Assembly (NCBI GenBank): GCA_903935095.1
Contig: CAIZQH010000003.1
Location: 62,001-126,000 of the forward strand
Source: an uncultured Flavobacteriales bacterium
GTDB taxonomy: Bacteria; Bacteroidota; Bacteroidia; Flavobacteriales_D; Crocinitomicaceae
Direction of reading: 5' to 3'
DNA length: 64,000 bases
Notes under the pieces: generated by a model
The model's database searches: none
Told to the model about the DNA's origin: nothing
Seen by the model: only the letters and a program-made list of their open reading frames with translations
In this document: piece by piece, positions 1-64,000 of the stretch
Numbering within the stretch: the stretch's first letter is position 1
Layout: each line of letters starts with the position of its first letter
Made by a program: the position numbers and the translations under genes

Positions 1-988
1 GGTCGTTAACGATTGTTGCACTACTTGCATTCAATAAATTACTTACTTTGAATTCGATGCGGTATTGACTATTGGTGACTGTTTTATTATTTCCGGAAAC
101 CAATGTGATAACTGGCTTTGGACAAGTCGTTGCAGTCGTGTAATTGTTTACGTTACTTGATGTATTTGATTCGCTTCTCCCTCCGCGTGATTTAAAGTTG
201 ATTCTCAGGTAAGCGGAAGTGTAGTGATGCCAATCATTTTTTAATCGAGGTGTTTCAGAAAGATATCCATCAAATGAATCCCCTCTGGTAAACGTTGTTT
301 TGTGTTCAAAACCAAGACTTGTTCTTTTCCCTATCTGATAGCCTAATCCAAAACCTAAACTCGGCATCCATTTTACTAAGTATTGGTTGTTTGACCCACC
401 GTCTAATCTTGTTTCATAAAGTCCGTCGAGTGTGGTAGATAATTGTGGTCCAATTGGACCTGTTTGCTGCATTGATGTGTAGTCGTATAGCGATGTTGAA
501 TCAGCAGATTTTAAGAGATCGCCAAAAGTTTGTGTCCAAGTTAAGCCAACACCTCCAAAAACGTAGGGGTCAAATCCAGTTCTTTCATGTATTCGATTGA
601 GGTGTAAGACCAATTCTAAACTTAAACGACGAACGTCTGTTTGGAAGTTATTTACGTAGATCGAATTGCTATCTAACTTGTAACTATCTAGAGGCCCACC
701 TTGATAATTTTTCAATGAAAATGCAGCTGTGTCTTGTCCCACCCAAGTCCCTGCAAGGTAACGACCCCTCAAATCAAAACTGATTTTTTTTCCATAGTCG
801 TAATTGTAAGAACGACCAAGAATGAGTCCATACCCCGAACTATTGACGTTTTTCACATCGTTCGTATTCCACGTTACACCTGCATTTAACCCAAAAAACC
901 ACTTGGAGTTTATGTCATAGTTGATCCGTTGAGCCTTCGCAAAAGTGAAACTTAGTAACAGGATGTTTAGAATGTACCATTTTTTCAT
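1..988 (-). CDS. outer-membrane beta-barrel-like hypothetical protein (C-terminus beyond window)
   Basis: Minus-strand ORF from ATG at 988 open to window edge; reads MKKWYILNILLLSFTFAKAQRINYDINSKWFFGLNAGVTW..., signal peptide and porin-like repeats. Not in ORF track because it is truncated. Confidence 0.6.
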   Translation of the reverse strand, partial: MKKWYILNILLLSFTFAKAQRINYDINSKWFFGLNAGVTWNTNDVKNVNSSGYGLILGRSYNYDYGKKISFDLRGRYLAGTWVGQDTAAFSLKNYQGGPLDSYKLDSNSIYVNNFQTDVRRLSLELVLHLNRIHERTGFDPYVFGGVGLTWTQTFGDLLKSADSTSLYDYTSMQQTGPIGPQLSTTLDGLYETRLDGGSNNQYLVKWMPSLGFGLGYQIGKRTSLGFEHKTTFTRGDSFDGYLSETPRLKNDWHHYTSAYLRINFKSRGGRSESNTSSNVNNYTTATTCPKPVITLVSGNNKTVTNSQYRIEFKVSNLLNASSATIVND

Positions 989-1086
989 AATCAGTCTTTT
1001 TAGGTGCCTTACCTATTTTCATGCCAAATTTCCGAAAAAACGGGGAGAAAAAAAATGAAAAAGTGAAGACGGTGGAAATGCGAGGT

Positions 1087-1980
1087 TTATGGGTAATAGG
1101 TAAACTTGGTAAAACGAAGGATCAGCAAGAAATTTGTAGCAACATCGCGTTGAATGGTTGAACCGAGAAGTTGTGTTTTTGTATCGAAAACGATTTGAAG
1201 ATCCTTTTGCAATTCGCCATACCTGAAATAGTGTACTTCTATTAAATTTCCAAAATGGTCATAACGGTATTTCCATTCTTCATCTGCTAGTTCATCTTTT
1301 TCATTGAAATGAGCTTTTGATTCCAAGAGACCTCGGTCATTGTAGGAATATTTTGTGACATGCTCAATGGCGCTCATCCGGTAATTGATTTTTTCCTCCG
1401 TTAAGTAACCATCTGTATTGTAATACCTCACTTCGTTGAGGTAGGGAAGTTTATAAGAGTTATAGCGTATTTGTTCGCGTTCATTTGCACGTAAGATGTA
1501 CTGAAAATACTCGGTATTCATGAGATTTGACTGCAGCACCTCATCTTTTTGATAACGATAAATTTCCCGAAAGCTGCTTTCAGATTCCACTCGATCTAGG
1601 GAGTCATATGTTCTTTTTACCGTGGTAAAACCGCCATTTTCTGTTTTGCGATGTGCCACGAGCTGGTTTCGTGTATTGTACTGATATTGATGAAGGGTGG
1701 TGTCTTTTTTACGGTTAACCGTTCGAATATCGAGGCTTTCGATTAATCGCCCATTTTCGTCGAAGCGGTATCGAAACCAATCGGACGTTTCACGAATGAC
1801 TTCTCCTGGTTTTTTAGTAGAGTAACTGCCTTCCAGGGATTTAATGTGATTTGTTCGGATCACATCACGATTGAAAAAAGGCACATCAGTAAAGGCTTCA
1901 CCTTCTTGATTGAGTAGGATTTGTACTTGTCCTTTCATCGGAAGAATGAAAAGAAGTAGTAAAAAAAGTCCGATTCTCAC
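1087..1980 (-). CDS. secreted protein with YD/RHS-like repeats
   Basis: ORF with N-terminal signal peptide and repeated Y-x-Y-[ND]-x-x-G motifs (YSYNDRGLLES, YRYDHFGNLIEV). Confidence 0.55.
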   Translation of the reverse strand: MRIGLFLLLLFILPMKGQVQILLNQEGEAFTDVPFFNRDVIRTNHIKSLEGSYSTKKPGEVIRETSDWFRYRFDENGRLIESLDIRTVNRKKDTTLHQYQYNTRNQLVAHRKTENGGFTTVKRTYDSLDRVESESSFREIYRYQKDEVLQSNLMNTEYFQYILRANEREQIRYNSYKLPYLNEVRYYNTDGYLTEEKINYRMSAIEHVTKYSYNDRGLLESKAHFNEKDELADEEWKYRYDHFGNLIEVHYFRYGELQKDLQIVFDTKTQLLGSTIQRDVATNFLLILRFTKFTYYP

Positions 1981-1987
1981 TACGTTC

Positions 1988-3529
1988 CTATAAAGTGCTC
2001 AGCACACTTTTCCAACTCGCTTTCTCTGCTAAAAGTCTCTCTAAATCTGAAATGCCTATGCGAATTTGTTCCATAGTATCTCGATCTCGGACGGTGACCA
2101 TATCATCTGTCAAAGTTTGATGATCAATGGTAATGGAGAATGGGGTTCCAATCGCATCTTGTCTGCGGTAGCGTTTCCCGATGGAATCTTTTTCATCATA
2201 CTGAATGGAGTAGTCAAACTGAAGTTGCTTCATGATTTCACGTGCTTTTTCTGGAAGTCCATCTTTCTTTACCAAAGGCAAAACAGCGGCTTTGTACGGA
2301 GCGAGCACTGCAGGAATGCGTAAAACAACGCGTTCTGAACCGTCTTCTAATTTCTCATTTTGGTAAGCGGCACTTAAAACGGACAAGAACATGCGGTCGA
2401 GACCTACCGATGTTTCCACCACATAAGGCACATAACTTTGGTTTAATTCTGGATCAAAGAATTGCAGTTTCTTCCCTGAGAATTGTTCGTGTTGTTTTAA
2501 ATCGAAGTCAGTTCGCGAGTGAATACCTTCCAGTTCTTTGAATCCCATAGGGAAATTGTATTCGATATCACACGCAGCATTTGCATAGTGCGCTAATTTG
2601 ATGTGGTCGTGAAAACGGTAAAGATTAGCACCGAGTCCAAGGTTTTTATGCCATTTTTCACGGGCCTCTTTCCAGTAGGCGTACCATTTCATTTCTTCAC
2701 CAGGACGAACAAAGAACTGCATTTCCATTTGTTCGAATTCGCGCATACGGAAAATGAACTGACGGGCAACGATTTCGTTGCGGAACGCTTTTCCAATTTG
2801 GGCAATTCCAAAAGGAATTTTCATTCTTCCCGATTTTTGAACATTCAAGAAATTGACAAAAATTCCTTGAGCAGTTTCTGGACGAAGGTATATCGTAGAA
2901 GCATCTCCCGCTAATGAACCAAGTTCGGTAGAGAACATTAAATTAAACTGACGGACATCGGTCCAATTTTTCGTTCCGGAAACGGGACAAACGATTTCCA
3001 AATCCACGATCAAGTTTCGGACTGCTTCTAAATCGTTGTTTTCCAAGGCATCGCGCATGCGATTTTCAATGGAAAGAATCTTTTCCGCATTGCGTTGCAC
3101 ATTTGGATTCGTAGCTCTAAATTGTGTCTCGTCGAAATCAGCTCCGAAGCGATTTTTTCCTTTTTCGACTTCTTTTTCTATTTTCTGGCGGATTTTCTCC
3201 ATGTGTTCTTCTAACAGAACATCTGCGCGGTATCTTTTTTTGGAATCTTTATTGTCAATCAATGGATCATTAAAGGCATCTACATGACCGGAAGCTTTCC
3301 ATGTGGTTGGATGCATAAAGATAGATGCGTCAATTCCAACAATGTTTTCATGCATTTGCACCATCGCTTTCCACCAATAGGTTTTGATGTTGTTTTTTAA
3401 CTCAGAACCCAATTGTCCGTAGTCGTAAGTTGCTGCGAGTCCGTCGTAAATTTCCGATGACGGAAAAATAAATCCGTATTCTTTTGAATGCGAAATAATG
3501 TCCTTGAGTTTGTCTTGATTTTGATCCAT
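1988..3529 (-). CDS. glyS: glycyl-tRNA synthetase
   Basis: Class II aaRS motifs (GIAQIGKAFRNEI, YLRPETAQGIFVNF, VPYVVETSVGLDRMFL). Confidence 0.95.
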   Translation of the reverse strand: MDQNQDKLKDIISHSKEYGFIFPSSEIYDGLAATYDYGQLGSELKNNIKTYWWKAMVQMHENIVGIDASIFMHPTTWKASGHVDAFNDPLIDNKDSKKRYRADVLLEEHMEKIRQKIEKEVEKGKNRFGADFDETQFRATNPNVQRNAEKILSIENRMRDALENNDLEAVRNLIVDLEIVCPVSGTKNWTDVRQFNLMFSTELGSLAGDASTIYLRPETAQGIFVNFLNVQKSGRMKIPFGIAQIGKAFRNEIVARQFIFRMREFEQMEMQFFVRPGEEMKWYAYWKEAREKWHKNLGLGANLYRFHDHIKLAHYANAACDIEYNFPMGFKELEGIHSRTDFDLKQHEQFSGKKLQFFDPELNQSYVPYVVETSVGLDRMFLSVLSAAYQNEKLEDGSERVVLRIPAVLAPYKAAVLPLVKKDGLPEKAREIMKQLQFDYSIQYDEKDSIGKRYRRQDAIGTPFSITIDHQTLTDDMVTVRDRDTMEQIRIGISDLERLLAEKASWKSVLSTL

Positions 3530-3629
3530 GATGCAAAGTTAGCCCTTCTGAAGATTTGAGCGTCAAATTCCGAAAACAATTTCAACAAGGGATTTTTGAT
3601 AGATTCTGTCGATTCCGTACTTTTACCTC

Positions 3630-4370
3630 ATGCGATTTTACCTTTCCACATCCGAATTTATCGAAACGAGCGAAGCAATCGATCTATCTATTACGCTACA
3701 AGCTTCGAGTGAAAACGTTAGGGCATGGTACGTTGATCCACCTCGGATGGAAGCAGTTCGTGCCAATGGATTCATTGGAAGCATCAAAGAAGGGGGAAGT
3801 GTAAATTTCCGTGATGTGTTTTTTAATCCGCATGGACATGGAACACACACGGAGTGTTGTGGACACATCACGCAAGAAGTATATGCCGTAAATGACGTCT
3901 TGAAGGAGTTTTTTTACCGAGCGAGGGTAATTACCGTTGATCCGATGCCATTGGAAAATGGGGACCTTGTGGTTCAAGCAGCTCAAATCGCACCTTTTTT
4001 ATCAAAAGAATTTTCTGAGGCGGTCATTATTCGCACGCTACCAAATACATCGAAGAAAAAAGCACTGAATTACTCTGGAACAAATCCATGTTATTTTGAT
4101 GTGGAAATTGTGGAATTATTGAATGAATTCAATGTGAAACATTTTTTGATTGATCAACCCTCTGTGGATCGAGAAGAGGATGGAGGCGATTTAATTTTTC
4201 ACCATGCTTTTTGGAATGTACCAAAGAATCCAAATTTCGATCGAACCATTACCGAGTTAATTTATGTCCCAAATGAAGTGCTAGATGGAAACTACATTCT
4301 TGAAATTCAGATGGCTGCATTTAAAAATGATGCGAGTCCAAGTAGACCAGTCCTATATAAGATACAATAA
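3630..4370 (+). CDS. cyclase family protein (arylformamidase/kynurenine formamidase-like)
   Basis: HGHGTHTECCGH metal-binding motif typical of the cyclase family. Confidence 0.75.
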   Translation: MRFYLSTSEFIETSEAIDLSITLQASSENVRAWYVDPPRMEAVRANGFIGSIKEGGSVNFRDVFFNPHGHGTHTECCGHITQEVYAVNDVLKEFFYRARVITVDPMPLENGDLVVQAAQIAPFLSKEFSEAVIIRTLPNTSKKKALNYSGTNPCYFDVEIVELLNEFNVKHFLIDQPSVDREEDGGDLIFHHAFWNVPKNPNFDRTITELIYVPNEVLDGNYILEIQMAAFKNDASPSRPVLYKIQ

Positions 4371-4373
4371 AAA

Positions 4374-4391
4374 AAGGGCTTTTCAGCCCTT
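4374..4391 (+). terminator. hairpin downstream of cyclase gene
   Basis: AAGGGCT-tttc-AGCCCTT just after the stop codon; no strong T tract. Confidence 0.4.
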
Positions 4392-4717
4392 CCTAGTAGT
4401 AGACATTAAAGTCTGAGTGGTACAATTTAAGTAATAAGGACAGGAGCTTCTTATATATATTCCCGAAGGACGTCGACAAAAACTATTAAACTCTTATCAA
4501 ACTAGAAAATGAAACTGCCTCTCCAAGCAGCCTGTCAACTTCTATATATAAAAAGAATCCTGTTTCTCTCCTTATTTCATTCTAAATATAGATAGTTAGT
4601 TTGAATAAAAATCCCACAAATGAATATACGCGACTGTCAAATGAACAAAGCGCCTATTTTCACGAATATTTGCTTTTTCATTCCTCGAAAAAAGAAGATA
4701 ATTGAACGAATGGAAGC

Positions 4718-4755
4718 AAAAAAGGCACATGGGAATCATGTGCCTTTCTTTTTTG
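4718..4755 (-). terminator. bidirectional-looking terminator downstream of YHYH gene
   Basis: aaaaaaGGCACATGggaatCATGTGCCtttcttttt inverted repeat with A/T flanks. Confidence 0.8.
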
Positions 4756-4771
4756 TTCCTAGTTTACTCTA

Positions 4772-6130
4772 TTATTCAATAACTAATTTCTTTGTGCCGG
4801 CTTGACCGCTAATTTTAACCTGATAGATTCCTTTGTAAAGGGTGTCTACTTGTAAATAAGCAATCGTACTTCCCTGTACAATTTGTTTAACTTGAATGAG
4901 TTTCCCTAAAGCATCATACAATTCAACGGTGTAAGACTGATTTGTCAAATCATTTACTTGTACCATGATGATGTCATTGCTTGGATTTGGGTAAACGGAC
5001 CAGTCGTTTTCTTTCAATTCATTGATTCCTACATTCGAAGTATAGGTAGTGACAGTCTCAGAAATAGCGGTAACTTTCGCTGCTGTTTTTACCCCGTAAA
5101 AGGTTGGTCCAACCACGTATGGGTACGCTGAATTCCATTCCTCATTCACAGTCGCAAAATAACAATAGATTCCATTTGGATACTCAGGAGTGACACAAAC
5201 TCGTCCATTATGAATGTCTAAATAATCAGACTGAGAATGATTGATAAATTCATAGTCTTCACGGAAATATCCAAGTGGATATGTTGTGCTAACCGTTGGT
5301 CCGTCTGGCACGTCTGTTCCATCAGCCCAAATAGTTCTTGCAGTGATGTTTCTTAATTGATAACCGGATTTAATGCGGGTAATTCCGCCCGTTCCATCGG
5401 CGTTTTTAAATCCATATGCACCGTAAATCGGAAAGCCATCATACGCATAACCAATTAAAGGTGAATGAACCGTTGAATCAATCACATAAAGTCCATCGGC
5501 ATCGTACAAATCACACACATTCGAAATAACGGTAAGGTCCAATTTAAACGCACTTGGATTTTGGTGGTGGTGGTAATTACCCATCGCTGGGTGTCCTTTG
5601 GAACAATCGAATCCTGCTTTTTCCGCTGGAATGGCATCTCGATTCCAAGAAAAGGATGCACCTGGTCCTCCCGGACAAGGAGACATTCCAGGCAAACCGC
5701 CGCATAACGAATTCGAGTTTGAATTCCAAGCCACGCCATCGCGGTAGTCAAATAAGGCGACACCATTGATGAAAATCCCAATATTTCCACCGGTCGTGTT
5801 TGTTAACGTTCCCGTATTTTGGGTAGGATTAAGTGGCATTTTGAAAATTGCATTTTGTCTCGTTGCCAAGGATGGATTTCCATCCATAAATGGACCTGTG
5901 ATGTACGAAGGAACGCCTGTTGTTGTCACATAAACCCAATTGTTTGAGTACTGAACCGTTTGAACATTCGCCAAGGTTGTTTCATTGATTGGCGTGGAAT
6001 TCCCTTGAACATAGTGTCTTCCTGTGATTCCTGTTGTATTGATGAGCCAGTGTTCAATTGCTGGATTTAACTGTGCCATTGCCTGCTGACAGCAAACGAT
6101 AAGCAAAAATAAAAGGTTTAATTTTTTCAT
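4772..6130 (-). CDS. YHYH-domain protein with type IX secretion C-terminal sorting domain
   Basis: GNYHHHQNPSAF motif, signal peptide, C-terminal NDWSVYPNPSNDIIMVQ...GTKKLVIE T9SS CTD. Confidence 0.8.
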   Translation of the reverse strand: MKKLNLLFLLIVCCQQAMAQLNPAIEHWLINTTGITGRHYVQGNSTPINETTLANVQTVQYSNNWVYVTTTGVPSYITGPFMDGNPSLATRQNAIFKMPLNPTQNTGTLTNTTGGNIGIFINGVALFDYRDGVAWNSNSNSLCGGLPGMSPCPGGPGASFSWNRDAIPAEKAGFDCSKGHPAMGNYHHHQNPSAFKLDLTVISNVCDLYDADGLYVIDSTVHSPLIGYAYDGFPIYGAYGFKNADGTGGITRIKSGYQLRNITARTIWADGTDVPDGPTVSTTYPLGYFREDYEFINHSQSDYLDIHNGRVCVTPEYPNGIYCYFATVNEEWNSAYPYVVGPTFYGVKTAAKVTAISETVTTYTSNVGINELKENDWSVYPNPSNDIIMVQVNDLTNQSYTVELYDALGKLIQVKQIVQGSTIAYLQVDTLYKGIYQVKISGQAGTKKLVIE

Positions 6131-6158
6131 GATTTTTCTGTTTGAATAGATTTAGATG

Positions 6159-7235
6159 TTAATTCTTTTGAAAACTTGCATTTCGCTCATTTTTCGGGTA
6201 TTTAAACGAAGGATTGAAAAGAAATTCTTGGTCGCTTAAGGCTTTTAAAAAGGCAATGAGATCCTTTTGCTCATTAGAAGTGAGGAGTCTGTTAATTTTT
6301 TTTAGTTCTTTACTAAAGTAAGGTTGCTGCTCATGCAAATTCCCATAGTGATTGAGTACTTCCTTCAAGTGTTTGTAGCGTCCATCGTGCATGTAGGGGA
6401 AACTAAACTCCACATTACGGAGCGTTGGAATTTTAAACAGGAGAGAATCTTCCTTTCGGTTGGTAATGCCCATGCGTCCGTAGTCATTGAGCGCAGGGAC
6501 AAGCGCAATCCCGTTGGATTTAAATTCATTCTTCATAAACAATGGTTCTTGATGACAAGAAGCACAGTATTTTTTAAACAGCTGGTATCCAGATTTCTCC
6601 TGATTGGTAAAGCTGGACTCGCCTCGTTTTACCTGGTCATATTTTGAATTCGCCGAAACGAGGGATACCGTAAAGCTGGCAAGTGCTTTCAACATGGATG
6701 CTGTTTCAATCACACTGTCGCCAAAAGCAAGGTAAAAACGATTTCGATAAAAGGACGACTGGTTTAACCTACGAAGAACTTCATCTAGTCGATTGTCCAT
6801 CTCCTTCGCATGCGTGAGTGGATTAATCGCTTGTTTATTTAAAGAACTCACGCCACCATCCCAGTGAAAAAATTGCTGCCAAGCCAAATTAATGAGAACA
6901 GGTGCATTTCGTGTTCCGATTTTTCCATCAATGCCATGACTTAAGGAGTGATCAATGTGTGTAAATCCAGAATATTGAAGGTGACAATTCGCACATGAAA
7001 TGGTGCTGTCTCTGGAAAGATCAGGGTCGTAAAACAAGGTGCGTCCCAACTCAAATTTTTCTTTCGAAAGTGGATTTTGCACGAAGTCGTAGTGGGGTTT
7101 CGGCCATTTTGCGGGAATATAAAAAGGAGTTTCCTCTTGGATTCCAGCAAGGAAAAGCCAACAAGCTACAACGGTCCATAAAACGATCAAAAACGGTTTC
7201 ATTCGGAGCGAAAGTTTTTGGATAGTTCCCGGCAA
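6159..7235 (-). CDS. di-heme cytochrome c peroxidase / MbnH-like protein
   Basis: Two CxxCH motifs (CANCH, CASCH), LGRTLFYDPDLSRDSTISCANCH and NAPVLINLAWQQFFHWDGG signatures of MauG/CcP family. Functional start probably internal (MKPFLIVLWTV). Confidence 0.85.
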   Translation of the reverse strand: MPGTIQKLSLRMKPFLIVLWTVVACWLFLAGIQEETPFYIPAKWPKPHYDFVQNPLSKEKFELGRTLFYDPDLSRDSTISCANCHLQYSGFTHIDHSLSHGIDGKIGTRNAPVLINLAWQQFFHWDGGVSSLNKQAINPLTHAKEMDNRLDEVLRRLNQSSFYRNRFYLAFGDSVIETASMLKALASFTVSLVSANSKYDQVKRGESSFTNQEKSGYQLFKKYCASCHQEPLFMKNEFKSNGIALVPALNDYGRMGITNRKEDSLLFKIPTLRNVEFSFPYMHDGRYKHLKEVLNHYGNLHEQQPYFSKELKKINRLLTSNEQKDLIAFLKALSDQEFLFNPSFKYPKNERNASFQKN

Positions 7236-7849
7236 TAAGATTGGGCAAGTTTCCCCGGAATCAAGACGCTTTGCACCAAAGGAAAATCGACTGCTTGCTC
7301 AAAAAATGGTTTAATATCCAAAATGAGGGTATTCCCCTTGATAGCTAAATTAATGGATTCATTCGTTTCAAATGGCTGTCGGTATCCACCTAAATGGTAT
7401 TCAAAGGTTTGGTCAGTTAAAGGAATGGAAGATGAGGTCCCGGTGCATTTGAATTGAATGTAACCAGAATTCCATGCCCAGTACATGCCATTCATGGGAT
7501 TCAATGGTCCATCGACACTTTCAGACACATGATAGGAACTATCGAGTCCAAAATGGAAACGGAGTGATTGGTATTCTGCTACAGGAAAATCGGGAAATAA
7601 CTGGAGAGAACTTGGATCCTCAAGATCAATAAATCGCGGTCCAACGAGTACCTGTTTTCTTGTTTCTTGTTCAAATTGAAAGTCTGAAAGATAGAGTTTC
7701 AGTTCGTGAAATATCAAACTGTCCTTTCCGAGAAAGTAGTATTTTTCTAAATTAATTCGTTCGCTTCCCCAACGAACAGAAACATTTAATTGTGTGTGAC
7801 CTTGGTGGAAAAAAGTCATGAATACAAAGAATGTGACAAGTTGATTCAT
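7199..7849 (-). CDS. MbnP family protein
   Basis: Start taken at ATG 7849 (MNQLVTFFVFMTFFHQGHTQ signal peptide). NPMNGMYWAWNSGYIQFKCTG and EYHLGGY motifs match the MbnP family as I know it. The ORF track gives a longer 5' extension to 7972. Confidence 0.75.
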   Translation of the reverse strand: MNQLVTFFVFMTFFHQGHTQLNVSVRWGSERINLEKYYFLGKDSLIFHELKLYLSDFQFEQETRKQVLVGPRFIDLEDPSSLQLFPDFPVAEYQSLRFHFGLDSSYHVSESVDGPLNPMNGMYWAWNSGYIQFKCTGTSSSIPLTDQTFEYHLGGYRQPFETNESINLAIKGNTLILDIKPFFEQAVDFPLVQSVLIPGKLAQSYCRELSKNFRSE

Positions 7850-8283
7850 GGTCTTCCTTTGGGACCAGGTTTCCCTGTTCGATCTATCATGCGACGAACC
7901 ACGCGATTTAGTGCTTTTTGTTGTTTTTTCGTGCAATGTTGTTTCAACCGAATGAAGTGATCGAAGGTACAAGAATCAATTTGAAATTGAATACGGCTAA
8001 CAACAGCAAAAATATGTTGGTTTTGGTCCGATTTTTTTGGATCTAGACTAACCTTTCTTCTCCATGATTTTTGTTGGTTTAAAAGCCGGTCTTTTTCACG
8101 AACATGACGTTTAAATTCATTGTCTGCCCAATGTGCTTCCTTACCTTTCATGTCGAGTGCTAAATACAATTTTGGTGGATGTGGTGGTCCTTCTTGTCCA
8201 CGCTTGTTCAATTCAAGTAGTAAAAACCCATTGATAAAAATCAATATTCCAATGCAGACAAGTAATAAACGATTTGCTTTCAT
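7846..8283 (-). CDS. Spy/CpxP-like periplasmic heavy-metal sensor protein
   Basis: MKANRLLLVCIGILIFINGFLLLELN anchor, then helical sequence with IQFQIDSCTFDHFIRLKQHCTKKQQKALNRVVRRM; ATGA overlap with the MbnP gene. Confidence 0.6.
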   Translation of the reverse strand: MKANRLLLVCIGILIFINGFLLLELNKRGQEGPPHPPKLYLALDMKGKEAHWADNEFKRHVREKDRLLNQQKSWRRKVSLDPKKSDQNQHIFAVVSRIQFQIDSCTFDHFIRLKQHCTKKQQKALNRVVRRMIDRTGKPGPKGRP

Positions 8284-8293
8284 TTTTTCGGTA

Positions 8294-8530
8294 TTAAATG
8301 GAAAGATCGGAACCAAAATTAGCATATTGCGACTCAAGAATTTGGTCTTCGGCTAACGTTTTTTGGTTAGACATGAAATAAAATAAGTTAAAAAGGATCA
8401 ATAAAGTAGTAATGATGCTAATGGTCAACGAACGGTTTTTCATTTTTTGTGCATAAACCGGACTCTTCAAGAGTTTTTCATGAAGTGAAGTGCTGACTTC
8501 CAAGGAATGTATTGATGGCTTGTTGTTCAT
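8294..8530 (-). CDS. small single-pass membrane protein (candidate anti-sigma factor)
   Basis: 78-aa ORF with one TM segment (LTISIITTLLILFNLFYFM), between an ECF sigma gene and the Spy-like gene. Confidence 0.5.
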   Translation of the reverse strand: MNNKPSIHSLEVSTSLHEKLLKSPVYAQKMKNRSLTISIITTLLILFNLFYFMSNQKTLAEDQILESQYANFGSDLSI

Positions 8531-8578
8531 ATGTGTTGTTGTAAAGACTTAGATGTTAACTATTTGTGTTACTTGTGA

Positions 8579-9148
8579 TTATATCCAATTTTTTTGAATT
8601 GGATCCTTTAATTGCTTTATTAATTGCTGTTTGGCTCGAAAGATCAGTGATTCCACGGCCGAAAGGGATAGGTTCATGCTTTCGCTGATTTCCTTATAAC
8701 TAAACTCGTCAAAGTGGTGTAGGGAATAAGCGGCTCTTTGATTTTCAGAAAGTTGTTGTACCGCTAGAAAAAATGCTTTGGACCGTTCCCGTTCCATCAG
8801 CACTTGCTCTGGATTGAGTTGGGACTTGTTTTCTACGCCTAGGAATGATTCATCAATGGGAACCTTAATTCCAAAACGTTTTTTTCGTTTCGCATGCCGC
8901 ATGTATTCTAGGCATTTGTTCATGGTAATGCGATGAATCCATGTCGATAGTTGTGACTCCCCTTTAAACAAGTGTTTTGATTGATAAATGGCAATAAAGA
9001 CATCTTGTGTGGCATCTTCTGCTTCCTCTCGGTTATGAAGGAGGTGCCAACACATGTTGAGGACTTTTTTTTCATAGAGATCTACGAGCTGCTCGAAAGC
9101 TAGAATGTTTCCACTTTGAAACGCGTTGATATCAATTTCTTTAGACAC
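8579..9148 (-). CDS. ECF-type RNA polymerase sigma-70 factor
   Basis: Region 2 (EDATQDVFIAIYQSKHLFKGESQLSTWIHRITMNKCLEYMR) and region 4 (SYKEISESMNLSLSAVESLIFRAKQQL). Confidence 0.93.
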   Translation of the reverse strand: MSKEIDINAFQSGNILAFEQLVDLYEKKVLNMCWHLLHNREEAEDATQDVFIAIYQSKHLFKGESQLSTWIHRITMNKCLEYMRHAKRKKRFGIKVPIDESFLGVENKSQLNPEQVLMERERSKAFFLAVQQLSENQRAAYSLHHFDEFSYKEISESMNLSLSAVESLIFRAKQQLIKQLKDPIQKNWI

Positions 9149-9188
9149 AGTTTAGCTTAGATGTCATATGCATGAAATACTTGTCCGC

Positions 9189-9638
9189 TCATTCAAAGAA
9201 CATTCGTCCATTTAACCACTCAGGATCTAAAATTGCCTGTTGCTTTTCATAAAAGCGAATGGCTGGCTCATTCCATGCGAGTACTTGCCAATCCATTCGT
9301 TTCACGTTTGAACGTTTTGCAACGAGAAGAATTTCGTCAAATAACAACTGTCCGATGCCAAGTTTTCTTTTTTCCTCTTTCACGTAGAAGTCCTCTAGGT
9401 ATAGACAAGCTCCTTTCCAAGTAGAGTAGGAGGTATAGTACAATGCAAAGCCCACAATTTCGGAATCGAGCTCAGCAACAATAGCTTCACAAAGGTGATC
9501 GTCGAATAAATCAATGGACAATTGCTCAGCGGTATTCGTGACCTGTTCAGGTGCTTTTTCGTAAAGTGCAAGTTCTTGAATCAGCGCGAAAATGGCTGAT
9601 ACATCTGTTCGTTGCGCATTTCGAATAATTGGACTCAT
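9189..9638 (-). CDS. GNAT family N-acetyltransferase
   Basis: GNAT fold signature (CLYLEDFYVKEEKRKLGIGQLLFDEI; NEPAIRFYEK). Confidence 0.9.
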   Translation of the reverse strand: MSPIIRNAQRTDVSAIFALIQELALYEKAPEQVTNTAEQLSIDLFDDHLCEAIVAELDSEIVGFALYYTSYSTWKGACLYLEDFYVKEEKRKLGIGQLLFDEILLVAKRSNVKRMDWQVLAWNEPAIRFYEKQQAILDPEWLNGRMFFE

Positions 9639-12600
9639 TATTTCAATCCGTTCAAATCAAAACGCAAGGTAATACCCGTTTTCAAGTTCCCAGTCGGATA
9701 ACTGATGAATACTTTCGGGGTATTGATAAATTGCTCATAATAGAAGATCGCGCTTAAGTGATCCGATAATTTATAGTTTGCATCCAATTTAAAACTGACT
9801 GTTGTTTGTCCAGCAGTAGCTTGATTGGTATTCTCTACGACCTTACGAATTACCGTGGAGTTATCACGGAAAGAGAAATTGATGTTAATCAATAAATCAC
9901 TTGGTTTCAAACTACGCACTGGGAGTTTTAATTTTGGGATATTGATCACTGTTCCAACAACAATTTCTTTTCCAAGAACTTCGGTTATTTGATTGTTGTT
10001 CAAAGAGAGCGTTGTTTGGCGGTCTTTCTTGTATTCAAAGTTGGTGGTGATGTTTTTACCTAAAATATTCCAAGTCGCCAACATTCCGATGAGTGGAGAA
10101 AAGCGTTCAGAAATGGTGATGTTTTGAACCTGCATTCCAGCTATGTAATTATTATTAATGTCTAATGCTGTTGCTTGTCCATTGGCATCCGTCACTGCAT
10201 TTAAATTCGTTTGCATGCCATTTACACTCACGGAAGAAGCATACCCATGATTCAATTTAAAGGATTTTACGACATCTTTCGCAAAGGCAAATTTGGAAAG
10301 GCCATTGTAATTTATGGTCCAATTAGGAAGCGGAAGATTGGATAATGGATTAATGGATTTACTTGTCACACTGGTGTTTGTGTAAGCGGATAAGAATGCG
10401 CCCATTACGACTTCTTGCTGAGAGCCCGAATAACCACTGTAATAACCGTTCGGCAATAAAGTTGAATTTGAATTTTGTGCACCCAGTAACTGTGAAACCT
10501 GTGTTCGGTTATTCAACATGGTTGAGAATACGGAGGAGGAGAAATCTTTGCCTTCTTTGATAAATGCGGAGCCCCAAGTCACCGTGGTATAAGTAAGGGT
10601 GCTTGTTACAAATTTACTTTGACTTTCAAATGCACTTGTCAGAGAATTCCATCGGTAGAATTCACCTGAATTTGTACTGTAATTTCTACTAAGATTCAAG
10701 TTGACATTAAAATCTTTGAACGGTTCCAATGTAGCTTTCATTTGGAGATTTGCTGTATGCGTTGTCGTAAATTGTTTATTCAAGTTTTCATTTTGAACAA
10801 GCCAATTGTTGTCACGAGCAAGTGTGCTTACATTGTATCCGTTGCTTCTGCCTAGGACGTCATACCCTTGTTTACCGAAAACAAATCCTGACATACCCAG
10901 GCTGTTTCCGTTCATTCCAAGGATACTCGATTCTTGACTGTATCCCGGCAACATGGTTCCATCAGTCAGTGCGTATGTCCCAGAAACGTTGCGCACACTC
11001 ATGATTAAGCGTGCGACAAATCCACCCAATGGATTCACCTTTTCTTTTTCCTTGTCTTTAATTTCTTGTAGACGAAGTTGTTTTTTGTCGAATCGTTTTT
11101 TCTGTCTTTCATATTTTTTCAATTCCTTCGCCGTCATTTCTTCAATGGGCTTCTCAGGTTTGAACTCAGGAAGTTTGGTTGGACCTGCTTTTGGTTTAGC
11201 AGCACTGCCGCCTTCTGCATCATTCCCAACCTTCCCATTAACATTGGATTTCATTCCTTTGCCATCGGAAAGCACCCGTTTGAAATAAGGTACTTTGTTG
11301 TAGAGTGTCACAAAGTTTCCTTGCATGGTCATGTTGATGGTGCGGTTATTTTGTACCGTATTTCCAAATGGTGCTTGTCCGAGAGGTGCACGTTGCCAGT
11401 TAAAGGTTCCAGAATATTTGGTGTTCGCGGTAATCCAACTCGTCAATGGGAATTTATCCAACGGAATATTATAACTAATGCTGTAGTTATGTGAGTACTC
11501 CATCGTACGACCAAAGGTATTGATTTGTGAGCGAATGGTATCCATGAATTCACGGTATCCCTCTGGATTCGTTACACGGTCAACGCCTTTATTTCCTTCA
11601 ACGAAAATCGATTTATTGGCCGCGCTAAATGTCGTTTTTAAATTCTTCGTCAAATCATACCCAATTTGATAATTTCTGTTCCAATCAAAACGTTTTAGAT
11701 AGATTGGGTCAAACTGATACGTTGGCACGATGATGTTTCTAATTTGTCGTTCGTTATAGATTCTTGAATAATCATTGGTGAATGTCATACTCTTAGGCAG
11801 CAAGAAAAGGTTAAAGTCTTTAATGAATTTCAACCACGGTGATTTTTGAACCGGTTTCCATTTTTTAAATGGTTCAATGGCTTTTCCAGCGAAGGTGTAA
11901 TTGTAGTTTAATGCTCCAGTCCACGTTTTCGTTCGGTCCGCAGTAATATTGAAATCGCGTTTTAAATTTTCTGCAAACGCGTAGGTCGCTGACCAATTGG
12001 AGATGCTCCAGAATTGTGCTTTTGTTCCAGCTTTCGCTTCTTTTCTGACATTGGTAAAGTTAAACGATCGACGTTCTGTGAAGTCTTGTCCTAATTTTGC
12101 GCGTTCTTTACGCGTTGCGAGATCATAACTAGATAATTTGATGTCAGGATTGAACGGATCATATTCCGGATTAATCACGCCCAAGGAATACCCATAGAAG
12201 AAAGGAAGGGAAACACGCGCTTGTTTACCAAAGAATTGTCCGAGTTGAACGGTTGAATTCATATCGAATCCAATTTTTTGATTTCGTTGACGGTCTTGAA
12301 CCCTGCTATCGACACTTCCCCAGTTAATTCCGGAATAGTTTCCAGAGGCTGAAATATTGGCAAAGTCTGCTAATTGCATTTGCATTTGTCCAATTGCGGC
12401 ATCACCACCATCGCTCACAAAGTCGGTTAAACGCAGTTCATTGACCCAAACATTGACACACTCAGCATCTCCTGCATCTGGTTGCCAGATATTGTCAGGA
12501 TCTGTCTTCAATGGATTACGAACACCAATCATGATGGTACGCATTCCTTGTAAATTTGGACTACCCTTTACCTTTAATCGACGTTGTGGATTTTGTGGGT

Positions 12601-15600
12601 CCACAATTTCATATTCATTGATGTAAGAAACACCAGGTGCTCCTTGCTCCACTTTTTTATTTCGCTCTGTCTTCAGATTGAGCAAGTCATCGAATATGAT
12701 TTCGATGTTATTCGCTTCGGGCCAAATGGACTCTGGATTTGAAGTGCCCCAATCGGTCACTTTCATGGGAAGTTCGTATTCGTAGTAGTTTTCAACGTAA
12801 TCTGTCCCGAGTCGAACAAACACCGATAATTCGTTGTCCTTTAATTGATTTTGCACCACGGATTCCGCATGGACAAACATCTTCAATTTTTTGTACGTGC
12901 GCACATCGAATTGTACGTTACGATAAGCTGCTCTCGCATCACCGTCTTGCAGGTTACACACTTCCAACACCAATGATTGTTCGTTCATTTGACGCTGGTA
13001 CACTTGTGATGGATCAATTTCACGGGTAATTCCAGGAGGAATCACATAATTGATGGGTTGACGTTGACCATTTTCTTCAATGTTCAATGCCGCAATGTTA
13101 AAGGTCGTTAAGTTTGGATCTGTTTGAACACTTAATCCGGGTTGCGTCAGGTCCTGTGTGTATCTTCTCCATTCTCCACGAATCAATTCCAATCGTGCAA
13201 AGCGTAAAATGACCTCTTCATCAAAGTTTTTCAAGTACATACGCATGAATCGAATCGAGCGGAAGTCTTGGATGCCATTTATGCGTTTTTCAAAATCTTT
13301 CACAGGTACTTTAAATTGGTACCATGTCTCCGTTTTTGTTCCGCTTTGGTAGATTTGTTTGTTGGTAATGTAATTAGACCCAACTTGTTGTAAATCGTTC
13401 GGCCGCATACTTACACGGTATTGGAAATAACTTTCATTTTCCGCTAAGTTATTATCTTGATTGATGTCTTCGTTGTCAGGCTGATTACTCGCTTGAGTTG
13501 GATATCCCGCTTGATTTGCTGTATCAGACATTTCGGAAGTAGGAGAATTACCTTCCATGCCATTGTAGCGCTTGTAGCGTTTTAGAATGTTTAATTGCTG
13601 GTTGTCATAATTGTCATCTAAATAGTAGGTGTAATCATCAGTCGATGGATCCGAAATCATTCGCGCTTTCGTTGCTGAATTCAGGGTTGAATTATTCTGT
13701 ACCCAGTTCACATACGCTTGATGAGCGGTTAATTCTTCATCATCTTTCCAACCATCTATCCCGACATCTTGATTTTGACGAGCGGCAGGATCGTTGTCAA
13801 AGGCGTTTACGACGATTTGTTGTGTAGAGATGCGTGACCAGGCCGTTGTATCCATATTGTCACTTAATGGAACACTCGTTGATGATGGAAGTCCATTTTC
13901 AAAACTTTTTCGCGAATCAGGAAGTACATCTTCCGAAATATTCCCTAAGTTGAAGTACAGGTCACCACCTGTATGGAAGGTATTTGGATTTTCATTTTCG
14001 GCATCTTCATTGAATGGATCTAGCACCCAGAATTGAATGAATTCAATGTTGGCGACTTCAAAGTCATTGGTGGTCAATCCACGCATAATTCCACCCCAGC
14101 GATTTTCTGGATTGATGAATCGACCGAGGGAATCTATCGTATTCGTTGTATCGAAATTGTACATTCCCCTTTCGGTTGGATAGTAAGCGAGTTCGAGTAG
14201 CGGAATATTTTGAATGGAACCATATTGTTGTTGCAGGTTCGGGAAGATGTCCACTTGGTTTACCAAACGCATTCGACTATCTGTTAGCATAGCCGGATTT
14301 TGCTTGATGTGTTGTGGTGTGAGTGAACTGCTTTGATAGAAAACGGGATCAATCGTATACCAAACGGCTTTTGCTCGCTTGAATCCAGCGGAAAGATTCT
14401 TTGTACTTGCTTCTGGAAATAAATCTGGTTGTCCCTGAGGAATGGAAGCCATTTTCCATGCAGAGAATTGTCTCAAATCGATGGCACTTTGACTTGCCTC
14501 AAAGTCATCAATGTAGGAAGTCCCTTCTTTATTGATTGCCTTGGGTTGACCAGGAATTAAATGCGCGTATTCACCTGTTAAGGAAAGTGTGGACATTTGA
14601 TTCGTCGAAATGACTGGGAGTAAGTCTACCAATTTAGTCAGAAGCGGAACATTGGTTCGTAGCGAGAAATCTGCACCAAGCACTGAATTTTTGAAAGGTT
14701 CATTACCGAAGTCAACTTTGTTTGTTACTGGTCTTTCCAACATTCGGACATACGTGGCGCCAAATTTAATATTCTCATTGATGCGATACTGATAGTGTCC
14801 ACCCATCATGGAACGTGCTTGAAAACCGAATACAGAATTACTTTCAATGGATATTTTAATCGGTGTATTAGATTCTAGAATACCTGTGTTTAAGATTTTT
14901 ACTCGGCTAAAAGCGTAATCAACGGTGTAATCTGTTCCTTCTATTAGCCTTATTCCCCCTGCAGTTACCACAACAGCCCCTTGTGGGATATTCATTTGAT
15001 TGAGTGGAATCTCTGAGCTAATCGACGATTGGAATTCCCCTTTGAAAACGAAGCGATTTTTACTAGGAATTTGTTGTGCTGCTGTTTTGGTAGAGTCATA
15101 TAACTCCGTGTATGAAATTTTATTGACGTTTATTTCAGGAACGCCTGCATCAATTAACTTTTTTGCTAAGGTTTTTCCAAAAGGCTCCACAGTACTAAAG
15201 AAAATACGTCCGTTCTTCTTGTTGATGGTTCCTCCGTTGTCAATTTTATTTCCGACAACATTGAATGGCGCAAAGTCAAAAACACCATCCGAAAAAGGTT
15301 GGTTATTTTGATTGATTTTATCCATGTCCAACAAGGTAACAATCTGCTTTTTGTCTACGCCAGGGAAAGGCATAAAGGGCTGTAAAACCGAGGTTGCTTG
15401 GTTGTTGTAATACACATCGATTTTAAATCCAAGTTGATCCACTTGATACGCACCAATGGAGTATACGTTTTTCATCATCAAGTCCCAAATCTTGTTTTTT
15501 GGATTGGTGATGGTTGGTTTGATCAATTTTAAGATGAGCGCTTGTTGTCCGCTAGCACCATCCGTTGAAAACTCCCCAACTTGGAAGGTTTCTCCTCGAT

Positions 15601-16990
15601 AAGTGTATTCGTAGGAAACGGCCAATACTTCATCATTGTTTAGGGCATTGTTCAGGGAGATATACCCCAGTAAAGCATTATAGGTAAATTCAGCTTCCGT
15701 TAATTTGCGTGCATTTTCTACTTTTTCGTAGTCAATGGCTTGTTGGAAGGGTCCAGGTGAATTTACTTGTGTTGCAAGTGCGGTTGTCGAGTTGACGAAG
15801 CTACGAATCATCGGTTGATTCGCTGCCCAATCATAAAGTCCATTCGCTTGATTATCTGGAATTTCGGTTCCAGCATAGGAACCAGGATTCCCTTGGCAAT
15901 TGATTGGCAATGCTTCACCTAAATCAGAGAAGGCAACAATATTTCGGGTATTCTCCGTATTACTGGTTCGATTGGTTACCCAAACTTCTATTCGTGTGAT
16001 AAACATGGTAGAATTGACCATCGGCAACGTGGACATCGCTGTGTCGTAATGTTGTTGGTGGTATAGATTCAAGAAATAGTGTCTGTTTGCTTCGTAATTG
16101 TCCGCAGAGATTTCAAATTTCTGGATTTGGGCCTTCCCAGAAACGTTTATTTCGGTTTTTTTACCTTTCGATGCAGCAGCGATTAAGTCGAACGTTGATC
16201 GTCCAAATTTCAACTGTGTCTTCACTCCAAACAATGTCTGTGATCCTTGAATGAGCGTTGTTGGAAGCGTTAAAGAGACATTTCCTAATGCGATTTTCTG
16301 GATGATTTCATCCTCTTTCCCTGTATGCTCAATTTTTGAAATGTTCTCGAAGTCAAAATTTGCGGCGGTGTTATACTTCATATTCAACTTCATCTTGGTC
16401 CCGATTTGACCGGTGATGTCCATGTTGATGTTTTGATTGAAGTCAAAACGCGTAATATTCCGTTGCCTTTGAGGCAATAGGGGATTATCTACCCGTGAAT
16501 GATTTAGACCGAGTGATAATTCTAAATTTCCCCCTGGAATAATTTTTATTTCATCAGAACCGAAAATGTTTGAAAACGCTTTGCTTCCAATTTTAATCGG
16601 TAATTCGAAGGCGCGATTTTCTGCCGTTTGTTCTTCGATTATTTCTTGCCAATCCATTTTTTGAGACTTTTTCTCGTTGTAGTCGAGGTAGTCTTCGAGG
16701 CTCATTTTCGAAGGATTACGATAATACAATCCGCTTTTCCCTAGTGTTTCTTTAAACACGTATTGACCTGTTTCCGGGTCAAAAACAATGGTTTGCTGCA
16801 TGGATGTGGGATCTCCTAAGTCAAAACTTTGCGGTAAGTTCTGATAGGGATTCATGGGGTTGAAAATCGGAAAAGGAAGATTAATTCCATTTTGTGCTTG
16901 AATATTTCCAACGTACAGGAGGACAAACAAAGCAATGTACCTTGCTTTATAGGATATTCCCCCCGAATGGTTGCGTATCAATTTATGCAC
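9638..16990 (-). CDS. sprA: cell surface protein SprA (type IX secretion/gliding motility translocon)
   Basis: 2450-aa ORF, size and repeated beta-barrel content as in SprA; upstream neighbour is ruvA, the usual order in Flavobacteriia. Confidence 0.92.
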   Translation of the reverse strand: MHKLIRNHSGGISYKARYIALFVLLYVGNIQAQNGINLPFPIFNPMNPYQNLPQSFDLGDPTSMQQTIVFDPETGQYVFKETLGKSGLYYRNPSKMSLEDYLDYNEKKSQKMDWQEIIEEQTAENRAFELPIKIGSKAFSNIFGSDEIKIIPGGNLELSLGLNHSRVDNPLLPQRQRNITRFDFNQNINMDITGQIGTKMKLNMKYNTAANFDFENISKIEHTGKEDEIIQKIALGNVSLTLPTTLIQGSQTLFGVKTQLKFGRSTFDLIAAASKGKKTEINVSGKAQIQKFEISADNYEANRHYFLNLYHQQHYDTAMSTLPMVNSTMFITRIEVWVTNRTSNTENTRNIVAFSDLGEALPINCQGNPGSYAGTEIPDNQANGLYDWAANQPMIRSFVNSTTALATQVNSPGPFQQAIDYEKVENARKLTEAEFTYNALLGYISLNNALNNDEVLAVSYEYTYRGETFQVGEFSTDGASGQQALILKLIKPTITNPKNKIWDLMMKNVYSIGAYQVDQLGFKIDVYYNNQATSVLQPFMPFPGVDKKQIVTLLDMDKINQNNQPFSDGVFDFAPFNVVGNKIDNGGTINKKNGRIFFSTVEPFGKTLAKKLIDAGVPEINVNKISYTELYDSTKTAAQQIPSKNRFVFKGEFQSSISSEIPLNQMNIPQGAVVVTAGGIRLIEGTDYTVDYAFSRVKILNTGILESNTPIKISIESNSVFGFQARSMMGGHYQYRINENIKFGATYVRMLERPVTNKVDFGNEPFKNSVLGADFSLRTNVPLLTKLVDLLPVISTNQMSTLSLTGEYAHLIPGQPKAINKEGTSYIDDFEASQSAIDLRQFSAWKMASIPQGQPDLFPEASTKNLSAGFKRAKAVWYTIDPVFYQSSSLTPQHIKQNPAMLTDSRMRLVNQVDIFPNLQQQYGSIQNIPLLELAYYPTERGMYNFDTTNTIDSLGRFINPENRWGGIMRGLTTNDFEVANIEFIQFWVLDPFNEDAENENPNTFHTGGDLYFNLGNISEDVLPDSRKSFENGLPSSTSVPLSDNMDTTAWSRISTQQIVVNAFDNDPAARQNQDVGIDGWKDDEELTAHQAYVNWVQNNSTLNSATKARMISDPSTDDYTYYLDDNYDNQQLNILKRYKRYNGMEGNSPTSEMSDTANQAGYPTQASNQPDNEDINQDNNLAENESYFQYRVSMRPNDLQQVGSNYITNKQIYQSGTKTETWYQFKVPVKDFEKRINGIQDFRSIRFMRMYLKNFDEEVILRFARLELIRGEWRRYTQDLTQPGLSVQTDPNLTTFNIAALNIEENGQRQPINYVIPPGITREIDPSQVYQRQMNEQSLVLEVCNLQDGDARAAYRNVQFDVRTYKKLKMFVHAESVVQNQLKDNELSVFVRLGTDYVENYYEYELPMKVTDWGTSNPESIWPEANNIEIIFDDLLNLKTERNKKVEQGAPGVSYINEYEIVDPQNPQRRLKVKGSPNLQGMRTIMIGVRNPLKTDPDNIWQPDAGDAECVNVWVNELRLTDFVSDGGDAAIGQMQMQLADFANISASGNYSGINWGSVDSRVQDRQRNQKIGFDMNSTVQLGQFFGKQARVSLPFFYGYSLGVINPEYDPFNPDIKLSSYDLATRKERAKLGQDFTERRSFNFTNVRKEAKAGTKAQFWSISNWSATYAFAENLKRDFNITADRTKTWTGALNYNYTFAGKAIEPFKKWKPVQKSPWLKFIKDFNLFLLPKSMTFTNDYSRIYNERQIRNIIVPTYQFDPIYLKRFDWNRNYQIGYDLTKNLKTTFSAANKSIFVEGNKGVDRVTNPEGYREFMDTIRSQINTFGRTMEYSHNYSISYNIPLDKFPLTSWITANTKYSGTFNWQRAPLGQAPFGNTVQNNRTINMTMQGNFVTLYNKVPYFKRVLSDGKGMKSNVNGKVGNDAEGGSAAKPKAGPTKLPEFKPEKPIEEMTAKELKKYERQKKRFDKKQLRLQEIKDKEKEKVNPLGGFVARLIMSVRNVSGTYALTDGTMLPGYSQESSILGMNGNSLGMSGFVFGKQGYDVLGRSNGYNVSTLARDNNWLVQNENLNKQFTTTHTANLQMKATLEPFKDFNVNLNLSRNYSTNSGEFYRWNSLTSAFESQSKFVTSTLTYTTVTWGSAFIKEGKDFSSSVFSTMLNNRTQVSQLLGAQNSNSTLLPNGYYSGYSGSQQEVVMGAFLSAYTNTSVTSKSINPLSNLPLPNWTINYNGLSKFAFAKDVVKSFKLNHGYASSVSVNGMQTNLNAVTDANGQATALDINNNYIAGMQVQNITISERFSPLIGMLATWNILGKNITTNFEYKKDRQTTLSLNNNQITEVLGKEIVVGTVINIPKLKLPVRSLKPSDLLININFSFRDNSTVIRKVVENTNQATAGQTTVSFKLDANYKLSDHLSAIFYYEQFINTPKVFISYPTGNLKTGITLRFDLNGLK

Positions 16991-17000
16991 TTTTATTCCG

Positions 17001-17576
17001 TTATAAATTCCTTAATGCGTCTTTAATGAGTTCTTCCACGCTTTGATTTCCGGTATCGATTTTATCCAATACCTTCTCTGCGGATTTCTTATCGAATCCG
17101 AGGGATACCAATGCATTTAACGCATCAAAACGATTTCTATTGTTTGAATTGAAAATATTTTCTGAAGAAAGTTCCATTTTGGACACTTTACTTTTCAAAT
17201 CAATGATGACACGTTGCGCCGTTTTTGTTCCAATCCCTTTGATTTTTTGAATGGTAGTCACATCTTCTGTAAGAATGGCTTGGGCAATTTCGTCTGGCAC
17301 CAAGGATGAAAGCATAATCATGGCTGTATTTGGACCAATTCCCGAAACACTGATCAAATGGTTAAACATTTCACGTTCTTCCTTATTCGCAAATCCATAG
17401 AGAATGTGTGCATCTTCTCGAACAATCAACTTCGTAAATACCTGAACAGCTTCATCACTCCCTAATTGTGAGAAGGTATTCAATGAAATTTTCACTTCAT
17501 AACCAACTCCGCCGCACTCGATGAGCAGGTCTGTAGGATTTTTCTCAATTAAGCGTCCATTTAGTCTTCCGATCAT
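17001..17576 (-). CDS. ruvA: Holliday junction branch migration protein RuvA
   Basis: MIGRLNGRLIEKNPTDLLIECGGVGYEV and HhH motifs (VSGIGPNTAMIMLS; IKGIGTKTAQRVIIDLK). Confidence 0.95.
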   Translation of the reverse strand: MIGRLNGRLIEKNPTDLLIECGGVGYEVKISLNTFSQLGSDEAVQVFTKLIVREDAHILYGFANKEEREMFNHLISVSGIGPNTAMIMLSSLVPDEIAQAILTEDVTTIQKIKGIGTKTAQRVIIDLKSKVSKMELSSENIFNSNNRNRFDALNALVSLGFDKKSAEKVLDKIDTGNQSVEELIKDALRNL

Positions 17577-19843
17577 TTTTCGTTGTTTTGAGCGTCAATT
17601 ACTGCAATCTTGATCATGTTATTAATTTCCCGCACTGAAGCTCCCAATTGCAGCACATGAACAGATTTTCGTAGTCCAATTAAGATTGGACCAATCGCAT
17701 CTACTTCGTTCATTTGTTGCAGCAATTTATAGGCTATATTTCCAGCAGAGAGGTTCGGGAAAATCAAGGTATTTACTTCCTTCCCTGCTAGGGTAGAGAA
17801 GGGGAATTTTTCATTCATCAGTTCTCCGTTCAAGGCAAAATTTGCTTGCATTTCCCCGTCAACAATTAGATTGGGATGTGTTTCGTGTAATATTTCTGCT
17901 GCCTTCGCCATTTTTTCTGGATCTGGACCTGGTGATGAACCAAAATTCGAATAGCTCAACAAGGCGATGCGCGGTGTCATTTTTAACCGACGAATCATTT
18001 TCGCTACATGAACCGTAATTTCAGCAATTTGCTCAGCTGAAGGATTCAAATTAACCGTTGTATCTGCTAAGAAAAGGGGCCCACGTTTGGTATTCAAAAT
18101 ATACATGCCAGAAACAACATTCACGTCTTTTTGCATTCCAATCGTGCGGATTGCCGGTCGAACGGAGGAACGATAGCTACGAGTAATTCCGGTAATCATC
18201 GCATCTGCGTCGCCTTGATCGACCATCATAGCGCCAAAGTAATTCCGTTCGCGCATCAATGAAATGGACTCAAACTCTGTCATTCCTTTGCGCTTGCGTT
18301 TCTCGAAAAATTCGGATCCGTAGGCAATTCTGCGTTTTTCTTCTTCATCGGACTTACAGTCGATGATTTCTACTTCGGGTAATTCGATGCCGTATTCGGT
18401 CATCAAATCAAGTATTTTCTGTTTGCGTCCAAGCAGAATCGGGAAGGCTACACCTTCTTCGAATGCTTGTTGCGCAGCTTTTAGGATTTTGATGTTATCA
18501 CCCTCAGGGAACACCACTGTTTTCGGATTGCCTTGCGCCTTCGTCGTGATGTTTCTTAGTAGTTTGTTGTCCAAGCCTAAGCGACTCTTCAATTGATTTT
18601 CGTAGTCTTCCCAATTTTCAATGGGAAATTGAGCAACACCCGATTCCATGGCAGCACGAGCTACAGCAGGAGCTACGTAATAAATCAAACGCGGATCCAA
18701 GGGTTTAGGAATGATTTGCTCTCGTCCAAAAGAGATATTTTTCCCACCGTAAGCTTCAATAACTTCTTCCGGAATGGTTTCCTTTGCCAACGATGCAATC
18801 GCCTTAACTGCGGCTAATTTCATTTCTTCATTGATACTTGTTGCACGAACGTCCAAAGCGCCACGGAAAATGTACGGGAATCCCAAAACATTGTTCACTT
18901 GGTTTGGATGGTCGGAACGCCCGGTTGCCATGATGATGTCCTTTCGGACCGACATCGCTTCTTTGTAAGGGATTTCTGGTTCCGGATTGGCCAAGGCAAA
19001 CACGATCGGATCTTTTGCCATGATGGAAATCATTTCTTTGGTAACGAGCCCCGCCTTTGATAAGCCTAAGAAAACATCTGCATTTTTAAAAGCTTGTTCA
19101 AATGGAATATCCTTCGGATGAGTCGCATAATATGCTTTCATTTCATCCAGGTCTGTTCTTCCCATATGGATTAATCCTTTGGAATCGTATAAGTAAAGAT
19201 TTTCTAACTGAACACCGAGTGTGTGGTACAAACGTGCGCAAGAAATTGCTGCTGCACCAGCACCTGAAACGACAATCTTTACTTTGGAAATCTTCTTTTT
19301 CGCTAATTCCAAGGCATTTAACAGTGCCGCCGAACTAATGATTGCTGTTCCATGTTGGTCATCGTGCATGATCGGAATATCGAGTTCTTCCTTTAAGCGT
19401 CTTTCAATTTCGAATGCTTCAGGAGCCTTGATGTCCTCTAAGTTGATTCCACCAAATGTCGGCGCAATTGCTTTTACGGTTTGAATAAAGAGCTCTGGAT
19501 CCTTTGCGTCAATTTCGATGTCAAACACATCGATGTCTGCAAATATTTTGAAAAGCAATCCTTTTCCTTCCATTACGGGTTTGGAAGCTTCGGGTCCAAT
19601 ATCACCCAAACCCAATACCGCGGTACCATTGGTAATCACGGCAACTAAGTTTCCTTTACTCGTATATTTATAGACATCTGCCTTGTTTTCGGCAATTTTT
19701 AAACATGGTTCTGCGACGCCTGGAGAGTAGGCGAGTGATAAATCACGTTGAGATGCATAGGGTTTTGTAGGAACTACTTCAATCTTTCCCGGTTTTCCGG
19801 AAGAGTGGTAATCCAAGGCATCTTGTTTTCTGATTTTCGACAT
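17573..19843 (-). CDS. maeB: NADP-dependent malic enzyme with phosphotransacetylase domain
   Basis: Malic enzyme N-domain (YASQRDLSLAYSPGVAEPC) plus PTA-like C-domain. Confidence 0.93.
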   Translation of the reverse strand: MSKIRKQDALDYHSSGKPGKIEVVPTKPYASQRDLSLAYSPGVAEPCLKIAENKADVYKYTSKGNLVAVITNGTAVLGLGDIGPEASKPVMEGKGLLFKIFADIDVFDIEIDAKDPELFIQTVKAIAPTFGGINLEDIKAPEAFEIERRLKEELDIPIMHDDQHGTAIISSAALLNALELAKKKISKVKIVVSGAGAAAISCARLYHTLGVQLENLYLYDSKGLIHMGRTDLDEMKAYYATHPKDIPFEQAFKNADVFLGLSKAGLVTKEMISIMAKDPIVFALANPEPEIPYKEAMSVRKDIIMATGRSDHPNQVNNVLGFPYIFRGALDVRATSINEEMKLAAVKAIASLAKETIPEEVIEAYGGKNISFGREQIIPKPLDPRLIYYVAPAVARAAMESGVAQFPIENWEDYENQLKSRLGLDNKLLRNITTKAQGNPKTVVFPEGDNIKILKAAQQAFEEGVAFPILLGRKQKILDLMTEYGIELPEVEIIDCKSDEEEKRRIAYGSEFFEKRKRKGMTEFESISLMRERNYFGAMMVDQGDADAMITGITRSYRSSVRPAIRTIGMQKDVNVVSGMYILNTKRGPLFLADTTVNLNPSAEQIAEITVHVAKMIRRLKMTPRIALLSYSNFGSSPGPDPEKMAKAAEILHETHPNLIVDGEMQANFALNGELMNEKFPFSTLAGKEVNTLIFPNLSAGNIAYKLLQQMNEVDAIGPILIGLRKSVHVLQLGASVREINNMIKIAVIDAQNNEK

Positions 19844-19894
19844 TCCAATAATTTAGGGGAGCAAATATACGAAAACGCGACGAATAGGGAAAAC

Positions 19895-19940
19895 AAAAAT
19901 CCCCGCAAATGATTGTTTGTTCAAACACTTGCGAGGATTT
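19895..19940 (-). terminator. rho-independent terminator for odhB
   Basis: Minus strand: AAATCCTCGCAAGTG...CATTTGCGGGGATTTTTG. Confidence 0.75.
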
Positions 19941-19956
19941 AATAGGGCATGTTGAC

Positions 19957-21216
19957 TTAGAGTCCGAGAAGTACTTCTAATGGATCTTTGGAACCAAAGA
20001 TCATTCGTTCTGGATGCTCGAGCATTTCTTTTACTTTTACTAAGAATCCAACGGACTCTTTTCCGTCGATGATGCGGTGATCATAGGACAATGCGACATA
20101 CATGATTGGACGTATTTCCACTTTGCCATTGATGGCAACAGGACGCTCTACCACATTGTGCATTCCAAGGATAGCAGATTGTGGGGGATTAATGATAGGA
20201 GTGGATAACATGGATCCAAAAACACCTCCATTGGTGATGGTGAATGTCCCGCCAGTCATGTCTTCTGGAGTGATTTTTCCATCGCGTGCTTTGACTGCCA
20301 ATCGTTTTATTTCGCGTTCGATTTCTGCTAAGGACATTTGTTCGGCGTTGCGTACCACAGGAACCATGAGTCCTTTTGGAGAGGACACAGCGATACCGAT
20401 GTCTGCGTAATCATGGAAAATCATTTCATTTCCACTGATTTGTCCGTTTACAGATGGATATAAATTCAATGCTTCCGTCACTGCTTTGGTGAAAAAGGAC
20501 ATAAATCCTAAGTTCACTTCGTGGTGTTTCGCGAATGCGTCTTTGTATTTTGCACGAAGGTCCATGATGGGTTTCATGTCCACTTCGTTGAAGGTGGTCA
20601 ACATCGCCGTTTCATTTTTCACAGCAACAAGTCGCTCCGCAATTTTACGACGCAACATCGACATTTTTTCACGGCTTTGCTCGCGCGATCCGCCCCAAAC
20701 TTTTGCAGCTTCTGTTGAGAATCCGGCGGACATTGCCTCGATGACATCTTGTTTGGTGATGCGACCATCTTTTCCGCTTGCTTTCACTTGACTGGCAGAA
20801 ACATTGTTTTCTTTCATCATTTTGGACGCTGCAGGTGACGCTGAACCAGCTGCATAGGAATCTGATTTAATGGGGTCTGGATTCGGAGTTGCTGCTAATT
20901 TCTCTTCTTTTACTGCCGTTGCTGCTGCTTCCGCTGGTTTTGCGGCTGCTACTGTTGTAGTTCCTGCTGGTTTCGCTGCAGATGTATCAATAAGACACAC
21001 CACTTGTCCAACTTTTACCACATCACCTTCTGCTGCTTTTAGCGTAATGATTCCGCTTTCTTCCGCTGGAAGTTCGAGTGTTGCTTTGTCAGAATCAACC
21101 TCTGCAATTGCTTGGTCTTTTTCTACATAGTCACCATCAGCAACCAACCATGTTGCGATTTCTACTTCGGAGATTGATTCGCCCGGACTCGGGACTTTCA
21201 TTTCTAGCATAGCCAT
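19957..21216 (-). CDS. odhB: 2-oxoglutarate dehydrogenase E2 (dihydrolipoyl succinyltransferase)
   Basis: Lipoyl domain ([17 protein letters not shown]) and catalytic domain ([16 protein letters not shown]). Start set at [14 protein letters not shown] rather than the overlapping upstream M of the ORF track. Confidence 0.93.
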
Positions 21217-21238
21217 AATTTCTTTTTTTAAGCTTGTA

Positions 21239-23959
21239 TTATTTTGCGAAAGCAAAGATGTCGCTGAACAACTTCGCCAATCTTATTTCGTGTAATTTTT
21301 TTGATCCTTCAGCAGAAGCAGCAGAAGCTGAACGACAAATTCCTTGAATTGGAAGGTGACGCATGCTCATCGCAATGTGTGTCCAAGCCCCCATATTCGA
21401 CGGTTCTTCTTGAGCCCAAAGGATATTCTTCGCCTTGTATTTCGCCAAAATGGCATCAATTTGAATTTGTGGCAAGGGATAAAGTTGCTCCACACGCACA
21501 AACGCCATGTTTTTCACTCCTAGTTCCTCTGCTTTTACTTTCAATTCATAGTAGAATTTCCCACTACAAAGCACCACTGTATCAACTGTTTTTACATTTG
21601 CTGTCGGATCATCCAATACTTCTTGGAAGGAACCGCTAGCTAATTCTGCGAGGCTAGATGTGGCAGCAGGATAACGAAGTAACATTTTAGGTGAAAAAAC
21701 AACCAACGGTTTTCTAAATTCCCGAATCATTTGTCTTCTTAAGAGGTGGAAGTGATTGGCGGGAGTTGAGGTATTGACAATTTGCATGTTTAAGTCTGCA
21801 CATTGCTGTAAAAATCGTTCCATTCTTCCAGAAGAGTGTTCGGCTCCTTGTCCCTCATAACCGTGTGGAAGTAACATCACTAGTCCACTTTGCGTTGCCC
21901 ATTTGTCCTCTCCAGCAGAAATGAATTGGTCGATCATGATTTGTGCCCCATTAAAGAAGTCTCCAAATTGTGCCTCCCAAATGGTTAAAGAGTTTGGTGT
22001 AGCTAGGGAATATCCATATTCGAATCCAAGAACGCCATATTCAGATAAGAGTGAGTTGTAAATCGAGAAGTTCGCTTGTTTTTCAGCAAGTAAATTCAAG
22101 GTTTCGATTTCTTCTTCGGTGTCTTCTGTTTTTACGACAGCGTGACGGTGAGAGAATGTCCCACGTTCAACGTCTTGTCCAGAAATACGAACGGGATGTC
22201 CTTCGGTTAATAAGGTCGCATACGCTAACATTTCCGCAGAACCCCAATCCAACTTGTCGTCTTTGAATGCATTCAAACGGTCATCAAAGATTTTTGCAAT
22301 TTTTCGAAAGTACTTTTTTCCTTCTGGAAGCGTGGATAATTTAATCCCCAACTCTAACAGTTTCTTTTTATCAAAGCCTGTTTTTGGCGAAGCATCAAAA
22401 TCTTTTTGAGTACCATGTCGGTATTTATCCCAAGTCAAACTTAGGAAATCATACACCAATGCTTTTTCGTTTTTACGAGAAGCTGTGAATTCATCCTCCA
22501 AGAATTGTTGGAATTCTTCCTCGATTATTTTTGCTTCATCTTTAGATAAAATCGCTTCTCGTTCAAGCTGTTCTAGGTAAATATCTTTCGGATTCGGGTG
22601 TTTTGCAATAATGTCGTACAACTTCGGTTGCGTGAATTTTGGTTCATCCCCTTCGTTGTGCCCATATTTGCGGTAGCATAGCAAATCAATAAAAATATCG
22701 CGGTGGAATTGTTGTCTATATTCCATGGCAATTTCGATGGTTTGCACCACTGCTTCGATGTCATCTCCATTGACGTGGAAAACGGGACACAAAGTAGTTT
22801 TCGCCACATCTGTACAATAAGTTGATGAGCGTGCATCCAAATAGTTTGTGGTGAATCCAACTTGATTATTGACTACGATGTGAATGGTTCCGCCTGCACG
22901 GTAGCCATCGAGTTGAGCCATTTGAATGGTTTCGTACACGATACCTTGTCCGGCAATGGCTGCATCTCCGTGAATCAACACCGGACATACTTTGCTTTCG
23001 TCGTGAAATACTTGATCGATTTTTGCTCGAGAGATTCCTTCAACAACTGTACTCATAGCTTCGAGGTGAGATGGATTCGGTGCTAAAGTGAGTCCAATTT
23101 CTTTATCGCCATTCATTTTCACATGGGACGTAAATCCTTGGTGGTATTTCACGTCACCGTCAAAATATCCTTCAAAGTCAAATTGTTTTCCTTCGAATTC
23201 GGAAAAGATGTCACGTGGACGTTTTTCGAAAATATTTGTCAAGGTATTTAAGCGTCCACGGTGAGCCATGCCCATTACGAAATACTCAACACCGAGACCT
23301 GATCCTTTTTGAACGAGTGTATCTAAAGCGGGGATTAAGGCTTCTCCGCCTTCAATGGAGAAACGTTTTTGTCCAACGAATTTTTTCCCGAGAAAAGCTT
23401 CAAAGCCGGATGCTTCACTCAACTTCTTGAAGATTTGAATCTTGCGGTTTTTGTCAAATGAAGGACGATTATTTAATTCTATTTTATTTCGAAACCAATC
23501 GATTCGGTCTGGATCGCGCATGTAGATGTACTCGATTCCAATTGATTGACAATAGGTTAATTCTAAGTGAGCAATGATGTCGCTCAATTTCGCTGCACCA
23601 ATACCAATTTCTTCACCAGCTTGAAAAACTTCGTTTAAATCCGCATCGCTTAATCCGAAATTTGTGATTTCAAGCGTCGGTGTATATTTTCTGCGTTCAC
23701 GAACGGGATTCGTTTTGGTAAAAAGATGTCCACGTGTTCGGTAGCCATTGATAAGGTTTAAAACTTTAAACTCTTTAACATAATTCTCTGGAATCACCCC
23801 TTTGTCCTCAAAATTTGTTTGGGCAAATTCGAATCCTTCGAAGAATTTACTCCAACTGTTATCTACATTCTCTGGGTTCTGACGGTATTGTTCGTACAGG
23901 TAGTCGATGGCATTGACATCGGCGTTTCCCACATAGGTAATTTTATCCATGCGCTTCAT
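21239..23959 (-). CDS. sucA: 2-oxoglutarate dehydrogenase E1
   Basis: 906 aa, E1 signatures ([39 protein letters not shown]). Confidence 0.95.
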
Positions 23960-24233
23960 TCCTTTTAAGACGTTACAAAGTTAGCTATTTGATGGTTAAA
24001 TGAAGGAAATATGAAGGAAAGATTAAGATTATTCAAGACATAGCTTTTGTGTGTTTTATTTTCAGTGGTAATTTCGTAAAACCTTTATTATATTAGTATT
24101 CCCTATTGTTTTTACAGGAATGAATAAGGGAAACAATTCTCGAAATATCGCGCATTCTGTCTACAACCCTGTTTAGGTACGCAAAATAAATGCGTAGTAA
24201 TTATAACTTTCAGATAAGTGAAAAAAAGGGTAA

Positions 24234-24265
24234 CAAAAAAAAGGCCCCAATTGGAGCCTTTTTTT
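24234..24265 (-). terminator. terminator downstream of secreted peptidase
   Basis: aaaaaaaaGGCcCCAATTGGaGCCtttttttg inverted repeat with A/T tracts. Confidence 0.8.
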
Positions 24266-24273
24266 GTTTACGG

Positions 24274-25956
24274 TTAATTCTTAATAAATCGTTTTGAAAA
24301 GGGTTGGTTATCAGAGGTAAATCTAATTTGATACATTCCTTGCACTAGGTTTGATGTATTTAGTTTTACGAATGTGTCCGTTGAAATTTGTTGCGAAAGC
24401 AAAATCTTTCCGTTTAAATCAATTATTTCGATGAGCTTTAAGTTTAAGCTGGATTTTGTGAGGTCAACAAACAGCTCATTGTCTGATGGATTCGGGTAAA
24501 TGTTGATGGAATTATCCTCCATTTCCATTAGTCCAACTCCTGAACAAGGGTTTGAAGATCCTGCAAATTGCAAAACTCCAGAATTGGTTGGATCCAACCA
24601 AGGTTTTAATTGACGATTTGTTGCTGTTCCGTTGTTTGTCCAATGAAATGCCATTTTACCGTATTCGTCAGGTGCTGTTTGGGATGTACAATACGATCCT
24701 CCACCTGTCAAAGTTCCGATGACATATCCTTGCGAACCATTGAATAATGGAGAGCCAGAAGAACCACCTTCCGTAACACCATATCCGTTGGTGTTGGCAG
24801 TCCAACTAACGCGCCAATGTGAACCTGAAGCGGATCCCCATTGAGTACTTACGGTATTTCCCGTAAAAGTTGAGATTTTCTTAATGTCTCCAGCTGGATG
24901 GTGAATACAAACACCACCTGTAGTCGCAGTGTTATTTACATTCCATCCGTTCCAATATGCATTAAATGCTGTTGATTTTAATTGTGTGATGATGGTCGCC
25001 TCATTCGTTGCAGAACCGATTTTAACAAGCAAAAAGTCCGAACCAGTATTTCCTCCGCCGTCACCTGCATCTGCGATGCGAAGGCATCCTGTGATGACAT
25101 GACTAGCCAGTGAACCCACCGTTGTTGGATTCGTACATGTTGGCGCTTCGTACCCGAAATAGAATTTCCATTGTGTCATGTTCGACGCAGTTGCATTGAC
25201 ACCACAGTGAAGAGCGGTTAAAAAGTAAGGTTTACAATCTGATGCCGTGTTGTTGATTAACGAACCTGTACAATATCCAGATTGTCCCGCTTCGACAACT
25301 AATATACGTGCTACTCCCCGTTTTTCATCTTGCCAAGGATCTCCAACTGGTGTGCAGTTCACGTTTACTTCACACGGATCAGACTCATTGATTTTTTGCG
25401 CACTTGGATTTCCTGTTGAGCGGTAATTGTACATAATGCGGTCCATGTCAATTTCAGATGGCGTCGTATATTTAGGTTCGATTAGCGTCAAGACTAATTT
25501 GTCACCAAAACACAAGGCTGCATGTTGACGAAAGTGTTCTTGGACATCTCCGGCGGTCATGATTGGATGAACATCTTGTCCTTTCATGTTTTGAACGCGC
25601 AAAGTTGTTCCACCATAGATTTTAAATGTTTCAAACAAGAAACTAATTGCTTCTGCTCCTGGAGCATGGACAATTAATTGCCATTGGCGGTCACCATTTG
25701 ACAAGGTAGACCATATGCCGCTGTTGGCAGTAGTTACGTTTGTTAAACGGGCTACTCCAATGCGGTAAAGCAAACCTTGATGGTCTCTTAATGCGTCTTC
25801 TTCAGCTAATTGCGCGCGATCTGGGGCTTCAACGCTTCGGACAGGAATGTTTTTGGAGAATTCAAATTTGTTGATTGTTGACATATTGGTTTGTCCGAAT
25901 ACATTCGCACTCATCAATAACGCCAATACGAACATGGAGCGTACTAATTTTTTCAT
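24274..25956 (-). CDS. secreted trypsin-like (lysyl endopeptidase-like) serine protease with T9SS sorting domain
   Basis: Triad motifs LTALHCG, GSDFLLVKI, EGGSSGSPLF; CTD NIYPNPSDNELFVDL...FSKRFIKN. Confidence 0.85.
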   Translation of the reverse strand: MKKLVRSMFVLALLMSANVFGQTNMSTINKFEFSKNIPVRSVEAPDRAQLAEEDALRDHQGLLYRIGVARLTNVTTANSGIWSTLSNGDRQWQLIVHAPGAEAISFLFETFKIYGGTTLRVQNMKGQDVHPIMTAGDVQEHFRQHAALCFGDKLVLTLIEPKYTTPSEIDMDRIMYNYRSTGNPSAQKINESDPCEVNVNCTPVGDPWQDEKRGVARILVVEAGQSGYCTGSLINNTASDCKPYFLTALHCGVNATASNMTQWKFYFGYEAPTCTNPTTVGSLASHVITGCLRIADAGDGGGNTGSDFLLVKIGSATNEATIITQLKSTAFNAYWNGWNVNNTATTGGVCIHHPAGDIKKISTFTGNTVSTQWGSASGSHWRVSWTANTNGYGVTEGGSSGSPLFNGSQGYVIGTLTGGGSYCTSQTAPDEYGKMAFHWTNNGTATNRQLKPWLDPTNSGVLQFAGSSNPCSGVGLMEMEDNSINIYPNPSDNELFVDLTKSSLNLKLIEIIDLNGKILLSQQISTDTFVKLNTSNLVQGMYQIRFTSDNQPFSKRFIKN

Positions 25957-26017
25957 GGTTTCATAGTTTGTTGTAATTTCACCTCAAAAATAGAATAATT
26001 TCTTAATTTTCAAGGTT

Positions 26018-26701
26018 ATGTTGCGTGTTTGTTTGGTCGAAGATGAGCAAAGTTTAGTTGAACTGATTTCCCTAAATCTAGAGATTGAAGGATATCATGT
26101 AACTTGTTTTACAGACGGACAAAAAGCTTTAGATGTTTTGTCAAAACCCTTTCATTTTGATTTGATTATTTTGGATGTCATGTTGCCGCACGTGAATGGA
26201 TTTGACATTTGCCGCGAAATTCGAAAACACGACGCCACGCCCATTTTGTTCTTGTCCGCAAAAGGAACCACAGCAGATCGCGTTGCCGGACTCAAACTAG
26301 GGGCCAATGATTACTTGTCTAAACCATTTGATTTAGAGGAATTATTATTGAAAGTACAAATTATGACACAAGGACTTGTGAGTACTGAAGCTCAAAAATA
26401 CATGAAAATCGCAGATTTTCGAGTTGATTTCACCACTTACACGGTACAAGATGCCGAGGGTAATGAGACCCATCAATTTTCTAAGCGCGAAATCGAATTG
26501 TTGACATTGTTTCATGAGAAAGAAGGAAAAGTAATTTCACGAAACGAAATATTGGATAGAGTATGGGGGACAGATCAATTCCCTACCACACGTACCATCG
26601 ATAATTATATTCTTGTTTTCAGAAAGTTATTCGAAGCGGATCCAAAGACACCACAACATTTCTTCTCCATACGTGGAGTAGGATACAAGTTTGTTTCTTA
26701 G
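26018..26701 (+). CDS. OmpR-family response regulator
   Basis: Receiver domain (DLIILDVMLP, FLSAKGTTADRVAGLKLGANDYLSKPF) and winged helix DNA-binding domain (TTRTIDNYILVFRKLFE). Confidence 0.95.
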   Translation: MLRVCLVEDEQSLVELISLNLEIEGYHVTCFTDGQKALDVLSKPFHFDLIILDVMLPHVNGFDICREIRKHDATPILFLSAKGTTADRVAGLKLGANDYLSKPFDLEELLLKVQIMTQGLVSTEAQKYMKIADFRVDFTTYTVQDAEGNETHQFSKREIELLTLFHEKEGKVISRNEILDRVWGTDQFPTTRTIDNYILVFRKLFEADPKTPQHFFSIRGVGYKFVS

Positions 26702-28014
26702 TGCGAGGTAGATCCGATTTTCTCAGGATCGTGTTCATGTTTGAACAGTACAGCGAACAACACCGCCACCACCAAGCAATATCCTGCAAAGGTAATCCAG
26801 GTGAAATGCCAATTGGTCGTACCATTTGCAAAGGTAAAATACCGATCGATGATCCAACTGCTTGCAATGGTTCCGAAGTAGGCACCAAAGCCATTTGTCA
26901 TCATGATGAATAATCCTTGTGCGCTTGAGCGCATGCTGGAATCCGTGGTTGTTTCAATGTACATGGATCCCGAAATCAAGAAGAAGTCAAAGGCCATTCC
27001 GTAAACGATGCACGAAAGGACAATGAACACACTTCCCATTGGAACCATGCCGAAAGCAAAGAAACCGTAACGCAACACCCATGCGAATAAGGCAAATAAC
27101 ATGACCTTTTTCATTCCGAATCGCTTCAAGAAAAAAGGAATGGTTAAGATGAATGCTGTCTCGGAAATCTGAGAAATGGAATAGATAATCGTTGAATATT
27201 TCTCTACAACAGATCCCGAAGGGAATCCACTTAGAAAGGCGTCACCGTACATGTTTGATAATTGTAATGCCGCACCTAGCAACATCGAGAAAGCAAAAAA
27301 CAAAGCCATTTTGTAATTTGCAAACAAGCGAAAAGCATCCAATCCGAGTTGCGAAATCACCGATTTTTTCTCGCTATTTTTGCCCTGAGGGGTACAAGCA
27401 GGAAGGGTAAATGCATAGACCCCTAATAAAATCGCGGTCGCACCTGCAATGACAAATTGCATGGAGTTATCCTTGCTCCCTGTTAAATTTGTTGTCCACA
27501 TAGCCGCAATAAATCCAATTGTTCCCCAGACGCGAATGGGAGGAAAATCTTTGACCACATTGCCATTGTGCATATTAAGAATGCGATAAGAAACAGAATT
27601 GGAAAGTGAAATCGTTGGCATATAACAAATCATTCCTGCAAAAACAACCCAATATAGCACATCGTATTCTGGCATTGATGAAAACACAGAAACATTTTTT
27701 TGAAGGAAATCAAGGTTTGGTATGAGCAATAAGATGACACCATAACAGATATGTAAAATACCATATAGGCGTTCCGCTCGCATCCATTTATCTGCGATAA
27801 TACCAATAATCGAAGGCATTAGTATCGATGACAATGCCAAGGTGGAGAAAATCGCTCCGAATTGACCAAAAGTCCATCCTTTGCCCACGGTACAATACGT
27901 TCCAATGGTCGTTAACCAAGCTCCCCAAACGAAGAACTGTAAAAAGCTCATCGCAGTTAACTTGTATTTAATTGTGGAAATTGAGGTATTAACCGCGTCG
28001 TTTGATTTCATCAC
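26698..28014 (-). CDS. MFS transporter, nucleoside permease-like
   Basis: 12-TM-like protein; MSFLQFFVWGAWLTTIGTY and GTIGFIAAMW motifs typical of nucleoside:H+ symporter-like proteins. Confidence 0.8.
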   Translation of the reverse strand: MMKSNDAVNTSISTIKYKLTAMSFLQFFVWGAWLTTIGTYCTVGKGWTFGQFGAIFSTLALSSILMPSIIGIIADKWMRAERLYGILHICYGVILLLIPNLDFLQKNVSVFSSMPEYDVLYWVVFAGMICYMPTISLSNSVSYRILNMHNGNVVKDFPPIRVWGTIGFIAAMWTTNLTGSKDNSMQFVIAGATAILLGVYAFTLPACTPQGKNSEKKSVISQLGLDAFRLFANYKMALFFAFSMLLGAALQLSNMYGDAFLSGFPSGSVVEKYSTIIYSISQISETAFILTIPFFLKRFGMKKVMLFALFAWVLRYGFFAFGMVPMGSVFIVLSCIVYGMAFDFFLISGSMYIETTTDSSMRSSAQGLFIMMTNGFGAYFGTIASSWIIDRYFTFANGTTNWHFTWITFAGYCLVVAVLFAVLFKHEHDPEKIGSTSH

Positions 28015-28579
28015 GTATTTTAGAAGCTAGTTCATAATCTTCATTGTCAATCGCCTCCGTCAGTTGATTCGAAAGTCCTTCTAAATCAACATCCTTCCAT
28101 TCATTTCCTACTGCGGAAAAAATCGGATCGTCTTCATCTTCATCTTCAAAATCAAATGTATCATCGTTTGCATTTTCAGCACCTCCAACTTCATCCAATA
28201 TTTTACCTAGCGTAAAAATAGGAGCGTTGAAGCGAACACCTATAGCGATAGCATCTGAGGTTCGGCTATCAATTTCCGATTGCTGTCCGTCTTTTTCGCA
28301 AATTAACTTTGAATGAAAGACACCTTCATGAAATTTATAGATTAATACTTCCTTTACGTTTACCCCAAAGGATTTGCAAAAAGATTTGAATAAATCGTGG
28401 GTTAGGGGTCGTGAGGGAACCATTTTCTCTAATTCCACCGCGATCGCTTGCGCTTCAAATCCACCAATAACGATGGGCAACTTGCGTTTTCCAGCTACCT
28501 CAAGTAGGGTCAGGACATATGAGCCAGACTGCGTTTGGCTATAAGCGATTCCTGTAATTTCCAACTTGATTTTCTGCAT
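27989..28579 (-). CDS. bifunctional nuclease (DUF151) family protein with C-terminal UvrB/C-like motif
   Basis: BFN domain (LPIVIGGFEAQAIAVELE; IDSRTSDAIAIGVRFNAPIF) and C-terminal NEDYELASKIRDEI. Confidence 0.88.
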   Translation of the reverse strand: MQKIKLEITGIAYSQTQSGSYVLTLLEVAGKRKLPIVIGGFEAQAIAVELEKMVPSRPLTHDLFKSFCKSFGVNVKEVLIYKFHEGVFHSKLICEKDGQQSEIDSRTSDAIAIGVRFNAPIFTLGKILDEVGGAENANDDTFDFEDEDEDDPIFSAVGNEWKDVDLEGLSNQLTEAIDNEDYELASKIRDEIKRRG

Positions 28580-28606
28580 GTGCGTTGTTTCGAACGAAGA
28601 TACGAA

Positions 28607-29548
28607 TTAATGTTGAGTTGCTTTGAAGCGCTTCACGGCTTCTACTAATCTTGGAACAACCTCAAACGCATCACCTACGACACCGTAATCTGCCGCTTTG
28701 AAGAACGGCGCTTCCTTGTCTGTATTCACAACAACTATCACTTTGGATCCGTTCACCCCTGCTAAATGCTGAATTGCTCCAGAGATTCCAACGGCAATGT
28801 ACAAGTTTGGACGTATAGCCACTCCTGTTTGTCCAACGTGTTCATGGTGAGGCCTCCAACCGATATCCGCAACTGGTCGCGAACAAGCCGTCGCTGCGCC
28901 AAGTGCCGTCGCTAATTCTTCGATCATTCCCCAGTTCTCTGGACCTTTCAATCCACGTCCTGCGGAAACGACTAATTCTGCCTCTGGTAGTGGAATACTA
29001 CCTTCTGGTTTTTTCGTTTCTAGTACCTTAATCGCTGATGTTCCAGCCAATCCATTCGTTTCTTCTACGGAACATGCACTTCCTGTTTTTTCAGGTTGGA
29101 TGCTGTTCGGCAATAAGGAAATAATTTGTTTTGCGCTCGCTACTTTGACGAATCCCACTGCTTTTCCGGAGAATACGTTCACTTTCACGGAGCCATCTGC
29201 TTCTGGAACGGCAATCGCACCCGCAATCAATCCAGCGTTCATTCGAACAGAAAGTCTTGGCGCTACTGCTTTTCCATAAATATCATGCGAGAAAATAACC
29301 GTTGAAGCAGCAACTTGATCAGCTACAGCTGCGATCAAACGCGCTAATTGTTGTGGATCTTCTCCATCTACAGAACGATCTACTAATACTTTTGACGCGC
29401 CGTATTCGCCGAGTTGAGCTAATTGCTCATTCGAAGCGGAACCATTTGTGATCACTGTCACACCGCCACTTAATTTTTTACCGTAAGTCACTGTTTCCAA
29501 AGCTGCTTTGGATAATCCAGTAGTTGAATTGATATATACGAGTACCAT
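28607..29548 (-). CDS. etfA: electron transfer flavoprotein alpha subunit
   Basis: ETF-alpha FAD-binding signature (YIAVGISGAIQHLAGV). Confidence 0.95.
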   Translation of the reverse strand: MVLVYINSTTGLSKAALETVTYGKKLSGGVTVITNGSASNEQLAQLGEYGASKVLVDRSVDGEDPQQLARLIAAVADQVAASTVIFSHDIYGKAVAPRLSVRMNAGLIAGAIAVPEADGSVKVNVFSGKAVGFVKVASAKQIISLLPNSIQPEKTGSACSVEETNGLAGTSAIKVLETKKPEGSIPLPEAELVVSAGRGLKGPENWGMIEELATALGAATACSRPVADIGWRPHHEHVGQTGVAIRPNLYIAVGISGAIQHLAGVNGSKVIVVVNTDKEAPFFKAADYGVVGDAFEVVPRLVEAVKRFKATQH

Positions 29549-29557
29549 GATCTTTTC

Positions 29558-30298
29558 TTAAATTACTTTTGCTTCGTTGTGTAATAGCGCTACAAGCTCA
29601 TCCATGTTGGATGGATCGATCATCTTTACAGATGATTTCGCATTTGGCATAATGTAGGAAACGTAACTGCTTAAATCTGCAACTGCTTCAGCAGGAATCA
29701 CCGTTAAAGGTTTTGTTCTAGCCGCCATAATTCCACGCATGTTTGGAATGCGTTGTTCTGCCATCCCTTTTGCACACGAAACAACTGCCGGTGTGGAAAC
29801 TTCTACCACTTGCACACCACCAACGATTTCACGTTCTAGGGTCAATTTTGTTCCGTTTACATCTAATTTAGTTGCCAAGGAAACAAAGGGAAGATCCATT
29901 GCTTCAGCAATCATTCCACCTACTTGAGAACCATTGTAATTGATGGTTTCTTTTCCAGTCATCACTAAGTCAAATCCTTTTGCTTTCGCATAAGAAGAAA
30001 TCTGCATCGCTACGAAATACGCGTCTTTTGGATCTGCATCGATACGTACAGCTTCGTCCGCACCAATCGCTAAGGCTTTACGGATAATGGATTCATCCGC
30101 CGCTGTTCCAACAGTGACGATGGTTACATTTCCACCGATGGTTTCCTTTAACTCAAGCGCACGAACAAGTGCATACCACTCATCATATGGATTAACAATA
30201 TATTGAACTCCATTTTCATCGAACTGCGTACTGTTGTTTGTAAACGCAATCTTAGATGTGGTATCTGGAGCTTTACTGATGCAAACCAAAATATTCAT
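29558..30298 (-). CDS. etfB: electron transfer flavoprotein beta subunit
   Basis: ETF-beta sequence (NILVCISKAPDTTSKI; VNPYDEWYALVRALELKE); adjacent to etfA. Confidence 0.95.
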   Translation of the reverse strand: MNILVCISKAPDTTSKIAFTNNSTQFDENGVQYIVNPYDEWYALVRALELKETIGGNVTIVTVGTAADESIIRKALAIGADEAVRIDADPKDAYFVAMQISSYAKAKGFDLVMTGKETINYNGSQVGGMIAEAMDLPFVSLATKLDVNGTKLTLEREIVGGVQVVEVSTPAVVSCAKGMAEQRIPNMRGIMAARTKPLTVIPAEAVADLSSYVSYIMPNAKSSVKMIDPSNMDELVALLHNEAKVI

Positions 30299-30376
30299 GT
30301 TCTAATCTTTTAAAAGTGATGCAAATTTAAGGAAATAAATCTACCAAAGTTGGAGATTTTTCTTCGTGAAATAAAT

Positions 30377-31285
30377 TTAATAATTCAATGCGAGTGCGAA
30401 CAATACTGCAGAGAAAAAAGTCAACAAGGCTACTTTTTTTAATTCCGGATCCAGACTTGCTGGCACGGAGGTCAAAAATACTTTCTTCAAGTGAATGAAG
30501 AGCAATACACTAGGAATCAAGGATAAAAAAAGAATGAAATTGTCTATCGTAATGGCCAACAAATAAACGGTGGACCACCACGTTAAGGCGCCACCAATGA
30601 TTAAGAAGGCGTGATAGATCTTTCCTTTTTTAAATCCCAGTTGAACAATCAAGGTGTTTTTTTTTGATTTTCGGTCGTTTTCAATGTCGCGTAAGTTGTT
30701 CAAGTTTAACACAGCGGTGCTCCAGAGTCCGATGGTGATGGATGGAAAAAGAACCAGCCATTCAAAGCCTAATCCATATAACTGAAATACACCCATGACA
30801 CTCACTAATCCAAAGAATATAAAGACCATGAGATCGCCGAGTCCACGGTAACCGTAGGCATTTTTCCCAACGGTGTAGGTAATGGCTGCAAGGACACATA
30901 ATCCAGCTAAAACCAAGTAAATAAACAAGGCTTGAGAACTTAAATTTTTCGCACTGATGTAAATTAAAGAGATGGCGGATAGGATCGAAATCAAAGCAGT
31001 GATGAAAATCCCGACTTTCATTTCTTTCTGGGAAAGTAGTCCCGCTTGAATCGTACGTTTTGGTCCAACGCGGTTATCGTTATCGGCACCTTTTTGACTA
31101 TCGCCCAAGTCGTTCGCGAAATTGGAAATGACTTGAAATCCGATGGTTGTGAGCATGGCCAGTGAAAAAATGAGTCCATCCCATTTTCCCAAAACGGCTG
31201 CTAGGCCTGAGCCAACAATGATTCCAGAAACGGAAAGCGGCAATGTTCTCAACCGTGCAGCGTTTAACCAAGCTTTTATTTTCAT
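30377..31285 (-). CDS. menA: 1,4-dihydroxy-2-naphthoate polyprenyltransferase
   Basis: UbiA-family motif NFANDLGDSQKGADNDNRVGPKR and NLRDIENDRKSKKNTL. Confidence 0.92.
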   Translation of the reverse strand: MKIKAWLNAARLRTLPLSVSGIIVGSGLAAVLGKWDGLIFSLAMLTTIGFQVISNFANDLGDSQKGADNDNRVGPKRTIQAGLLSQKEMKVGIFITALISILSAISLIYISAKNLSSQALFIYLVLAGLCVLAAITYTVGKNAYGYRGLGDLMVFIFFGLVSVMGVFQLYGLGFEWLVLFPSITIGLWSTAVLNLNNLRDIENDRKSKKNTLIVQLGFKKGKIYHAFLIIGGALTWWSTVYLLAITIDNFILFLSLIPSVLLFIHLKKVFLTSVPASLDPELKKVALLTFFSAVLFALALNY

Positions 31286-31791
31286 GCGTTTTTGCGTTTA
31301 TAAATGGGAACGGTGGAACAAGGTTCACCGTACATCATAGACTGAACAACTCCCTGTACGTGTGTCAACAACGTAACCATCGCGAACTCCGGAGCAGGAA
31401 TGTCGCTACAGCCTTTTACGATGACTTTTCCATCTTGGAAAGGGGCCAAATCAATGGCCGTGATTGCATCCAAAATCAAGGATTTTTCTAATTCCAGTTG
31501 ATTTCCAACCACGACTTTTTTGGCGATGGATTGCAGTGCCGAAGCGACTAACATGTAGGCCCACGTTGGAACGATGGCATCTGCGGAACAGTAAATAAAA
31601 ACGGCTTTATTTTCGTACGATAGCCAATCGTTTTCTTTGATCCACGTACGAAAATCTTTTTCTTTCAATACTAGTCCCTGCCAAAGTTGTGAAGCTAAGT
31701 CGATGCCAACGATGGGAATACGGGGTTTGTAGTCCGCTAGATCCAATTGAATGAGCCCGCTATCTTTTACCTTGTTTTTGATTTCGTTCAT
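31282..31791 (-). CDS. DUF2480 family protein
   Basis: ORF from MNEIKNKVKDSG; matches my recollection of the Bacteroidetes DUF2480 family (VFIYCSADAIVPTWAYMLV). Confidence 0.7.
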   Translation of the reverse strand: MNEIKNKVKDSGLIQLDLADYKPRIPIVGIDLASQLWQGLVLKEKDFRTWIKENDWLSYENKAVFIYCSADAIVPTWAYMLVASALQSIAKKVVVGNQLELEKSLILDAITAIDLAPFQDGKVIVKGCSDIPAPEFAMVTLLTHVQGVVQSMMYGEPCSTVPIYKRKNA

Positions 31792-31889
31792 GATGCAAAG
31801 ATACGCCAAGTTCGAAAACGGATGTCGAATTTTTTCAAGACAGTCTGTCAGTATTTTATCCTAGGCATATCTTTTGACAAAACGTTGCC

Positions 31890-32672
31890 ATGCAGAGTCA
31901 AGCGCCCTTCGAGTCTCATATGAGAAATGCCGTCCCGCCAGCCTTGGTGGTACTCGTGTTGATGTGGTTGTTTTACTGGGCAGATTTTCTCTTTATTTAC
32001 GATTTTCATCAGCTAGGTGTCATACCAAAACAGGTTTCTGGCTTGAAAGGAATCCTTTTTATGCCTTGGATTCACGCACATTCAGATGTGAAGCATATCT
32101 TGAATAACTCAGTACCCGCTTTTTTGTTAATCACATTATTGTTCTATTCATACAAGGAAATCGCGTTAAAGATTGTCTTGTTCAGTTGGTTATTCACAGG
32201 ACTTTTCCTTTGGTTATTCGGACCCAATAACGGCGCGCATCACATTGGCATGAGTGGGGTGATTTACAGCCTTGCTGCCTTTTTATTTACTTCTGGAGTT
32301 CTGAGGAAATACTTGCCCTTACAAGCCTTATCCTTGTTCATTGTCTTTCTTTACGGATCCATGATTTGGGGAATATTCCCAACAAAAGAGCGTATATCTT
32401 GGGAAGGACACCTCAGTGGAATGATTGTCGGAGTGATTTTGGCGTTTATCTATCGTGCGCGTGGACCCCAGCGTCCAAAATACCAATATGAAATCGAAAA
32501 AGAATTGGGCATTGAACCGCCAGATTTGGAAGGAATGTACCTCGAAAAACTACGTTTGCAGGAGGAGGAGTCGCGTCTCAGGGAAGAGGCTATACGCAAT
32601 GTGAGCAGCGAGATTCATGTGCATTATGTCTTCACGAAAAATCCACCGGAGCAGGACAAAAAACCTGACTAG
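31890..32672 (+). CDS. rhomboid family intramembrane serine protease
   Basis: Catalytic GMSG (HHIGMSGVIYSL) and EGHLSGMIVG motifs; multiple TM segments. Confidence 0.88.
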   Translation: MQSQAPFESHMRNAVPPALVVLVLMWLFYWADFLFIYDFHQLGVIPKQVSGLKGILFMPWIHAHSDVKHILNNSVPAFLLITLLFYSYKEIALKIVLFSWLFTGLFLWLFGPNNGAHHIGMSGVIYSLAAFLFTSGVLRKYLPLQALSLFIVFLYGSMIWGIFPTKERISWEGHLSGMIVGVILAFIYRARGPQRPKYQYEIEKELGIEPPDLEGMYLEKLRLQEEESRLREEAIRNVSSEIHVHYVFTKNPPEQDKKPD

Positions 32673-33015
32673 TCGCCTTGTTTTTTGATTGAAAGTACAC
32701 GGAAAATAGTCCAGCCAATTCCCACACCTAGAGTGTTTGCAAGTGCATCTAAAAAGGATGGTTCGCGGCCAGGAACGAAGCCTTGCATCCATTCCATAAA
32801 TAAACCATAGCCAACATAGAAAAGTAGGAAGCGCCCAATTTTTGATCCTCTGTAGGCGGATAAACCACAAAAAGCGAAGGTCGCATAAGCAATGAAATGA
32901 TTGATTTTATCGTTGCTTTGAATTTCCATTCCCGATTTAGGTGGTAGCAAACTCAAAATGGTGATGCCAAAAAAAACGATGATGGTCAACGCAAGCCAAC
33001 GCTTATTCCAATTCA
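32669..33015 (-). CDS. VanZ family protein
   Basis: NDKINHFIAYATFAF and EWMQGFVPGREPSFLDALANTLGVGIG motifs; start MNWNKRWLAL at 33015. Confidence 0.85.
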
Positions 33016-35792
33016 TAACCGAATTTTTGTCCTTTGTCAATCGCTGGAATGCCATCTTTCAACCAAAGTGGAGCTGGTTTTCCTTGTAAGTAATGGTCAA
33101 AGAATTGACGCATGCGGATGCTTAAATCGAATTTGTAGGGAAGCTTCGTTAAATTGTGGTCGTCGTCGTTGTAGTTTAACATCCAACAAGGTTTTCCAAG
33201 GCGTCTCATTCCGTTGTACAATTCCAGTCCTTGGTACCATGGAACCGCTCCGTCGCGGTCATTGGACATGATGAGTAATGGCGTAGTGACATTCGGCAAA
33301 TGAAACAAGGGTGAATTCTCGATGTATAAGGCTTGTGCATCCCAAATGGTTTTTCCTATTCGACTTTGCGTGGACTCATATTGAAATTGACGGTTCAATC
33401 CTGATCCCCAACGGATGCCGCCGTAGGCAGAAATCATATTTCCAACAGGAGCTCCAGCCATGGCTGCCGCGTACCGTTTGGTCATGGTAACAAGTTGAGC
33501 GGTTTGATATCCACCCCAACTTTGTCCTTGCAATCCCATGCGTGTGGAATCGATTGGAAACTGTTTCAAGAGCTGATCTGTTGCGCTCATGATGCAATTA
33601 TATGCCGATTTGGCAGGATGTCCAATCTCGTAGCGGATGTCCGGAATGAACACAAAATATCCCGCGGATGCGTATTCTGTTGGGTTAATCGTACTCGCTG
33701 AGGGACGGGGTCCCTGATAGTTGTGCAGGTTGTCCGAATTCAATTCGTAGTAGTAAAGAATGAGCGGATACTTTTTCGTCACATCGTAATCAGCAGGTTT
33801 GTAAAGGATTCCTTCGAGGTTTTGTCCGTCGTAGGCCTTCCATTTCACGATTTCGCTCGTCGCCCAATTGTAGTTCGCTTGTTGTGGATTCGTCACCGAC
33901 AAGACTCCTTCCGGCTGATATTGATCGTTCCACAATTCCAATTCAGGGTAATGAGAAACCGTCATCCAACGGAAAAAATAGTGGTTTTTATTGGGGGAAC
34001 GTTCGATTAAGGAAATGCGAGCTGGAATTTGAATGATTTGACGCAAGCCATTTACTTGACTTGCATCGAAGGAATGAAGACCTTCTTTTTTGGTGGAAAG
34101 CTCAAAGCTTTTCGCGTAGCAATCACTCAGATCGATATAGACGCTGTCGGATTCCCATTGCACTAAGTCCATGCGGACCTTGTTTTTCGTTGCCCATTCA
34201 TTCGTCAGGGACTGTAAATTCTGTGTGCTGATTTGGTAATCCCACAGGTCATAGCGGGACTTGAAATACACGTGATCTTCACTGCGATCGAAGCCAATCC
34301 ATCCTTCTGGACCTGCTTCCATCGGTTGACCGTTGAGGTCTTCATTCCAGGTGATGTCCTTGCGATTCGCGTTCATGTACGAAACTGATTTCGCCGCGAT
34401 ATCTAACAAGACGTGTTGACTTTTCGCTGGATTAAAATACGTGAAGTAGCTTCCTTTTGGCGAAAGGATTCCTGGATAAGCGAGTCCTTTTGCGAGGATT
34501 TCAATCGAGCCATCGATTAAGGAAATGCGGTAAACGTCTTCCAATCCGGGGGATTTCCACTGTTGTTGAATGGCATAGGATTCATTGCTCGTTGCTTGTA
34601 TGTAATCTCCGATTTGTTGATCGGACACGCGCATACTTAGTGTATCGTTGCTGAGTGGAATGATTTTCTCATTGTCAAAGCGAAAAACGTACAAATCACT
34701 GCGTTTTTTCTTTTGGCTAAGTTGCACCAATTGCTGTGCTTGAATTTCATGATCTTGATAGTGCCAGATGTCCACACGCACTTTCTCTGATTCAAGAAGC
34801 GTGTCTTTTAGCTCTGCTTTCACGTGATCTGCCACACCGAAAAACAAAAATCGATTGTCCTGTGTGAAAATAGGTGTGCGGTTTTCGGAAATTCCTTTCA
34901 AGGTGTCGAAATCGGGTGTCAATGTATCCCCGAAAACCCACGATTTATTGGAAACGAGGTCAAAGACATTCAATTCAAACTGTTTTACTTTGTTGGTGTC
35001 CGAGCTGGCGAAAAAGGCCAAGCGTGTACCTTCCTCGTTCCACACCGGTGCTTCACATGCGGTATTTCGGTCAAATTCTTTGATGAGTGTTTGCGTTGCC
35101 ACCTCATAAATGCGTACTTGCGAGGAATCGTTTTTGGTTTTTTGATGTGTAACAACCGCGACGTATTTCCCGTTTTTGGGCAAGGAGTACTTCGTAACAT
35201 TTTTTTGTGTCCAAGCTTTGGTAGTGGTCCAAATAGTGAGTTGATGTCCATCGCTTTTCGGTTTTTCCACTGCTTTTTTTTCCTTTTGAAATCCATGTTT
35301 TTGAAACCAATTTTTTTTGATTTCCGGTGTCGGTTTTGAACTCACTTCCGACAAATAAGTGAGCACAGAAGCATCCTCTGTGATTTGGAAGGACTTCAAT
35401 TTGGGGATTTTGATCAAGGAATCGTTATCCGTCAGAAGGATGTACAAACTATCCTTTGGCCATTTTTTCTTGTCGACTTTGTTCAATTCACAATTTCGCA
35501 GCGTGTCAAATCCCGGAACGACTTTCCACGCGATGAATTGTCCGTTCGGATCGAGTTGTGCATCCTTCGCTCGTTTCAAGGAATCGTGTTTTCCTGTTGC
35601 GCTTTGATACCAGTGTAAATACCCATCGCCCGTCAGTGGATTGATTTCGTAGGTAAGCCATTCATCATTTTGACTGAACTGTTGTTTTTCCAAACGTTTC
35701 CATTCTGGATAAGCTTTGTGATCTATGATTTTATGTTGTCCCCAGCTGATGGAAACAATCAAAAGGATAAAGCAAAAAAGAAGATTTTTCAT
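33003..35792 (-). CDS. S9 family prolyl oligopeptidase-like peptidase
   Basis: C-terminal alpha/beta hydrolase with GLQGQSWGGYQTAQL nucleophile elbow and DDDHNL; N-terminal propeller. Confidence 0.9.
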   Translation of the reverse strand: MKNLLFCFILLIVSISWGQHKIIDHKAYPEWKRLEKQQFSQNDEWLTYEINPLTGDGYLHWYQSATGKHDSLKRAKDAQLDPNGQFIAWKVVPGFDTLRNCELNKVDKKKWPKDSLYILLTDNDSLIKIPKLKSFQITEDASVLTYLSEVSSKPTPEIKKNWFQKHGFQKEKKAVEKPKSDGHQLTIWTTTKAWTQKNVTKYSLPKNGKYVAVVTHQKTKNDSSQVRIYEVATQTLIKEFDRNTACEAPVWNEEGTRLAFFASSDTNKVKQFELNVFDLVSNKSWVFGDTLTPDFDTLKGISENRTPIFTQDNRFLFFGVADHVKAELKDTLLESEKVRVDIWHYQDHEIQAQQLVQLSQKKKRSDLYVFRFDNEKIIPLSNDTLSMRVSDQQIGDYIQATSNESYAIQQQWKSPGLEDVYRISLIDGSIEILAKGLAYPGILSPKGSYFTYFNPAKSQHVLLDIAAKSVSYMNANRKDITWNEDLNGQPMEAGPEGWIGFDRSEDHVYFKSRYDLWDYQISTQNLQSLTNEWATKNKVRMDLVQWESDSVYIDLSDCYAKSFELSTKKEGLHSFDASQVNGLRQIIQIPARISLIERSPNKNHYFFRWMTVSHYPELELWNDQYQPEGVLSVTNPQQANYNWATSEIVKWKAYDGQNLEGILYKPADYDVTKKYPLILYYYELNSDNLHNYQGPRPSASTINPTEYASAGYFVFIPDIRYEIGHPAKSAYNCIMSATDQLLKQFPIDSTRMGLQGQSWGGYQTAQLVTMTKRYAAAMAGAPVGNMISAYGGIRWGSGLNRQFQYESTQSRIGKTIWDAQALYIENSPLFHLPNVTTPLLIMSNDRDGAVPWYQGLELYNGMRRLGKPCWMLNYNDDDHNLTKLPYKFDLSIRMRQFFDHYLQGKPAPLWLKDGIPAIDKGQKFGYELE

Positions 35793-36721
35793 TTTTTGGA
35801 AGTTGATTTAGACGTCAAGTAAACACCGGTAAAGATAACGAACATATACAGAATTTTTTCAGAGGTGATGCTGCTTCGATAATCCTCTGACCAGCCGATG
35901 TAAGCGAAGAGAAAAGTAAACAACATTACCATGACCGGTTGAGTGTAAATGTAGGCACTGGAAATCGTTGCGCTGAGGTATTTCAATCCGAAGATGGTGA
36001 GTAAGTACGTGAGAAAGGTCACACCGACTACAACGTAGCTAATTTTCCACCAAATTTCTGCCGGAATCCGCTGAAAATTTGTTTGACCTAATTCACTCAA
36101 GGTAGGAGGGAAGAGGAGCACAAAGAAGAGTCCAAAGGTAAAGACCCAAGTGATGATCTGTATGGGGCTGTATTTTTTCATCAGTGGTTTGGCCAGCACC
36201 AAGTAAATCGCGTAGCTCAAGGCGTTCAGAAAGAGGAATAAATCACCCAAACGAGAATCGCCCATATGTGTGGAGGCTTTCAAGGTCAACAGAATGGCTC
36301 CCGTCGCTCCCAAGGTAATTCCCGTTATTTTGAATGCCGTCAGTCGTTCCTTCAAGAGAAAAAACGATAATATCACTACCATAATTGGATTCAAGGCCAT
36401 GATGATTCCGGAATTGAAGGCCGACGAAAGGTTTAAACCGTGAAAGAAAAACAATTGATTGATTGCTACTCCAAAGAGTCCACACAAGGCAATCAAAGGA
36501 AAATCTTTGCGTTCAATCTTGGATCGTTTTGTCAAAATGAGCACGAGCCAAAACAGCGCCGTTGCCCCTACAACTCGAAATAAGATAAAAACGGTTGGCG
36601 ATAAAAAGCCCGGCATAACTCCCTTCGCCAATACGTGACTTGCTCCATAGAGTATGTTGACCAACAAAAGCGCAATGTGTGCTTGTACTGATTTTTGCTT
36701 CATTTGGCAAAGAAATTCCAT
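35789..36721 (-). CDS. DMT superfamily (EamA) transporter
   Basis: Two EamA repeats, ~10 TM segments. Confidence 0.88.
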   Translation of the reverse strand: MEFLCQMKQKSVQAHIALLLVNILYGASHVLAKGVMPGFLSPTVFILFRVVGATALFWLVLILTKRSKIERKDFPLIALCGLFGVAINQLFFFHGLNLSSAFNSGIIMALNPIMVVILSFFLLKERLTAFKITGITLGATGAILLTLKASTHMGDSRLGDLFLFLNALSYAIYLVLAKPLMKKYSPIQIITWVFTFGLFFVLLFPPTLSELGQTNFQRIPAEIWWKISYVVVGVTFLTYLLTIFGLKYLSATISSAYIYTQPVMVMLFTFLFAYIGWSEDYRSSITSEKILYMFVIFTGVYLTSKSTSKK

Positions 36722-37338
36722 CGTGTCTTCAGGACCGTCGAGCGGTAATTATCCAATTTTTCTGTAATATTTTGCAGCGCAAATTTCGCAAATAATTTCG
36801 CCGTTCCTTTTCCTTGTTTATAGTCCATTTCATCGGCAAAGATCGGAATCAAGGCTAAAAATCCAATGGATTTATCACCCACTTGAATAGGTGCTAATTC
36901 CTCCGATAATTCAATTGGATCCGATAACATAAAATGATTTTGTCTCATGTTCGGAGAAATTTGATGCATGTCCTTTCCCGTCGGCAGCGTATGCCCGTGT
37001 CCGAGCCAGGTATCGTGCGTAATCACGTAATTCTTGAGTTTCGTCAACCAGTCGAAGATCCAATTCATGTTGACATCCGCTTCATCCGCTAAATCCCAAT
37101 AGCTTGGAATCAAGATGTACAATTCTTTCCATTCTTCTCCCGCATGTTTCTCATGGACCTTCATTTCAAAGTCGGACAATCCGGTCGTCATCAATATCCG
37201 AAGCTCCTTCGACCCCGGTAGGGTAATCAAGTAATAGGTATCGTTGTTTCGTTGGATAGTTTGGAGTTGAGTAGATCCGAAGCGATTCGAAAGTAAATGT
37301 AAGAGTGTGGGCATGTGCAAATATAAGTAATCCTGCAA
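36700..37338 (-). CDS. suppressor-of-fused domain protein
   Basis: SUFU-like sequence (LITLPGSKELRILMTTGLSDFEM...ELYILIPSYWDL). Probable start MPTLLHLL near 37314. Confidence 0.75.
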   Translation of the reverse strand: MQDYLYLHMPTLLHLLSNRFGSTQLQTIQRNNDTYYLITLPGSKELRILMTTGLSDFEMKVHEKHAGEEWKELYILIPSYWDLADEADVNMNWIFDWLTKLKNYVITHDTWLGHGHTLPTGKDMHQISPNMRQNHFMLSDPIELSEELAPIQVGDKSIGFLALIPIFADEMDYKQGKGTAKLFAKFALQNITEKLDNYRSTVLKTRWNFFAK

Positions 37339-37391
37339 GGGAATAGCTTTTTTCGGAATCTTGGATTATGGGTAAGATCCTTTACAGGATC

Positions 37392-37494
37392 TTGTATGGA
37401 TGTTTGACACCTTCAGGGTCAGGGTCTTGAATGATTGCATAAGAGAAGCGCCTTTCCCATGATTTTGTATGGATGTTTGACCCCCTTCAGGGTC
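37392..37494 (+). repeat. two copies of TTGTATGGATGTTTGACCCCTTCAGGGTC-type repeat
   Basis: ttgtatggatgtttgacaccttcagggtc at 37392-37420 and ttgtatggatgtttgacccccttcagggtc at 37465-37494; inverted third copy at 54610-54639. Confidence 0.85.
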
Positions 37495-37514
37495 GGGGAA
37501 TTCGGGAGATTGAT

Positions 37515-37991
37515 TTAGGTTCTTACTGAACGGAACGTTTCCACAACATTCCCTGTATTAGCTGAGATAAATCCCGAATGATCGAAAGGAAAAGAAAGCT
37601 GAACGTATCCGCAGGTTTTGAGGTGGATCTCTGTGTTGGTGAGGTAGGAGGCAAGTTCTGAGAGTCCTTCGTTATGGCCGATGAGTATGTATTTTTGTGA
37701 GGAGTTTTTGGTGCTTAGGAAAGTCAGTAATTCGGATGCAGATGCGAGGTACAGTTCGTCGTGAAAGGAAATAGTGGCCTTGGGAAAGAGATCCGCGATT
37801 TCGTCTAAGGTTTGACGCGTGCGCTTTGCCGCGGAACAATAGATGTGGTCGATGGAAAGTTCTCTCTGACCAACAAATGCTCGAAATTCGCTGAGTTGTT
37901 CGTAGCCGCGAGGAAGCAATTCACGGTCGAAGTCTCGTCTGCTCGGACTCAGTTGATTGGTTTTGGCGTGACGCAGGAAATGAAGAATCAC
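37515..37991 (-). CDS. histidine phosphatase family (SixA-like) protein
   Basis: LHFLRHAKTN phosphohistidine motif and LIGHNEGLSEL. Confidence 0.9.
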   Translation of the reverse strand: MILHFLRHAKTNQLSPSRRDFDRELLPRGYEQLSEFRAFVGQRELSIDHIYCSAAKRTRQTLDEIADLFPKATISFHDELYLASASELLTFLSTKNSSQKYILIGHNEGLSELASYLTNTEIHLKTCGYVQLSFPFDHSGFISANTGNVVETFRSVRT

Positions 37992-38728
37992 AGTAAGTTA
38001 TTTTTCAAGGTCAGGGCCTCTATTTGTTTGTAAATGGACAAGCTCAGGCTTTCTTCGATCATCATCAAATGCTCCATGCGGTGACAATCGGTACCCAGAA
38101 AATCTACTTGCTTGTTTTTAATCAATTGCTCGGCCATCTTTTTCACGCCTGGTCCATAATGTCCCGTTAAGGAATTTAAATTCACCTGGATTTGAATGTT
38201 GCGTTCACGTAATTCATCGACTTTTTTGAAATCGCCAAAATAGTATGGATAACGTTCGTAATGCGCTAGTACCGGAACGTAGCCCGCGACTTGTAAATTG
38301 AAGAGCGCTTGCGCTTCGTATTTGGAGGGGCTCAAAAATCCGAATTCCATTAGGACAAAGTTTGAACCGAAGCTTAGGATTTCGTTGCGCTCAATGATTG
38401 GTAGAAAGGACTCATCGCAATAATACTCCGCAGCTGCTTCGATCTCAATCTTCATTCCTAAGCGTTTGATTTCTGCTCGTACGTCTTCCAATCCACCAAG
38501 GATAGTTTCCGGCGTATTGGGATGCACATCATTCAAAATATGCGGCGTTGTCACCACCTTTCGGTAGCCCAATTGCTCAAATTTCGCCAACATCGCAATC
38601 GTATGATCCATCGAGGGAGAACCGTCGTCAATTCCCGGAATCAAATGGCTATGCATGTCCACTTCCAATCGACCTAAATCGTATTTGGAGTTGGATGAGG
38701 AACCGAATAGTTTTGATAAAAAGTTCAT
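37988..38728 (-). CDS. PHP-type tyrosine-protein phosphatase (CpsB/YwqE-like)
   Basis: DMHSHLIPGIDDGS metal-binding motif and TDCHRMEH. Confidence 0.88.
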   Translation of the reverse strand: MNFLSKLFGSSSNSKYDLGRLEVDMHSHLIPGIDDGSPSMDHTIAMLAKFEQLGYRKVVTTPHILNDVHPNTPETILGGLEDVRAEIKRLGMKIEIEAAAEYYCDESFLPIIERNEILSFGSNFVLMEFGFLSPSKYEAQALFNLQVAGYVPVLAHYERYPYYFGDFKKVDELRERNIQIQVNLNSLTGHYGPGVKKMAEQLIKNKQVDFLGTDCHRMEHLMMIEESLSLSIYKQIEALTLKNNLL

Positions 38729-38742
38729 TGTTGTTAGTTGTT

Positions 38743-38850
38743 TAGTGACATGTGCCTAGTGCCTAGTGTGTCAGTGCCGAGTGCTCAGTGCCTAGTGCTG
38801 TTGAGTGCCTAGTGACTAGTGTGTAAGTGCCGAGTGCTCAGTGCTCAGTG
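38743..38850 (+). repeat. degenerate heptamer (AGTGNNN)n array, 5' of PHP phosphatase
   Basis: tagtgacatgtgcctagtgcctagtgtgtcagtgccgagtgctcagtgcctagtgctg...cagtgctcagtgtcggaatc. Confidence 0.9.
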
Positions 38851-38901
38851 TCGGAATCGTGGGTCATTTTCTACTATTTACTTCAAGCGATAGCGCACAA
38901 A

Positions 38902-38953
38902 CCATTAGCACATTAGCAGATTGGCACATTAGCACATTGCATTTAGCACATTA
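38902..38953 (-). repeat. decamer (TGTGCTAATG)n array abutting rfbB stop
   Basis: + strand ccattagcacattagcagattggcacattagcacattgcatttagcacatta; last TTA is the rfbB stop complement. Confidence 0.9.
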
Positions 38954-40003
38954 TCTTTTCGCATACATCGAATCATAATATTCTTGATAAGCACCGCTTG
39001 TTACTTTTTCGACCCAATCTTGGTTTTCTAAATACCAATCTAAGGTTTTGGAAAGTCCTTCTTCGAAGGTGATGGATGGTGTCCAGCCGAGTTCTTCTTC
39101 GAGTTTGGATGCATCGATGGCGTAACGTTTGTCGTGACCAGCACGATCTGTAACGTAGGTAATCAATCCTTCGGATTCTCCAGTTGCTCTTCCGAGTTTT
39201 TGGTCCATGAGTTGGCAGAGAAAGCGCACCAATTCAATGTTTGTCCATTCGTTGAGTCCACCAACATTATACGATTCTCCGATTCTTCCAGTATGGAAAA
39301 TAGCATCAATCGCGCTGGCGTGGTCTTCTACCCATAACCAATCGCGGATGTTGTCCCCTAAGCCATAAACAGGCAAAGGTTTTTTGTGTTTAATGTTGTG
39401 AATCATCAAGGGAATCAACTTTTCTGGAAAGTGGTGACTGCCATAGTTGTTGGAACAATTAGACATTTTAATGGGAAGTCCATACGTGTGATAAAAGGCC
39501 ATAACGAAATGATCCGAGGACGCTTTCGACGCTGAATAAGGACTTCTTGGATCGTAGGACGTATGTTCAGTGAACAAGCCTTCGTCACCTAAACTTCCGT
39601 AGACTTCATCCGTGGAAACATGGTGAAAAACATGTCCCCCTGTTCCGTTCCACGCTTCTTTTGCTGCTTGAAGGAGGTTAACTGTCCCCACGACGTTTGT
39701 CATGACGAATTCCATCGGACCTTCAATAGAACGATCCACGTGTGATTCTGCCGCCAGGTGAATGACATCCGTTACCTGATATTTCTGGAAAATGGCACGA
39801 ACCGCATCCGCATCGACAATATCTGCGCGTTCGAAACGGTAATTCGGATGATCCGCCATATCTTTCAGGTTTTCTAAATTTCCTGCATAGGTCAATTTAT
39901 CCAAGTTCACGATGAGGTAATTTGGATAATTGGTCAAAAAACGTCGAACAACGTGTGACCCTATGAATCCGGCACCGCCGGTGATGATGATGGTTTTTTT
40001 CAT
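38951..40003 (-). CDS. rfbB: dTDP-glucose 4,6-dehydratase
   Basis: GGAGFIGSHVVRRF, HVSTDEVYGSL, YSASKASSDHFVMAFYHTYGLP motifs. Confidence 0.95.
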   Translation of the reverse strand: MKKTIIITGGAGFIGSHVVRRFLTNYPNYLIVNLDKLTYAGNLENLKDMADHPNYRFERADIVDADAVRAIFQKYQVTDVIHLAAESHVDRSIEGPMEFVMTNVVGTVNLLQAAKEAWNGTGGHVFHHVSTDEVYGSLGDEGLFTEHTSYDPRSPYSASKASSDHFVMAFYHTYGLPIKMSNCSNNYGSHHFPEKLIPLMIHNIKHKKPLPVYGLGDNIRDWLWVEDHASAIDAIFHTGRIGESYNVGGLNEWTNIELVRFLCQLMDQKLGRATGESEGLITYVTDRAGHDKRYAIDASKLEEELGWTPSITFEEGLSKTLDWYLENQDWVEKVTSGAYQEYYDSMYAKR

Positions 40004-40015
40004 ATTCTAGTTGTT

Positions 40016-40093
40016 TAGTGACTAGTGACTAGTGCTTTTGAGTGCCTAGTGCTCAGTGCTCAGTGAACAGTACTCAGTGAACAGTGCTCAGTG
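40016..40093 (+). repeat. heptamer (AGTGNNN)n array, 5' of rfbB
   Basis: tagtgactagtgactagtgcttttgagtgcctagtgctcagtgctcagtgaacagtactcagtgaacagtgctcagtg. Confidence 0.92.
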
Positions 40094-40094
40094 T

Positions 40095-40178
40095 CGGAAT
40101 CCGCTCTCTGCTCTCGCTCTCACTCTGTTTCTCTCCGCCGCGGCGGACTGTTTCTCACTCTGTTTCTCACTCTGTTTA
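40095..40178. repeat. CTC-rich repeats around GC palindrome, abutting dehydrogenase stop
   Basis: gctctctgctctcgctctcactctgtttctcTCCGCCGCGGCGGActgtttctcactctgtttctcactctgttta. Confidence 0.8.
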
Positions 40179-41471
40179 CAGGGACCAATACGTCAAATCG
40201 TTTATTTTTCCACGGTAAATTCCTTTTACATCCACGAAAACGCCTTTGCGATCTTTCATCATTCCTTTGAAATAATTCTCGTCGAATTGACAGTATTCGC
40301 GGTGATTGACTGCTAAGATGATGGCGTCGTAATCCTTACGGATGTCTGTTGCTAGTCCTACGCCATATTCGTGTTCCATTTCGGATGAATCTGCGTGTGG
40401 ATCTATCACATCGACGTTAATTTGGAATGACTTTAATTCATTAACTACATCAATTACCTTGGAATTACGGATGTCACTTACGTTCTCTTTGAAGGTCGCG
40501 CCCATCACCAAAACATGTGCTTCTTGGATCATTTTTCCTTGGGCGATGATTTTTTTTGCTGTTTGTTTACCGATGTAAAAGCCCATGGAATCATTCACGT
40601 AGCGACCAGAGTTGATCACTTTGGAATGGTAACCCAATTGCATGGCTTTGTGCACCAAATAATATGGATCGACTCCAATGCAATGTCCACCGACTAGGCC
40701 TGGGTAGAATTTCAAGAAATTCCATTTCGTTCCTGCCGCTTCGAGTACATCAAAGGTATTGATGCCCATTTTATTGAATATGATCGACAATTCGTTCACC
40801 AAAGAAATGTTCACGTCTCGCTGCGTGTTCTCCACGATTTTCGCTGCTTCTGCTACTTTGATGCTCGTCGCACGGTGGACCCCCGCCGCAACAACTAATT
40901 CGTAGGTCTTTGCAATCTGATCAAGCGATTCTTCGTCGCAACCTGATACGATTTTAATGACATTTTGCAAAGTGTGTTCTTTGTCTCCCGGATTGATGCG
41001 CTCCGGTGAATACCCAACTTTGAAGTCCTCCGGGAATTTAAGTCCAGATTCTGCTTCCAAAATTGGAATACAATCCTCTTCTGTACATCCTGGATACACC
41101 GTGGACTCAAATACCACGTAATCGCCTTTTTTCAGTACTTTTCCCACCGTACGACTCGCGCCCAACAATGGTTTTAAGTCTGGAAGGTTGGTATCGTCAA
41201 TTGGAGTGGGAACAGCGACGATGAAGAAGTTAACATCCGCTAATTCGTTGATATCCGCTGTAAAGGTAATGTCACGGTTCTCAAAATCTGCCGCTTCCAA
41301 TTCACGACTTGGATCTTCCCCTCGACGCATCATGTCCACACGTACTTGGTTGATGTCAAATCCTACGACTTTCACGCGTTTCGCGAATTCCAAGGCAATC
41401 GGTAATCCGACGTAGCCCAGTCCGACTAGTGCGAGTTTTGCTTCTTTTTTAATTAGGTTTTCGTAGATCAT
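40176..41471 (-). CDS. nucleotide sugar dehydrogenase (UDP-HexNAc dehydrogenase, TviB/WbpO-like)
   Basis: LALVGLGYVGLPIALEFAK, FESTVYPGCTEEDCIPILE, GGHCIGVDPYYL motifs. Confidence 0.9.
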   Translation of the reverse strand: MIYENLIKKEAKLALVGLGYVGLPIALEFAKRVKVVGFDINQVRVDMMRRGEDPSRELEAADFENRDITFTADINELADVNFFIVAVPTPIDDTNLPDLKPLLGASRTVGKVLKKGDYVVFESTVYPGCTEEDCIPILEAESGLKFPEDFKVGYSPERINPGDKEHTLQNVIKIVSGCDEESLDQIAKTYELVVAAGVHRATSIKVAEAAKIVENTQRDVNISLVNELSIIFNKMGINTFDVLEAAGTKWNFLKFYPGLVGGHCIGVDPYYLVHKAMQLGYHSKVINSGRYVNDSMGFYIGKQTAKKIIAQGKMIQEAHVLVMGATFKENVSDIRNSKVIDVVNELKSFQINVDVIDPHADSSEMEHEYGVGLATDIRKDYDAIILAVNHREYCQFDENYFKGMMKDRKGVFVDVKGIYRGKINDLTYWSL

Positions 41472-41489
41472 AGTATTTTGTATTAAAAT

Positions 41490-41577
41490 CAGTGATCGGT
41501 GCTCAGTGCCGAACTCCGTTCTTTATTTTAGTTATCAGTGCCTAGTGACTAGTGACTAGTGCCTAGTGACTAGTGTG
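41490..41577 (+). repeat. heptamer (AGTGNNN)n array (interrupted), 5' of nucleotide sugar dehydrogenase
   Basis: cagtgatcggtgctcagtg ... cagtgcctagtgactagtgactagtgcctagtgactagtg. Confidence 0.88.
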
Positions 41578-41611
41578 GTGCTTCGGATCTTTACTCCCTT
41601 CAACCTCAAGC

Positions 41612-41674
41612 TCCGCCGCGGCGGAAGCGCACAAATCATTAGCAAATTGGCACATTGTCAAATTAGCACATTGT
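41612..41674 (-). repeat. GC palindrome plus decamer array at oxidoreductase 3' end
   Basis: tccgccgcggcgga...cattagcaaattggcacattgtcaaattagcacattg; runs into the CDS stop at 41658. Confidence 0.88.
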
Positions 41675-42686
41675 TATCTCGTACTTTGTAAATTCGTTCA
41701 ATAATCTCCACAACTTTCATTCCTTCTAGTGCATTTGTTGTCGGGGAGGTGCGTCCTTTTAAGGAATCGATGACATTCGTAATCACGTAGTTGTGGTTCG
41801 CAGCAGATCCTTTGTATGGACCGTAGTCGTTTCCTGGGTTTGTTGGTGCTAACTCGGGCATTTCGTAATTGGTGATGTTGCACACCTCGACTTCGTTCAT
41901 GTATTGTCCACCGATTTTCACGGATCCATTTTTTCCGATGATCGTCATGGAGGATTCTAAATTCTGATTGGCAACGGATGTCGAATAGTTCAAAGAACCC
42001 ATTCCACCGTTGATGAAGTCAAAGCTCACGAAGCCTGAATCTTCGAAGTCCGTGTAGTCTTTGTGGTTGAAATCTGCGAATTTCCCTTGGATGTTGTCGA
42101 TGTCGCCAAACAACCAGTACATGATGTCGATGAAGTGACTGAACTGCGTGAACAGGGTCCCACCGTCTAAATCTGAGGTTCCTTTCCATCCACCGGCTTT
42201 GTAATAACGCTCATCACGGTTCCAATAACAATTCAACTGAACCATGTAAATATCACCCAAGACCTTGCGGTCGATGAGGTCCTTGATCCATACAGATGGA
42301 GGGGAGTAACGGTTTTGCATGACGCAAAAAACTTGCTTGGAAACTTGCAACGATTTGTAAATGATACGCTCACAGCTTTCCTTGGATAAACCCATCGGTT
42401 TTTCACAGACCACGTGTTTTTTGTGCTCCAAGGACAATAGGGCTTGCTCCGCGTGTAGACCATTCGGAGTACATACATTGATCACATCGAATTCCAATCC
42501 GCTGGCGAATAGTTCTTCCATCGTGGTGAAGAAAGGCACGTCGAAATCTAGTGCTTGACATTCCTCTTTACCACGGATATCAACCATGGCAATTAATTCT
42601 CCTTCGGCATCACGACGGATCATCTCCGCATGACGTTTTCCAATGTGTCCGGCGCCGATGACGGCAAATTTGATTTTGTTGTTCAT
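41658..42686 (-). CDS. Gfo/Idh/MocA oxidoreductase (WbpB-like)
   Basis: Rossmann GAGHIGKRHAEMI, VCEKPMGLS; genomic context with WbpD/WbpE-like genes. Confidence 0.85.
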   Translation of the reverse strand: MNNKIKFAVIGAGHIGKRHAEMIRRDAEGELIAMVDIRGKEECQALDFDVPFFTTMEELFASGLEFDVINVCTPNGLHAEQALLSLEHKKHVVCEKPMGLSKESCERIIYKSLQVSKQVFCVMQNRYSPPSVWIKDLIDRKVLGDIYMVQLNCYWNRDERYYKAGGWKGTSDLDGGTLFTQFSHFIDIMYWLFGDIDNIQGKFADFNHKDYTDFEDSGFVSFDFINGGMGSLNYSTSVANQNLESSMTIIGKNGSVKIGGQYMNEVEVCNITNYEMPELAPTNPGNDYGPYKGSAANHNYVITNVIDSLKGRTSPTTNALEGMKVVEIIERIYKVRDNNVLI

Positions 42687-42696
42687 AGTTTATTTA

Positions 42697-42744
42697 TTAG
42701 TGAACAGTGAACAGTGCTCAGTGAACAGTGCTCAGTGCTCAGTG
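42697..42744 (+). repeat. heptamer array, 5' of oxidoreductase
   Basis: attagtgaacagtgaacagtgctcagtgaacagtgctcagtgctcagtg. Confidence 0.9.
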
Positions 42745-42755
42745 CCGCTCGCTGT

Positions 42756-43340
42756 TTATCGCTCCCTTTCTCTTTCTCGCTCTACAATGTTCTCGTTCAA
42801 GGTATATTTATCTCCACTCTCCGGACATTCTGCCACACCATTTTCATCAAAATTCAAACGGTGACCAAATTCGGACATCCAGCCGATTTGACGTGCGGGA
42901 TTTCCAACTACTAAGGCGTAATCGGGAACGTGTTTCGTAACCACTGCTCCGGCACCGATAAAGGCGTAGCGTCCGATGTCGTGACCGCAAACGATGGTCG
43001 CATTGGCACCGATACTGGCGCCTTTTTTGACAATCGTTTTCAAATAACTGTCTCGGCGAATGACGGCACTACGTGGATTCATGACGTTCGTGAAAACCAT
43101 CGATGGACCCAAGAAGACATCGTCCTCGCAGATGACACCCGTGTAGATGGACACGTTGTTTTGTACTTTTACGTTGTTTCCGAGAATGACTTCTGGAGAA
43201 ATCACCACATTTTGTCCGATGTTACACGACAATCCAATGGTGCAGTTGGGCATGATATGCGAAAAATGCCAGATCTTGGTTCCTTCACCAATCTGACATC
43301 CTTCATCAATAACCGCCGTTTCATGTGCGAAATACTTCAT
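42756..43340 (-). CDS. left-handed beta-helix acyltransferase (WbpD/WlbB-like)
   Basis: Hexapeptide repeats ([73 protein letters not shown]). Confidence 0.88.
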
Positions 43341-44327
43341 TTACTTGGTAATGTATTTATCAAAATTATAATGATCTGTTTCCAATAATTCTTCTTTGCT
43401 CAAACTTTGGAAATAAGCATATGTTCGTTTTAATCCTTCGCTTCGGTCGATTTTTGGCTCCCAATTTAGGATTTCACGCGCCTTCGTGATGTCTGGCTGA
43501 CGCTGTTTCGGGTCATCTACCGGTAAATCTTTGTAAATGACTTTTTGTGTCGTACCCGTTAAGGCGATGATTTCTTCTGCGAATTGTGAAATCGTTATTT
43601 CCGATGGATTACCAACGTTTACTGGATACGGGTAATCACTCATCAACAAGCGAACGATTCCTTCGACTAAGTCATCGACGTAGCAGAATGAACGTGTTTG
43701 AGATCCGTCACCGAAAACAGTGAGGTCTTCTCCGCGCAATGCTTGTCCAATGAACGCAGGTAGCACGCGTCCGTCGTTTAAGCGCATGCGTGGACCATAG
43801 GTATTGAATATACGCACGATGCGTGTTTCAACTCCGTGAAAATTGTGGTAAGCCATGGTGATCGCCTCTTGGAAGCGTTTGGCTTCGTCGTAAACGCCAC
43901 GTGGACCCACAGGATTCACATTTCCCCAATAATCTTCTGTTTGCGGATGAACGGTTGGGTCTCCGTATACTTCCGAAGTGGAAGCAATGATCAAGCGTGC
44001 TCCTTTTGCTTTCGCAAGTCCGAGGCAATTATGGATGCCCAAGGACCCCACTTTCAATGTTTGAATCGGAATCTTCAAGTAATCAATTGGACTCGCAGGA
44101 GAAGCGAAGTGTAGTATGTAATCTAATTCTCCCGGAATGTGGATGAATTTCGATACGTCATGGTTGTAAAATTCGAATTGTTCCAAGGGAAACAAGTGTT
44201 CGATGTTTTTCAGTCGTCCGGTGATGAGGTTATCCATCGCAATGACATGGTAGCCATCCTTGATGAAACGGTCACACAAATGCGACCCTAAAAATCCGGC
44301 TGCCCCGGTGATGAGTACTCGTTTCAT
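43341..44327 (-). CDS. UDP-glucuronate decarboxylase-like SDR (UDP-xylose synthase type)
   Basis: [52 protein letters not shown]. Confidence 0.88.
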
Positions 44328-45640
44328 TTCTCCACAAGGTTACGACCAATGCTCGAATAATAGAATCCTTTTTCGTTCATTTCGTCAATTTCATATAAGT
44401 TTCTACCATCAAAGATCACCGCATCTTTCAAACGATTTTTGACTTCAGGGAAGTTTGGATTACGGAAGATACTCCATTCCGTGCAAATCAATAGTGCGTC
44501 TGCTTGATTTAATACGCTGTACTCATTCTCTGCGAAAGTGATTTTGTCTCCCAAAATACGTTGTACATTTGGCATCGCTTCCGGATCGTATGCGCTTACC
44601 GTTGCACCTGCTTGCAGCAATTCCTCGATCATGTACAAGGCTGGTGCCTCGCGGATGTCATCCGTATCCGGTTTAAAGGCTAAGCCCCAAATGGCGATGT
44701 GTTTTCCGGATAAGTCCCCGCGGAAGAAATTCTTCATTTTCGGGAACAATTTTGTTTTTTGGTCCTGGTTGACTTCCATCACTGCGGAAAGAATCTTGAA
44801 ATCGTAGTTGTTTTCGATTCCCGACTTCGCCAAGGCTTGCACGTCTTTTGGAAAACATGACCCACCGTAACCGATTCCTGGGAACAAGAAACGTTTGCCA
44901 ATGCGGCTATCGGAACCAATCCCGATGCGTACTTTGTCTACATCTGCTCCCACCAATTCACAGAAATTGGCGATTTCATTCATGAAGGTGATTTTCGTTG
45001 CCAAAAAAGCGTTCGCTGCGTATTTGGTCAATTCGGCGGATTTCTCATCCATGAAGTAAATCGGATTCCCTTGACGAACAAATGGTTTGTACAAACTGTC
45101 CATGACCTTGCGCGCACGCTCATCGGATGTTCCAATCACCACACGGTCTGGCTTCATGAAGTCGCTTACCGCATATCCTTCGCGCAAAAACTCTGGATTC
45201 GATACTACCGCGAATTCCACCGTTGCATGTGCTGCAATCGCTGCGGTTACTTTCTCTGCTGTTCCAACAGGTACGGTACTCTTGTCAACGATCACTTTGT
45301 AATCGGTCATAATCTTTCCTAATTCCTTCGCGACACCAAGAATGTAGGATAAATCCGCCGATCCATCTTCTCCTGGGGGCGTTGGTAATGCAAGGAAAAT
45401 GATTTCCGCATTCTTGATTCCCGCCGCTAAATCTGTTGTGAAATTCAGGCGTCCCGCTTTGATGTTGCGTTCGAACAATACGTCCAATTCTGGCTCGTAA
45501 ATCGGAATTTCGCCGTTTTGCATTTTTGCGACTTTATTGGTGTCGATGTCTATGCAAATGACGTTGTTCCCCGTTTCAGCGAAACAGGTTCCGGTTACTA
45601 GGCCGACGTAGCCGGTGCCGACAACTGCGATGTTTTTCAT
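44324..45640 (-). CDS. ugd: UDP-glucose 6-dehydrogenase
   Basis: [44 protein letters not shown]; start at MKNIAVVG (45640). Confidence 0.93.
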
Positions 45641-45675
45641 ATGAATAGTTATTCGTTCCTTGTGCGCTTGCACGC

Positions 45676-45719
45676 TCAGTGAACAGTGCTTTCGAGTGCT
45701 CAGTGAACAGTGCTCAGTG
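45676..45719 (+). repeat. heptamer array, 5' of ugd
   Basis: ctcagtgaacagtgctttcgagtgctcagtgaacagtgctcagtg. Confidence 0.9.
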
Positions 45720-45788
45720 CGTTTGTTAATTAGCTAATATTGGTTAACGTGTTCAATTTATATAAGTTCATTTTTTTAAACGATTCCA

Positions 45789-45834
45789 CACTGAGTACTG
45801 TTCACTGAGCACTGAGTACTGATCACTGTTCACA
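45789..45834 (-). repeat. inverted heptamer array, 3' of four-helix-bundle gene
   Basis: cactgagtactgttcactgagcactgagtactgatcactgttcacag; 25-nt arm pairs with 45695-45719 (1 mismatch). Confidence 0.9.
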
Positions 45835-45836
45835 GC

Positions 45837-46208
45837 TCATTGTTTCCCGTTCAATAGGTATTTCCTAAGACCATGGGTCATTTTTCTTACTTCGATTAAT
45901 TTATCATTCAAGGAATTAAAATCTTCCTCTGTAATCAATTTTGTGTCGAAAGAAAATCTTAATTGATTTCTCAATTCATCATTTGACCCCATCGCAATCA
46001 GTAAAAATCGTGCGAAATCTTTTTTAGACTTGCGTCCGAATCCTTCAGCGATGTTCGATGAAATGGATAGGGATGATCTTAACATTTGATCTTTAATGGC
46101 CCATTTTTTATCAAAAGATGACTCGTTTGTCAATCTATTTATTTCTAGTGCGACTTCGTACGCACGTTGCCATGCGTTTAGGTCTTCGTGTCTTTTTATC
46201 AGTGCCAT
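45837..46208 (-). CDS. four-helix-bundle protein (S23/23S rRNA-IVS family)
   Basis: LNAWQRAYEVALEINRLT...FDKKWAIKDQMLRSSLSISSNIAEGFGRKSKKDFARFLLIAMGSNDELRNQL. Confidence 0.88.
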   Translation of the reverse strand: MALIKRHEDLNAWQRAYEVALEINRLTNESSFDKKWAIKDQMLRSSLSISSNIAEGFGRKSKKDFARFLLIAMGSNDELRNQLRFSFDTKLITEEDFNSLNDKLIEVRKMTHGLRKYLLNGKQ

Positions 46209-46268
46209 TTTTCGAATTTCTTGTGAAAACGATTTGTGGCATGTTTTATTGTGTTGTTTCTAGTTTTT

Positions 46269-46318
46269 AGTGCTCAGTGCTTAGTGCTTTTGGGTGCTCA
46301 GTGAACAGTGATCAGTGC
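46269..46318 (+). repeat. heptamer array, 5' of four-helix-bundle gene
   Basis: agtgctcagtgcttagtgcttttgggtgctcagtgaacagtgatcagtg. Confidence 0.9.
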
Positions 46319-46389
46319 GTTTGCTAATTATCTACTCCTGGTTATTTTGTTCAATTTATTCATATTCAATTTCATTTTAAATGATCCAG

Positions 46390-46414
46390 CACTGTTTACT
46401 GAGCACTGTTCACT
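46390..46414 (-). repeat. inverted heptamer array, 3' of aminotransferase gene
   Basis: cactgtttactgagcactgttcact immediately before the stop codon complement at 46417. Confidence 0.9.
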
Positions 46415-46416
46415 AT

Positions 46417-47541
46417 TTAGAAAAACGATTTAACGGTTTCAACTATGTACTCGATCTGCTCCTCGTCCATTTCCGTGTGAATGGGTAAGGAAATCACGCG
46501 TTCGGTTAACCAATCGGTTGTGGGTAATTCGGTGTTGCTGCTTCCGAAGGCGGCGAACATTTTTTGTTTGTGCGCTGGAATCGGGTAATAGATCATGCTT
46601 GGAATATCGTTGGCGGATAAATGTTCTTGTAATGCGTTGCGATTGCCGTTCTCCAACACGAGCGTATACTGGTGGAAAACGTGTTTGGAATCGTCCGCGC
46701 GGAAGGGAATGCGTACGCCAGGAATTCCCGCGAATGCTTCGTCGTAGCGTGCAGCTATATCGCGACGTGCGTCGATGTAGTTGTCTAATTGACGCAATTT
46801 CACTTCTAAAATCGCTGCTTGAATAGTGTCCAGGCGGGAATTACAACCCACCATCTCGTGCACGTACTTTTGCTCTTGACCGTGATTGGCAATCATCTTG
46901 ATTTTACGTGCTAATTCGTCGCTGTTGGTACAAATTGCACCACCATCGCCATAGCATCCAAGGTTTTTAGAAGGGAAAAAGGACGTGCATCCAATGTCGC
47001 CAATGGTGCCAGTTTTCACTTTTTTTCCGTTTGTCAAATGGTAATCGGAACCAATTGCTTGGGCGTTGTCCTCGATGACGAAAAGCTGGTGTTTTTCGGC
47101 AATTTCCATGATTGAATTCATGTTCGCTGCTTGCCCGTATAGGTGAACTGGAACGATCGCCTTCGTTTTGGATGTCAGCGCTGATTCAATGACTGCAGGA
47201 TCCATGCAAAACGTCTGTGGATCCACTTCGACAAAAACTGGTGTCAAGCCTAGTAGGGCAATGACCTCCGTTGTGGCGATGTAGGTGAAACTTGGAGTGA
47301 TGACTTCATCTCCCGGTTTTAGACCGAGGGCCATCATGGCAATTTGTAGGGCATCGGTGCCGTTAGCACAGGGAATGACGTGTTTGACATCCAAGTACGT
47401 TTGAAGATCCGCTTGAAAACGTCCAACTGCTGGACCATTGATAAAATGTGCGTGCTGAATGACGTCTTGAATCGCCATATCAATGGATGGTTTTATTTTC
47501 TCATATTGAGAAACAAGGTCCACCATTTGAATTTTCTTCAT
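46417..47541 (-). CDS. DegT/DnrJ/EryC1/StrS aminotransferase (WbpE-like)
   Basis: PLP fold motifs (VIEDNAQAIGSDY; GCTSFFPSKNLGCYGDGGAI). Confidence 0.92.
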   Translation of the reverse strand: MKKIQMVDLVSQYEKIKPSIDMAIQDVIQHAHFINGPAVGRFQADLQTYLDVKHVIPCANGTDALQIAMMALGLKPGDEVITPSFTYIATTEVIALLGLTPVFVEVDPQTFCMDPAVIESALTSKTKAIVPVHLYGQAANMNSIMEIAEKHQLFVIEDNAQAIGSDYHLTNGKKVKTGTIGDIGCTSFFPSKNLGCYGDGGAICTNSDELARKIKMIANHGQEQKYVHEMVGCNSRLDTIQAAILEVKLRQLDNYIDARRDIAARYDEAFAGIPGVRIPFRADDSKHVFHQYTLVLENGNRNALQEHLSANDIPSMIYYPIPAHKQKMFAAFGSSNTELPTTDWLTERVISLPIHTEMDEEQIEYIVETVKSFF

Positions 47542-47564
47542 CGAATCTTATTTTTTAATAATAA

Positions 47565-47590
47565 AAAAGGCGATCAATTGACCGCCTTTT
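47565..47590 (-). terminator. terminator-like hairpin upstream of aminotransferase / downstream of OmpA gene
   Basis: AAAAGGCGatCAATTGacCGCCTTTT. Confidence 0.7.
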
Positions 47591-47607
47591 AAAGTTAGCA
47601 CTGCGGT

Positions 47608-48915
47608 TTAACGAACAATGGCAAATTGCACACGACGATTCGCCGCATCCACTTCCAATGTATTTCCTGCATATTTTGTTTCTTTTTTCCCTTTGTATGA
47701 AATCACTAAACGACTTTTGTCAGCACCTTTCTTTGTTAGGTACTCAACCACAGTGTTTACACGTGATTCAGAAAGTTTGTTATTCACAGCGTCACCACCT
47801 TCGATGTCCGCATGTCCGCTAACTGCAATTTTTTGTGTTGGATGAGCAGCCATATAAGCCACCACATTATCCAATATACCATAATAGGCATTGTTAATGT
47901 AAAAAGATCCTTTCACGAACATCACGTCGTAAATCCCTGATTCGATCAATGTTTTTGCGTCTTTCTCCGGAGAATGTTCTTCTGGACAACCCTTAACTGT
48001 ACCTTTTACCGTTGGACACTCATCTTTACCATCAACGAATCCATCACCGTCAGTATCAATCGTGTTCAAGTCTGGCGCTGGAGTTGGAACGATTGTTTTC
48101 CCAGTCACATCCACCATGTTTCCAGCAGGCGTGTTTGTTTCTTGATCAACGGCATTGATGACTCCATCTTTATCGTCGTCACCTAATTTCGTTGCCGCTT
48201 CTTTCGCTTGTTTTTCCAATGCAGCGATTCGGTTCAAGTCTTCCTCACTCAAACGTGGTGTATAGGTCCAGTCAGCGTGTGTTTTCGCTTTACCGAAGTA
48301 ATAACTGAATCCAACCGTTGCTGTAGCGTAGTAACCAGAGAAACCACCTCCTTGTACTGGTGTTGCTTCGAAATCGAAACCGTTGTTTTGACGAATATTC
48401 CCCATGAAAGAGATGTCACCATTGATGCTCAATCGCTCATTTACTTTGAATTGCGGAGTGATTCCTATGATTCCTTGTAACATTTCGTCAACAGAACCTT
48501 CTTCTGCTTTGAACAATTCTTTTGGACCATCGATCAAAGCTTTGTTCCACATGGTCGCGTATCCACCACCCATGTGCAACAACATTCCCCAACGAGAGGT
48601 GAAGTCATTCATATGTAGCAAGTCTGTTAAGTTGAATGTCGGTTGGACAGAAAAGCGCAAAGCATTTGTTGCTGGATGACCGTCTGTAAAATTGAAGTGG
48701 TCAAATCCAACATCGAATTTTAATCCAACGCGGTTATTGAACATGTGACGTGCGTTCACCTCATAATGAGTGAATTGATACAAACGAGTTGTGTGCATTG
48801 TATTGTGCATCCCGTCATGTCCACCGATGTTAAATCCAAACGAACATTTGTTGTAATCTTGAGCAGATCCCAAAATGGAAATCATGCTGAAAAAGGAGAA
48901 TAATAATCGGTTCAT
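47608..48915 (-). CDS. OmpA family protein with TSP3-type calcium-binding repeats
   Basis: N-terminal barrel, DTDGDGFVDGKDECPTVKGTVKGC, C-terminal OmpA domain (VSGHADIEGGDAVNNKLSESRVNTV). Confidence 0.9.
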   Translation of the reverse strand: MNRLLFSFFSMISILGSAQDYNKCSFGFNIGGHDGMHNTMHTTRLYQFTHYEVNARHMFNNRVGLKFDVGFDHFNFTDGHPATNALRFSVQPTFNLTDLLHMNDFTSRWGMLLHMGGGYATMWNKALIDGPKELFKAEEGSVDEMLQGIIGITPQFKVNERLSINGDISFMGNIRQNNGFDFEATPVQGGGFSGYYATATVGFSYYFGKAKTHADWTYTPRLSEEDLNRIAALEKQAKEAATKLGDDDKDGVINAVDQETNTPAGNMVDVTGKTIVPTPAPDLNTIDTDGDGFVDGKDECPTVKGTVKGCPEEHSPEKDAKTLIESGIYDVMFVKGSFYINNAYYGILDNVVAYMAAHPTQKIAVSGHADIEGGDAVNNKLSESRVNTVVEYLTKKGADKSRLVISYKGKKETKYAGNTLEVDAANRRVQFAIVR

Positions 48916-49120
48916 GTGTGTGTGTTTTGTTACAAAGGTAAGTTTTTACTCTTAAATGCCGCTTTTAACTTGTAATAATGCAAAAAAAAATCTAATTCTT
49001 TTTCTGGTTAAAAATGGTTTTTCTCTATTAAAATAGTGTAATTTTCTTTTTAACCTTTCAAATTTCCATTTCCACTTGTTTAGCCTTTTCAGTGAAAATA
49101 CTTTTGATTCTTCTGAAATT

Positions 49121-49414
49121 AAAATAGGGTAAAATAGGGGAAAATATAATTTTTTAAAGGTTTATTATTAAACAAATATAGTCGTTTTATTTAAACTAAA
49201 TAAAAGTATTGAAAACTTATGGTAAATTCGAGTTATGACGACTTTTCCAGAGTGAAATAAGTGTTCAATTGAGAGGGTTATCATTCAGTAAAAAACCTAT
49301 AATATATTGGGTTTTACATGAAAAGCACACATTCAAATAGCGTGTAATATGATTAAATTGTTAAGAATTTATAAAAAGTCCTAATAAATAGGGTAAAATA
49401 GGCGAAAAAAGGTA
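49121..49414 (+). promoter_or_regulatory. AT-rich upstream region of upxY with duplicated AAATAGGGTAAAATAGG(G/C)GAAAA motif
   Basis: aaaatagggtaaaataggggaaaatat (49121-49147) and aaatagggtaaaataggcgaaaaaagg (49386-49412). Also TATATTTG at 49413-49420 resembling the Bacteroidetes -7 box (TAnnTTTG). Confidence 0.4.
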
Positions 49415-49435
49415 TATTTGTTTTATCAATAACCT

Positions 49436-49984
49436 ATGAATCTAACAACTACACTAAGCGCACAAGCATCCGTCTACCGCAAGCCCTCATTGGAGCAGAA
49501 GTGGTACGTAGTGTATACGAAGCATTTAGCGGAAAAAAAAGTTTCGGAGCGATTTCAAGTTGCGGGGATCGAGCATTACCTTCCGGTTTACACGACGATT
49601 CGTCAGTGGAGTGACCGTAAAAAGAAAATCGAAAAACCATTAATCAATTCTGTTGTGTTTGTGAAAACGAGCGAACGTGCTTTGAATGAACTTTATTCCA
49701 TTCAGGGGATTCATGGTGTATTAAAATATTTGGGACGTCCAGCTGTAGTTCAAGCACACGAGATTTTGAATCTTCGCATATTGTTGCAAGAGGTACATGT
49801 CGAGGATATTGAACAAGTGGACATCCAAGCAGGAGATTTGGTGGAAGTCATCCGTGGTCCCTTCAAGGGCATGCAGGCTTGCGCGATTCAACTGCAAAAT
49901 TCCATGCGACTGATCATCGAGATCAAGAACATGGGGGTTGGGTTTTCGGTAAACGTGCCGAAGACGTACGTGAAACGTTTGTAG
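49436..49984 (+). CDS. UpxY-family (NusG-like) transcription antiterminator
   Basis: KWYVVYTKHLAEKKVSERF NGN domain and KOW (AGDLVEVIRGPFKGMQACAIQ). Confidence 0.9.
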   Translation: MNLTTTLSAQASVYRKPSLEQKWYVVYTKHLAEKKVSERFQVAGIEHYLPVYTTIRQWSDRKKKIEKPLINSVVFVKTSERALNELYSIQGIHGVLKYLGRPAVVQAHEILNLRILLQEVHVEDIEQVDIQAGDLVEVIRGPFKGMQACAIQLQNSMRLIIEIKNMGVGFSVNVPKTYVKRL

Positions 49985-50050
49985 GCGCGCAGCCGCCACG
50001 GTTTCATGTAAGAATGTTGGTTAGTCTGTGGGACTAGCTGCGGCGAAGCC

Positions 50051-50081
50051 GTTTTTAGTTTGCAGAGCAAACTAAAAAAAA
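50051..50081. terminator. strong stem-loop downstream of upxY
   Basis: gTTTTTAGTTTGCagaGCAAACTAAAAAaaa symmetric A/T-flanked hairpin. Confidence 0.65.
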
Positions 50082-50135
50082 TGTGCCAATCTGCTAATGT
50101 GCCAATCTGCTAATGATTTGTTCCGCCAAGGCGGA
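50081..50135 (+). repeat. decamer array plus GC palindrome variant
   Basis: atgtgccaatctgctaatgtgccaatctgctaatgatttgttccgccaaggcgga. Confidence 0.9.
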
Positions 50136-50205
50136 ATAGTTATCGGTTTATAGCAGAAATAGGAGTGAGCTTATGTGGTTCAGAGATGAACAGTGGGTGT
50201 AAATC

Positions 50206-50553
50206 TTAGGTGTTTCGTTTAGCGGTAGAAATAATACGACTGAGCAATTTGCCTATTTGTTGAGACTCCGAAAGAAGAGTGTCACAGTTTAAAGAATAAC
50301 TGGCTTTGCAGATTTCGAGCCAATAAATAGTTTCCTCACATTCCTTAGATGCAATTTTAAGTTTGTGAATAAAATCAGATTTGGATTCCGCGTGTTGAGC
50401 TTCACGAACATTTGCTCCAATGGAGGTTCCAGATTTTAAAAGTTGATTAGCAATCACAAAATATTTCTGAGATTGTAACTCTTGACAAAAAGACACGGTC
50501 AAAAGCGCAAACTCAAATGATTTAGTCAATAAAGGGTTCTTTGATTCAGCCAT
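50206..50553 (-). CDS. four-helix-bundle protein (S23/23S rRNA-IVS family), second copy
   Basis: FEFALLTVSFCQELQSQKYFVIANQLLKSGTSIGANVREAQHAESKSDFIHKLKIASKECEETIYWLEI. Confidence 0.9.
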   Translation of the reverse strand: MAESKNPLLTKSFEFALLTVSFCQELQSQKYFVIANQLLKSGTSIGANVREAQHAESKSDFIHKLKIASKECEETIYWLEICKASYSLNCDTLLSESQQIGKLLSRIISTAKRNT

Positions 50554-50618
50554 AATTTAGAGAACGCAAAAAGTAAAAAAATATTTTCTTCGTTCAAACA
50601 GTTAATACATTTCCTATC

Positions 50619-50683
50619 TGAGCGGAGCTCAGAGCCAACAGCTACCCATTAGCACACTGGCACACTGGCACATTAGCACATTA
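50619..50683 (-). repeat. hairpin, GAGCCAACAG motif and decamer array upstream of fcl
   Basis: TGAGCggaGCTCAgagccaacagctacccattagcacactggcacactggcacattagcacatta. Confidence 0.88.
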
Positions 50684-50694
50684 TTAAAGCACCA

Positions 50695-51654
50695 TTGAAA
50701 ACGATCACAAAAAATTCTAAAATCTACATCGCAGGACACCGAGGAATGGTCGGAAGCGCTATCTGGCGTGCGCTAGAAAGTTCTGGCTACACCAACCTCC
50801 TTGGAAAAACCAGCCGCGAATTAGATTTAAGAAATCAAGAAGCTGTTCAAGCATTTTATGCCCAAGAAAAACCAGACGTAGTCATCGACGCTGCGGCTAG
50901 GGTAGGGGGAATATTAGCAAATAACAATTATCCGTACCAGTTCTTGATGGAGAACATGCAGATCCAGAATAATTTGATTGATGGCGCGTTTCAGGCGGGT
51001 ATTCAAAAATTTATTTTCCTGGGAAGCTCCTGTATTTATCCGAAGTTGGCAGCTCAGCCTTTGAAAGAGGAATGTTTATTGACGGCTTCACTCGAACCAA
51101 CAAATGAATGGTACGCATTGGCGAAAATCAGTGGCGTGAAAGCGTGTGAAGCGATTCGCACCCAATTCGGACACGACTATGTCAGTTTAATGCCGACAAA
51201 CCTTTACGGATACCACGATAATTTCGACTTACAAACCTCGCATGTATTACCAGCGATGATGCGCAAGTTTCACGAAGCCAAGCTCAAGGGACACGCTCCT
51301 GTTCAGCTTTGGGGATCGGGAACACCGATGCGTGAGTTCTTGTTTGTCGATGATATGGCATCCGCAGTTGTCTTTGCTTTAGAAAACAAATTACCGGAAC
51401 ACCTCTACAATGTTGGAACAGGTGTGGATTTGACCATCAAGGAATTAGCACTAGCGATTCAAGAAGTCGTTGGACACGAAGGAAGCATCGAGTGGGATGC
51501 TTCGAAACCAGACGGAACACCGCGTAAATTAATGGACGTTTCCAAACTGAAAAATGCAGGATGGGCATACAAAATATCCTTACAAGAAGGCATCGCACTG
51601 ACCTATCAATGGTTATTGGATAACCAAACACATTTAAAAGAAGTCAAACTATGA
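50695..51654 (+). CDS. fcl: GDP-L-fucose synthase
   Basis: [47 protein letters not shown] start just downstream of the decamer array. Confidence 0.93.
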
Positions 51655-52733
51655 AAACGGCACTCATCACCGGAATCACCGGCCAAGACGGATCTTACTT
51701 AGCGGAATTGCTCATCGAAAAGGGCTACATGGTACACGGTATCAAGCGTCGTGCTTCGTCGTTCAATACGCAGCGCATCGACCACATCTATCAGGATCAA
51801 CACAGCTCGGAGCTCAATTTCAAATTACACTATGGAGATTTAACAGACTCCACGAACATCATCCGCATCATTCAAGAGGTGCAGCCTGACGAAATCTACA
51901 ACCTTGGGGCGATGTCCCACGTGAAGGTTTCCTTTGACTCTCCGGAATACGTGGCGAATGTCGATGGACTCGGAACCCTTCGTATACTCGAAGCGGTACG
52001 CATCCTCGGACTCGAAAAGAAAACGCGCATCTACCAAGCCTCTACTTCAGAGCTATATGGTGGATTTCCAGAAAATAAAAACGAACACGGATTCTACGAC
52101 GAAAAGTCGCCGTTTTATCCACGTTCACCTTATGGCGCTGCGAAAATCTACGCATATTGGATCACGAAAAATTACCGCGAGGCTTACGGAATGTTTGCCT
52201 GCAACGGAATTTTATTCAACCATGAGTCACCGCGTCGTGGCGAAACCTTCGTGACCCGCAAAATCACGATGGCGACAGCTGCCATAGCACTCGGAAAGCA
52301 AGACTGTTTGTATTTAGGTAACCTCAATGCACTTCGTGACTGGGGACATGCCAAAGATTACGTCGAGGCAATGTGGAGAATGTTGCAACGAGAAACTCCA
52401 GAAGATTTCATCATTGCCACCGGAAAAACAACCAGCATCCGTGACTTCGTTCGCATGGCCTTCCAAGAGATCGGCGTCACACTCACCTTCGAGGGAAGCC
52501 AAGAAAACGAGATTGCCAAAGTACAGGCCTGTTCGAATCCTGCTTACCAACTCGAAATTGGCAAAGTGGTCGTTCGTGTGGATCCAAGTTATTATCGTCC
52601 GACAGAGGTTGATTTACTTCTTGGGGATCCGACGAAAGCCAAAACACAATTGGGATGGACTCCGGAATACGATTTGGCTTCTTTAGTGAAAGAAATGGTA
52701 CTTAGTGATTTGAGATTTGTGACTGGTGATTAG
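51651..52733 (+). CDS. gmd: GDP-mannose 4,6-dehydratase
   Basis: [56 protein letters not shown]; overlaps fcl by 4 nt. Confidence 0.96.
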
Positions 52734-52890
52734 TCCGCCGCGGCGGATCAGTGACTAGTGACTTGTGCTCAGTGCCTAGTGCTCAGTGCTGGATTTATGG
52801 GAAGGAAATGAGTGCTCAGTGCCTAGTGCTCAGTGCTGGATTAATGGGATGGAAATTAGTGCTCAGTGCTCAGTGCTCAGTGCTGGATTC
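52734..52890 (+). repeat. GC palindrome, heptamers and three ~47-bp higher-order tandem units
   Basis: tccgccgcggcgga then units at 52765, 52812, 52859: gtgctcagtgcctagtgctcagtgctggatttatgggaaggaaatga and variants. Confidence 0.93.
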
Positions 52891-52976
52891 ATGGGAACTC
52901 TAACAATTTTTTTGCGTCAACAAACGAGTTGATCGTTAATAGTCTCTAATCTCGAGAACAAATTATATTTCTTTAC

Positions 52977-53333
52977 CCAGGAACCACACTCCTAGGCATC
53001 TGAAAATAGAATATCGACATTAATAAAGCGGTTTTGAAACTGCATGAAAACGAGCTAATGCTAAGCTTAGCAGTATGCTCAAGCGCAAGCATCTCGTTTT
53101 CAAAAGTTGATAAAACCCTTCGCTTCGAAGCAAAATTAAGCAATCAGCTTAAGATCTGCGAAGGGAGCTTTTCCGCCGCGGCGGAAGGAGTCCGAAGTGT
53201 CGGGCTTGATTTTTTGTTACTCCCGGCACTAACGTTTGGTCTTCGAAAGCAGTGCTTTCTCTTTATCAAGCAAAAAGTAAAAAGAAAAAAAGAGTAATCC
53301 TGAGCGAAGCGAAGGATTACGATAAAAAAAACT
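52977..53333. repeat. ~357-bp structured repeat element, copy 1
   Basis: Near-identical and essentially collinear with 55759-56115 (offset 2782); nested inverted repeats. Confidence 0.92.
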
Positions 53334-53336
53334 AAT

Positions 53337-53417
53337 CTTCGCTTGCGAAGAGCCAACACCTACCCATTAGCACATTGGCATCCCGACGAATAGTCGGGAC
53401 AGGCATTAGCACATTGT
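53337..53417 (-). repeat. hairpin plus decamer array with inserted palindrome
   Basis: CTTCGCttGCGAAGagccaacacctacccattagcacattggcaTCCCGACgaataGTCGGGAcaggcattagcacattg. Confidence 0.87.
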
Positions 53418-53513
53418 AATTTTCACTAAAAAATTTTTATTAATACTACCCCCAAGCAACTTCTAACAAAACACTTTCGTTAACTTTGCAATCTCGAAAA
53501 ATTTCAAAAAACA

Positions 53514-54380
53514 ATGCGCTTAAAAAACCTCTTTAAAACCCATTTTGAATACCTCAGATTTTGTCTGCGTCAGCGTTTTATTAAAATTGCACATTTTTTT
53601 CTTTTCGTTCTTTTCGTTTACATTCTCATCGAATGGCAGCACGAGAATAACCTTTACCGCAACATCGGACACGCAGTGCGCATTCATGCAGCGGATGTAG
53701 ATGATACCACGGTGGTAAAAGAAGCGATGACTTCGATCAATGACATCATGCAAAGCAGGCATGAGTTGTTTCGGGGGACAGAGCAATACAGTTGGAAACA
53801 ATCGGCCTTTCAGTCAGCGGACATTGACCTCATGTACGGATCAGGAGCTTGTGGGGGATTCTCCAAGGTACTTGCACGAACACTGCAATTGCAAGGACTC
53901 GATGTACGCATCGGACAATTGAAGACCTTGAAATTGGGTTTTGGTGGACACATCATCATTGAGTATTACTCAGAAACCTTACACAAATGGGTCTTTGTGG
54001 ATCCACTCTTCATGTTAATTATTCGTCAGAAAACCGGCGATTGGGCCTCTGTCCAAGAAGTAGCAAAAAACTACCACTTGTACAGTGACCAAATGCCCAT
54101 AGAATTCAACCAACGCTTTCAATTCGACGACGTCCGTTACACCAACTGGGACAAATGGCTCGGATTATCCAAACCCTACTATTACCTTGCGAAACTCTTC
54201 AAAGGAGAGCGCTACGCGAATACGATTTGTTTGAGAATGTATACGCTGAGTTCGTTTCCAGTGTTGTTTTGGAGTTTGGAGATAGTTTACTTGGTGTTAA
54301 TGGGGGTTGGTTTTTGGCGGTATCGTCGGAAGCAACACCGAGTGCTCAGTGCTCAGTACCGAGTGATCAGTGCTCAGTGA
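53514..54380 (+). CDS. membrane-anchored transglutaminase-like protein
   Basis: Candidate Cys-His-Asp triad (GSGACGGFSKVLART; GGHIIIEYY; WVFVDPLF), TM segments at both ends. Confidence 0.65.
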   Translation: MRLKNLFKTHFEYLRFCLRQRFIKIAHFFLFVLFVYILIEWQHENNLYRNIGHAVRIHAADVDDTTVVKEAMTSINDIMQSRHELFRGTEQYSWKQSAFQSADIDLMYGSGACGGFSKVLARTLQLQGLDVRIGQLKTLKLGFGGHIIIEYYSETLHKWVFVDPLFMLIIRQKTGDWASVQEVAKNYHLYSDQMPIEFNQRFQFDDVRYTNWDKWLGLSKPYYYLAKLFKGERYANTICLRMYTLSSFPVLFWSLEIVYLVLMGVGFWRYRRKQHRVLSAQYRVISAQ

Positions 54381-54393
54381 TCAGTGTGGGATT
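54347..54393 (+). repeat. heptamer array overlapping the 3' end of the transglutaminase-like CDS
   Basis: cgagtgctcagtgctcagtaccgagtgatcagtgctcagtgatcagtg; CDS stop TGA lies inside it. Confidence 0.93.
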
Positions 54394-54453
54394 TTTTATA
54401 TCGATAACACTTTTGGTATAAAAGTTCAATAATAGATTTTTCGTTATTTTTTC

Positions 54454-54527
54454 TCCGCAGCGGCGGAAGAGTAATTTGCCAATCTGCTAATGTGCCAATC
54501 TGCTAATGATTTGTTCCGCCAAGGCGA
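54454..54527 (+). repeat. GC palindrome (54454-54467) and decamer array (54477-54509) with distal terminus and GC palindrome variant
   Basis: tccgcagcggcgga...tgccaatctgctaatgtgccaatctgctaatgatttgttccgccaaggcga. Confidence 0.88.
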
Positions 54528-54609
54528 AAGAGGTTAAATGTTTACAGCAGTCCAACACGGCGGAAGAACACGAAACAACAAAACAAACGATTCACAATAA
54601 ACAGAGAAT

Positions 54610-54678
54610 GACCCTGAAGGGGTCAAACCTCCATACAAAAAACGCATTCACGAGAAACCACAACCCTGAAGGGGTTGA
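54610..54678 (-). repeat. inverted copy of the 37.4-kb repeat plus a related palindrome
   Basis: gaccctgaaggggtcaaacctccatacaa (reverse complement of 37392/37465 motif) then caaccctgaaggggttg. Confidence 0.85.
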
Positions 54679-54728
54679 ATTTCAAAGAAACAATAGACAA
54701 AACACAAAACTTATCCGAGCGTAGCGAG

Positions 54729-54796
54729 GAGCCAACAGTAACAAATTAGCACACTAGCACATTAGCACACTAGCACACTAGCACATTAGCACATTG
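54729..54796 (-). repeat. GAGCCAACAG motif and decamer array running into the wzm start
   Basis: gagccaacagtaacaaattagcacactagcacattagcacactagcacactagcacattagcacattg. Confidence 0.9.
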
Positions 54797-55666
54797 AAAA
54801 CCATCAACGAACAAACTAACAACCCCGCCCCAGAATGGGACCTCGTCATCGAGCCCCAATCCTCTCTCTTCGAACTCCACCTCGCAGACGTCTGGCGCTA
54901 CCGCGACCTATTGTGGCTCCTCGTAAAGCGTGATTTCGTTTCGTTTTACAAGCAGACCATTCTCGGACCCCTGTGGTTCTTCATTCAGCCCTTGTTTACG
55001 ACGATCATCTTTACGTTTATCTTCGGGAACTTGGCGGGACTCAGTACAGACGGACTTCCGCAGCCTTTGTTTTATATGGCTGGAATCACCGCTTGGAATT
55101 ACTTTGCAGATTGTTTGACCAAAACATCGACCGTGTTCCGGGATAATGCCAATATCTTTGGAAAGGTCTATTTCCCGCGATTGATCATGCCCTTGAGCAT
55201 TGTGGTGAGTAACCTCGTGCGTTTCGGTGTGCAGATGATCTTGTTCTTTATGATGGTTGGCTATTACGCCTTCACCGGAGCAGATTTCCACATGAATATT
55301 TTTGTCTTGTTGTTCCCAGTGCTTGTGCTCATGATGGCACTCCTCGGACTCGGACTCGGCCTCATCATCACCGCATTGACCACCAAGTACCGCGATTTAG
55401 CCTTCTTGATTTCCTTCGGAGTCCAACTCATGATGTATGCCACAACCGTCATATACCCACTCAGCGCCGCACCTGCGAAATACAAATGGCTCATCGAACT
55501 CAATCCAATGACTGGTATTATAGAAGCTTTTCGTTATGGATTTTTAGGCCAAGGGGAGTTGACGATGAATACACTTGGTTACTCCGTTATTGTGACAATA
55601 GTATCTCTGGTTTTAGGAGTTGTGATATTTAATAAGACGGAGAAAACCTTCGTTGATACGGTATAG
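54794..55666 (+). CDS. wzm: ABC-2 type polysaccharide export permease (Wzm-like)
   Basis: DLLWLLVKRDFVSFYKQTILGPLWFFIQPLFTTIIFTFIFG; TTG start within/adjacent to the repeat. Confidence 0.92.
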   Translation: MKTINEQTNNPAPEWDLVIEPQSSLFELHLADVWRYRDLLWLLVKRDFVSFYKQTILGPLWFFIQPLFTTIIFTFIFGNLAGLSTDGLPQPLFYMAGITAWNYFADCLTKTSTVFRDNANIFGKVYFPRLIMPLSIVVSNLVRFGVQMILFFMMVGYYAFTGADFHMNIFVLLFPVLVLMMALLGLGLGLIITALTTKYRDLAFLISFGVQLMMYATTVIYPLSAAPAKYKWLIELNPMTGIIEAFRYGFLGQGELTMNTLGYSVIVTIVSLVLGVVIFNKTEKTFVDTV

Positions 55667-55667
55667 A

Positions 55668-55728
55668 ATGTGCCAATGTGCTAAACTGCCAATGTGCTAA
55701 TTAGTGCTCAGTGCCTAGTGCTCAGTGA
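55668..55728 (+). repeat. decamer array fused to heptamer array, 3' of wzm
   Basis: atgtgccaatgtgctaaactgccaatgtgctaattagtgctcagtgcctagtgctcagtg. Confidence 0.92.
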
Positions 55729-55758
55729 GGGTTTATAAGTATAAAAATTATTCATTTT

Positions 55759-56115
55759 CCAGGAACCACACCTCTGGGCATCTGAAAATAGAATATCGAC
55801 ATTAATAAAGCGGTTTTGAAACTGCATGAAAACGAGCAAATGCTAAGCTTAGCAGCATGCTCAAGCGCAAGCATCTCGTTTTCAAAAGTTGATAAAACCC
55901 TTCGCTTCGAAGCAAGATTAATCAATAAGCTTAAAATTTGCGAAGGGAGCTTTTCCGCCGCGGCGGAAGGAGTCCGAAGTGTCGGACTTGATTTTTTGTT
56001 ACTCCCGGCACTAACGTTTGGTCTTCGAAAGCAGTGCTTTCTCTTTATCAAGAAAAAAGTAAAAAGAAAAAAGGAGTAATCTGAAGCGAAGCGGAAGATT
56101 ACGACAAAAAAAACA
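55759..56115. repeat. ~357-bp structured repeat element, copy 2
   Basis: See copy 1. Confidence 0.92.
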
Positions 56116-56175
56116 AGCTTCGCCTTGGCGGAGCAAATTAAACAAAAACATAAAAGCTTCCGGACGTAAAGTCGG

Positions 56176-56208
56176 CTCCGCGACTGCGGAGATGCATTAG
56201 TACAATTA
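56176..56208 (-). repeat. hairpin and degenerate decamer upstream of wzt
   Basis: CTCCGCgactGCGGAGatgcattagtacaatta. Confidence 0.6.
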
Positions 56209-56211
56209 CCC

Positions 56212-57486
56212 ATGGGAAACACTGCAATCAAAGTTGAAAACCTCTCCAAAATCTACCGCCTCGGCGAAATTGGAACAGGTAGCATAGGACAAGACGTAGA
56301 CCGTTGGTTCAAAACCAAAATTCTAGGTAAAGAAGACCCTTTCTTAAAGATCGGAGAAAGCAACGACCGTGCAACAAAAGGTGCGAGTGACATTGTCTAT
56401 AGCCTTCAAGACATCAACTTCGAAATCAACCAAGGAGACGCTGTTGGAATCATTGGCCGCAACGGTGCTGGAAAAAGTACTTTACTAAAAATTCTTTCCC
56501 GTGTTACCACACCAACCACTGGAAAAATCAACATCAAAGGCCGTGTGGCTTCCTTATTAGAAGTTGGAACCGGTTTTCACCCCGAATTAACGGGCCGCGA
56601 AAACATCTACCTCAACGGTGCCATTCTTGGCATGCGTAAACGTGAAATTGACCGCAAACTAGACGAAATCATCGACTTCTCTGGTGTAGAGCGTTACATT
56701 GACACACCTGTAAAACGCTACTCATCTGGTATGTATGTACGCCTTGCCTTTGCCGTAGCCGCTCATCTAGAATCTGAAATTCTCATCGTAGATGAAGTAC
56801 TTGCCGTAGGCGATGCGGAGTTTCAAAAGAAATGTCTGGGAAAAATGGGTGAGGTGAGTAAGGGTGAGGGAAGAACGGTATTGTTTGTGAGTCATAATAT
56901 GGCGGCGGTGGAAAATTTGTGTTCAAAAGGAATTTTTCTCAATAATGGATATTCAGTTTTAAATTCAGATGTTAATAGCGTATTAGATTTGTATAAAGGA
57001 AACGTAATATCAAATACCAAAACTGATAGATTAATTGATATAATAGAACGTAAAGGGAATCAGCAAATTGTAATTCAAGATGTATTTATTAATTCGCTTA
57101 GCCACCTGAATGGCATTTATACCTTCGACGACCTTGAAATATTATTGGTTCTAAAATCTGAATTAATAATTGATAGTGATAAATTAAAAATCGATATTGG
57201 TATAAATAATCATTTAGAAGAAAGAGTTGGTTGGATTTCAACAGATCTTGTAAAGATAAAAAAAAGCGGGTTAAGTATAAAACAAATCAAATTCATCGTG
57301 AAGAACTTGCCATTTAAACCGGGTAATTATTCTTTAAATTTATTCGTTGAATATAATCATGAAATTGCAGATTGGATTCAGAATGTTTCACCTTTCGTTA
57401 TAAATGAAAAAGACTATTATCAAACCGGGAAATTAACACCTTCAAATCAAGGATTAATTCTTTTAAACTTTAAAATAGATGATTAA
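56212..57486 (+). CDS. wzt: polysaccharide ABC transporter ATP-binding protein with C-terminal extension (Wzt-like)
   Basis: Walker A GRNGAGKSTLL, signature YSSGMYVRLAFAVA, Walker B EILIVDEVLAVGD; ~180-aa C-terminal domain. Confidence 0.93.
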   Translation: MGNTAIKVENLSKIYRLGEIGTGSIGQDVDRWFKTKILGKEDPFLKIGESNDRATKGASDIVYSLQDINFEINQGDAVGIIGRNGAGKSTLLKILSRVTTPTTGKINIKGRVASLLEVGTGFHPELTGRENIYLNGAILGMRKREIDRKLDEIIDFSGVERYIDTPVKRYSSGMYVRLAFAVAAHLESEILIVDEVLAVGDAEFQKKCLGKMGEVSKGEGRTVLFVSHNMAAVENLCSKGIFLNNGYSVLNSDVNSVLDLYKGNVISNTKTDRLIDIIERKGNQQIVIQDVFINSLSHLNGIYTFDDLEILLVLKSELIIDSDKLKIDIGINNHLEERVGWISTDLVKIKKSGLSIKQIKFIVKNLPFKPGNYSLNLFVEYNHEIADWIQNVSPFVINEKDYYQTGKLTPSNQGLILLNFKIDD

Positions 57487-58231
57487 AAATATTCAAAAGT
57501 TAATTAAAAAAATTATTGGCATTAACAGTATCGAAGCAACGTTATTAAAACAGCATTCTGAATTTAATAATAAATTAAATGAACTTGAATGGGCCTTAAT
57601 ATATAGGGATAGTATACGAGGAAAGGCATACTTAGAAAACAATTCATTGAATGTAGGTAGGTGGGCAGGAAATTATAGTTTTTTTTATGTTCTAAATAGG
57701 ATTCTACATGAAGTTAAACCGAAGAGAATTTTTGAGGTTGGACTTGGAGAATCTTCAAAATTCATATCGCGATGTGCAGATAATATTGATCAGATTTTAG
57801 AACATATTGTAATCGAACATGATGCAAATTGGATTGAAATCCAAAGTCAAAATTTTCAAGAATTTAAGAAGACAAAAATTTGTCAACATGATTTGGAAAA
57901 AATCAAATTCAAAAATTTTGAAGTATTAAATTACAAAAATCTAAATACTTATTTTGAGAGGGATTTTGATTTATTTGTTATTGATGGGCCATTCGGGACG
58001 GATAATTTCTCAAGAAGTCAAATTGTTGAATTCGTAAAAAGGTTTGACCATGATAAAACATTTATTATTTTACTTGATGACACACACAGATTTGGAGAAC
58101 GGCAGACATTGGAATTAATTGCGGGAACCCTATCTGAAAAGCAAATTTCATTTTTTCAACAAGATTATTCAGGAAATAAATCCGTTTCAGTTATATCCTC
58201 TCGAAATCTACAATTTGTTACTAGCTTGTAA
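57479..58231 (+). CDS. class I SAM-dependent methyltransferase-like protein
   Basis: IFEVGLGESSKFISRCA, DLFVIDGPFGTDNFSR; overlaps wzt by 8 nt. Confidence 0.55.
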   Translation: MIKNIQKLIKKIIGINSIEATLLKQHSEFNNKLNELEWALIYRDSIRGKAYLENNSLNVGRWAGNYSFFYVLNRILHEVKPKRIFEVGLGESSKFISRCADNIDQILEHIVIEHDANWIEIQSQNFQEFKKTKICQHDLEKIKFKNFEVLNYKNLNTYFERDFDLFVIDGPFGTDNFSRSQIVEFVKRFDHDKTFIILLDDTHRFGERQTLELIAGTLSEKQISFFQQDYSGNKSVSVISSRNLQFVTSL

Positions 58232-59094
58232 TGAGTTCAAATTATGCACCAATTATTTTGTTTTGTTATAATCGCCCTAATCAGGTTAAAAAAACATTAA
58301 ATGCTTTATCTAAAAATATTTATGCTGATAAATCAGAATTAATCATTTTTTGCGATGGGCCAAAATCTAATGCTAATGATGAAGAATTATTAGAAATAAT
58401 GGACGTTCGAAAAATTGCAACAAATCAAAATTGGGCAAGAAGAACTCAGGTTATTCAACGAGAAATGAATTTAGGATTAGCAAACTCAATAATCACAGGA
58501 GTAACATATGTATTTAGTTTATTTGATAATGTGATTGTTTTGGAAGACGATATAGTTCCAGAAGTAGGTTTTCTAAAATACATGAACGAGGCGTTAGAGA
58601 TGTATAAAACTGAGGACAAAGTTGGTTGTATACATGCATGGAATTATAACATGAATACTTTCAGTAAAAAACAATCTACTTTTTTTCTCAAAGGGGCTGA
58701 TTGTTGGGGTTGGGGAACTTGGAAAAGAGCATGGAAGCATTTTAATCCGAATGGTAATATTTTGTATGAAGAAATCACAAAGCGTAATCTTCAATTTAAT
58801 TTTAATCGAAATGGTACAATTGACTTTACCGGGATGTTAATTGATCAAATAAACAATAAAAATGATTCATGGGCGATTAGGTGGCATGCTTCTCTATATA
58901 TTAAGGATATGTATTGCCTATATCCCGTGAAACCCATCGTAAGAAATATTGGACTAGATGGCAGTGGGGTTCATTGCGGAAATCTAGAAATCAATCAAAA
59001 TACAACCCAGGAAATTAATCTTGAAAAACGTAAGGTTTCTGAATCTAAAGAGTTCTTTCTTCATTTTAAACAAAAAAATGGTCGATTTATTTAG
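58231..59094 (+). CDS. glycosyltransferase (GT2/GNT-I-like)
   Basis: APIILFCYNRPNQVKKTLNAL; VIVLEDDIVPEVGFLKYMNEAL; WGWGTWKRAWKHF. Confidence 0.85.
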   Translation: MSSNYAPIILFCYNRPNQVKKTLNALSKNIYADKSELIIFCDGPKSNANDEELLEIMDVRKIATNQNWARRTQVIQREMNLGLANSIITGVTYVFSLFDNVIVLEDDIVPEVGFLKYMNEALEMYKTEDKVGCIHAWNYNMNTFSKKQSTFFLKGADCWGWGTWKRAWKHFNPNGNILYEEITKRNLQFNFNRNGTIDFTGMLIDQINNKNDSWAIRWHASLYIKDMYCLYPVKPIVRNIGLDGSGVHCGNLEINQNTTQEINLEKRKVSESKEFFLHFKQKNGRFI

Positions 59095-59884
59095 AAAAAT
59101 TAAAAAATATTTTTTCAAAAACAATATAGTTGGACATTCTAACTGTTGGTCTGGAAATTACGGAACTTGGCCTGAAGCTTTAAATGAATGTTCTGGATAT
59201 GATAGTGAAGTAATTTTAACATCCTGTTTAAAATCTTTGATCAAGGTAAGAAACGGAGAGTATAAATATGAACGAGATTCTGTCTTGTTTGATGAAATTC
59301 AATATAGTTTTGGATTATTAACAGGTTTGTTGAGTTCAACAATTGAAAACAATAATGAACTAAATGTTTTAGATTTTGGTGGTAGTTTAGGAAGTACGTA
59401 TTTTCAAAATAAGGATTTGAGATGTTTCAAATCAATCAAATGGAGTATAGTAGAACAAGAAAAATTTGTCAAATGTGGAAAGGATTATTTTGAAAACGAA
59501 GAATTAAAATTTTATTATAGTATAGAGGAATGTTTGAGCAAAAGATCGCCAAATGTCATTATTCTATCTGGTGTACTTCAATATATTGAAAATTATGTTG
59601 AGATTATAAATCAAATAAACGAAATAAGATTCGATTACATTATTATTGATCGAACTACATTTATCAAAGGATCGACACATAGAATTGTAAAACAAGAAGT
59701 GCCAGATTGGATATATAAGGCAAGTTATCCTGTACATCTTTTTAAATACGATGAATTCATTTCATTATTCACTAATTATGAAGTTGTTACTGACTTCAAT
59801 AGTTTTTGTGATCCCTTAAAACATGATCTAGAAGATAACGCCGAGATCAACTGGAAAGGAATGATTTTACAAATAAAAAAATGA
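59078..59884 (+). CDS. TIGR04325-like putative methyltransferase
   Basis: VLDFGGSLGSTYFQNK...FYYSIEECL...NVIILSGVLQYIEN...YIIIDRTTF; start MVDLFRKIKKYF. Confidence 0.75.
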   Translation: MVDLFRKIKKYFFKNNIVGHSNCWSGNYGTWPEALNECSGYDSEVILTSCLKSLIKVRNGEYKYERDSVLFDEIQYSFGLLTGLLSSTIENNNELNVLDFGGSLGSTYFQNKDLRCFKSIKWSIVEQEKFVKCGKDYFENEELKFYYSIEECLSKRSPNVIILSGVLQYIENYVEIINQINEIRFDYIIIDRTTFIKGSTHRIVKQEVPDWIYKASYPVHLFKYDEFISLFTNYEVVTDFNSFCDPLKHDLEDNAEINWKGMILQIKK

Positions 59885-60918
59885 AATATTTCACCACTTA
59901 TTTTGATAAAAATTATTTAGCCAAGGGATTAATTTTAATTCAATCGCTAAAAGAGGTGGGTTGCATTTTTAAAATATATGTTTTAGCATTAGATAATGAA
60001 ACCAATGATTTTTTTCGGGAGAATAATCTTGAATTTCAAGAGGTTGAGGTAATTGATTTACTGGAACTGGAGGCATTTGACAGCCGAATTCTTACTGCAA
60101 AAAATGATAGAACATTAATTGAATACTATTTTACTTTAAGTCCATTTTTACCATGGTTTTTATTGGACAAGTATTCTATTCCTCATATTTGTAGTTTAGA
60201 TGCGGATATTGTTTTTTACTCAAATCCATCAAAATATTTTGAATGGTTAAGTGAAAGTTCAATAGTCATTACTCCTCACAAATTTTCCAAAGAAAATATA
60301 GATAAATTGAAATATGGAAAGTTTAATGTCAGTTTCCAAATATTTAAAAATGACGAAATTGGCAAGAAGTGTTTAGCAAATTGGGGTCAGCAGTGTCTAG
60401 ATTGGTGCTTTGATTATCTCGATTCGGAAAATAGTAGATTCGCGGACCAATTGTATTTAAATAGTTGGGAGCAAGAATACGGCAATAAAGTTTCAGTAAT
60501 AAATGACCAAATTGGTGGATTAGCGGTTTGGAATGTTTCCGATTATTTGATTCGTAAAAAGAACGGTCATTTTTATTCTAAAAATGAAAATTTAATTTTT
60601 TATCATTTTCATAATTTTAAGTTGTTAAACTCCAAAATTGCGATTAATGGGTTTCTACAACACAAATTAGAAATTAATGAAGGCATCAAAAAACTCTATA
60701 AAGATTACTTCTACAGATTAAATAGTGTGAAAAAAAGGTTTGGATTAATCCAAACATTCGGTATACGGCAAAATAGTAGCGAAAGTGTGTTGGAGAAAAT
60801 ATTCATACACGAATCAATTACAATAACAGTATTAGGTCTTTGTTTTTTTGTTAAAGTGCAGAAGTACCCGTTGTTTATTAAACGTGTTCTTTTTAAAATT
60901 GAAAAAGTATTTTTATGA
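59881..60918 (+). CDS. glycosyltransferase-like protein (GT8-like fold)
   Basis: MKYFTTYFDKNYLAKGLILIQSLKEV...ICSLDADIVFYSNPS. Confidence 0.75.
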   Translation: MKYFTTYFDKNYLAKGLILIQSLKEVGCIFKIYVLALDNETNDFFRENNLEFQEVEVIDLLELEAFDSRILTAKNDRTLIEYYFTLSPFLPWFLLDKYSIPHICSLDADIVFYSNPSKYFEWLSESSIVITPHKFSKENIDKLKYGKFNVSFQIFKNDEIGKKCLANWGQQCLDWCFDYLDSENSRFADQLYLNSWEQEYGNKVSVINDQIGGLAVWNVSDYLIRKKNGHFYSKNENLIFYHFHNFKLLNSKIAINGFLQHKLEINEGIKKLYKDYFYRLNSVKKRFGLIQTFGIRQNSSESVLEKIFIHESITITVLGLCFFVKVQKYPLFIKRVLFKIEKVFL

Positions 60919-61271
60919 TTGTTAATTTACCAATGTTTTCTGATTCTAGGGGAGATTTGACTGTAATTGAAAAGATTTTACCATTTGATATAAAGAGAGT
61001 TTATTTCATTTCAAATTCGAAAAATCAAATTAGGGGAAAACACAGGCATAAAAAAACAATACAAGCTGCAATATGCATTTCTGGGAATTGCAAAATTCAT
61101 ATGGATAATGGCAAACAAAGTAAAGTATTTGGACTAGATGATAAAACAAAGTGTCTAATTATAAAACCAGAGGATTATCATTGGATGAGTGATTTTAGTG
61201 AGGATGCAATTTTACTTGTAATGGCCTCTGAAGAATTTGATAAAAATGACTATGTTTATGAACCATATTAA
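60915..61271 (+). CDS. FdtA/QdtA-type cupin (dTDP-6-deoxy-hexose 3,4-ketoisomerase)
   Basis: DSRGDLTVIE, IRGKHRHKKTIQAAICISG, CLIIKPEDYHWMSDFS. Confidence 0.88.
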   Translation: MIVNLPMFSDSRGDLTVIEKILPFDIKRVYFISNSKNQIRGKHRHKKTIQAAICISGNCKIHMDNGKQSKVFGLDDKTKCLIIKPEDYHWMSDFSEDAILLVMASEEFDKNDYVYEPY

Positions 61272-62367
61272 AATACCCTATGAGAATTTAAAAAGGGTAA
61301 ATGAAAAATATTTCAAGGATCTAGAATTGCATTCTAAAAATGTAATTGAAAGTGGTTGGTATATTTTAGGTGAAAATGTTCGTGAATTCGAAAATGAATT
61401 TGCACAGGTAAATAATATCGAGTATTGCGTCGGTGTTGCCTCAGGACTAGATGCATTGGTTATAGGTTTGGCAGTATTTGATTTCCCGAAAGGAGCCAAA
61501 ATATTGGTTCCATCTAATGCATATATTGCTTGTGTTTTGGCTGTGATTCAAGCTGGATTTACACCAGTTCTTGTGGAGCCAAATTACGATACATGTAATA
61601 TAGATGTTTCGGGATTAAAAAATAAGTACTCGAATGATTGCGTTGCAATTCTTGCTGTACATATGTATGGTAGAATGTGTCCTATGCCAGAAATCATGAT
61701 TTTCGCAAAAAACAACAATTTAAAGGTAATTGAAGACTGTGCACAAAGCCATTTTGCTGAAATTCAGGGTAAAAAAGCAGGGACTTACGGGGATATTGGC
61801 GCTTTTAGTTTTTATCCCACTAAAAATCTTGGTGCCCTAGGAGATGCAGGAGCAATAATTTGTGATTCAGAAGAGGTATATTTAAAAATACAGGCCCTTA
61901 GAAATTATGGTAGTCATAAAAAATATCATAATAAGTATATTGGTTGGAATTCTAGATTAGATGAAATACAAGCATCTTTCCTAAGATTGAAGTTGTCAGA
62001 TTATAAAATGGTAATTCAAAAGAAAAGGGAATTGGCGTCAATTTATTTAGATGAATTAACCGGGATAACCGAGGTCAAATTACCACAAACGGAAGGAGTG
62101 AATCACGTTTGGCATATATTTAATATTCGATGTGAGCAAAGAGATGAATTGAAGATATTCCTTGAGAAACATGGTGTTGGCACAGAAATTCATTATCCAA
62201 TAACGCCAAGTAAACAAGATGGATATGCACATTTATTTGCCAATCAAATTTACCCAATTTCAGATAGAATTCACTTTGAAACACTCAGTTTACCAATTTC
62301 TACCTTCCTTCAAAAAGAAGATGTTGAAGAAATTGCATCAATAATAAAGATATTTTATGAGAGTTAA
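61258..62367 (+). CDS. DegT/DnrJ/EryC1/StrS aminotransferase (FdtB/QdtB-like)
   Basis: VIEDCAQSHFAEIQGKKAGTYGDIGAFSFYPTKNLGALGDAGAI; start MNHIKIPYENLKRVN. Confidence 0.92.
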   Translation: MNHIKIPYENLKRVNEKYFKDLELHSKNVIESGWYILGENVREFENEFAQVNNIEYCVGVASGLDALVIGLAVFDFPKGAKILVPSNAYIACVLAVIQAGFTPVLVEPNYDTCNIDVSGLKNKYSNDCVAILAVHMYGRMCPMPEIMIFAKNNNLKVIEDCAQSHFAEIQGKKAGTYGDIGAFSFYPTKNLGALGDAGAIICDSEEVYLKIQALRNYGSHKKYHNKYIGWNSRLDEIQASFLRLKLSDYKMVIQKKRELASIYLDELTGITEVKLPQTEGVNHVWHIFNIRCEQRDELKIFLEKHGVGTEIHYPITPSKQDGYAHLFANQIYPISDRIHFETLSLPISTFLQKEDVEEIASIIKIFYES

Positions 62368-63043
62368 AATCAATTTGTATATTTCATTGTATGAAGTAAC
62401 TAATATTGAAAGAAAAAATGAAATTCTTGAAGTTTTGAAAAAAAACCTTCATAATCCAAATATTGATAATGTAATAATTCTAAGTGAACCTAATGATAAT
62501 ATTTCCTTTCAAAGTGCCAAAATAAAAAAAATAGATATTCAAACACGCCCAAAATTCTCTGAATTTAGTGCTTACCTCGATCCGGGATGTATTAACATTA
62601 TCATAAACAATGATATAGAATTTCCAGAACAATCTAATATAACTTGGTTAAAGCATATTTCTTCCTCTGATTGTATCACACTTACTAGATATGAGTCTGA
62701 TGGTAAATTGTTTAGGTCCGATAGAGGTGATTCTCAAGATACTTGGATTTTTAAAGGCAACCCTGATGGTCTAAAATACTGTGATTTTCATATGGGTATG
62801 CCGGGATGCGATAATAGAATTGCTTATATATTTTTCGCGTTGGGATATAGAGTATTAAATCCATCCAAATCCTTAAAAACGATTCACCATCATAAATCAG
62901 AATATAGATTATATTCAGAAAATGATAGAATTCCGGGACCATACTTAAATGTGAAACCTACAACATTTTTACAATCTTTTTTTATAAAACTTGTTATTGT
63001 ACTTTTATCTAAAATACATAAACAAGAGTTGTCAATTAAGTAA
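62357..63043 (+). CDS. putative glycosyltransferase/hypothetical
   Basis: In-line with polysaccharide genes; INIIINNDIEFPEQSNITWLKHI reminiscent of GT acceptor/DxD region. Confidence 0.5.
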   Translation: MRVKINLYISLYEVTNIERKNEILEVLKKNLHNPNIDNVIILSEPNDNISFQSAKIKKIDIQTRPKFSEFSAYLDPGCINIIINNDIEFPEQSNITWLKHISSSDCITLTRYESDGKLFRSDRGDSQDTWIFKGNPDGLKYCDFHMGMPGCDNRIAYIFFALGYRVLNPSKSLKTIHHHKSEYRLYSENDRIPGPYLNVKPTTFLQSFFIKLVIVLLSKIHKQELSIK

Positions 63044-63073
63044 AGACTTAATAAATCAAATTAATCTTTTAAA

Positions 63074-64000
63074 GTGATTTCAACAATTATACCTTGTTAC
63101 AATTCAGAAAAATATATTGCAAGAACTATAAAGTCTATAATTAACCAAACATTTCAGAGATGGGAGTTAATTATAGTTAATGATGGCAGTACCGATAATT
63201 CTGTTAAGGAAATTTTAAAATATGCGGAACGAGATCCAAGAATAAAATTATTTAACATTGAAAATGGAGGTGTTACTAGGGCAAGAAATTTTGGTTATTC
63301 AAAAATTAACGATGAATTTAAATATTTACACTTTCTTGATTCAGATGACATGATTGAACCATCTTTTTATTCAAAGTTGATTTCATTTTTGGAGGTTCAT
63401 AACGATTATGGAGCAGTATACTCTAATCATAAATTCATCAATGAAGTCAATCAAGAGCTTCCAACTCCAATTTGGGGAGAAAGATTAATACCTACTCGTT
63501 TTTGGATAAAGAAATTACCAGAGGAGATAATTACCACACCATTTATAAGTATTGCACTTTGGTGCAAAATGGTTGAGTCCATGGTGATAATGAAGAAGTC
63601 AGAATTCGAAAAATCAAAAAAATGGGATGAAGCTTTTGGTTATGGTAAAATTGGTGAGGGTGTAGTTCTATTTTCTGAATTAGCACTAAATTCAAAAATC
63701 GGTTATTTAAGTGAGAAGTTATTTCTATATAGAAGACACGTTAATCAGTCTTCTCAAAATAATCTAAAACAGTTTAACTCATTCGAATTGACATCAATGA
63801 AAATACTTGAAAGCCTTAAAATTAAAAGCCATAAAAAATATTTTCAAGCTGTAATATGTAGAAATGAAGTATATTTTATGACCTGTAAATTGAAACATTT
63901 ATTGAGATATAAACCTTGGTTACTGCCTTTTATTTCGTGTAGAATTATTATTAATTATCTACGTTCCGCCTACCTAATATTTGGAGTAAACACTTTAAAA
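63074..64000 (+). CDS. glycosyltransferase family 2 (truncated by window end)
   Basis: GTG start; ISTIIPCYNSEKYIARTIKSIINQTFQRWELIIVNDGSTDNS; open to 64000. Confidence 0.88.
   Translation, partial: MISTIIPCYNSEKYIARTIKSIINQTFQRWELIIVNDGSTDNSVKEILKYAERDPRIKLFNIENGGVTRARNFGYSKINDEFKYLHFLDSDDMIEPSFYSKLISFLEVHNDYGAVYSNHKFINEVNQELPTPIWGERLIPTRFWIKKLPEEIITTPFISIALWCKMVESMVIMKKSEFEKSKKWDEAFGYGKIGEGVVLFSELALNSKIGYLSEKLFLYRRHVNQSSQNNLKQFNSFELTSMKILESLKIKSHKKYFQAVICRNEVYFMTCKLKHLLRYKPWLLPFISCRIIINYLRSAYLIFGVNTLK

Follow-up and report, generated by a model that had tools for sequence, protein, structure and literature searches.

Heptamer and octamer arrays in a polysaccharide island of a Flavobacteriales bacterium as probable arms of IVS-type mobile elements

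The intergenic gaps of a polysaccharide island in an uncultured Flavobacteriales bacterium are probably filled by small IVS-type mobile elements, together with derivatives of these that have lost the IVP gene. Both of the small array-bracketed open reading frames (ORFs) in the window (the 64,000-nucleotide stretch of contig C3 analysed here) encode 23S_rRNA_IVP proteins (PF05635), IVP1 being bracketed by heptamer arms and IVP2 by octamer arms. The IVS-type element has so far been known mainly inside ribosomal RNA. Such an element slipping between protein genes, and leaving repeats there, would account for many of the unexplained 7-nt repeats of bacteria.

Array families and their location

Arrays were found at the positions given by a first-pass annotation of the window, and its heptamer unit, AGTGNNN, was borne out. 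Its 'decamer' TGTGCTAATG proved to be a period-8 array with the unit TAATGTGC/GCACATTA (TRF). A minor third family (CTCGCTCT/CTCACTCT, 12-nt period) is present at 40102-40177. An Rfam search of the window gave no matches. The arrays and IVP genes of the window are as follows.

38743..38850 (+): heptamer (AGTGNNN) array, 5' end of CpsB/CapC gene
38903..38953 (+): octamer array (GCACATTA on +), 3' end of rmlB-like gene; joined to a ACAAACCATTAGCA motif resembling the IVP2 3'-side motif
40016..40093 (+): heptamer array, 5' end of rmlB-like gene
40102..40177 (+): third family (CTCRCTCT, 12-nt period) with CCGCCGCGGCGG palindrome
41490..41575 (+): heptamer array, 5' end of nucleotide-sugar dehydrogenase-like gene 40176-41471
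41637..41674 (+): octamer array with IVP2 3'-side motif, 3' end of oxidoreductase-like gene 41658-42686
42697..42745 (+): heptamer array within a 69-nt gap
45676..45720 (+): heptamer arm, 5' end of Ugd gene 44324-45673
45789..45833 (-): heptamer arm, 3' end of IVP1, inverted relative to 45676-45720
45837..46208 (-): IVP1, 23S_rRNA_IVP / four-helix-bundle protein (PF05635, E 9e-35)
46267..46317 (+): heptamer arm, 5' end of IVP1
46388..46414 (-): heptamer arm, 3' end of DegT aminotransferase gene
50080..50115 (-): octamer arm of IVP2 element, IVP2 3' side
50206..50553 (-): IVP2, 23S_rRNA_IVP protein of the period-8 clade (PF05635, E 1.5e-21)
50647..50683 (+): octamer arm of IVP2 element, IVP2 5' side
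52748..52897 (+): heptamer arrays, three blocks with 47-nt period, after nucleotide-sugar dehydratase-like gene 51651-52733
52960..53415 (+): intergenic repeat of ~400 nt, terminating with the IVP2 5'-side motif and octamer arm
53362..53416 (+): octamer array with interruptions, 5' of ORF 53514-54380
54337..54386 (+): heptamer array overlapping the stop of ORF 53514-54380
54472..54795 (+): IVP-less octamer element, left arm 54472-54508 (-), right arm 54745-54795 (+)
55667..55701 (-): octamer array directly 3' of ABC-2 permease gene
55703..55727 (+): heptamer array sharing its gap with the preceding octamer array

Other copies of the ~400-nt repeat lie at window positions 55745-56123 and 80286-80735, with partial copies at ~75.2 and ~81.6 kb.

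Over 240 kb of contig C3 the arrays are confined to a 62-kb island (C3:100.7-162.8 kb, or from 38.7 kb in the window to ~37 kb beyond its end), the one exception being a 2-unit octamer match within a gene. A search of the whole genome returned 74 heptamer matches as against 3 for the reversed-pattern control and 44 octamer matches as against none; it placed a few additional heptamer arrays on contigs C10, C13, C22 and C24 and further octamer arrays on C10, C12, C17, C22 and C25. The AT-rich segment at 57-64 kb is without arrays, as had been claimed, and this array-free stretch continues to ~75 kb. Arrays are not equally common inside genes, with 5.8% of array bases in coding sequence in an island that is 82% coding.

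It had been proposed that each array reads outward from the nearest ORF end. Among arrays at most 60 bp from an ORF end this was so for 22 in the window's own island, with 3 reading inward; one of these 3 (42699-42744) has two ORF ends at a distance of 12-13 bp and points outward relative to the second. The same count was 25:0 in other sampled regions, comprising other genomes, mostly those of relatives, and other contigs of the same genome, and 20:2 at phylum-wide loci. Polarity was mixed more than 60 bp from ORF ends (7:5 in the island). The outward rule is general and real. Outward reading from genes is the look of convergent, inverted arms at both edges of an intergenic element, and the rule follows because such arms read alike inward from both edges, which is outward from both flanking genes.

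IVP genes and inverted arrays

IVP1, which has PDB relatives 2gsc and 2rld, is placed between the DegT and Ugd genes and occupies the same position in the related genomes G015 and G002. Its layout differs from that of a single arm pair outside the gene, there being an arm pair on each side, in two similar spacers. IVP2 is antisense to its neighbouring genes, and its end sequences were found again at ~12 sites in the island. One of the gaps, 54472-54795, has the ends of the IVP2 element with no IVP gene between them, as expected of a non-autonomous-type copy; its subterminal sequence matches that of the IVP2 element at 90% over 78 bp and 77% over 96 bp. Subterminal homology was examined for the octamer family only, and most heptamer arrays of the island are linked to IVP1 by their unit alone.

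Across the phylum, in 60 genomes, IVP genes sit between operon genes within inverted tandem arrays, and a same-strand gene lies upstream of 51 of 53 IVPs. For 60 IVP genes, one set of flanks from each of these genomes, the match of the upstream flank to the reverse complement of the downstream flank had a median of 25, compared with 16 for cross-locus pairs; it exceeded the 95th percentile of the null at 58% of IVP genes and at 2.7% of 149 backbone genes. The terminal inverted repeats are, by computation, able to pair, and own-arm duplexes were stronger than cross-locus ones (p 2e-8). Within the IVP2 clade, where 12% exceeded the 95th percentile, this own-versus-cross test is weak because the arms of that clade look alike across genera.

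The unit length of the arrays was found to track the IVP clade, being mostly 7 among IVP arms and 8 in the clade of IVP2. Autocorrelation of IVP flanks peaked at lags 7 and 14, with flat controls; over 41 non-redundant loci of the IVP2 clade the only peaks were at lags 8 and 16 (+0.099 +/- 0.009). Period calling found none of 148 control genes to be periodic; beyond the IVP2 clade, roughly half of the IVP loci had a weak period or no clear one. Mapped onto the protein tree, the 7/8 label required 6 changes, as against 20 when shuffled, and none of 500 shuffles was as low. Within the genus, array families map to their own IVP clade or clades with 8 changes, the minimum, which none of 200 shuffles attained. 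Of 41 congeners, 5 have octamers; in four of them an IVP2-type gene flanked by octamers is present, and the fifth is a genome 66% complete. A third IVP (G000:C20:36254) is flanked by repeats similar to those at 40102..40177, and a search for its relatives beyond the genus returned distant IVPs only. Arms are absent from one conserved IVP lineage (G000:C17:8592). A like architecture is seen on plasmids of five other phyla, including cyanobacterial and spirochaete plasmids.

IVP is, to our knowledge, not a known transposase. A search of this genome for reverse transcriptase (PF00078) gave no matches, so that movement driven by reverse transcriptase has no partner here; a diversity-generating retroelement, whose Avd protein is a relative in fold, was rejected on the same ground. 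A link of the repeats to a RAYT was likewise rejected, the single Y1_Tnp (RAYT type) match in the genome lying on contig C23, outside the island.

Insertion, empty sites and related copies

Precise insertion polymorphism is seen at the sdhA-sdhB spacer. This spacer measures 5-14 nt in 23 congeners, and in two genomes, G034 and G005, an IVP gene with GGCAATA arms is placed exactly within it. Related elements occupy two sites in the genome of G003, and at one site G003 and G005 carry different elements. Two loci on one contig of a single MAG (L228 and L229) are 96% alike over 456 nt, the likeness being largely confined to the element. The IVP copies of the window lie between protein genes and not inside 23S rRNA, as do most of the copies sampled elsewhere; an apparent exception is a putative 23S rRNA IVS of Azospirillum (L355), which has inverted heptamer arms.

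These observations bear on the first-pass reading of each gene as a cassette with terminal arrays. The repeated, mobile-looking unit is instead the gap, as indicated by the precise IVP insertions and by related elements at different sites. Exchange of single-gene cassettes is unsupported because the arrays turn over between conserved neighbours: at an orthologous gap, a sister species may have the array, lack it or have one of another family. The gap orthologous to 40016..40093 holds unrelated repeats in two relatives, and that orthologous to 42697..42745 has no array in G015 and a different one in G002. The block from 56.2 to ~71 kb, which is missing from the sampled contigs of relatives, is internally array-free.

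Proposed element and alternative explanations

A complete element would comprise an IVP gene (PF05635, encoding a four-helix-bundle protein) between two inverted arms, each of them a tandem array with a 7-nt unit in most IVP clades and an 8-nt unit in the IVP2 clade. Its insertion target would be the short stop-to-start spacer of neighbouring, usually co-transcribed genes. The molecular mechanism that we infer is as follows. In polycistronic RNA, pairing of the arms would give a long stem whose loop holds the IVP frame, as is the case in rRNA IVSs, and insertion between genes would be tolerated because the stem forms and is cut by RNase III, again as in rRNA IVSs. A ring-shaped IVP pentamer may recognise its own repeat unit and promote, in trans, the spread of the element and its arms. 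Arms without an IVP gene would persist and drift, giving rise to the arrays seen in the window. A bolder proposal, which we put forward tentatively, is that each IVP clade recognises arrays whose unit has the length typical of that clade (7 or 8 nt) and copies or expands them, thereby moving itself and spreading its arms. This would make IVP elements a protein-guided mobile class without a transposase or reverse transcriptase of their own, entering stop-start spacers and acting as the source of many orphan heptamers.

The alternative that survives best, though we consider it unlikely, is that the arrays act at the RNA level as host elements (terminators or processing and stability hairpins), born by slippage and kept by selection, which IVP genes tolerate or use. 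Convergent arms do fold: the gap at 45674-45836 folds far better than shuffled sequence (z -10.7) and several others reach z -4 to -5, with folding no better than that of shuffles in the gaps at 38729-38950 and 40004-40175. The greater strength of own-arm duplexes also agrees with such a role, as does one gap in which an octamer-palindrome-heptamer layout is conserved across species although the sequence drifts. Against this, the arms come with the IVP gene at a spacer of 5-14 nt in relatives, unit length tracks the IVP clade and the arrays are missing at control genes. A stem joining both ends of one gene's transcript was rejected as a general scheme because many genes have different families at their two ends.

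The transcript-end structural system that the first-pass annotation had offered as its alternative fits better than cassette exchange. Cassettes swapped among O-antigen loci by a dedicated system, with the arrays as their ends, would agree with the outward reading of nearly all arrays from the nearest gene end and with their concentration in a polysaccharide island. We regard this as improbable, given the gain, loss or swapping of arrays between conserved neighbours in sister species, the lack of internal arrays in the block missing from relatives' sampled contigs, and the occurrence of arms of this kind at sdhA-sdhB, nuo, suf and fad spacers, none of which is an exchanged cassette. Ordinary replication slippage at any site, oriented by selection alone (for example by purging ATG/GTG-rich strands from 5' leaders), was already disfavoured and has very little in its favour as a whole: direct reading confirms that the observed orientation leaves the 5' sense strand without most ATG/GTG, and bacteria have been noted to carry an excess of heptamer repeats (cited in PMC4692102), but the 3'-end polarity, arm complementarity, clade-specific unit length and precise insertion are left unexplained. 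Least probable of all is that homologous recombination between ~400-nt repeats (55.7-56.1 and ~75.2 kb) swaps O-antigen segments with the arrays as passengers, which would suit a block flanked by direct repeats (the right copy partial, ~90% over 197 bp) and missing from relatives' sampled contigs but explains neither the origin nor the polarity of the arrays. Block exchange as such is compatible with IVS-type elements in the gaps.

Linking the heptamers to IVP genes provides a testable origin for both, in which the gene family predicts the adjacent unit length, and the precise empty sites are a starting point for testing it. It also warns against assuming that an array of this sort close to a gene end is a regulatory site or a cassette border.

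Comparison with known systems

A term search of the open-access literature found no paper in which IVP genes were connected with arrays lying between protein genes. The first-pass annotation knew of no named family with this polarity; such polarity is in part on record (PMC4679880, PMC4692102), and the portions of those papers cited here make no link to IVP. The TAACTGA heptamers of Beggiatoaceae, Cyanobacteria and some Bacteroidetes are direct repeats of 7 nt in intergenic DNA, for the most part in forward orientation ahead of start codons, with one Bacteroidetes set in reverse just past a stop, and a post-transcriptional regulator has been proposed for them (PMC4679880). The CACTGAT-type units of the 5' leaders studied here are likewise tandem, 7-nt, intergenic and forward upstream of starts, but the unit is not TAACTGA. 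The GGGAATC and GGGGA(C/T)T repeats of Xanthomonas and Nostoc and the cyanobacterial STRR are also intergenic heptamer arrays of variable length; GGGAATC forms convergent pairs in Xanthomonas (70-75 per genome), and the GGGAATC and GGGGA(C/T)T heptamers are treated there as G-quadruplex repeats (PMC4692102). Bacterial heptamer over-representation has been reported since 2007 with no accepted cause (cited in PMC4692102).

The 23S rRNA IVSs of Coxiella and Leptospira that carry an S23/IVP frame share with the island elements a PF05635 gene between stem-capable inverted repeats (PMC4990558, PMC11270868). The Coxiella IVS has an inverted-repeat stem, RNase III excision and GACAGAT heptamers, and the IVP gene carried by rRNA IVSs is described as unclear in both function and mobility (PMC4990558). 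The island elements differ in lying between protein genes in operons and not in rRNA, in arms that are longer tandem arrays of clade-specific unit length, and in IVP-less derivatives that fill an island. Integron cassettes have a one-sided attC, whereas the arrays here stand at both ends and consist of tandem short units. MITEs and REP/BIME are likewise small and intergenic, with inverted ends and gene-less derivatives; in the island elements the arms are tandem arrays and the gene is an IVP gene rather than one for a transposase or RAYT.

Arrays in the polysaccharide island

Two families of short tandem arrays, which the first-pass annotation had described from the polysaccharide locus, were found at the places claimed for them. 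The heptamer AGTGNNN stands as described, while the supposed decamer proved to be an octamer, TAATGTGC/GCACATTA. A search of the whole genome (2.48 Mb, 29 contigs) gave 74 heptamer matches against 3 with the reversed pattern, and 44 octamer matches against none. The window covers positions 62001-126000 of contig CAIZQH010000003.1 (C3). An island of 62 kb holds all the arrays in 240 kb fetched from this contig, bar one 2-unit intragenic match, and a few further arrays lie on other contigs. The proposal that arrays point outward from gene ends was borne out within 60 bp of an ORF end, a distance that may err by one start codon because genes were called by ORF plus codon score. Outward and inward arrays numbered 22 and 3 in the island, 25 and 0 in other sampled regions (tallied row by row) and 20 and 2 at phylum-wide loci; beyond 60 bp orientation is mixed. 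The palindrome TCCGCCGCGGCGGA has nine copies in the island, located in array-containing gaps, and none elsewhere in the 240 kb; it could represent a second family of small repeats.

Features of the island (window coordinates)
45837-46208 (-), IVP1, 23S_rRNA_IVP protein (PF05635), heptamers on both flanks
50206-50553 (-), IVP2, 23S_rRNA_IVP protein, octamers on both flanks
54472-54795, octamer gap without an IVP gene
52960-53415, 55745-56123, and C3 copies at 75239, 80286 and 81599, intergenic repeat of about 400 nt, oriented gene-wise
40134, 41612, 52734, 53172, 55954 and four sites past the window end, palindrome TCCGCCGCGGCGGA

IVP genes as carriers of inverted arrays

As both array-bracketed small ORFs encode IVP proteins, IVP genes in general were checked for arrays, in a sample of MAGs represented by their best-scoring IVP matches with one control genome. 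Matching of the upstream flank to the reverse-complemented downstream flank gave a median of 25 versus 16 across loci (60 IVP genes, 60 genomes), and the own-flank match exceeded the 95th percentile for 58% of these genes versus 2.7% of backbone genes. The only strong periods in the flanks were 7 and 14; control genes had none. Arm sequence varies from locus to locus but is consistent between the arms of any one locus. The G-richer arm was the 5' arm in 69 loci and the 3' arm in 12; since the arms are inverted this reads the same from either strand, and the polarity rule therefore needs no knowledge of gene direction. Of 53 IVPs, 51 have a same-strand gene upstream and 44 have co-directional genes at both sides; occupied spacers include sdhA-sdhB, nuoC-nuoD, fadJ-fadA and sufB-sufC (gene names are readings of protein sequences save where Pfam is cited).

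IVP1 has arm pairs on both sides of the gene; the spacers flanking it (45674-46416) resemble each other as direct repeats (77.6% over 143 bp), and both carry heptamer arms in inverted orientation. An armless IVP lineage (genome G000, C17:8592-8900, with orthologues in G002, G015, G032 and G036), in which upstream and downstream sequence is alike in five species, is possibly domesticated.

Unit length follows the protein clade. IVP2-type genes, from genera such as Flavobacterium, Pontibacter and Hymenobacter, had flank periods of 8 and 16 only (41 non-redundant loci); outside this clade the period signal of about half of the loci was below calling strength. None of the 148 control genes in the pooled set had a period, and the 7/8 label changed 6 times on the tree versus 20 when shuffled. 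Within the genus every array family is tied to its own IVP lineage or lineages, in part because orthologues at a single site make up several of the rows. The octamer family is present in 5 of 41 congeners (presumably Crocinitomicaceae MAGs): an octamer-flanked IVP2-type gene occurs in G000, G002, G015 and G036, its call being cut short in the last, and the fifth, G032, is 66% complete.

Plasmid IVPs of Cyanobacteria, Treponema, Chlorohelix, Monoglobus and Azospirillum have the same inverted-array architecture as those of Bacteroidota (own flanks 48 versus cross 16, 67% above the 95th percentile; n=18, including one Bacteroidota plasmid). Several sit between defence-operon genes (loci L338, L343, L345, L348 and L354, at cas6/cas4, cas10/cmr3, cas2/cas1 and hsdS/hsdR junctions); IVP in cas loci is already on record (PMC3936711).

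Insertion, copying and probable gene-less derivatives

The sdhA-sdhB spacer measures 5-14 nt in 23 congeners. In G005 and in G034, where it reaches 526 nt, exactly this spacer is occupied by an IVP and its GGCAATA arms; three further congeners have a spacer longer than 5-14 nt and no GGCAATA-type arms. Two loci of G003, at different sites, are alike only over about 660 bp around the IVP, and one of these two sites is occupied in G005 by a different IVP element, set between conserved flanks shared with G003. A pair of IVP2 copies located on a single contig of one MAG share 96% identity over 456 nt and beyond this are alike only in array pieces.

In the window, the octamer gap at 54472-54795 and the IVP2 element (50080-50690) have the arm-adjoining sequences at both ends in common. 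When arrays were masked, about a dozen island sites matched IVP2 ends taken from other genomes, and one end of the intergenic repeat of about 400 nt bears the IVP2 5'-side motif. Pieces of this repeat are 82-94% identical, copy length varies, and a variable gene block is flanked by copies as direct repeats. For the heptamer arrays of the window no IVP link was found beyond the unit itself.

One of the readings offered in the first-pass annotation was that the arrays are ends of single-gene cassettes marked or exchanged in O-antigen loci. Against this, gaps between conserved neighbours hold different repeats in three species, and a gene block missing from the relatives' sampled contigs has no arrays inside, the relatives being compared through parts of their genomes only. 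On these comparisons, array turnover takes place with no exchange of genes.

Mechanism and comparison with rRNA intervening sequences

According to PMC4990558, IVP is a pentamer, and rRNA intervening sequences (IVSs) carry an inverted-repeat stem that RNase III cuts. By analogy, an intergenic copy would have its arms paired within the mRNA. Arm duplexes are stronger within a locus than across loci; several array gaps fold better than their shuffles and others do not. The link between clade and unit length suggests that the pentamer may recognise the repeat unit. By sequence, the structural relatives of IVP are 2gsc and 2rld. A search for a reverse transcriptase in the window's genome found none.

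On the Azospirillum lipoferum plasmid AZO_p2, locus L355 has an IVP with inverted GGACAGA-type heptamer arms; its flanks read as 23S rRNA, and it is likely an rRNA copy, as judged by flanking sequence rather than an rRNA model. The Coxiella IVS has GACAGAT heptamers (PMC4990558).
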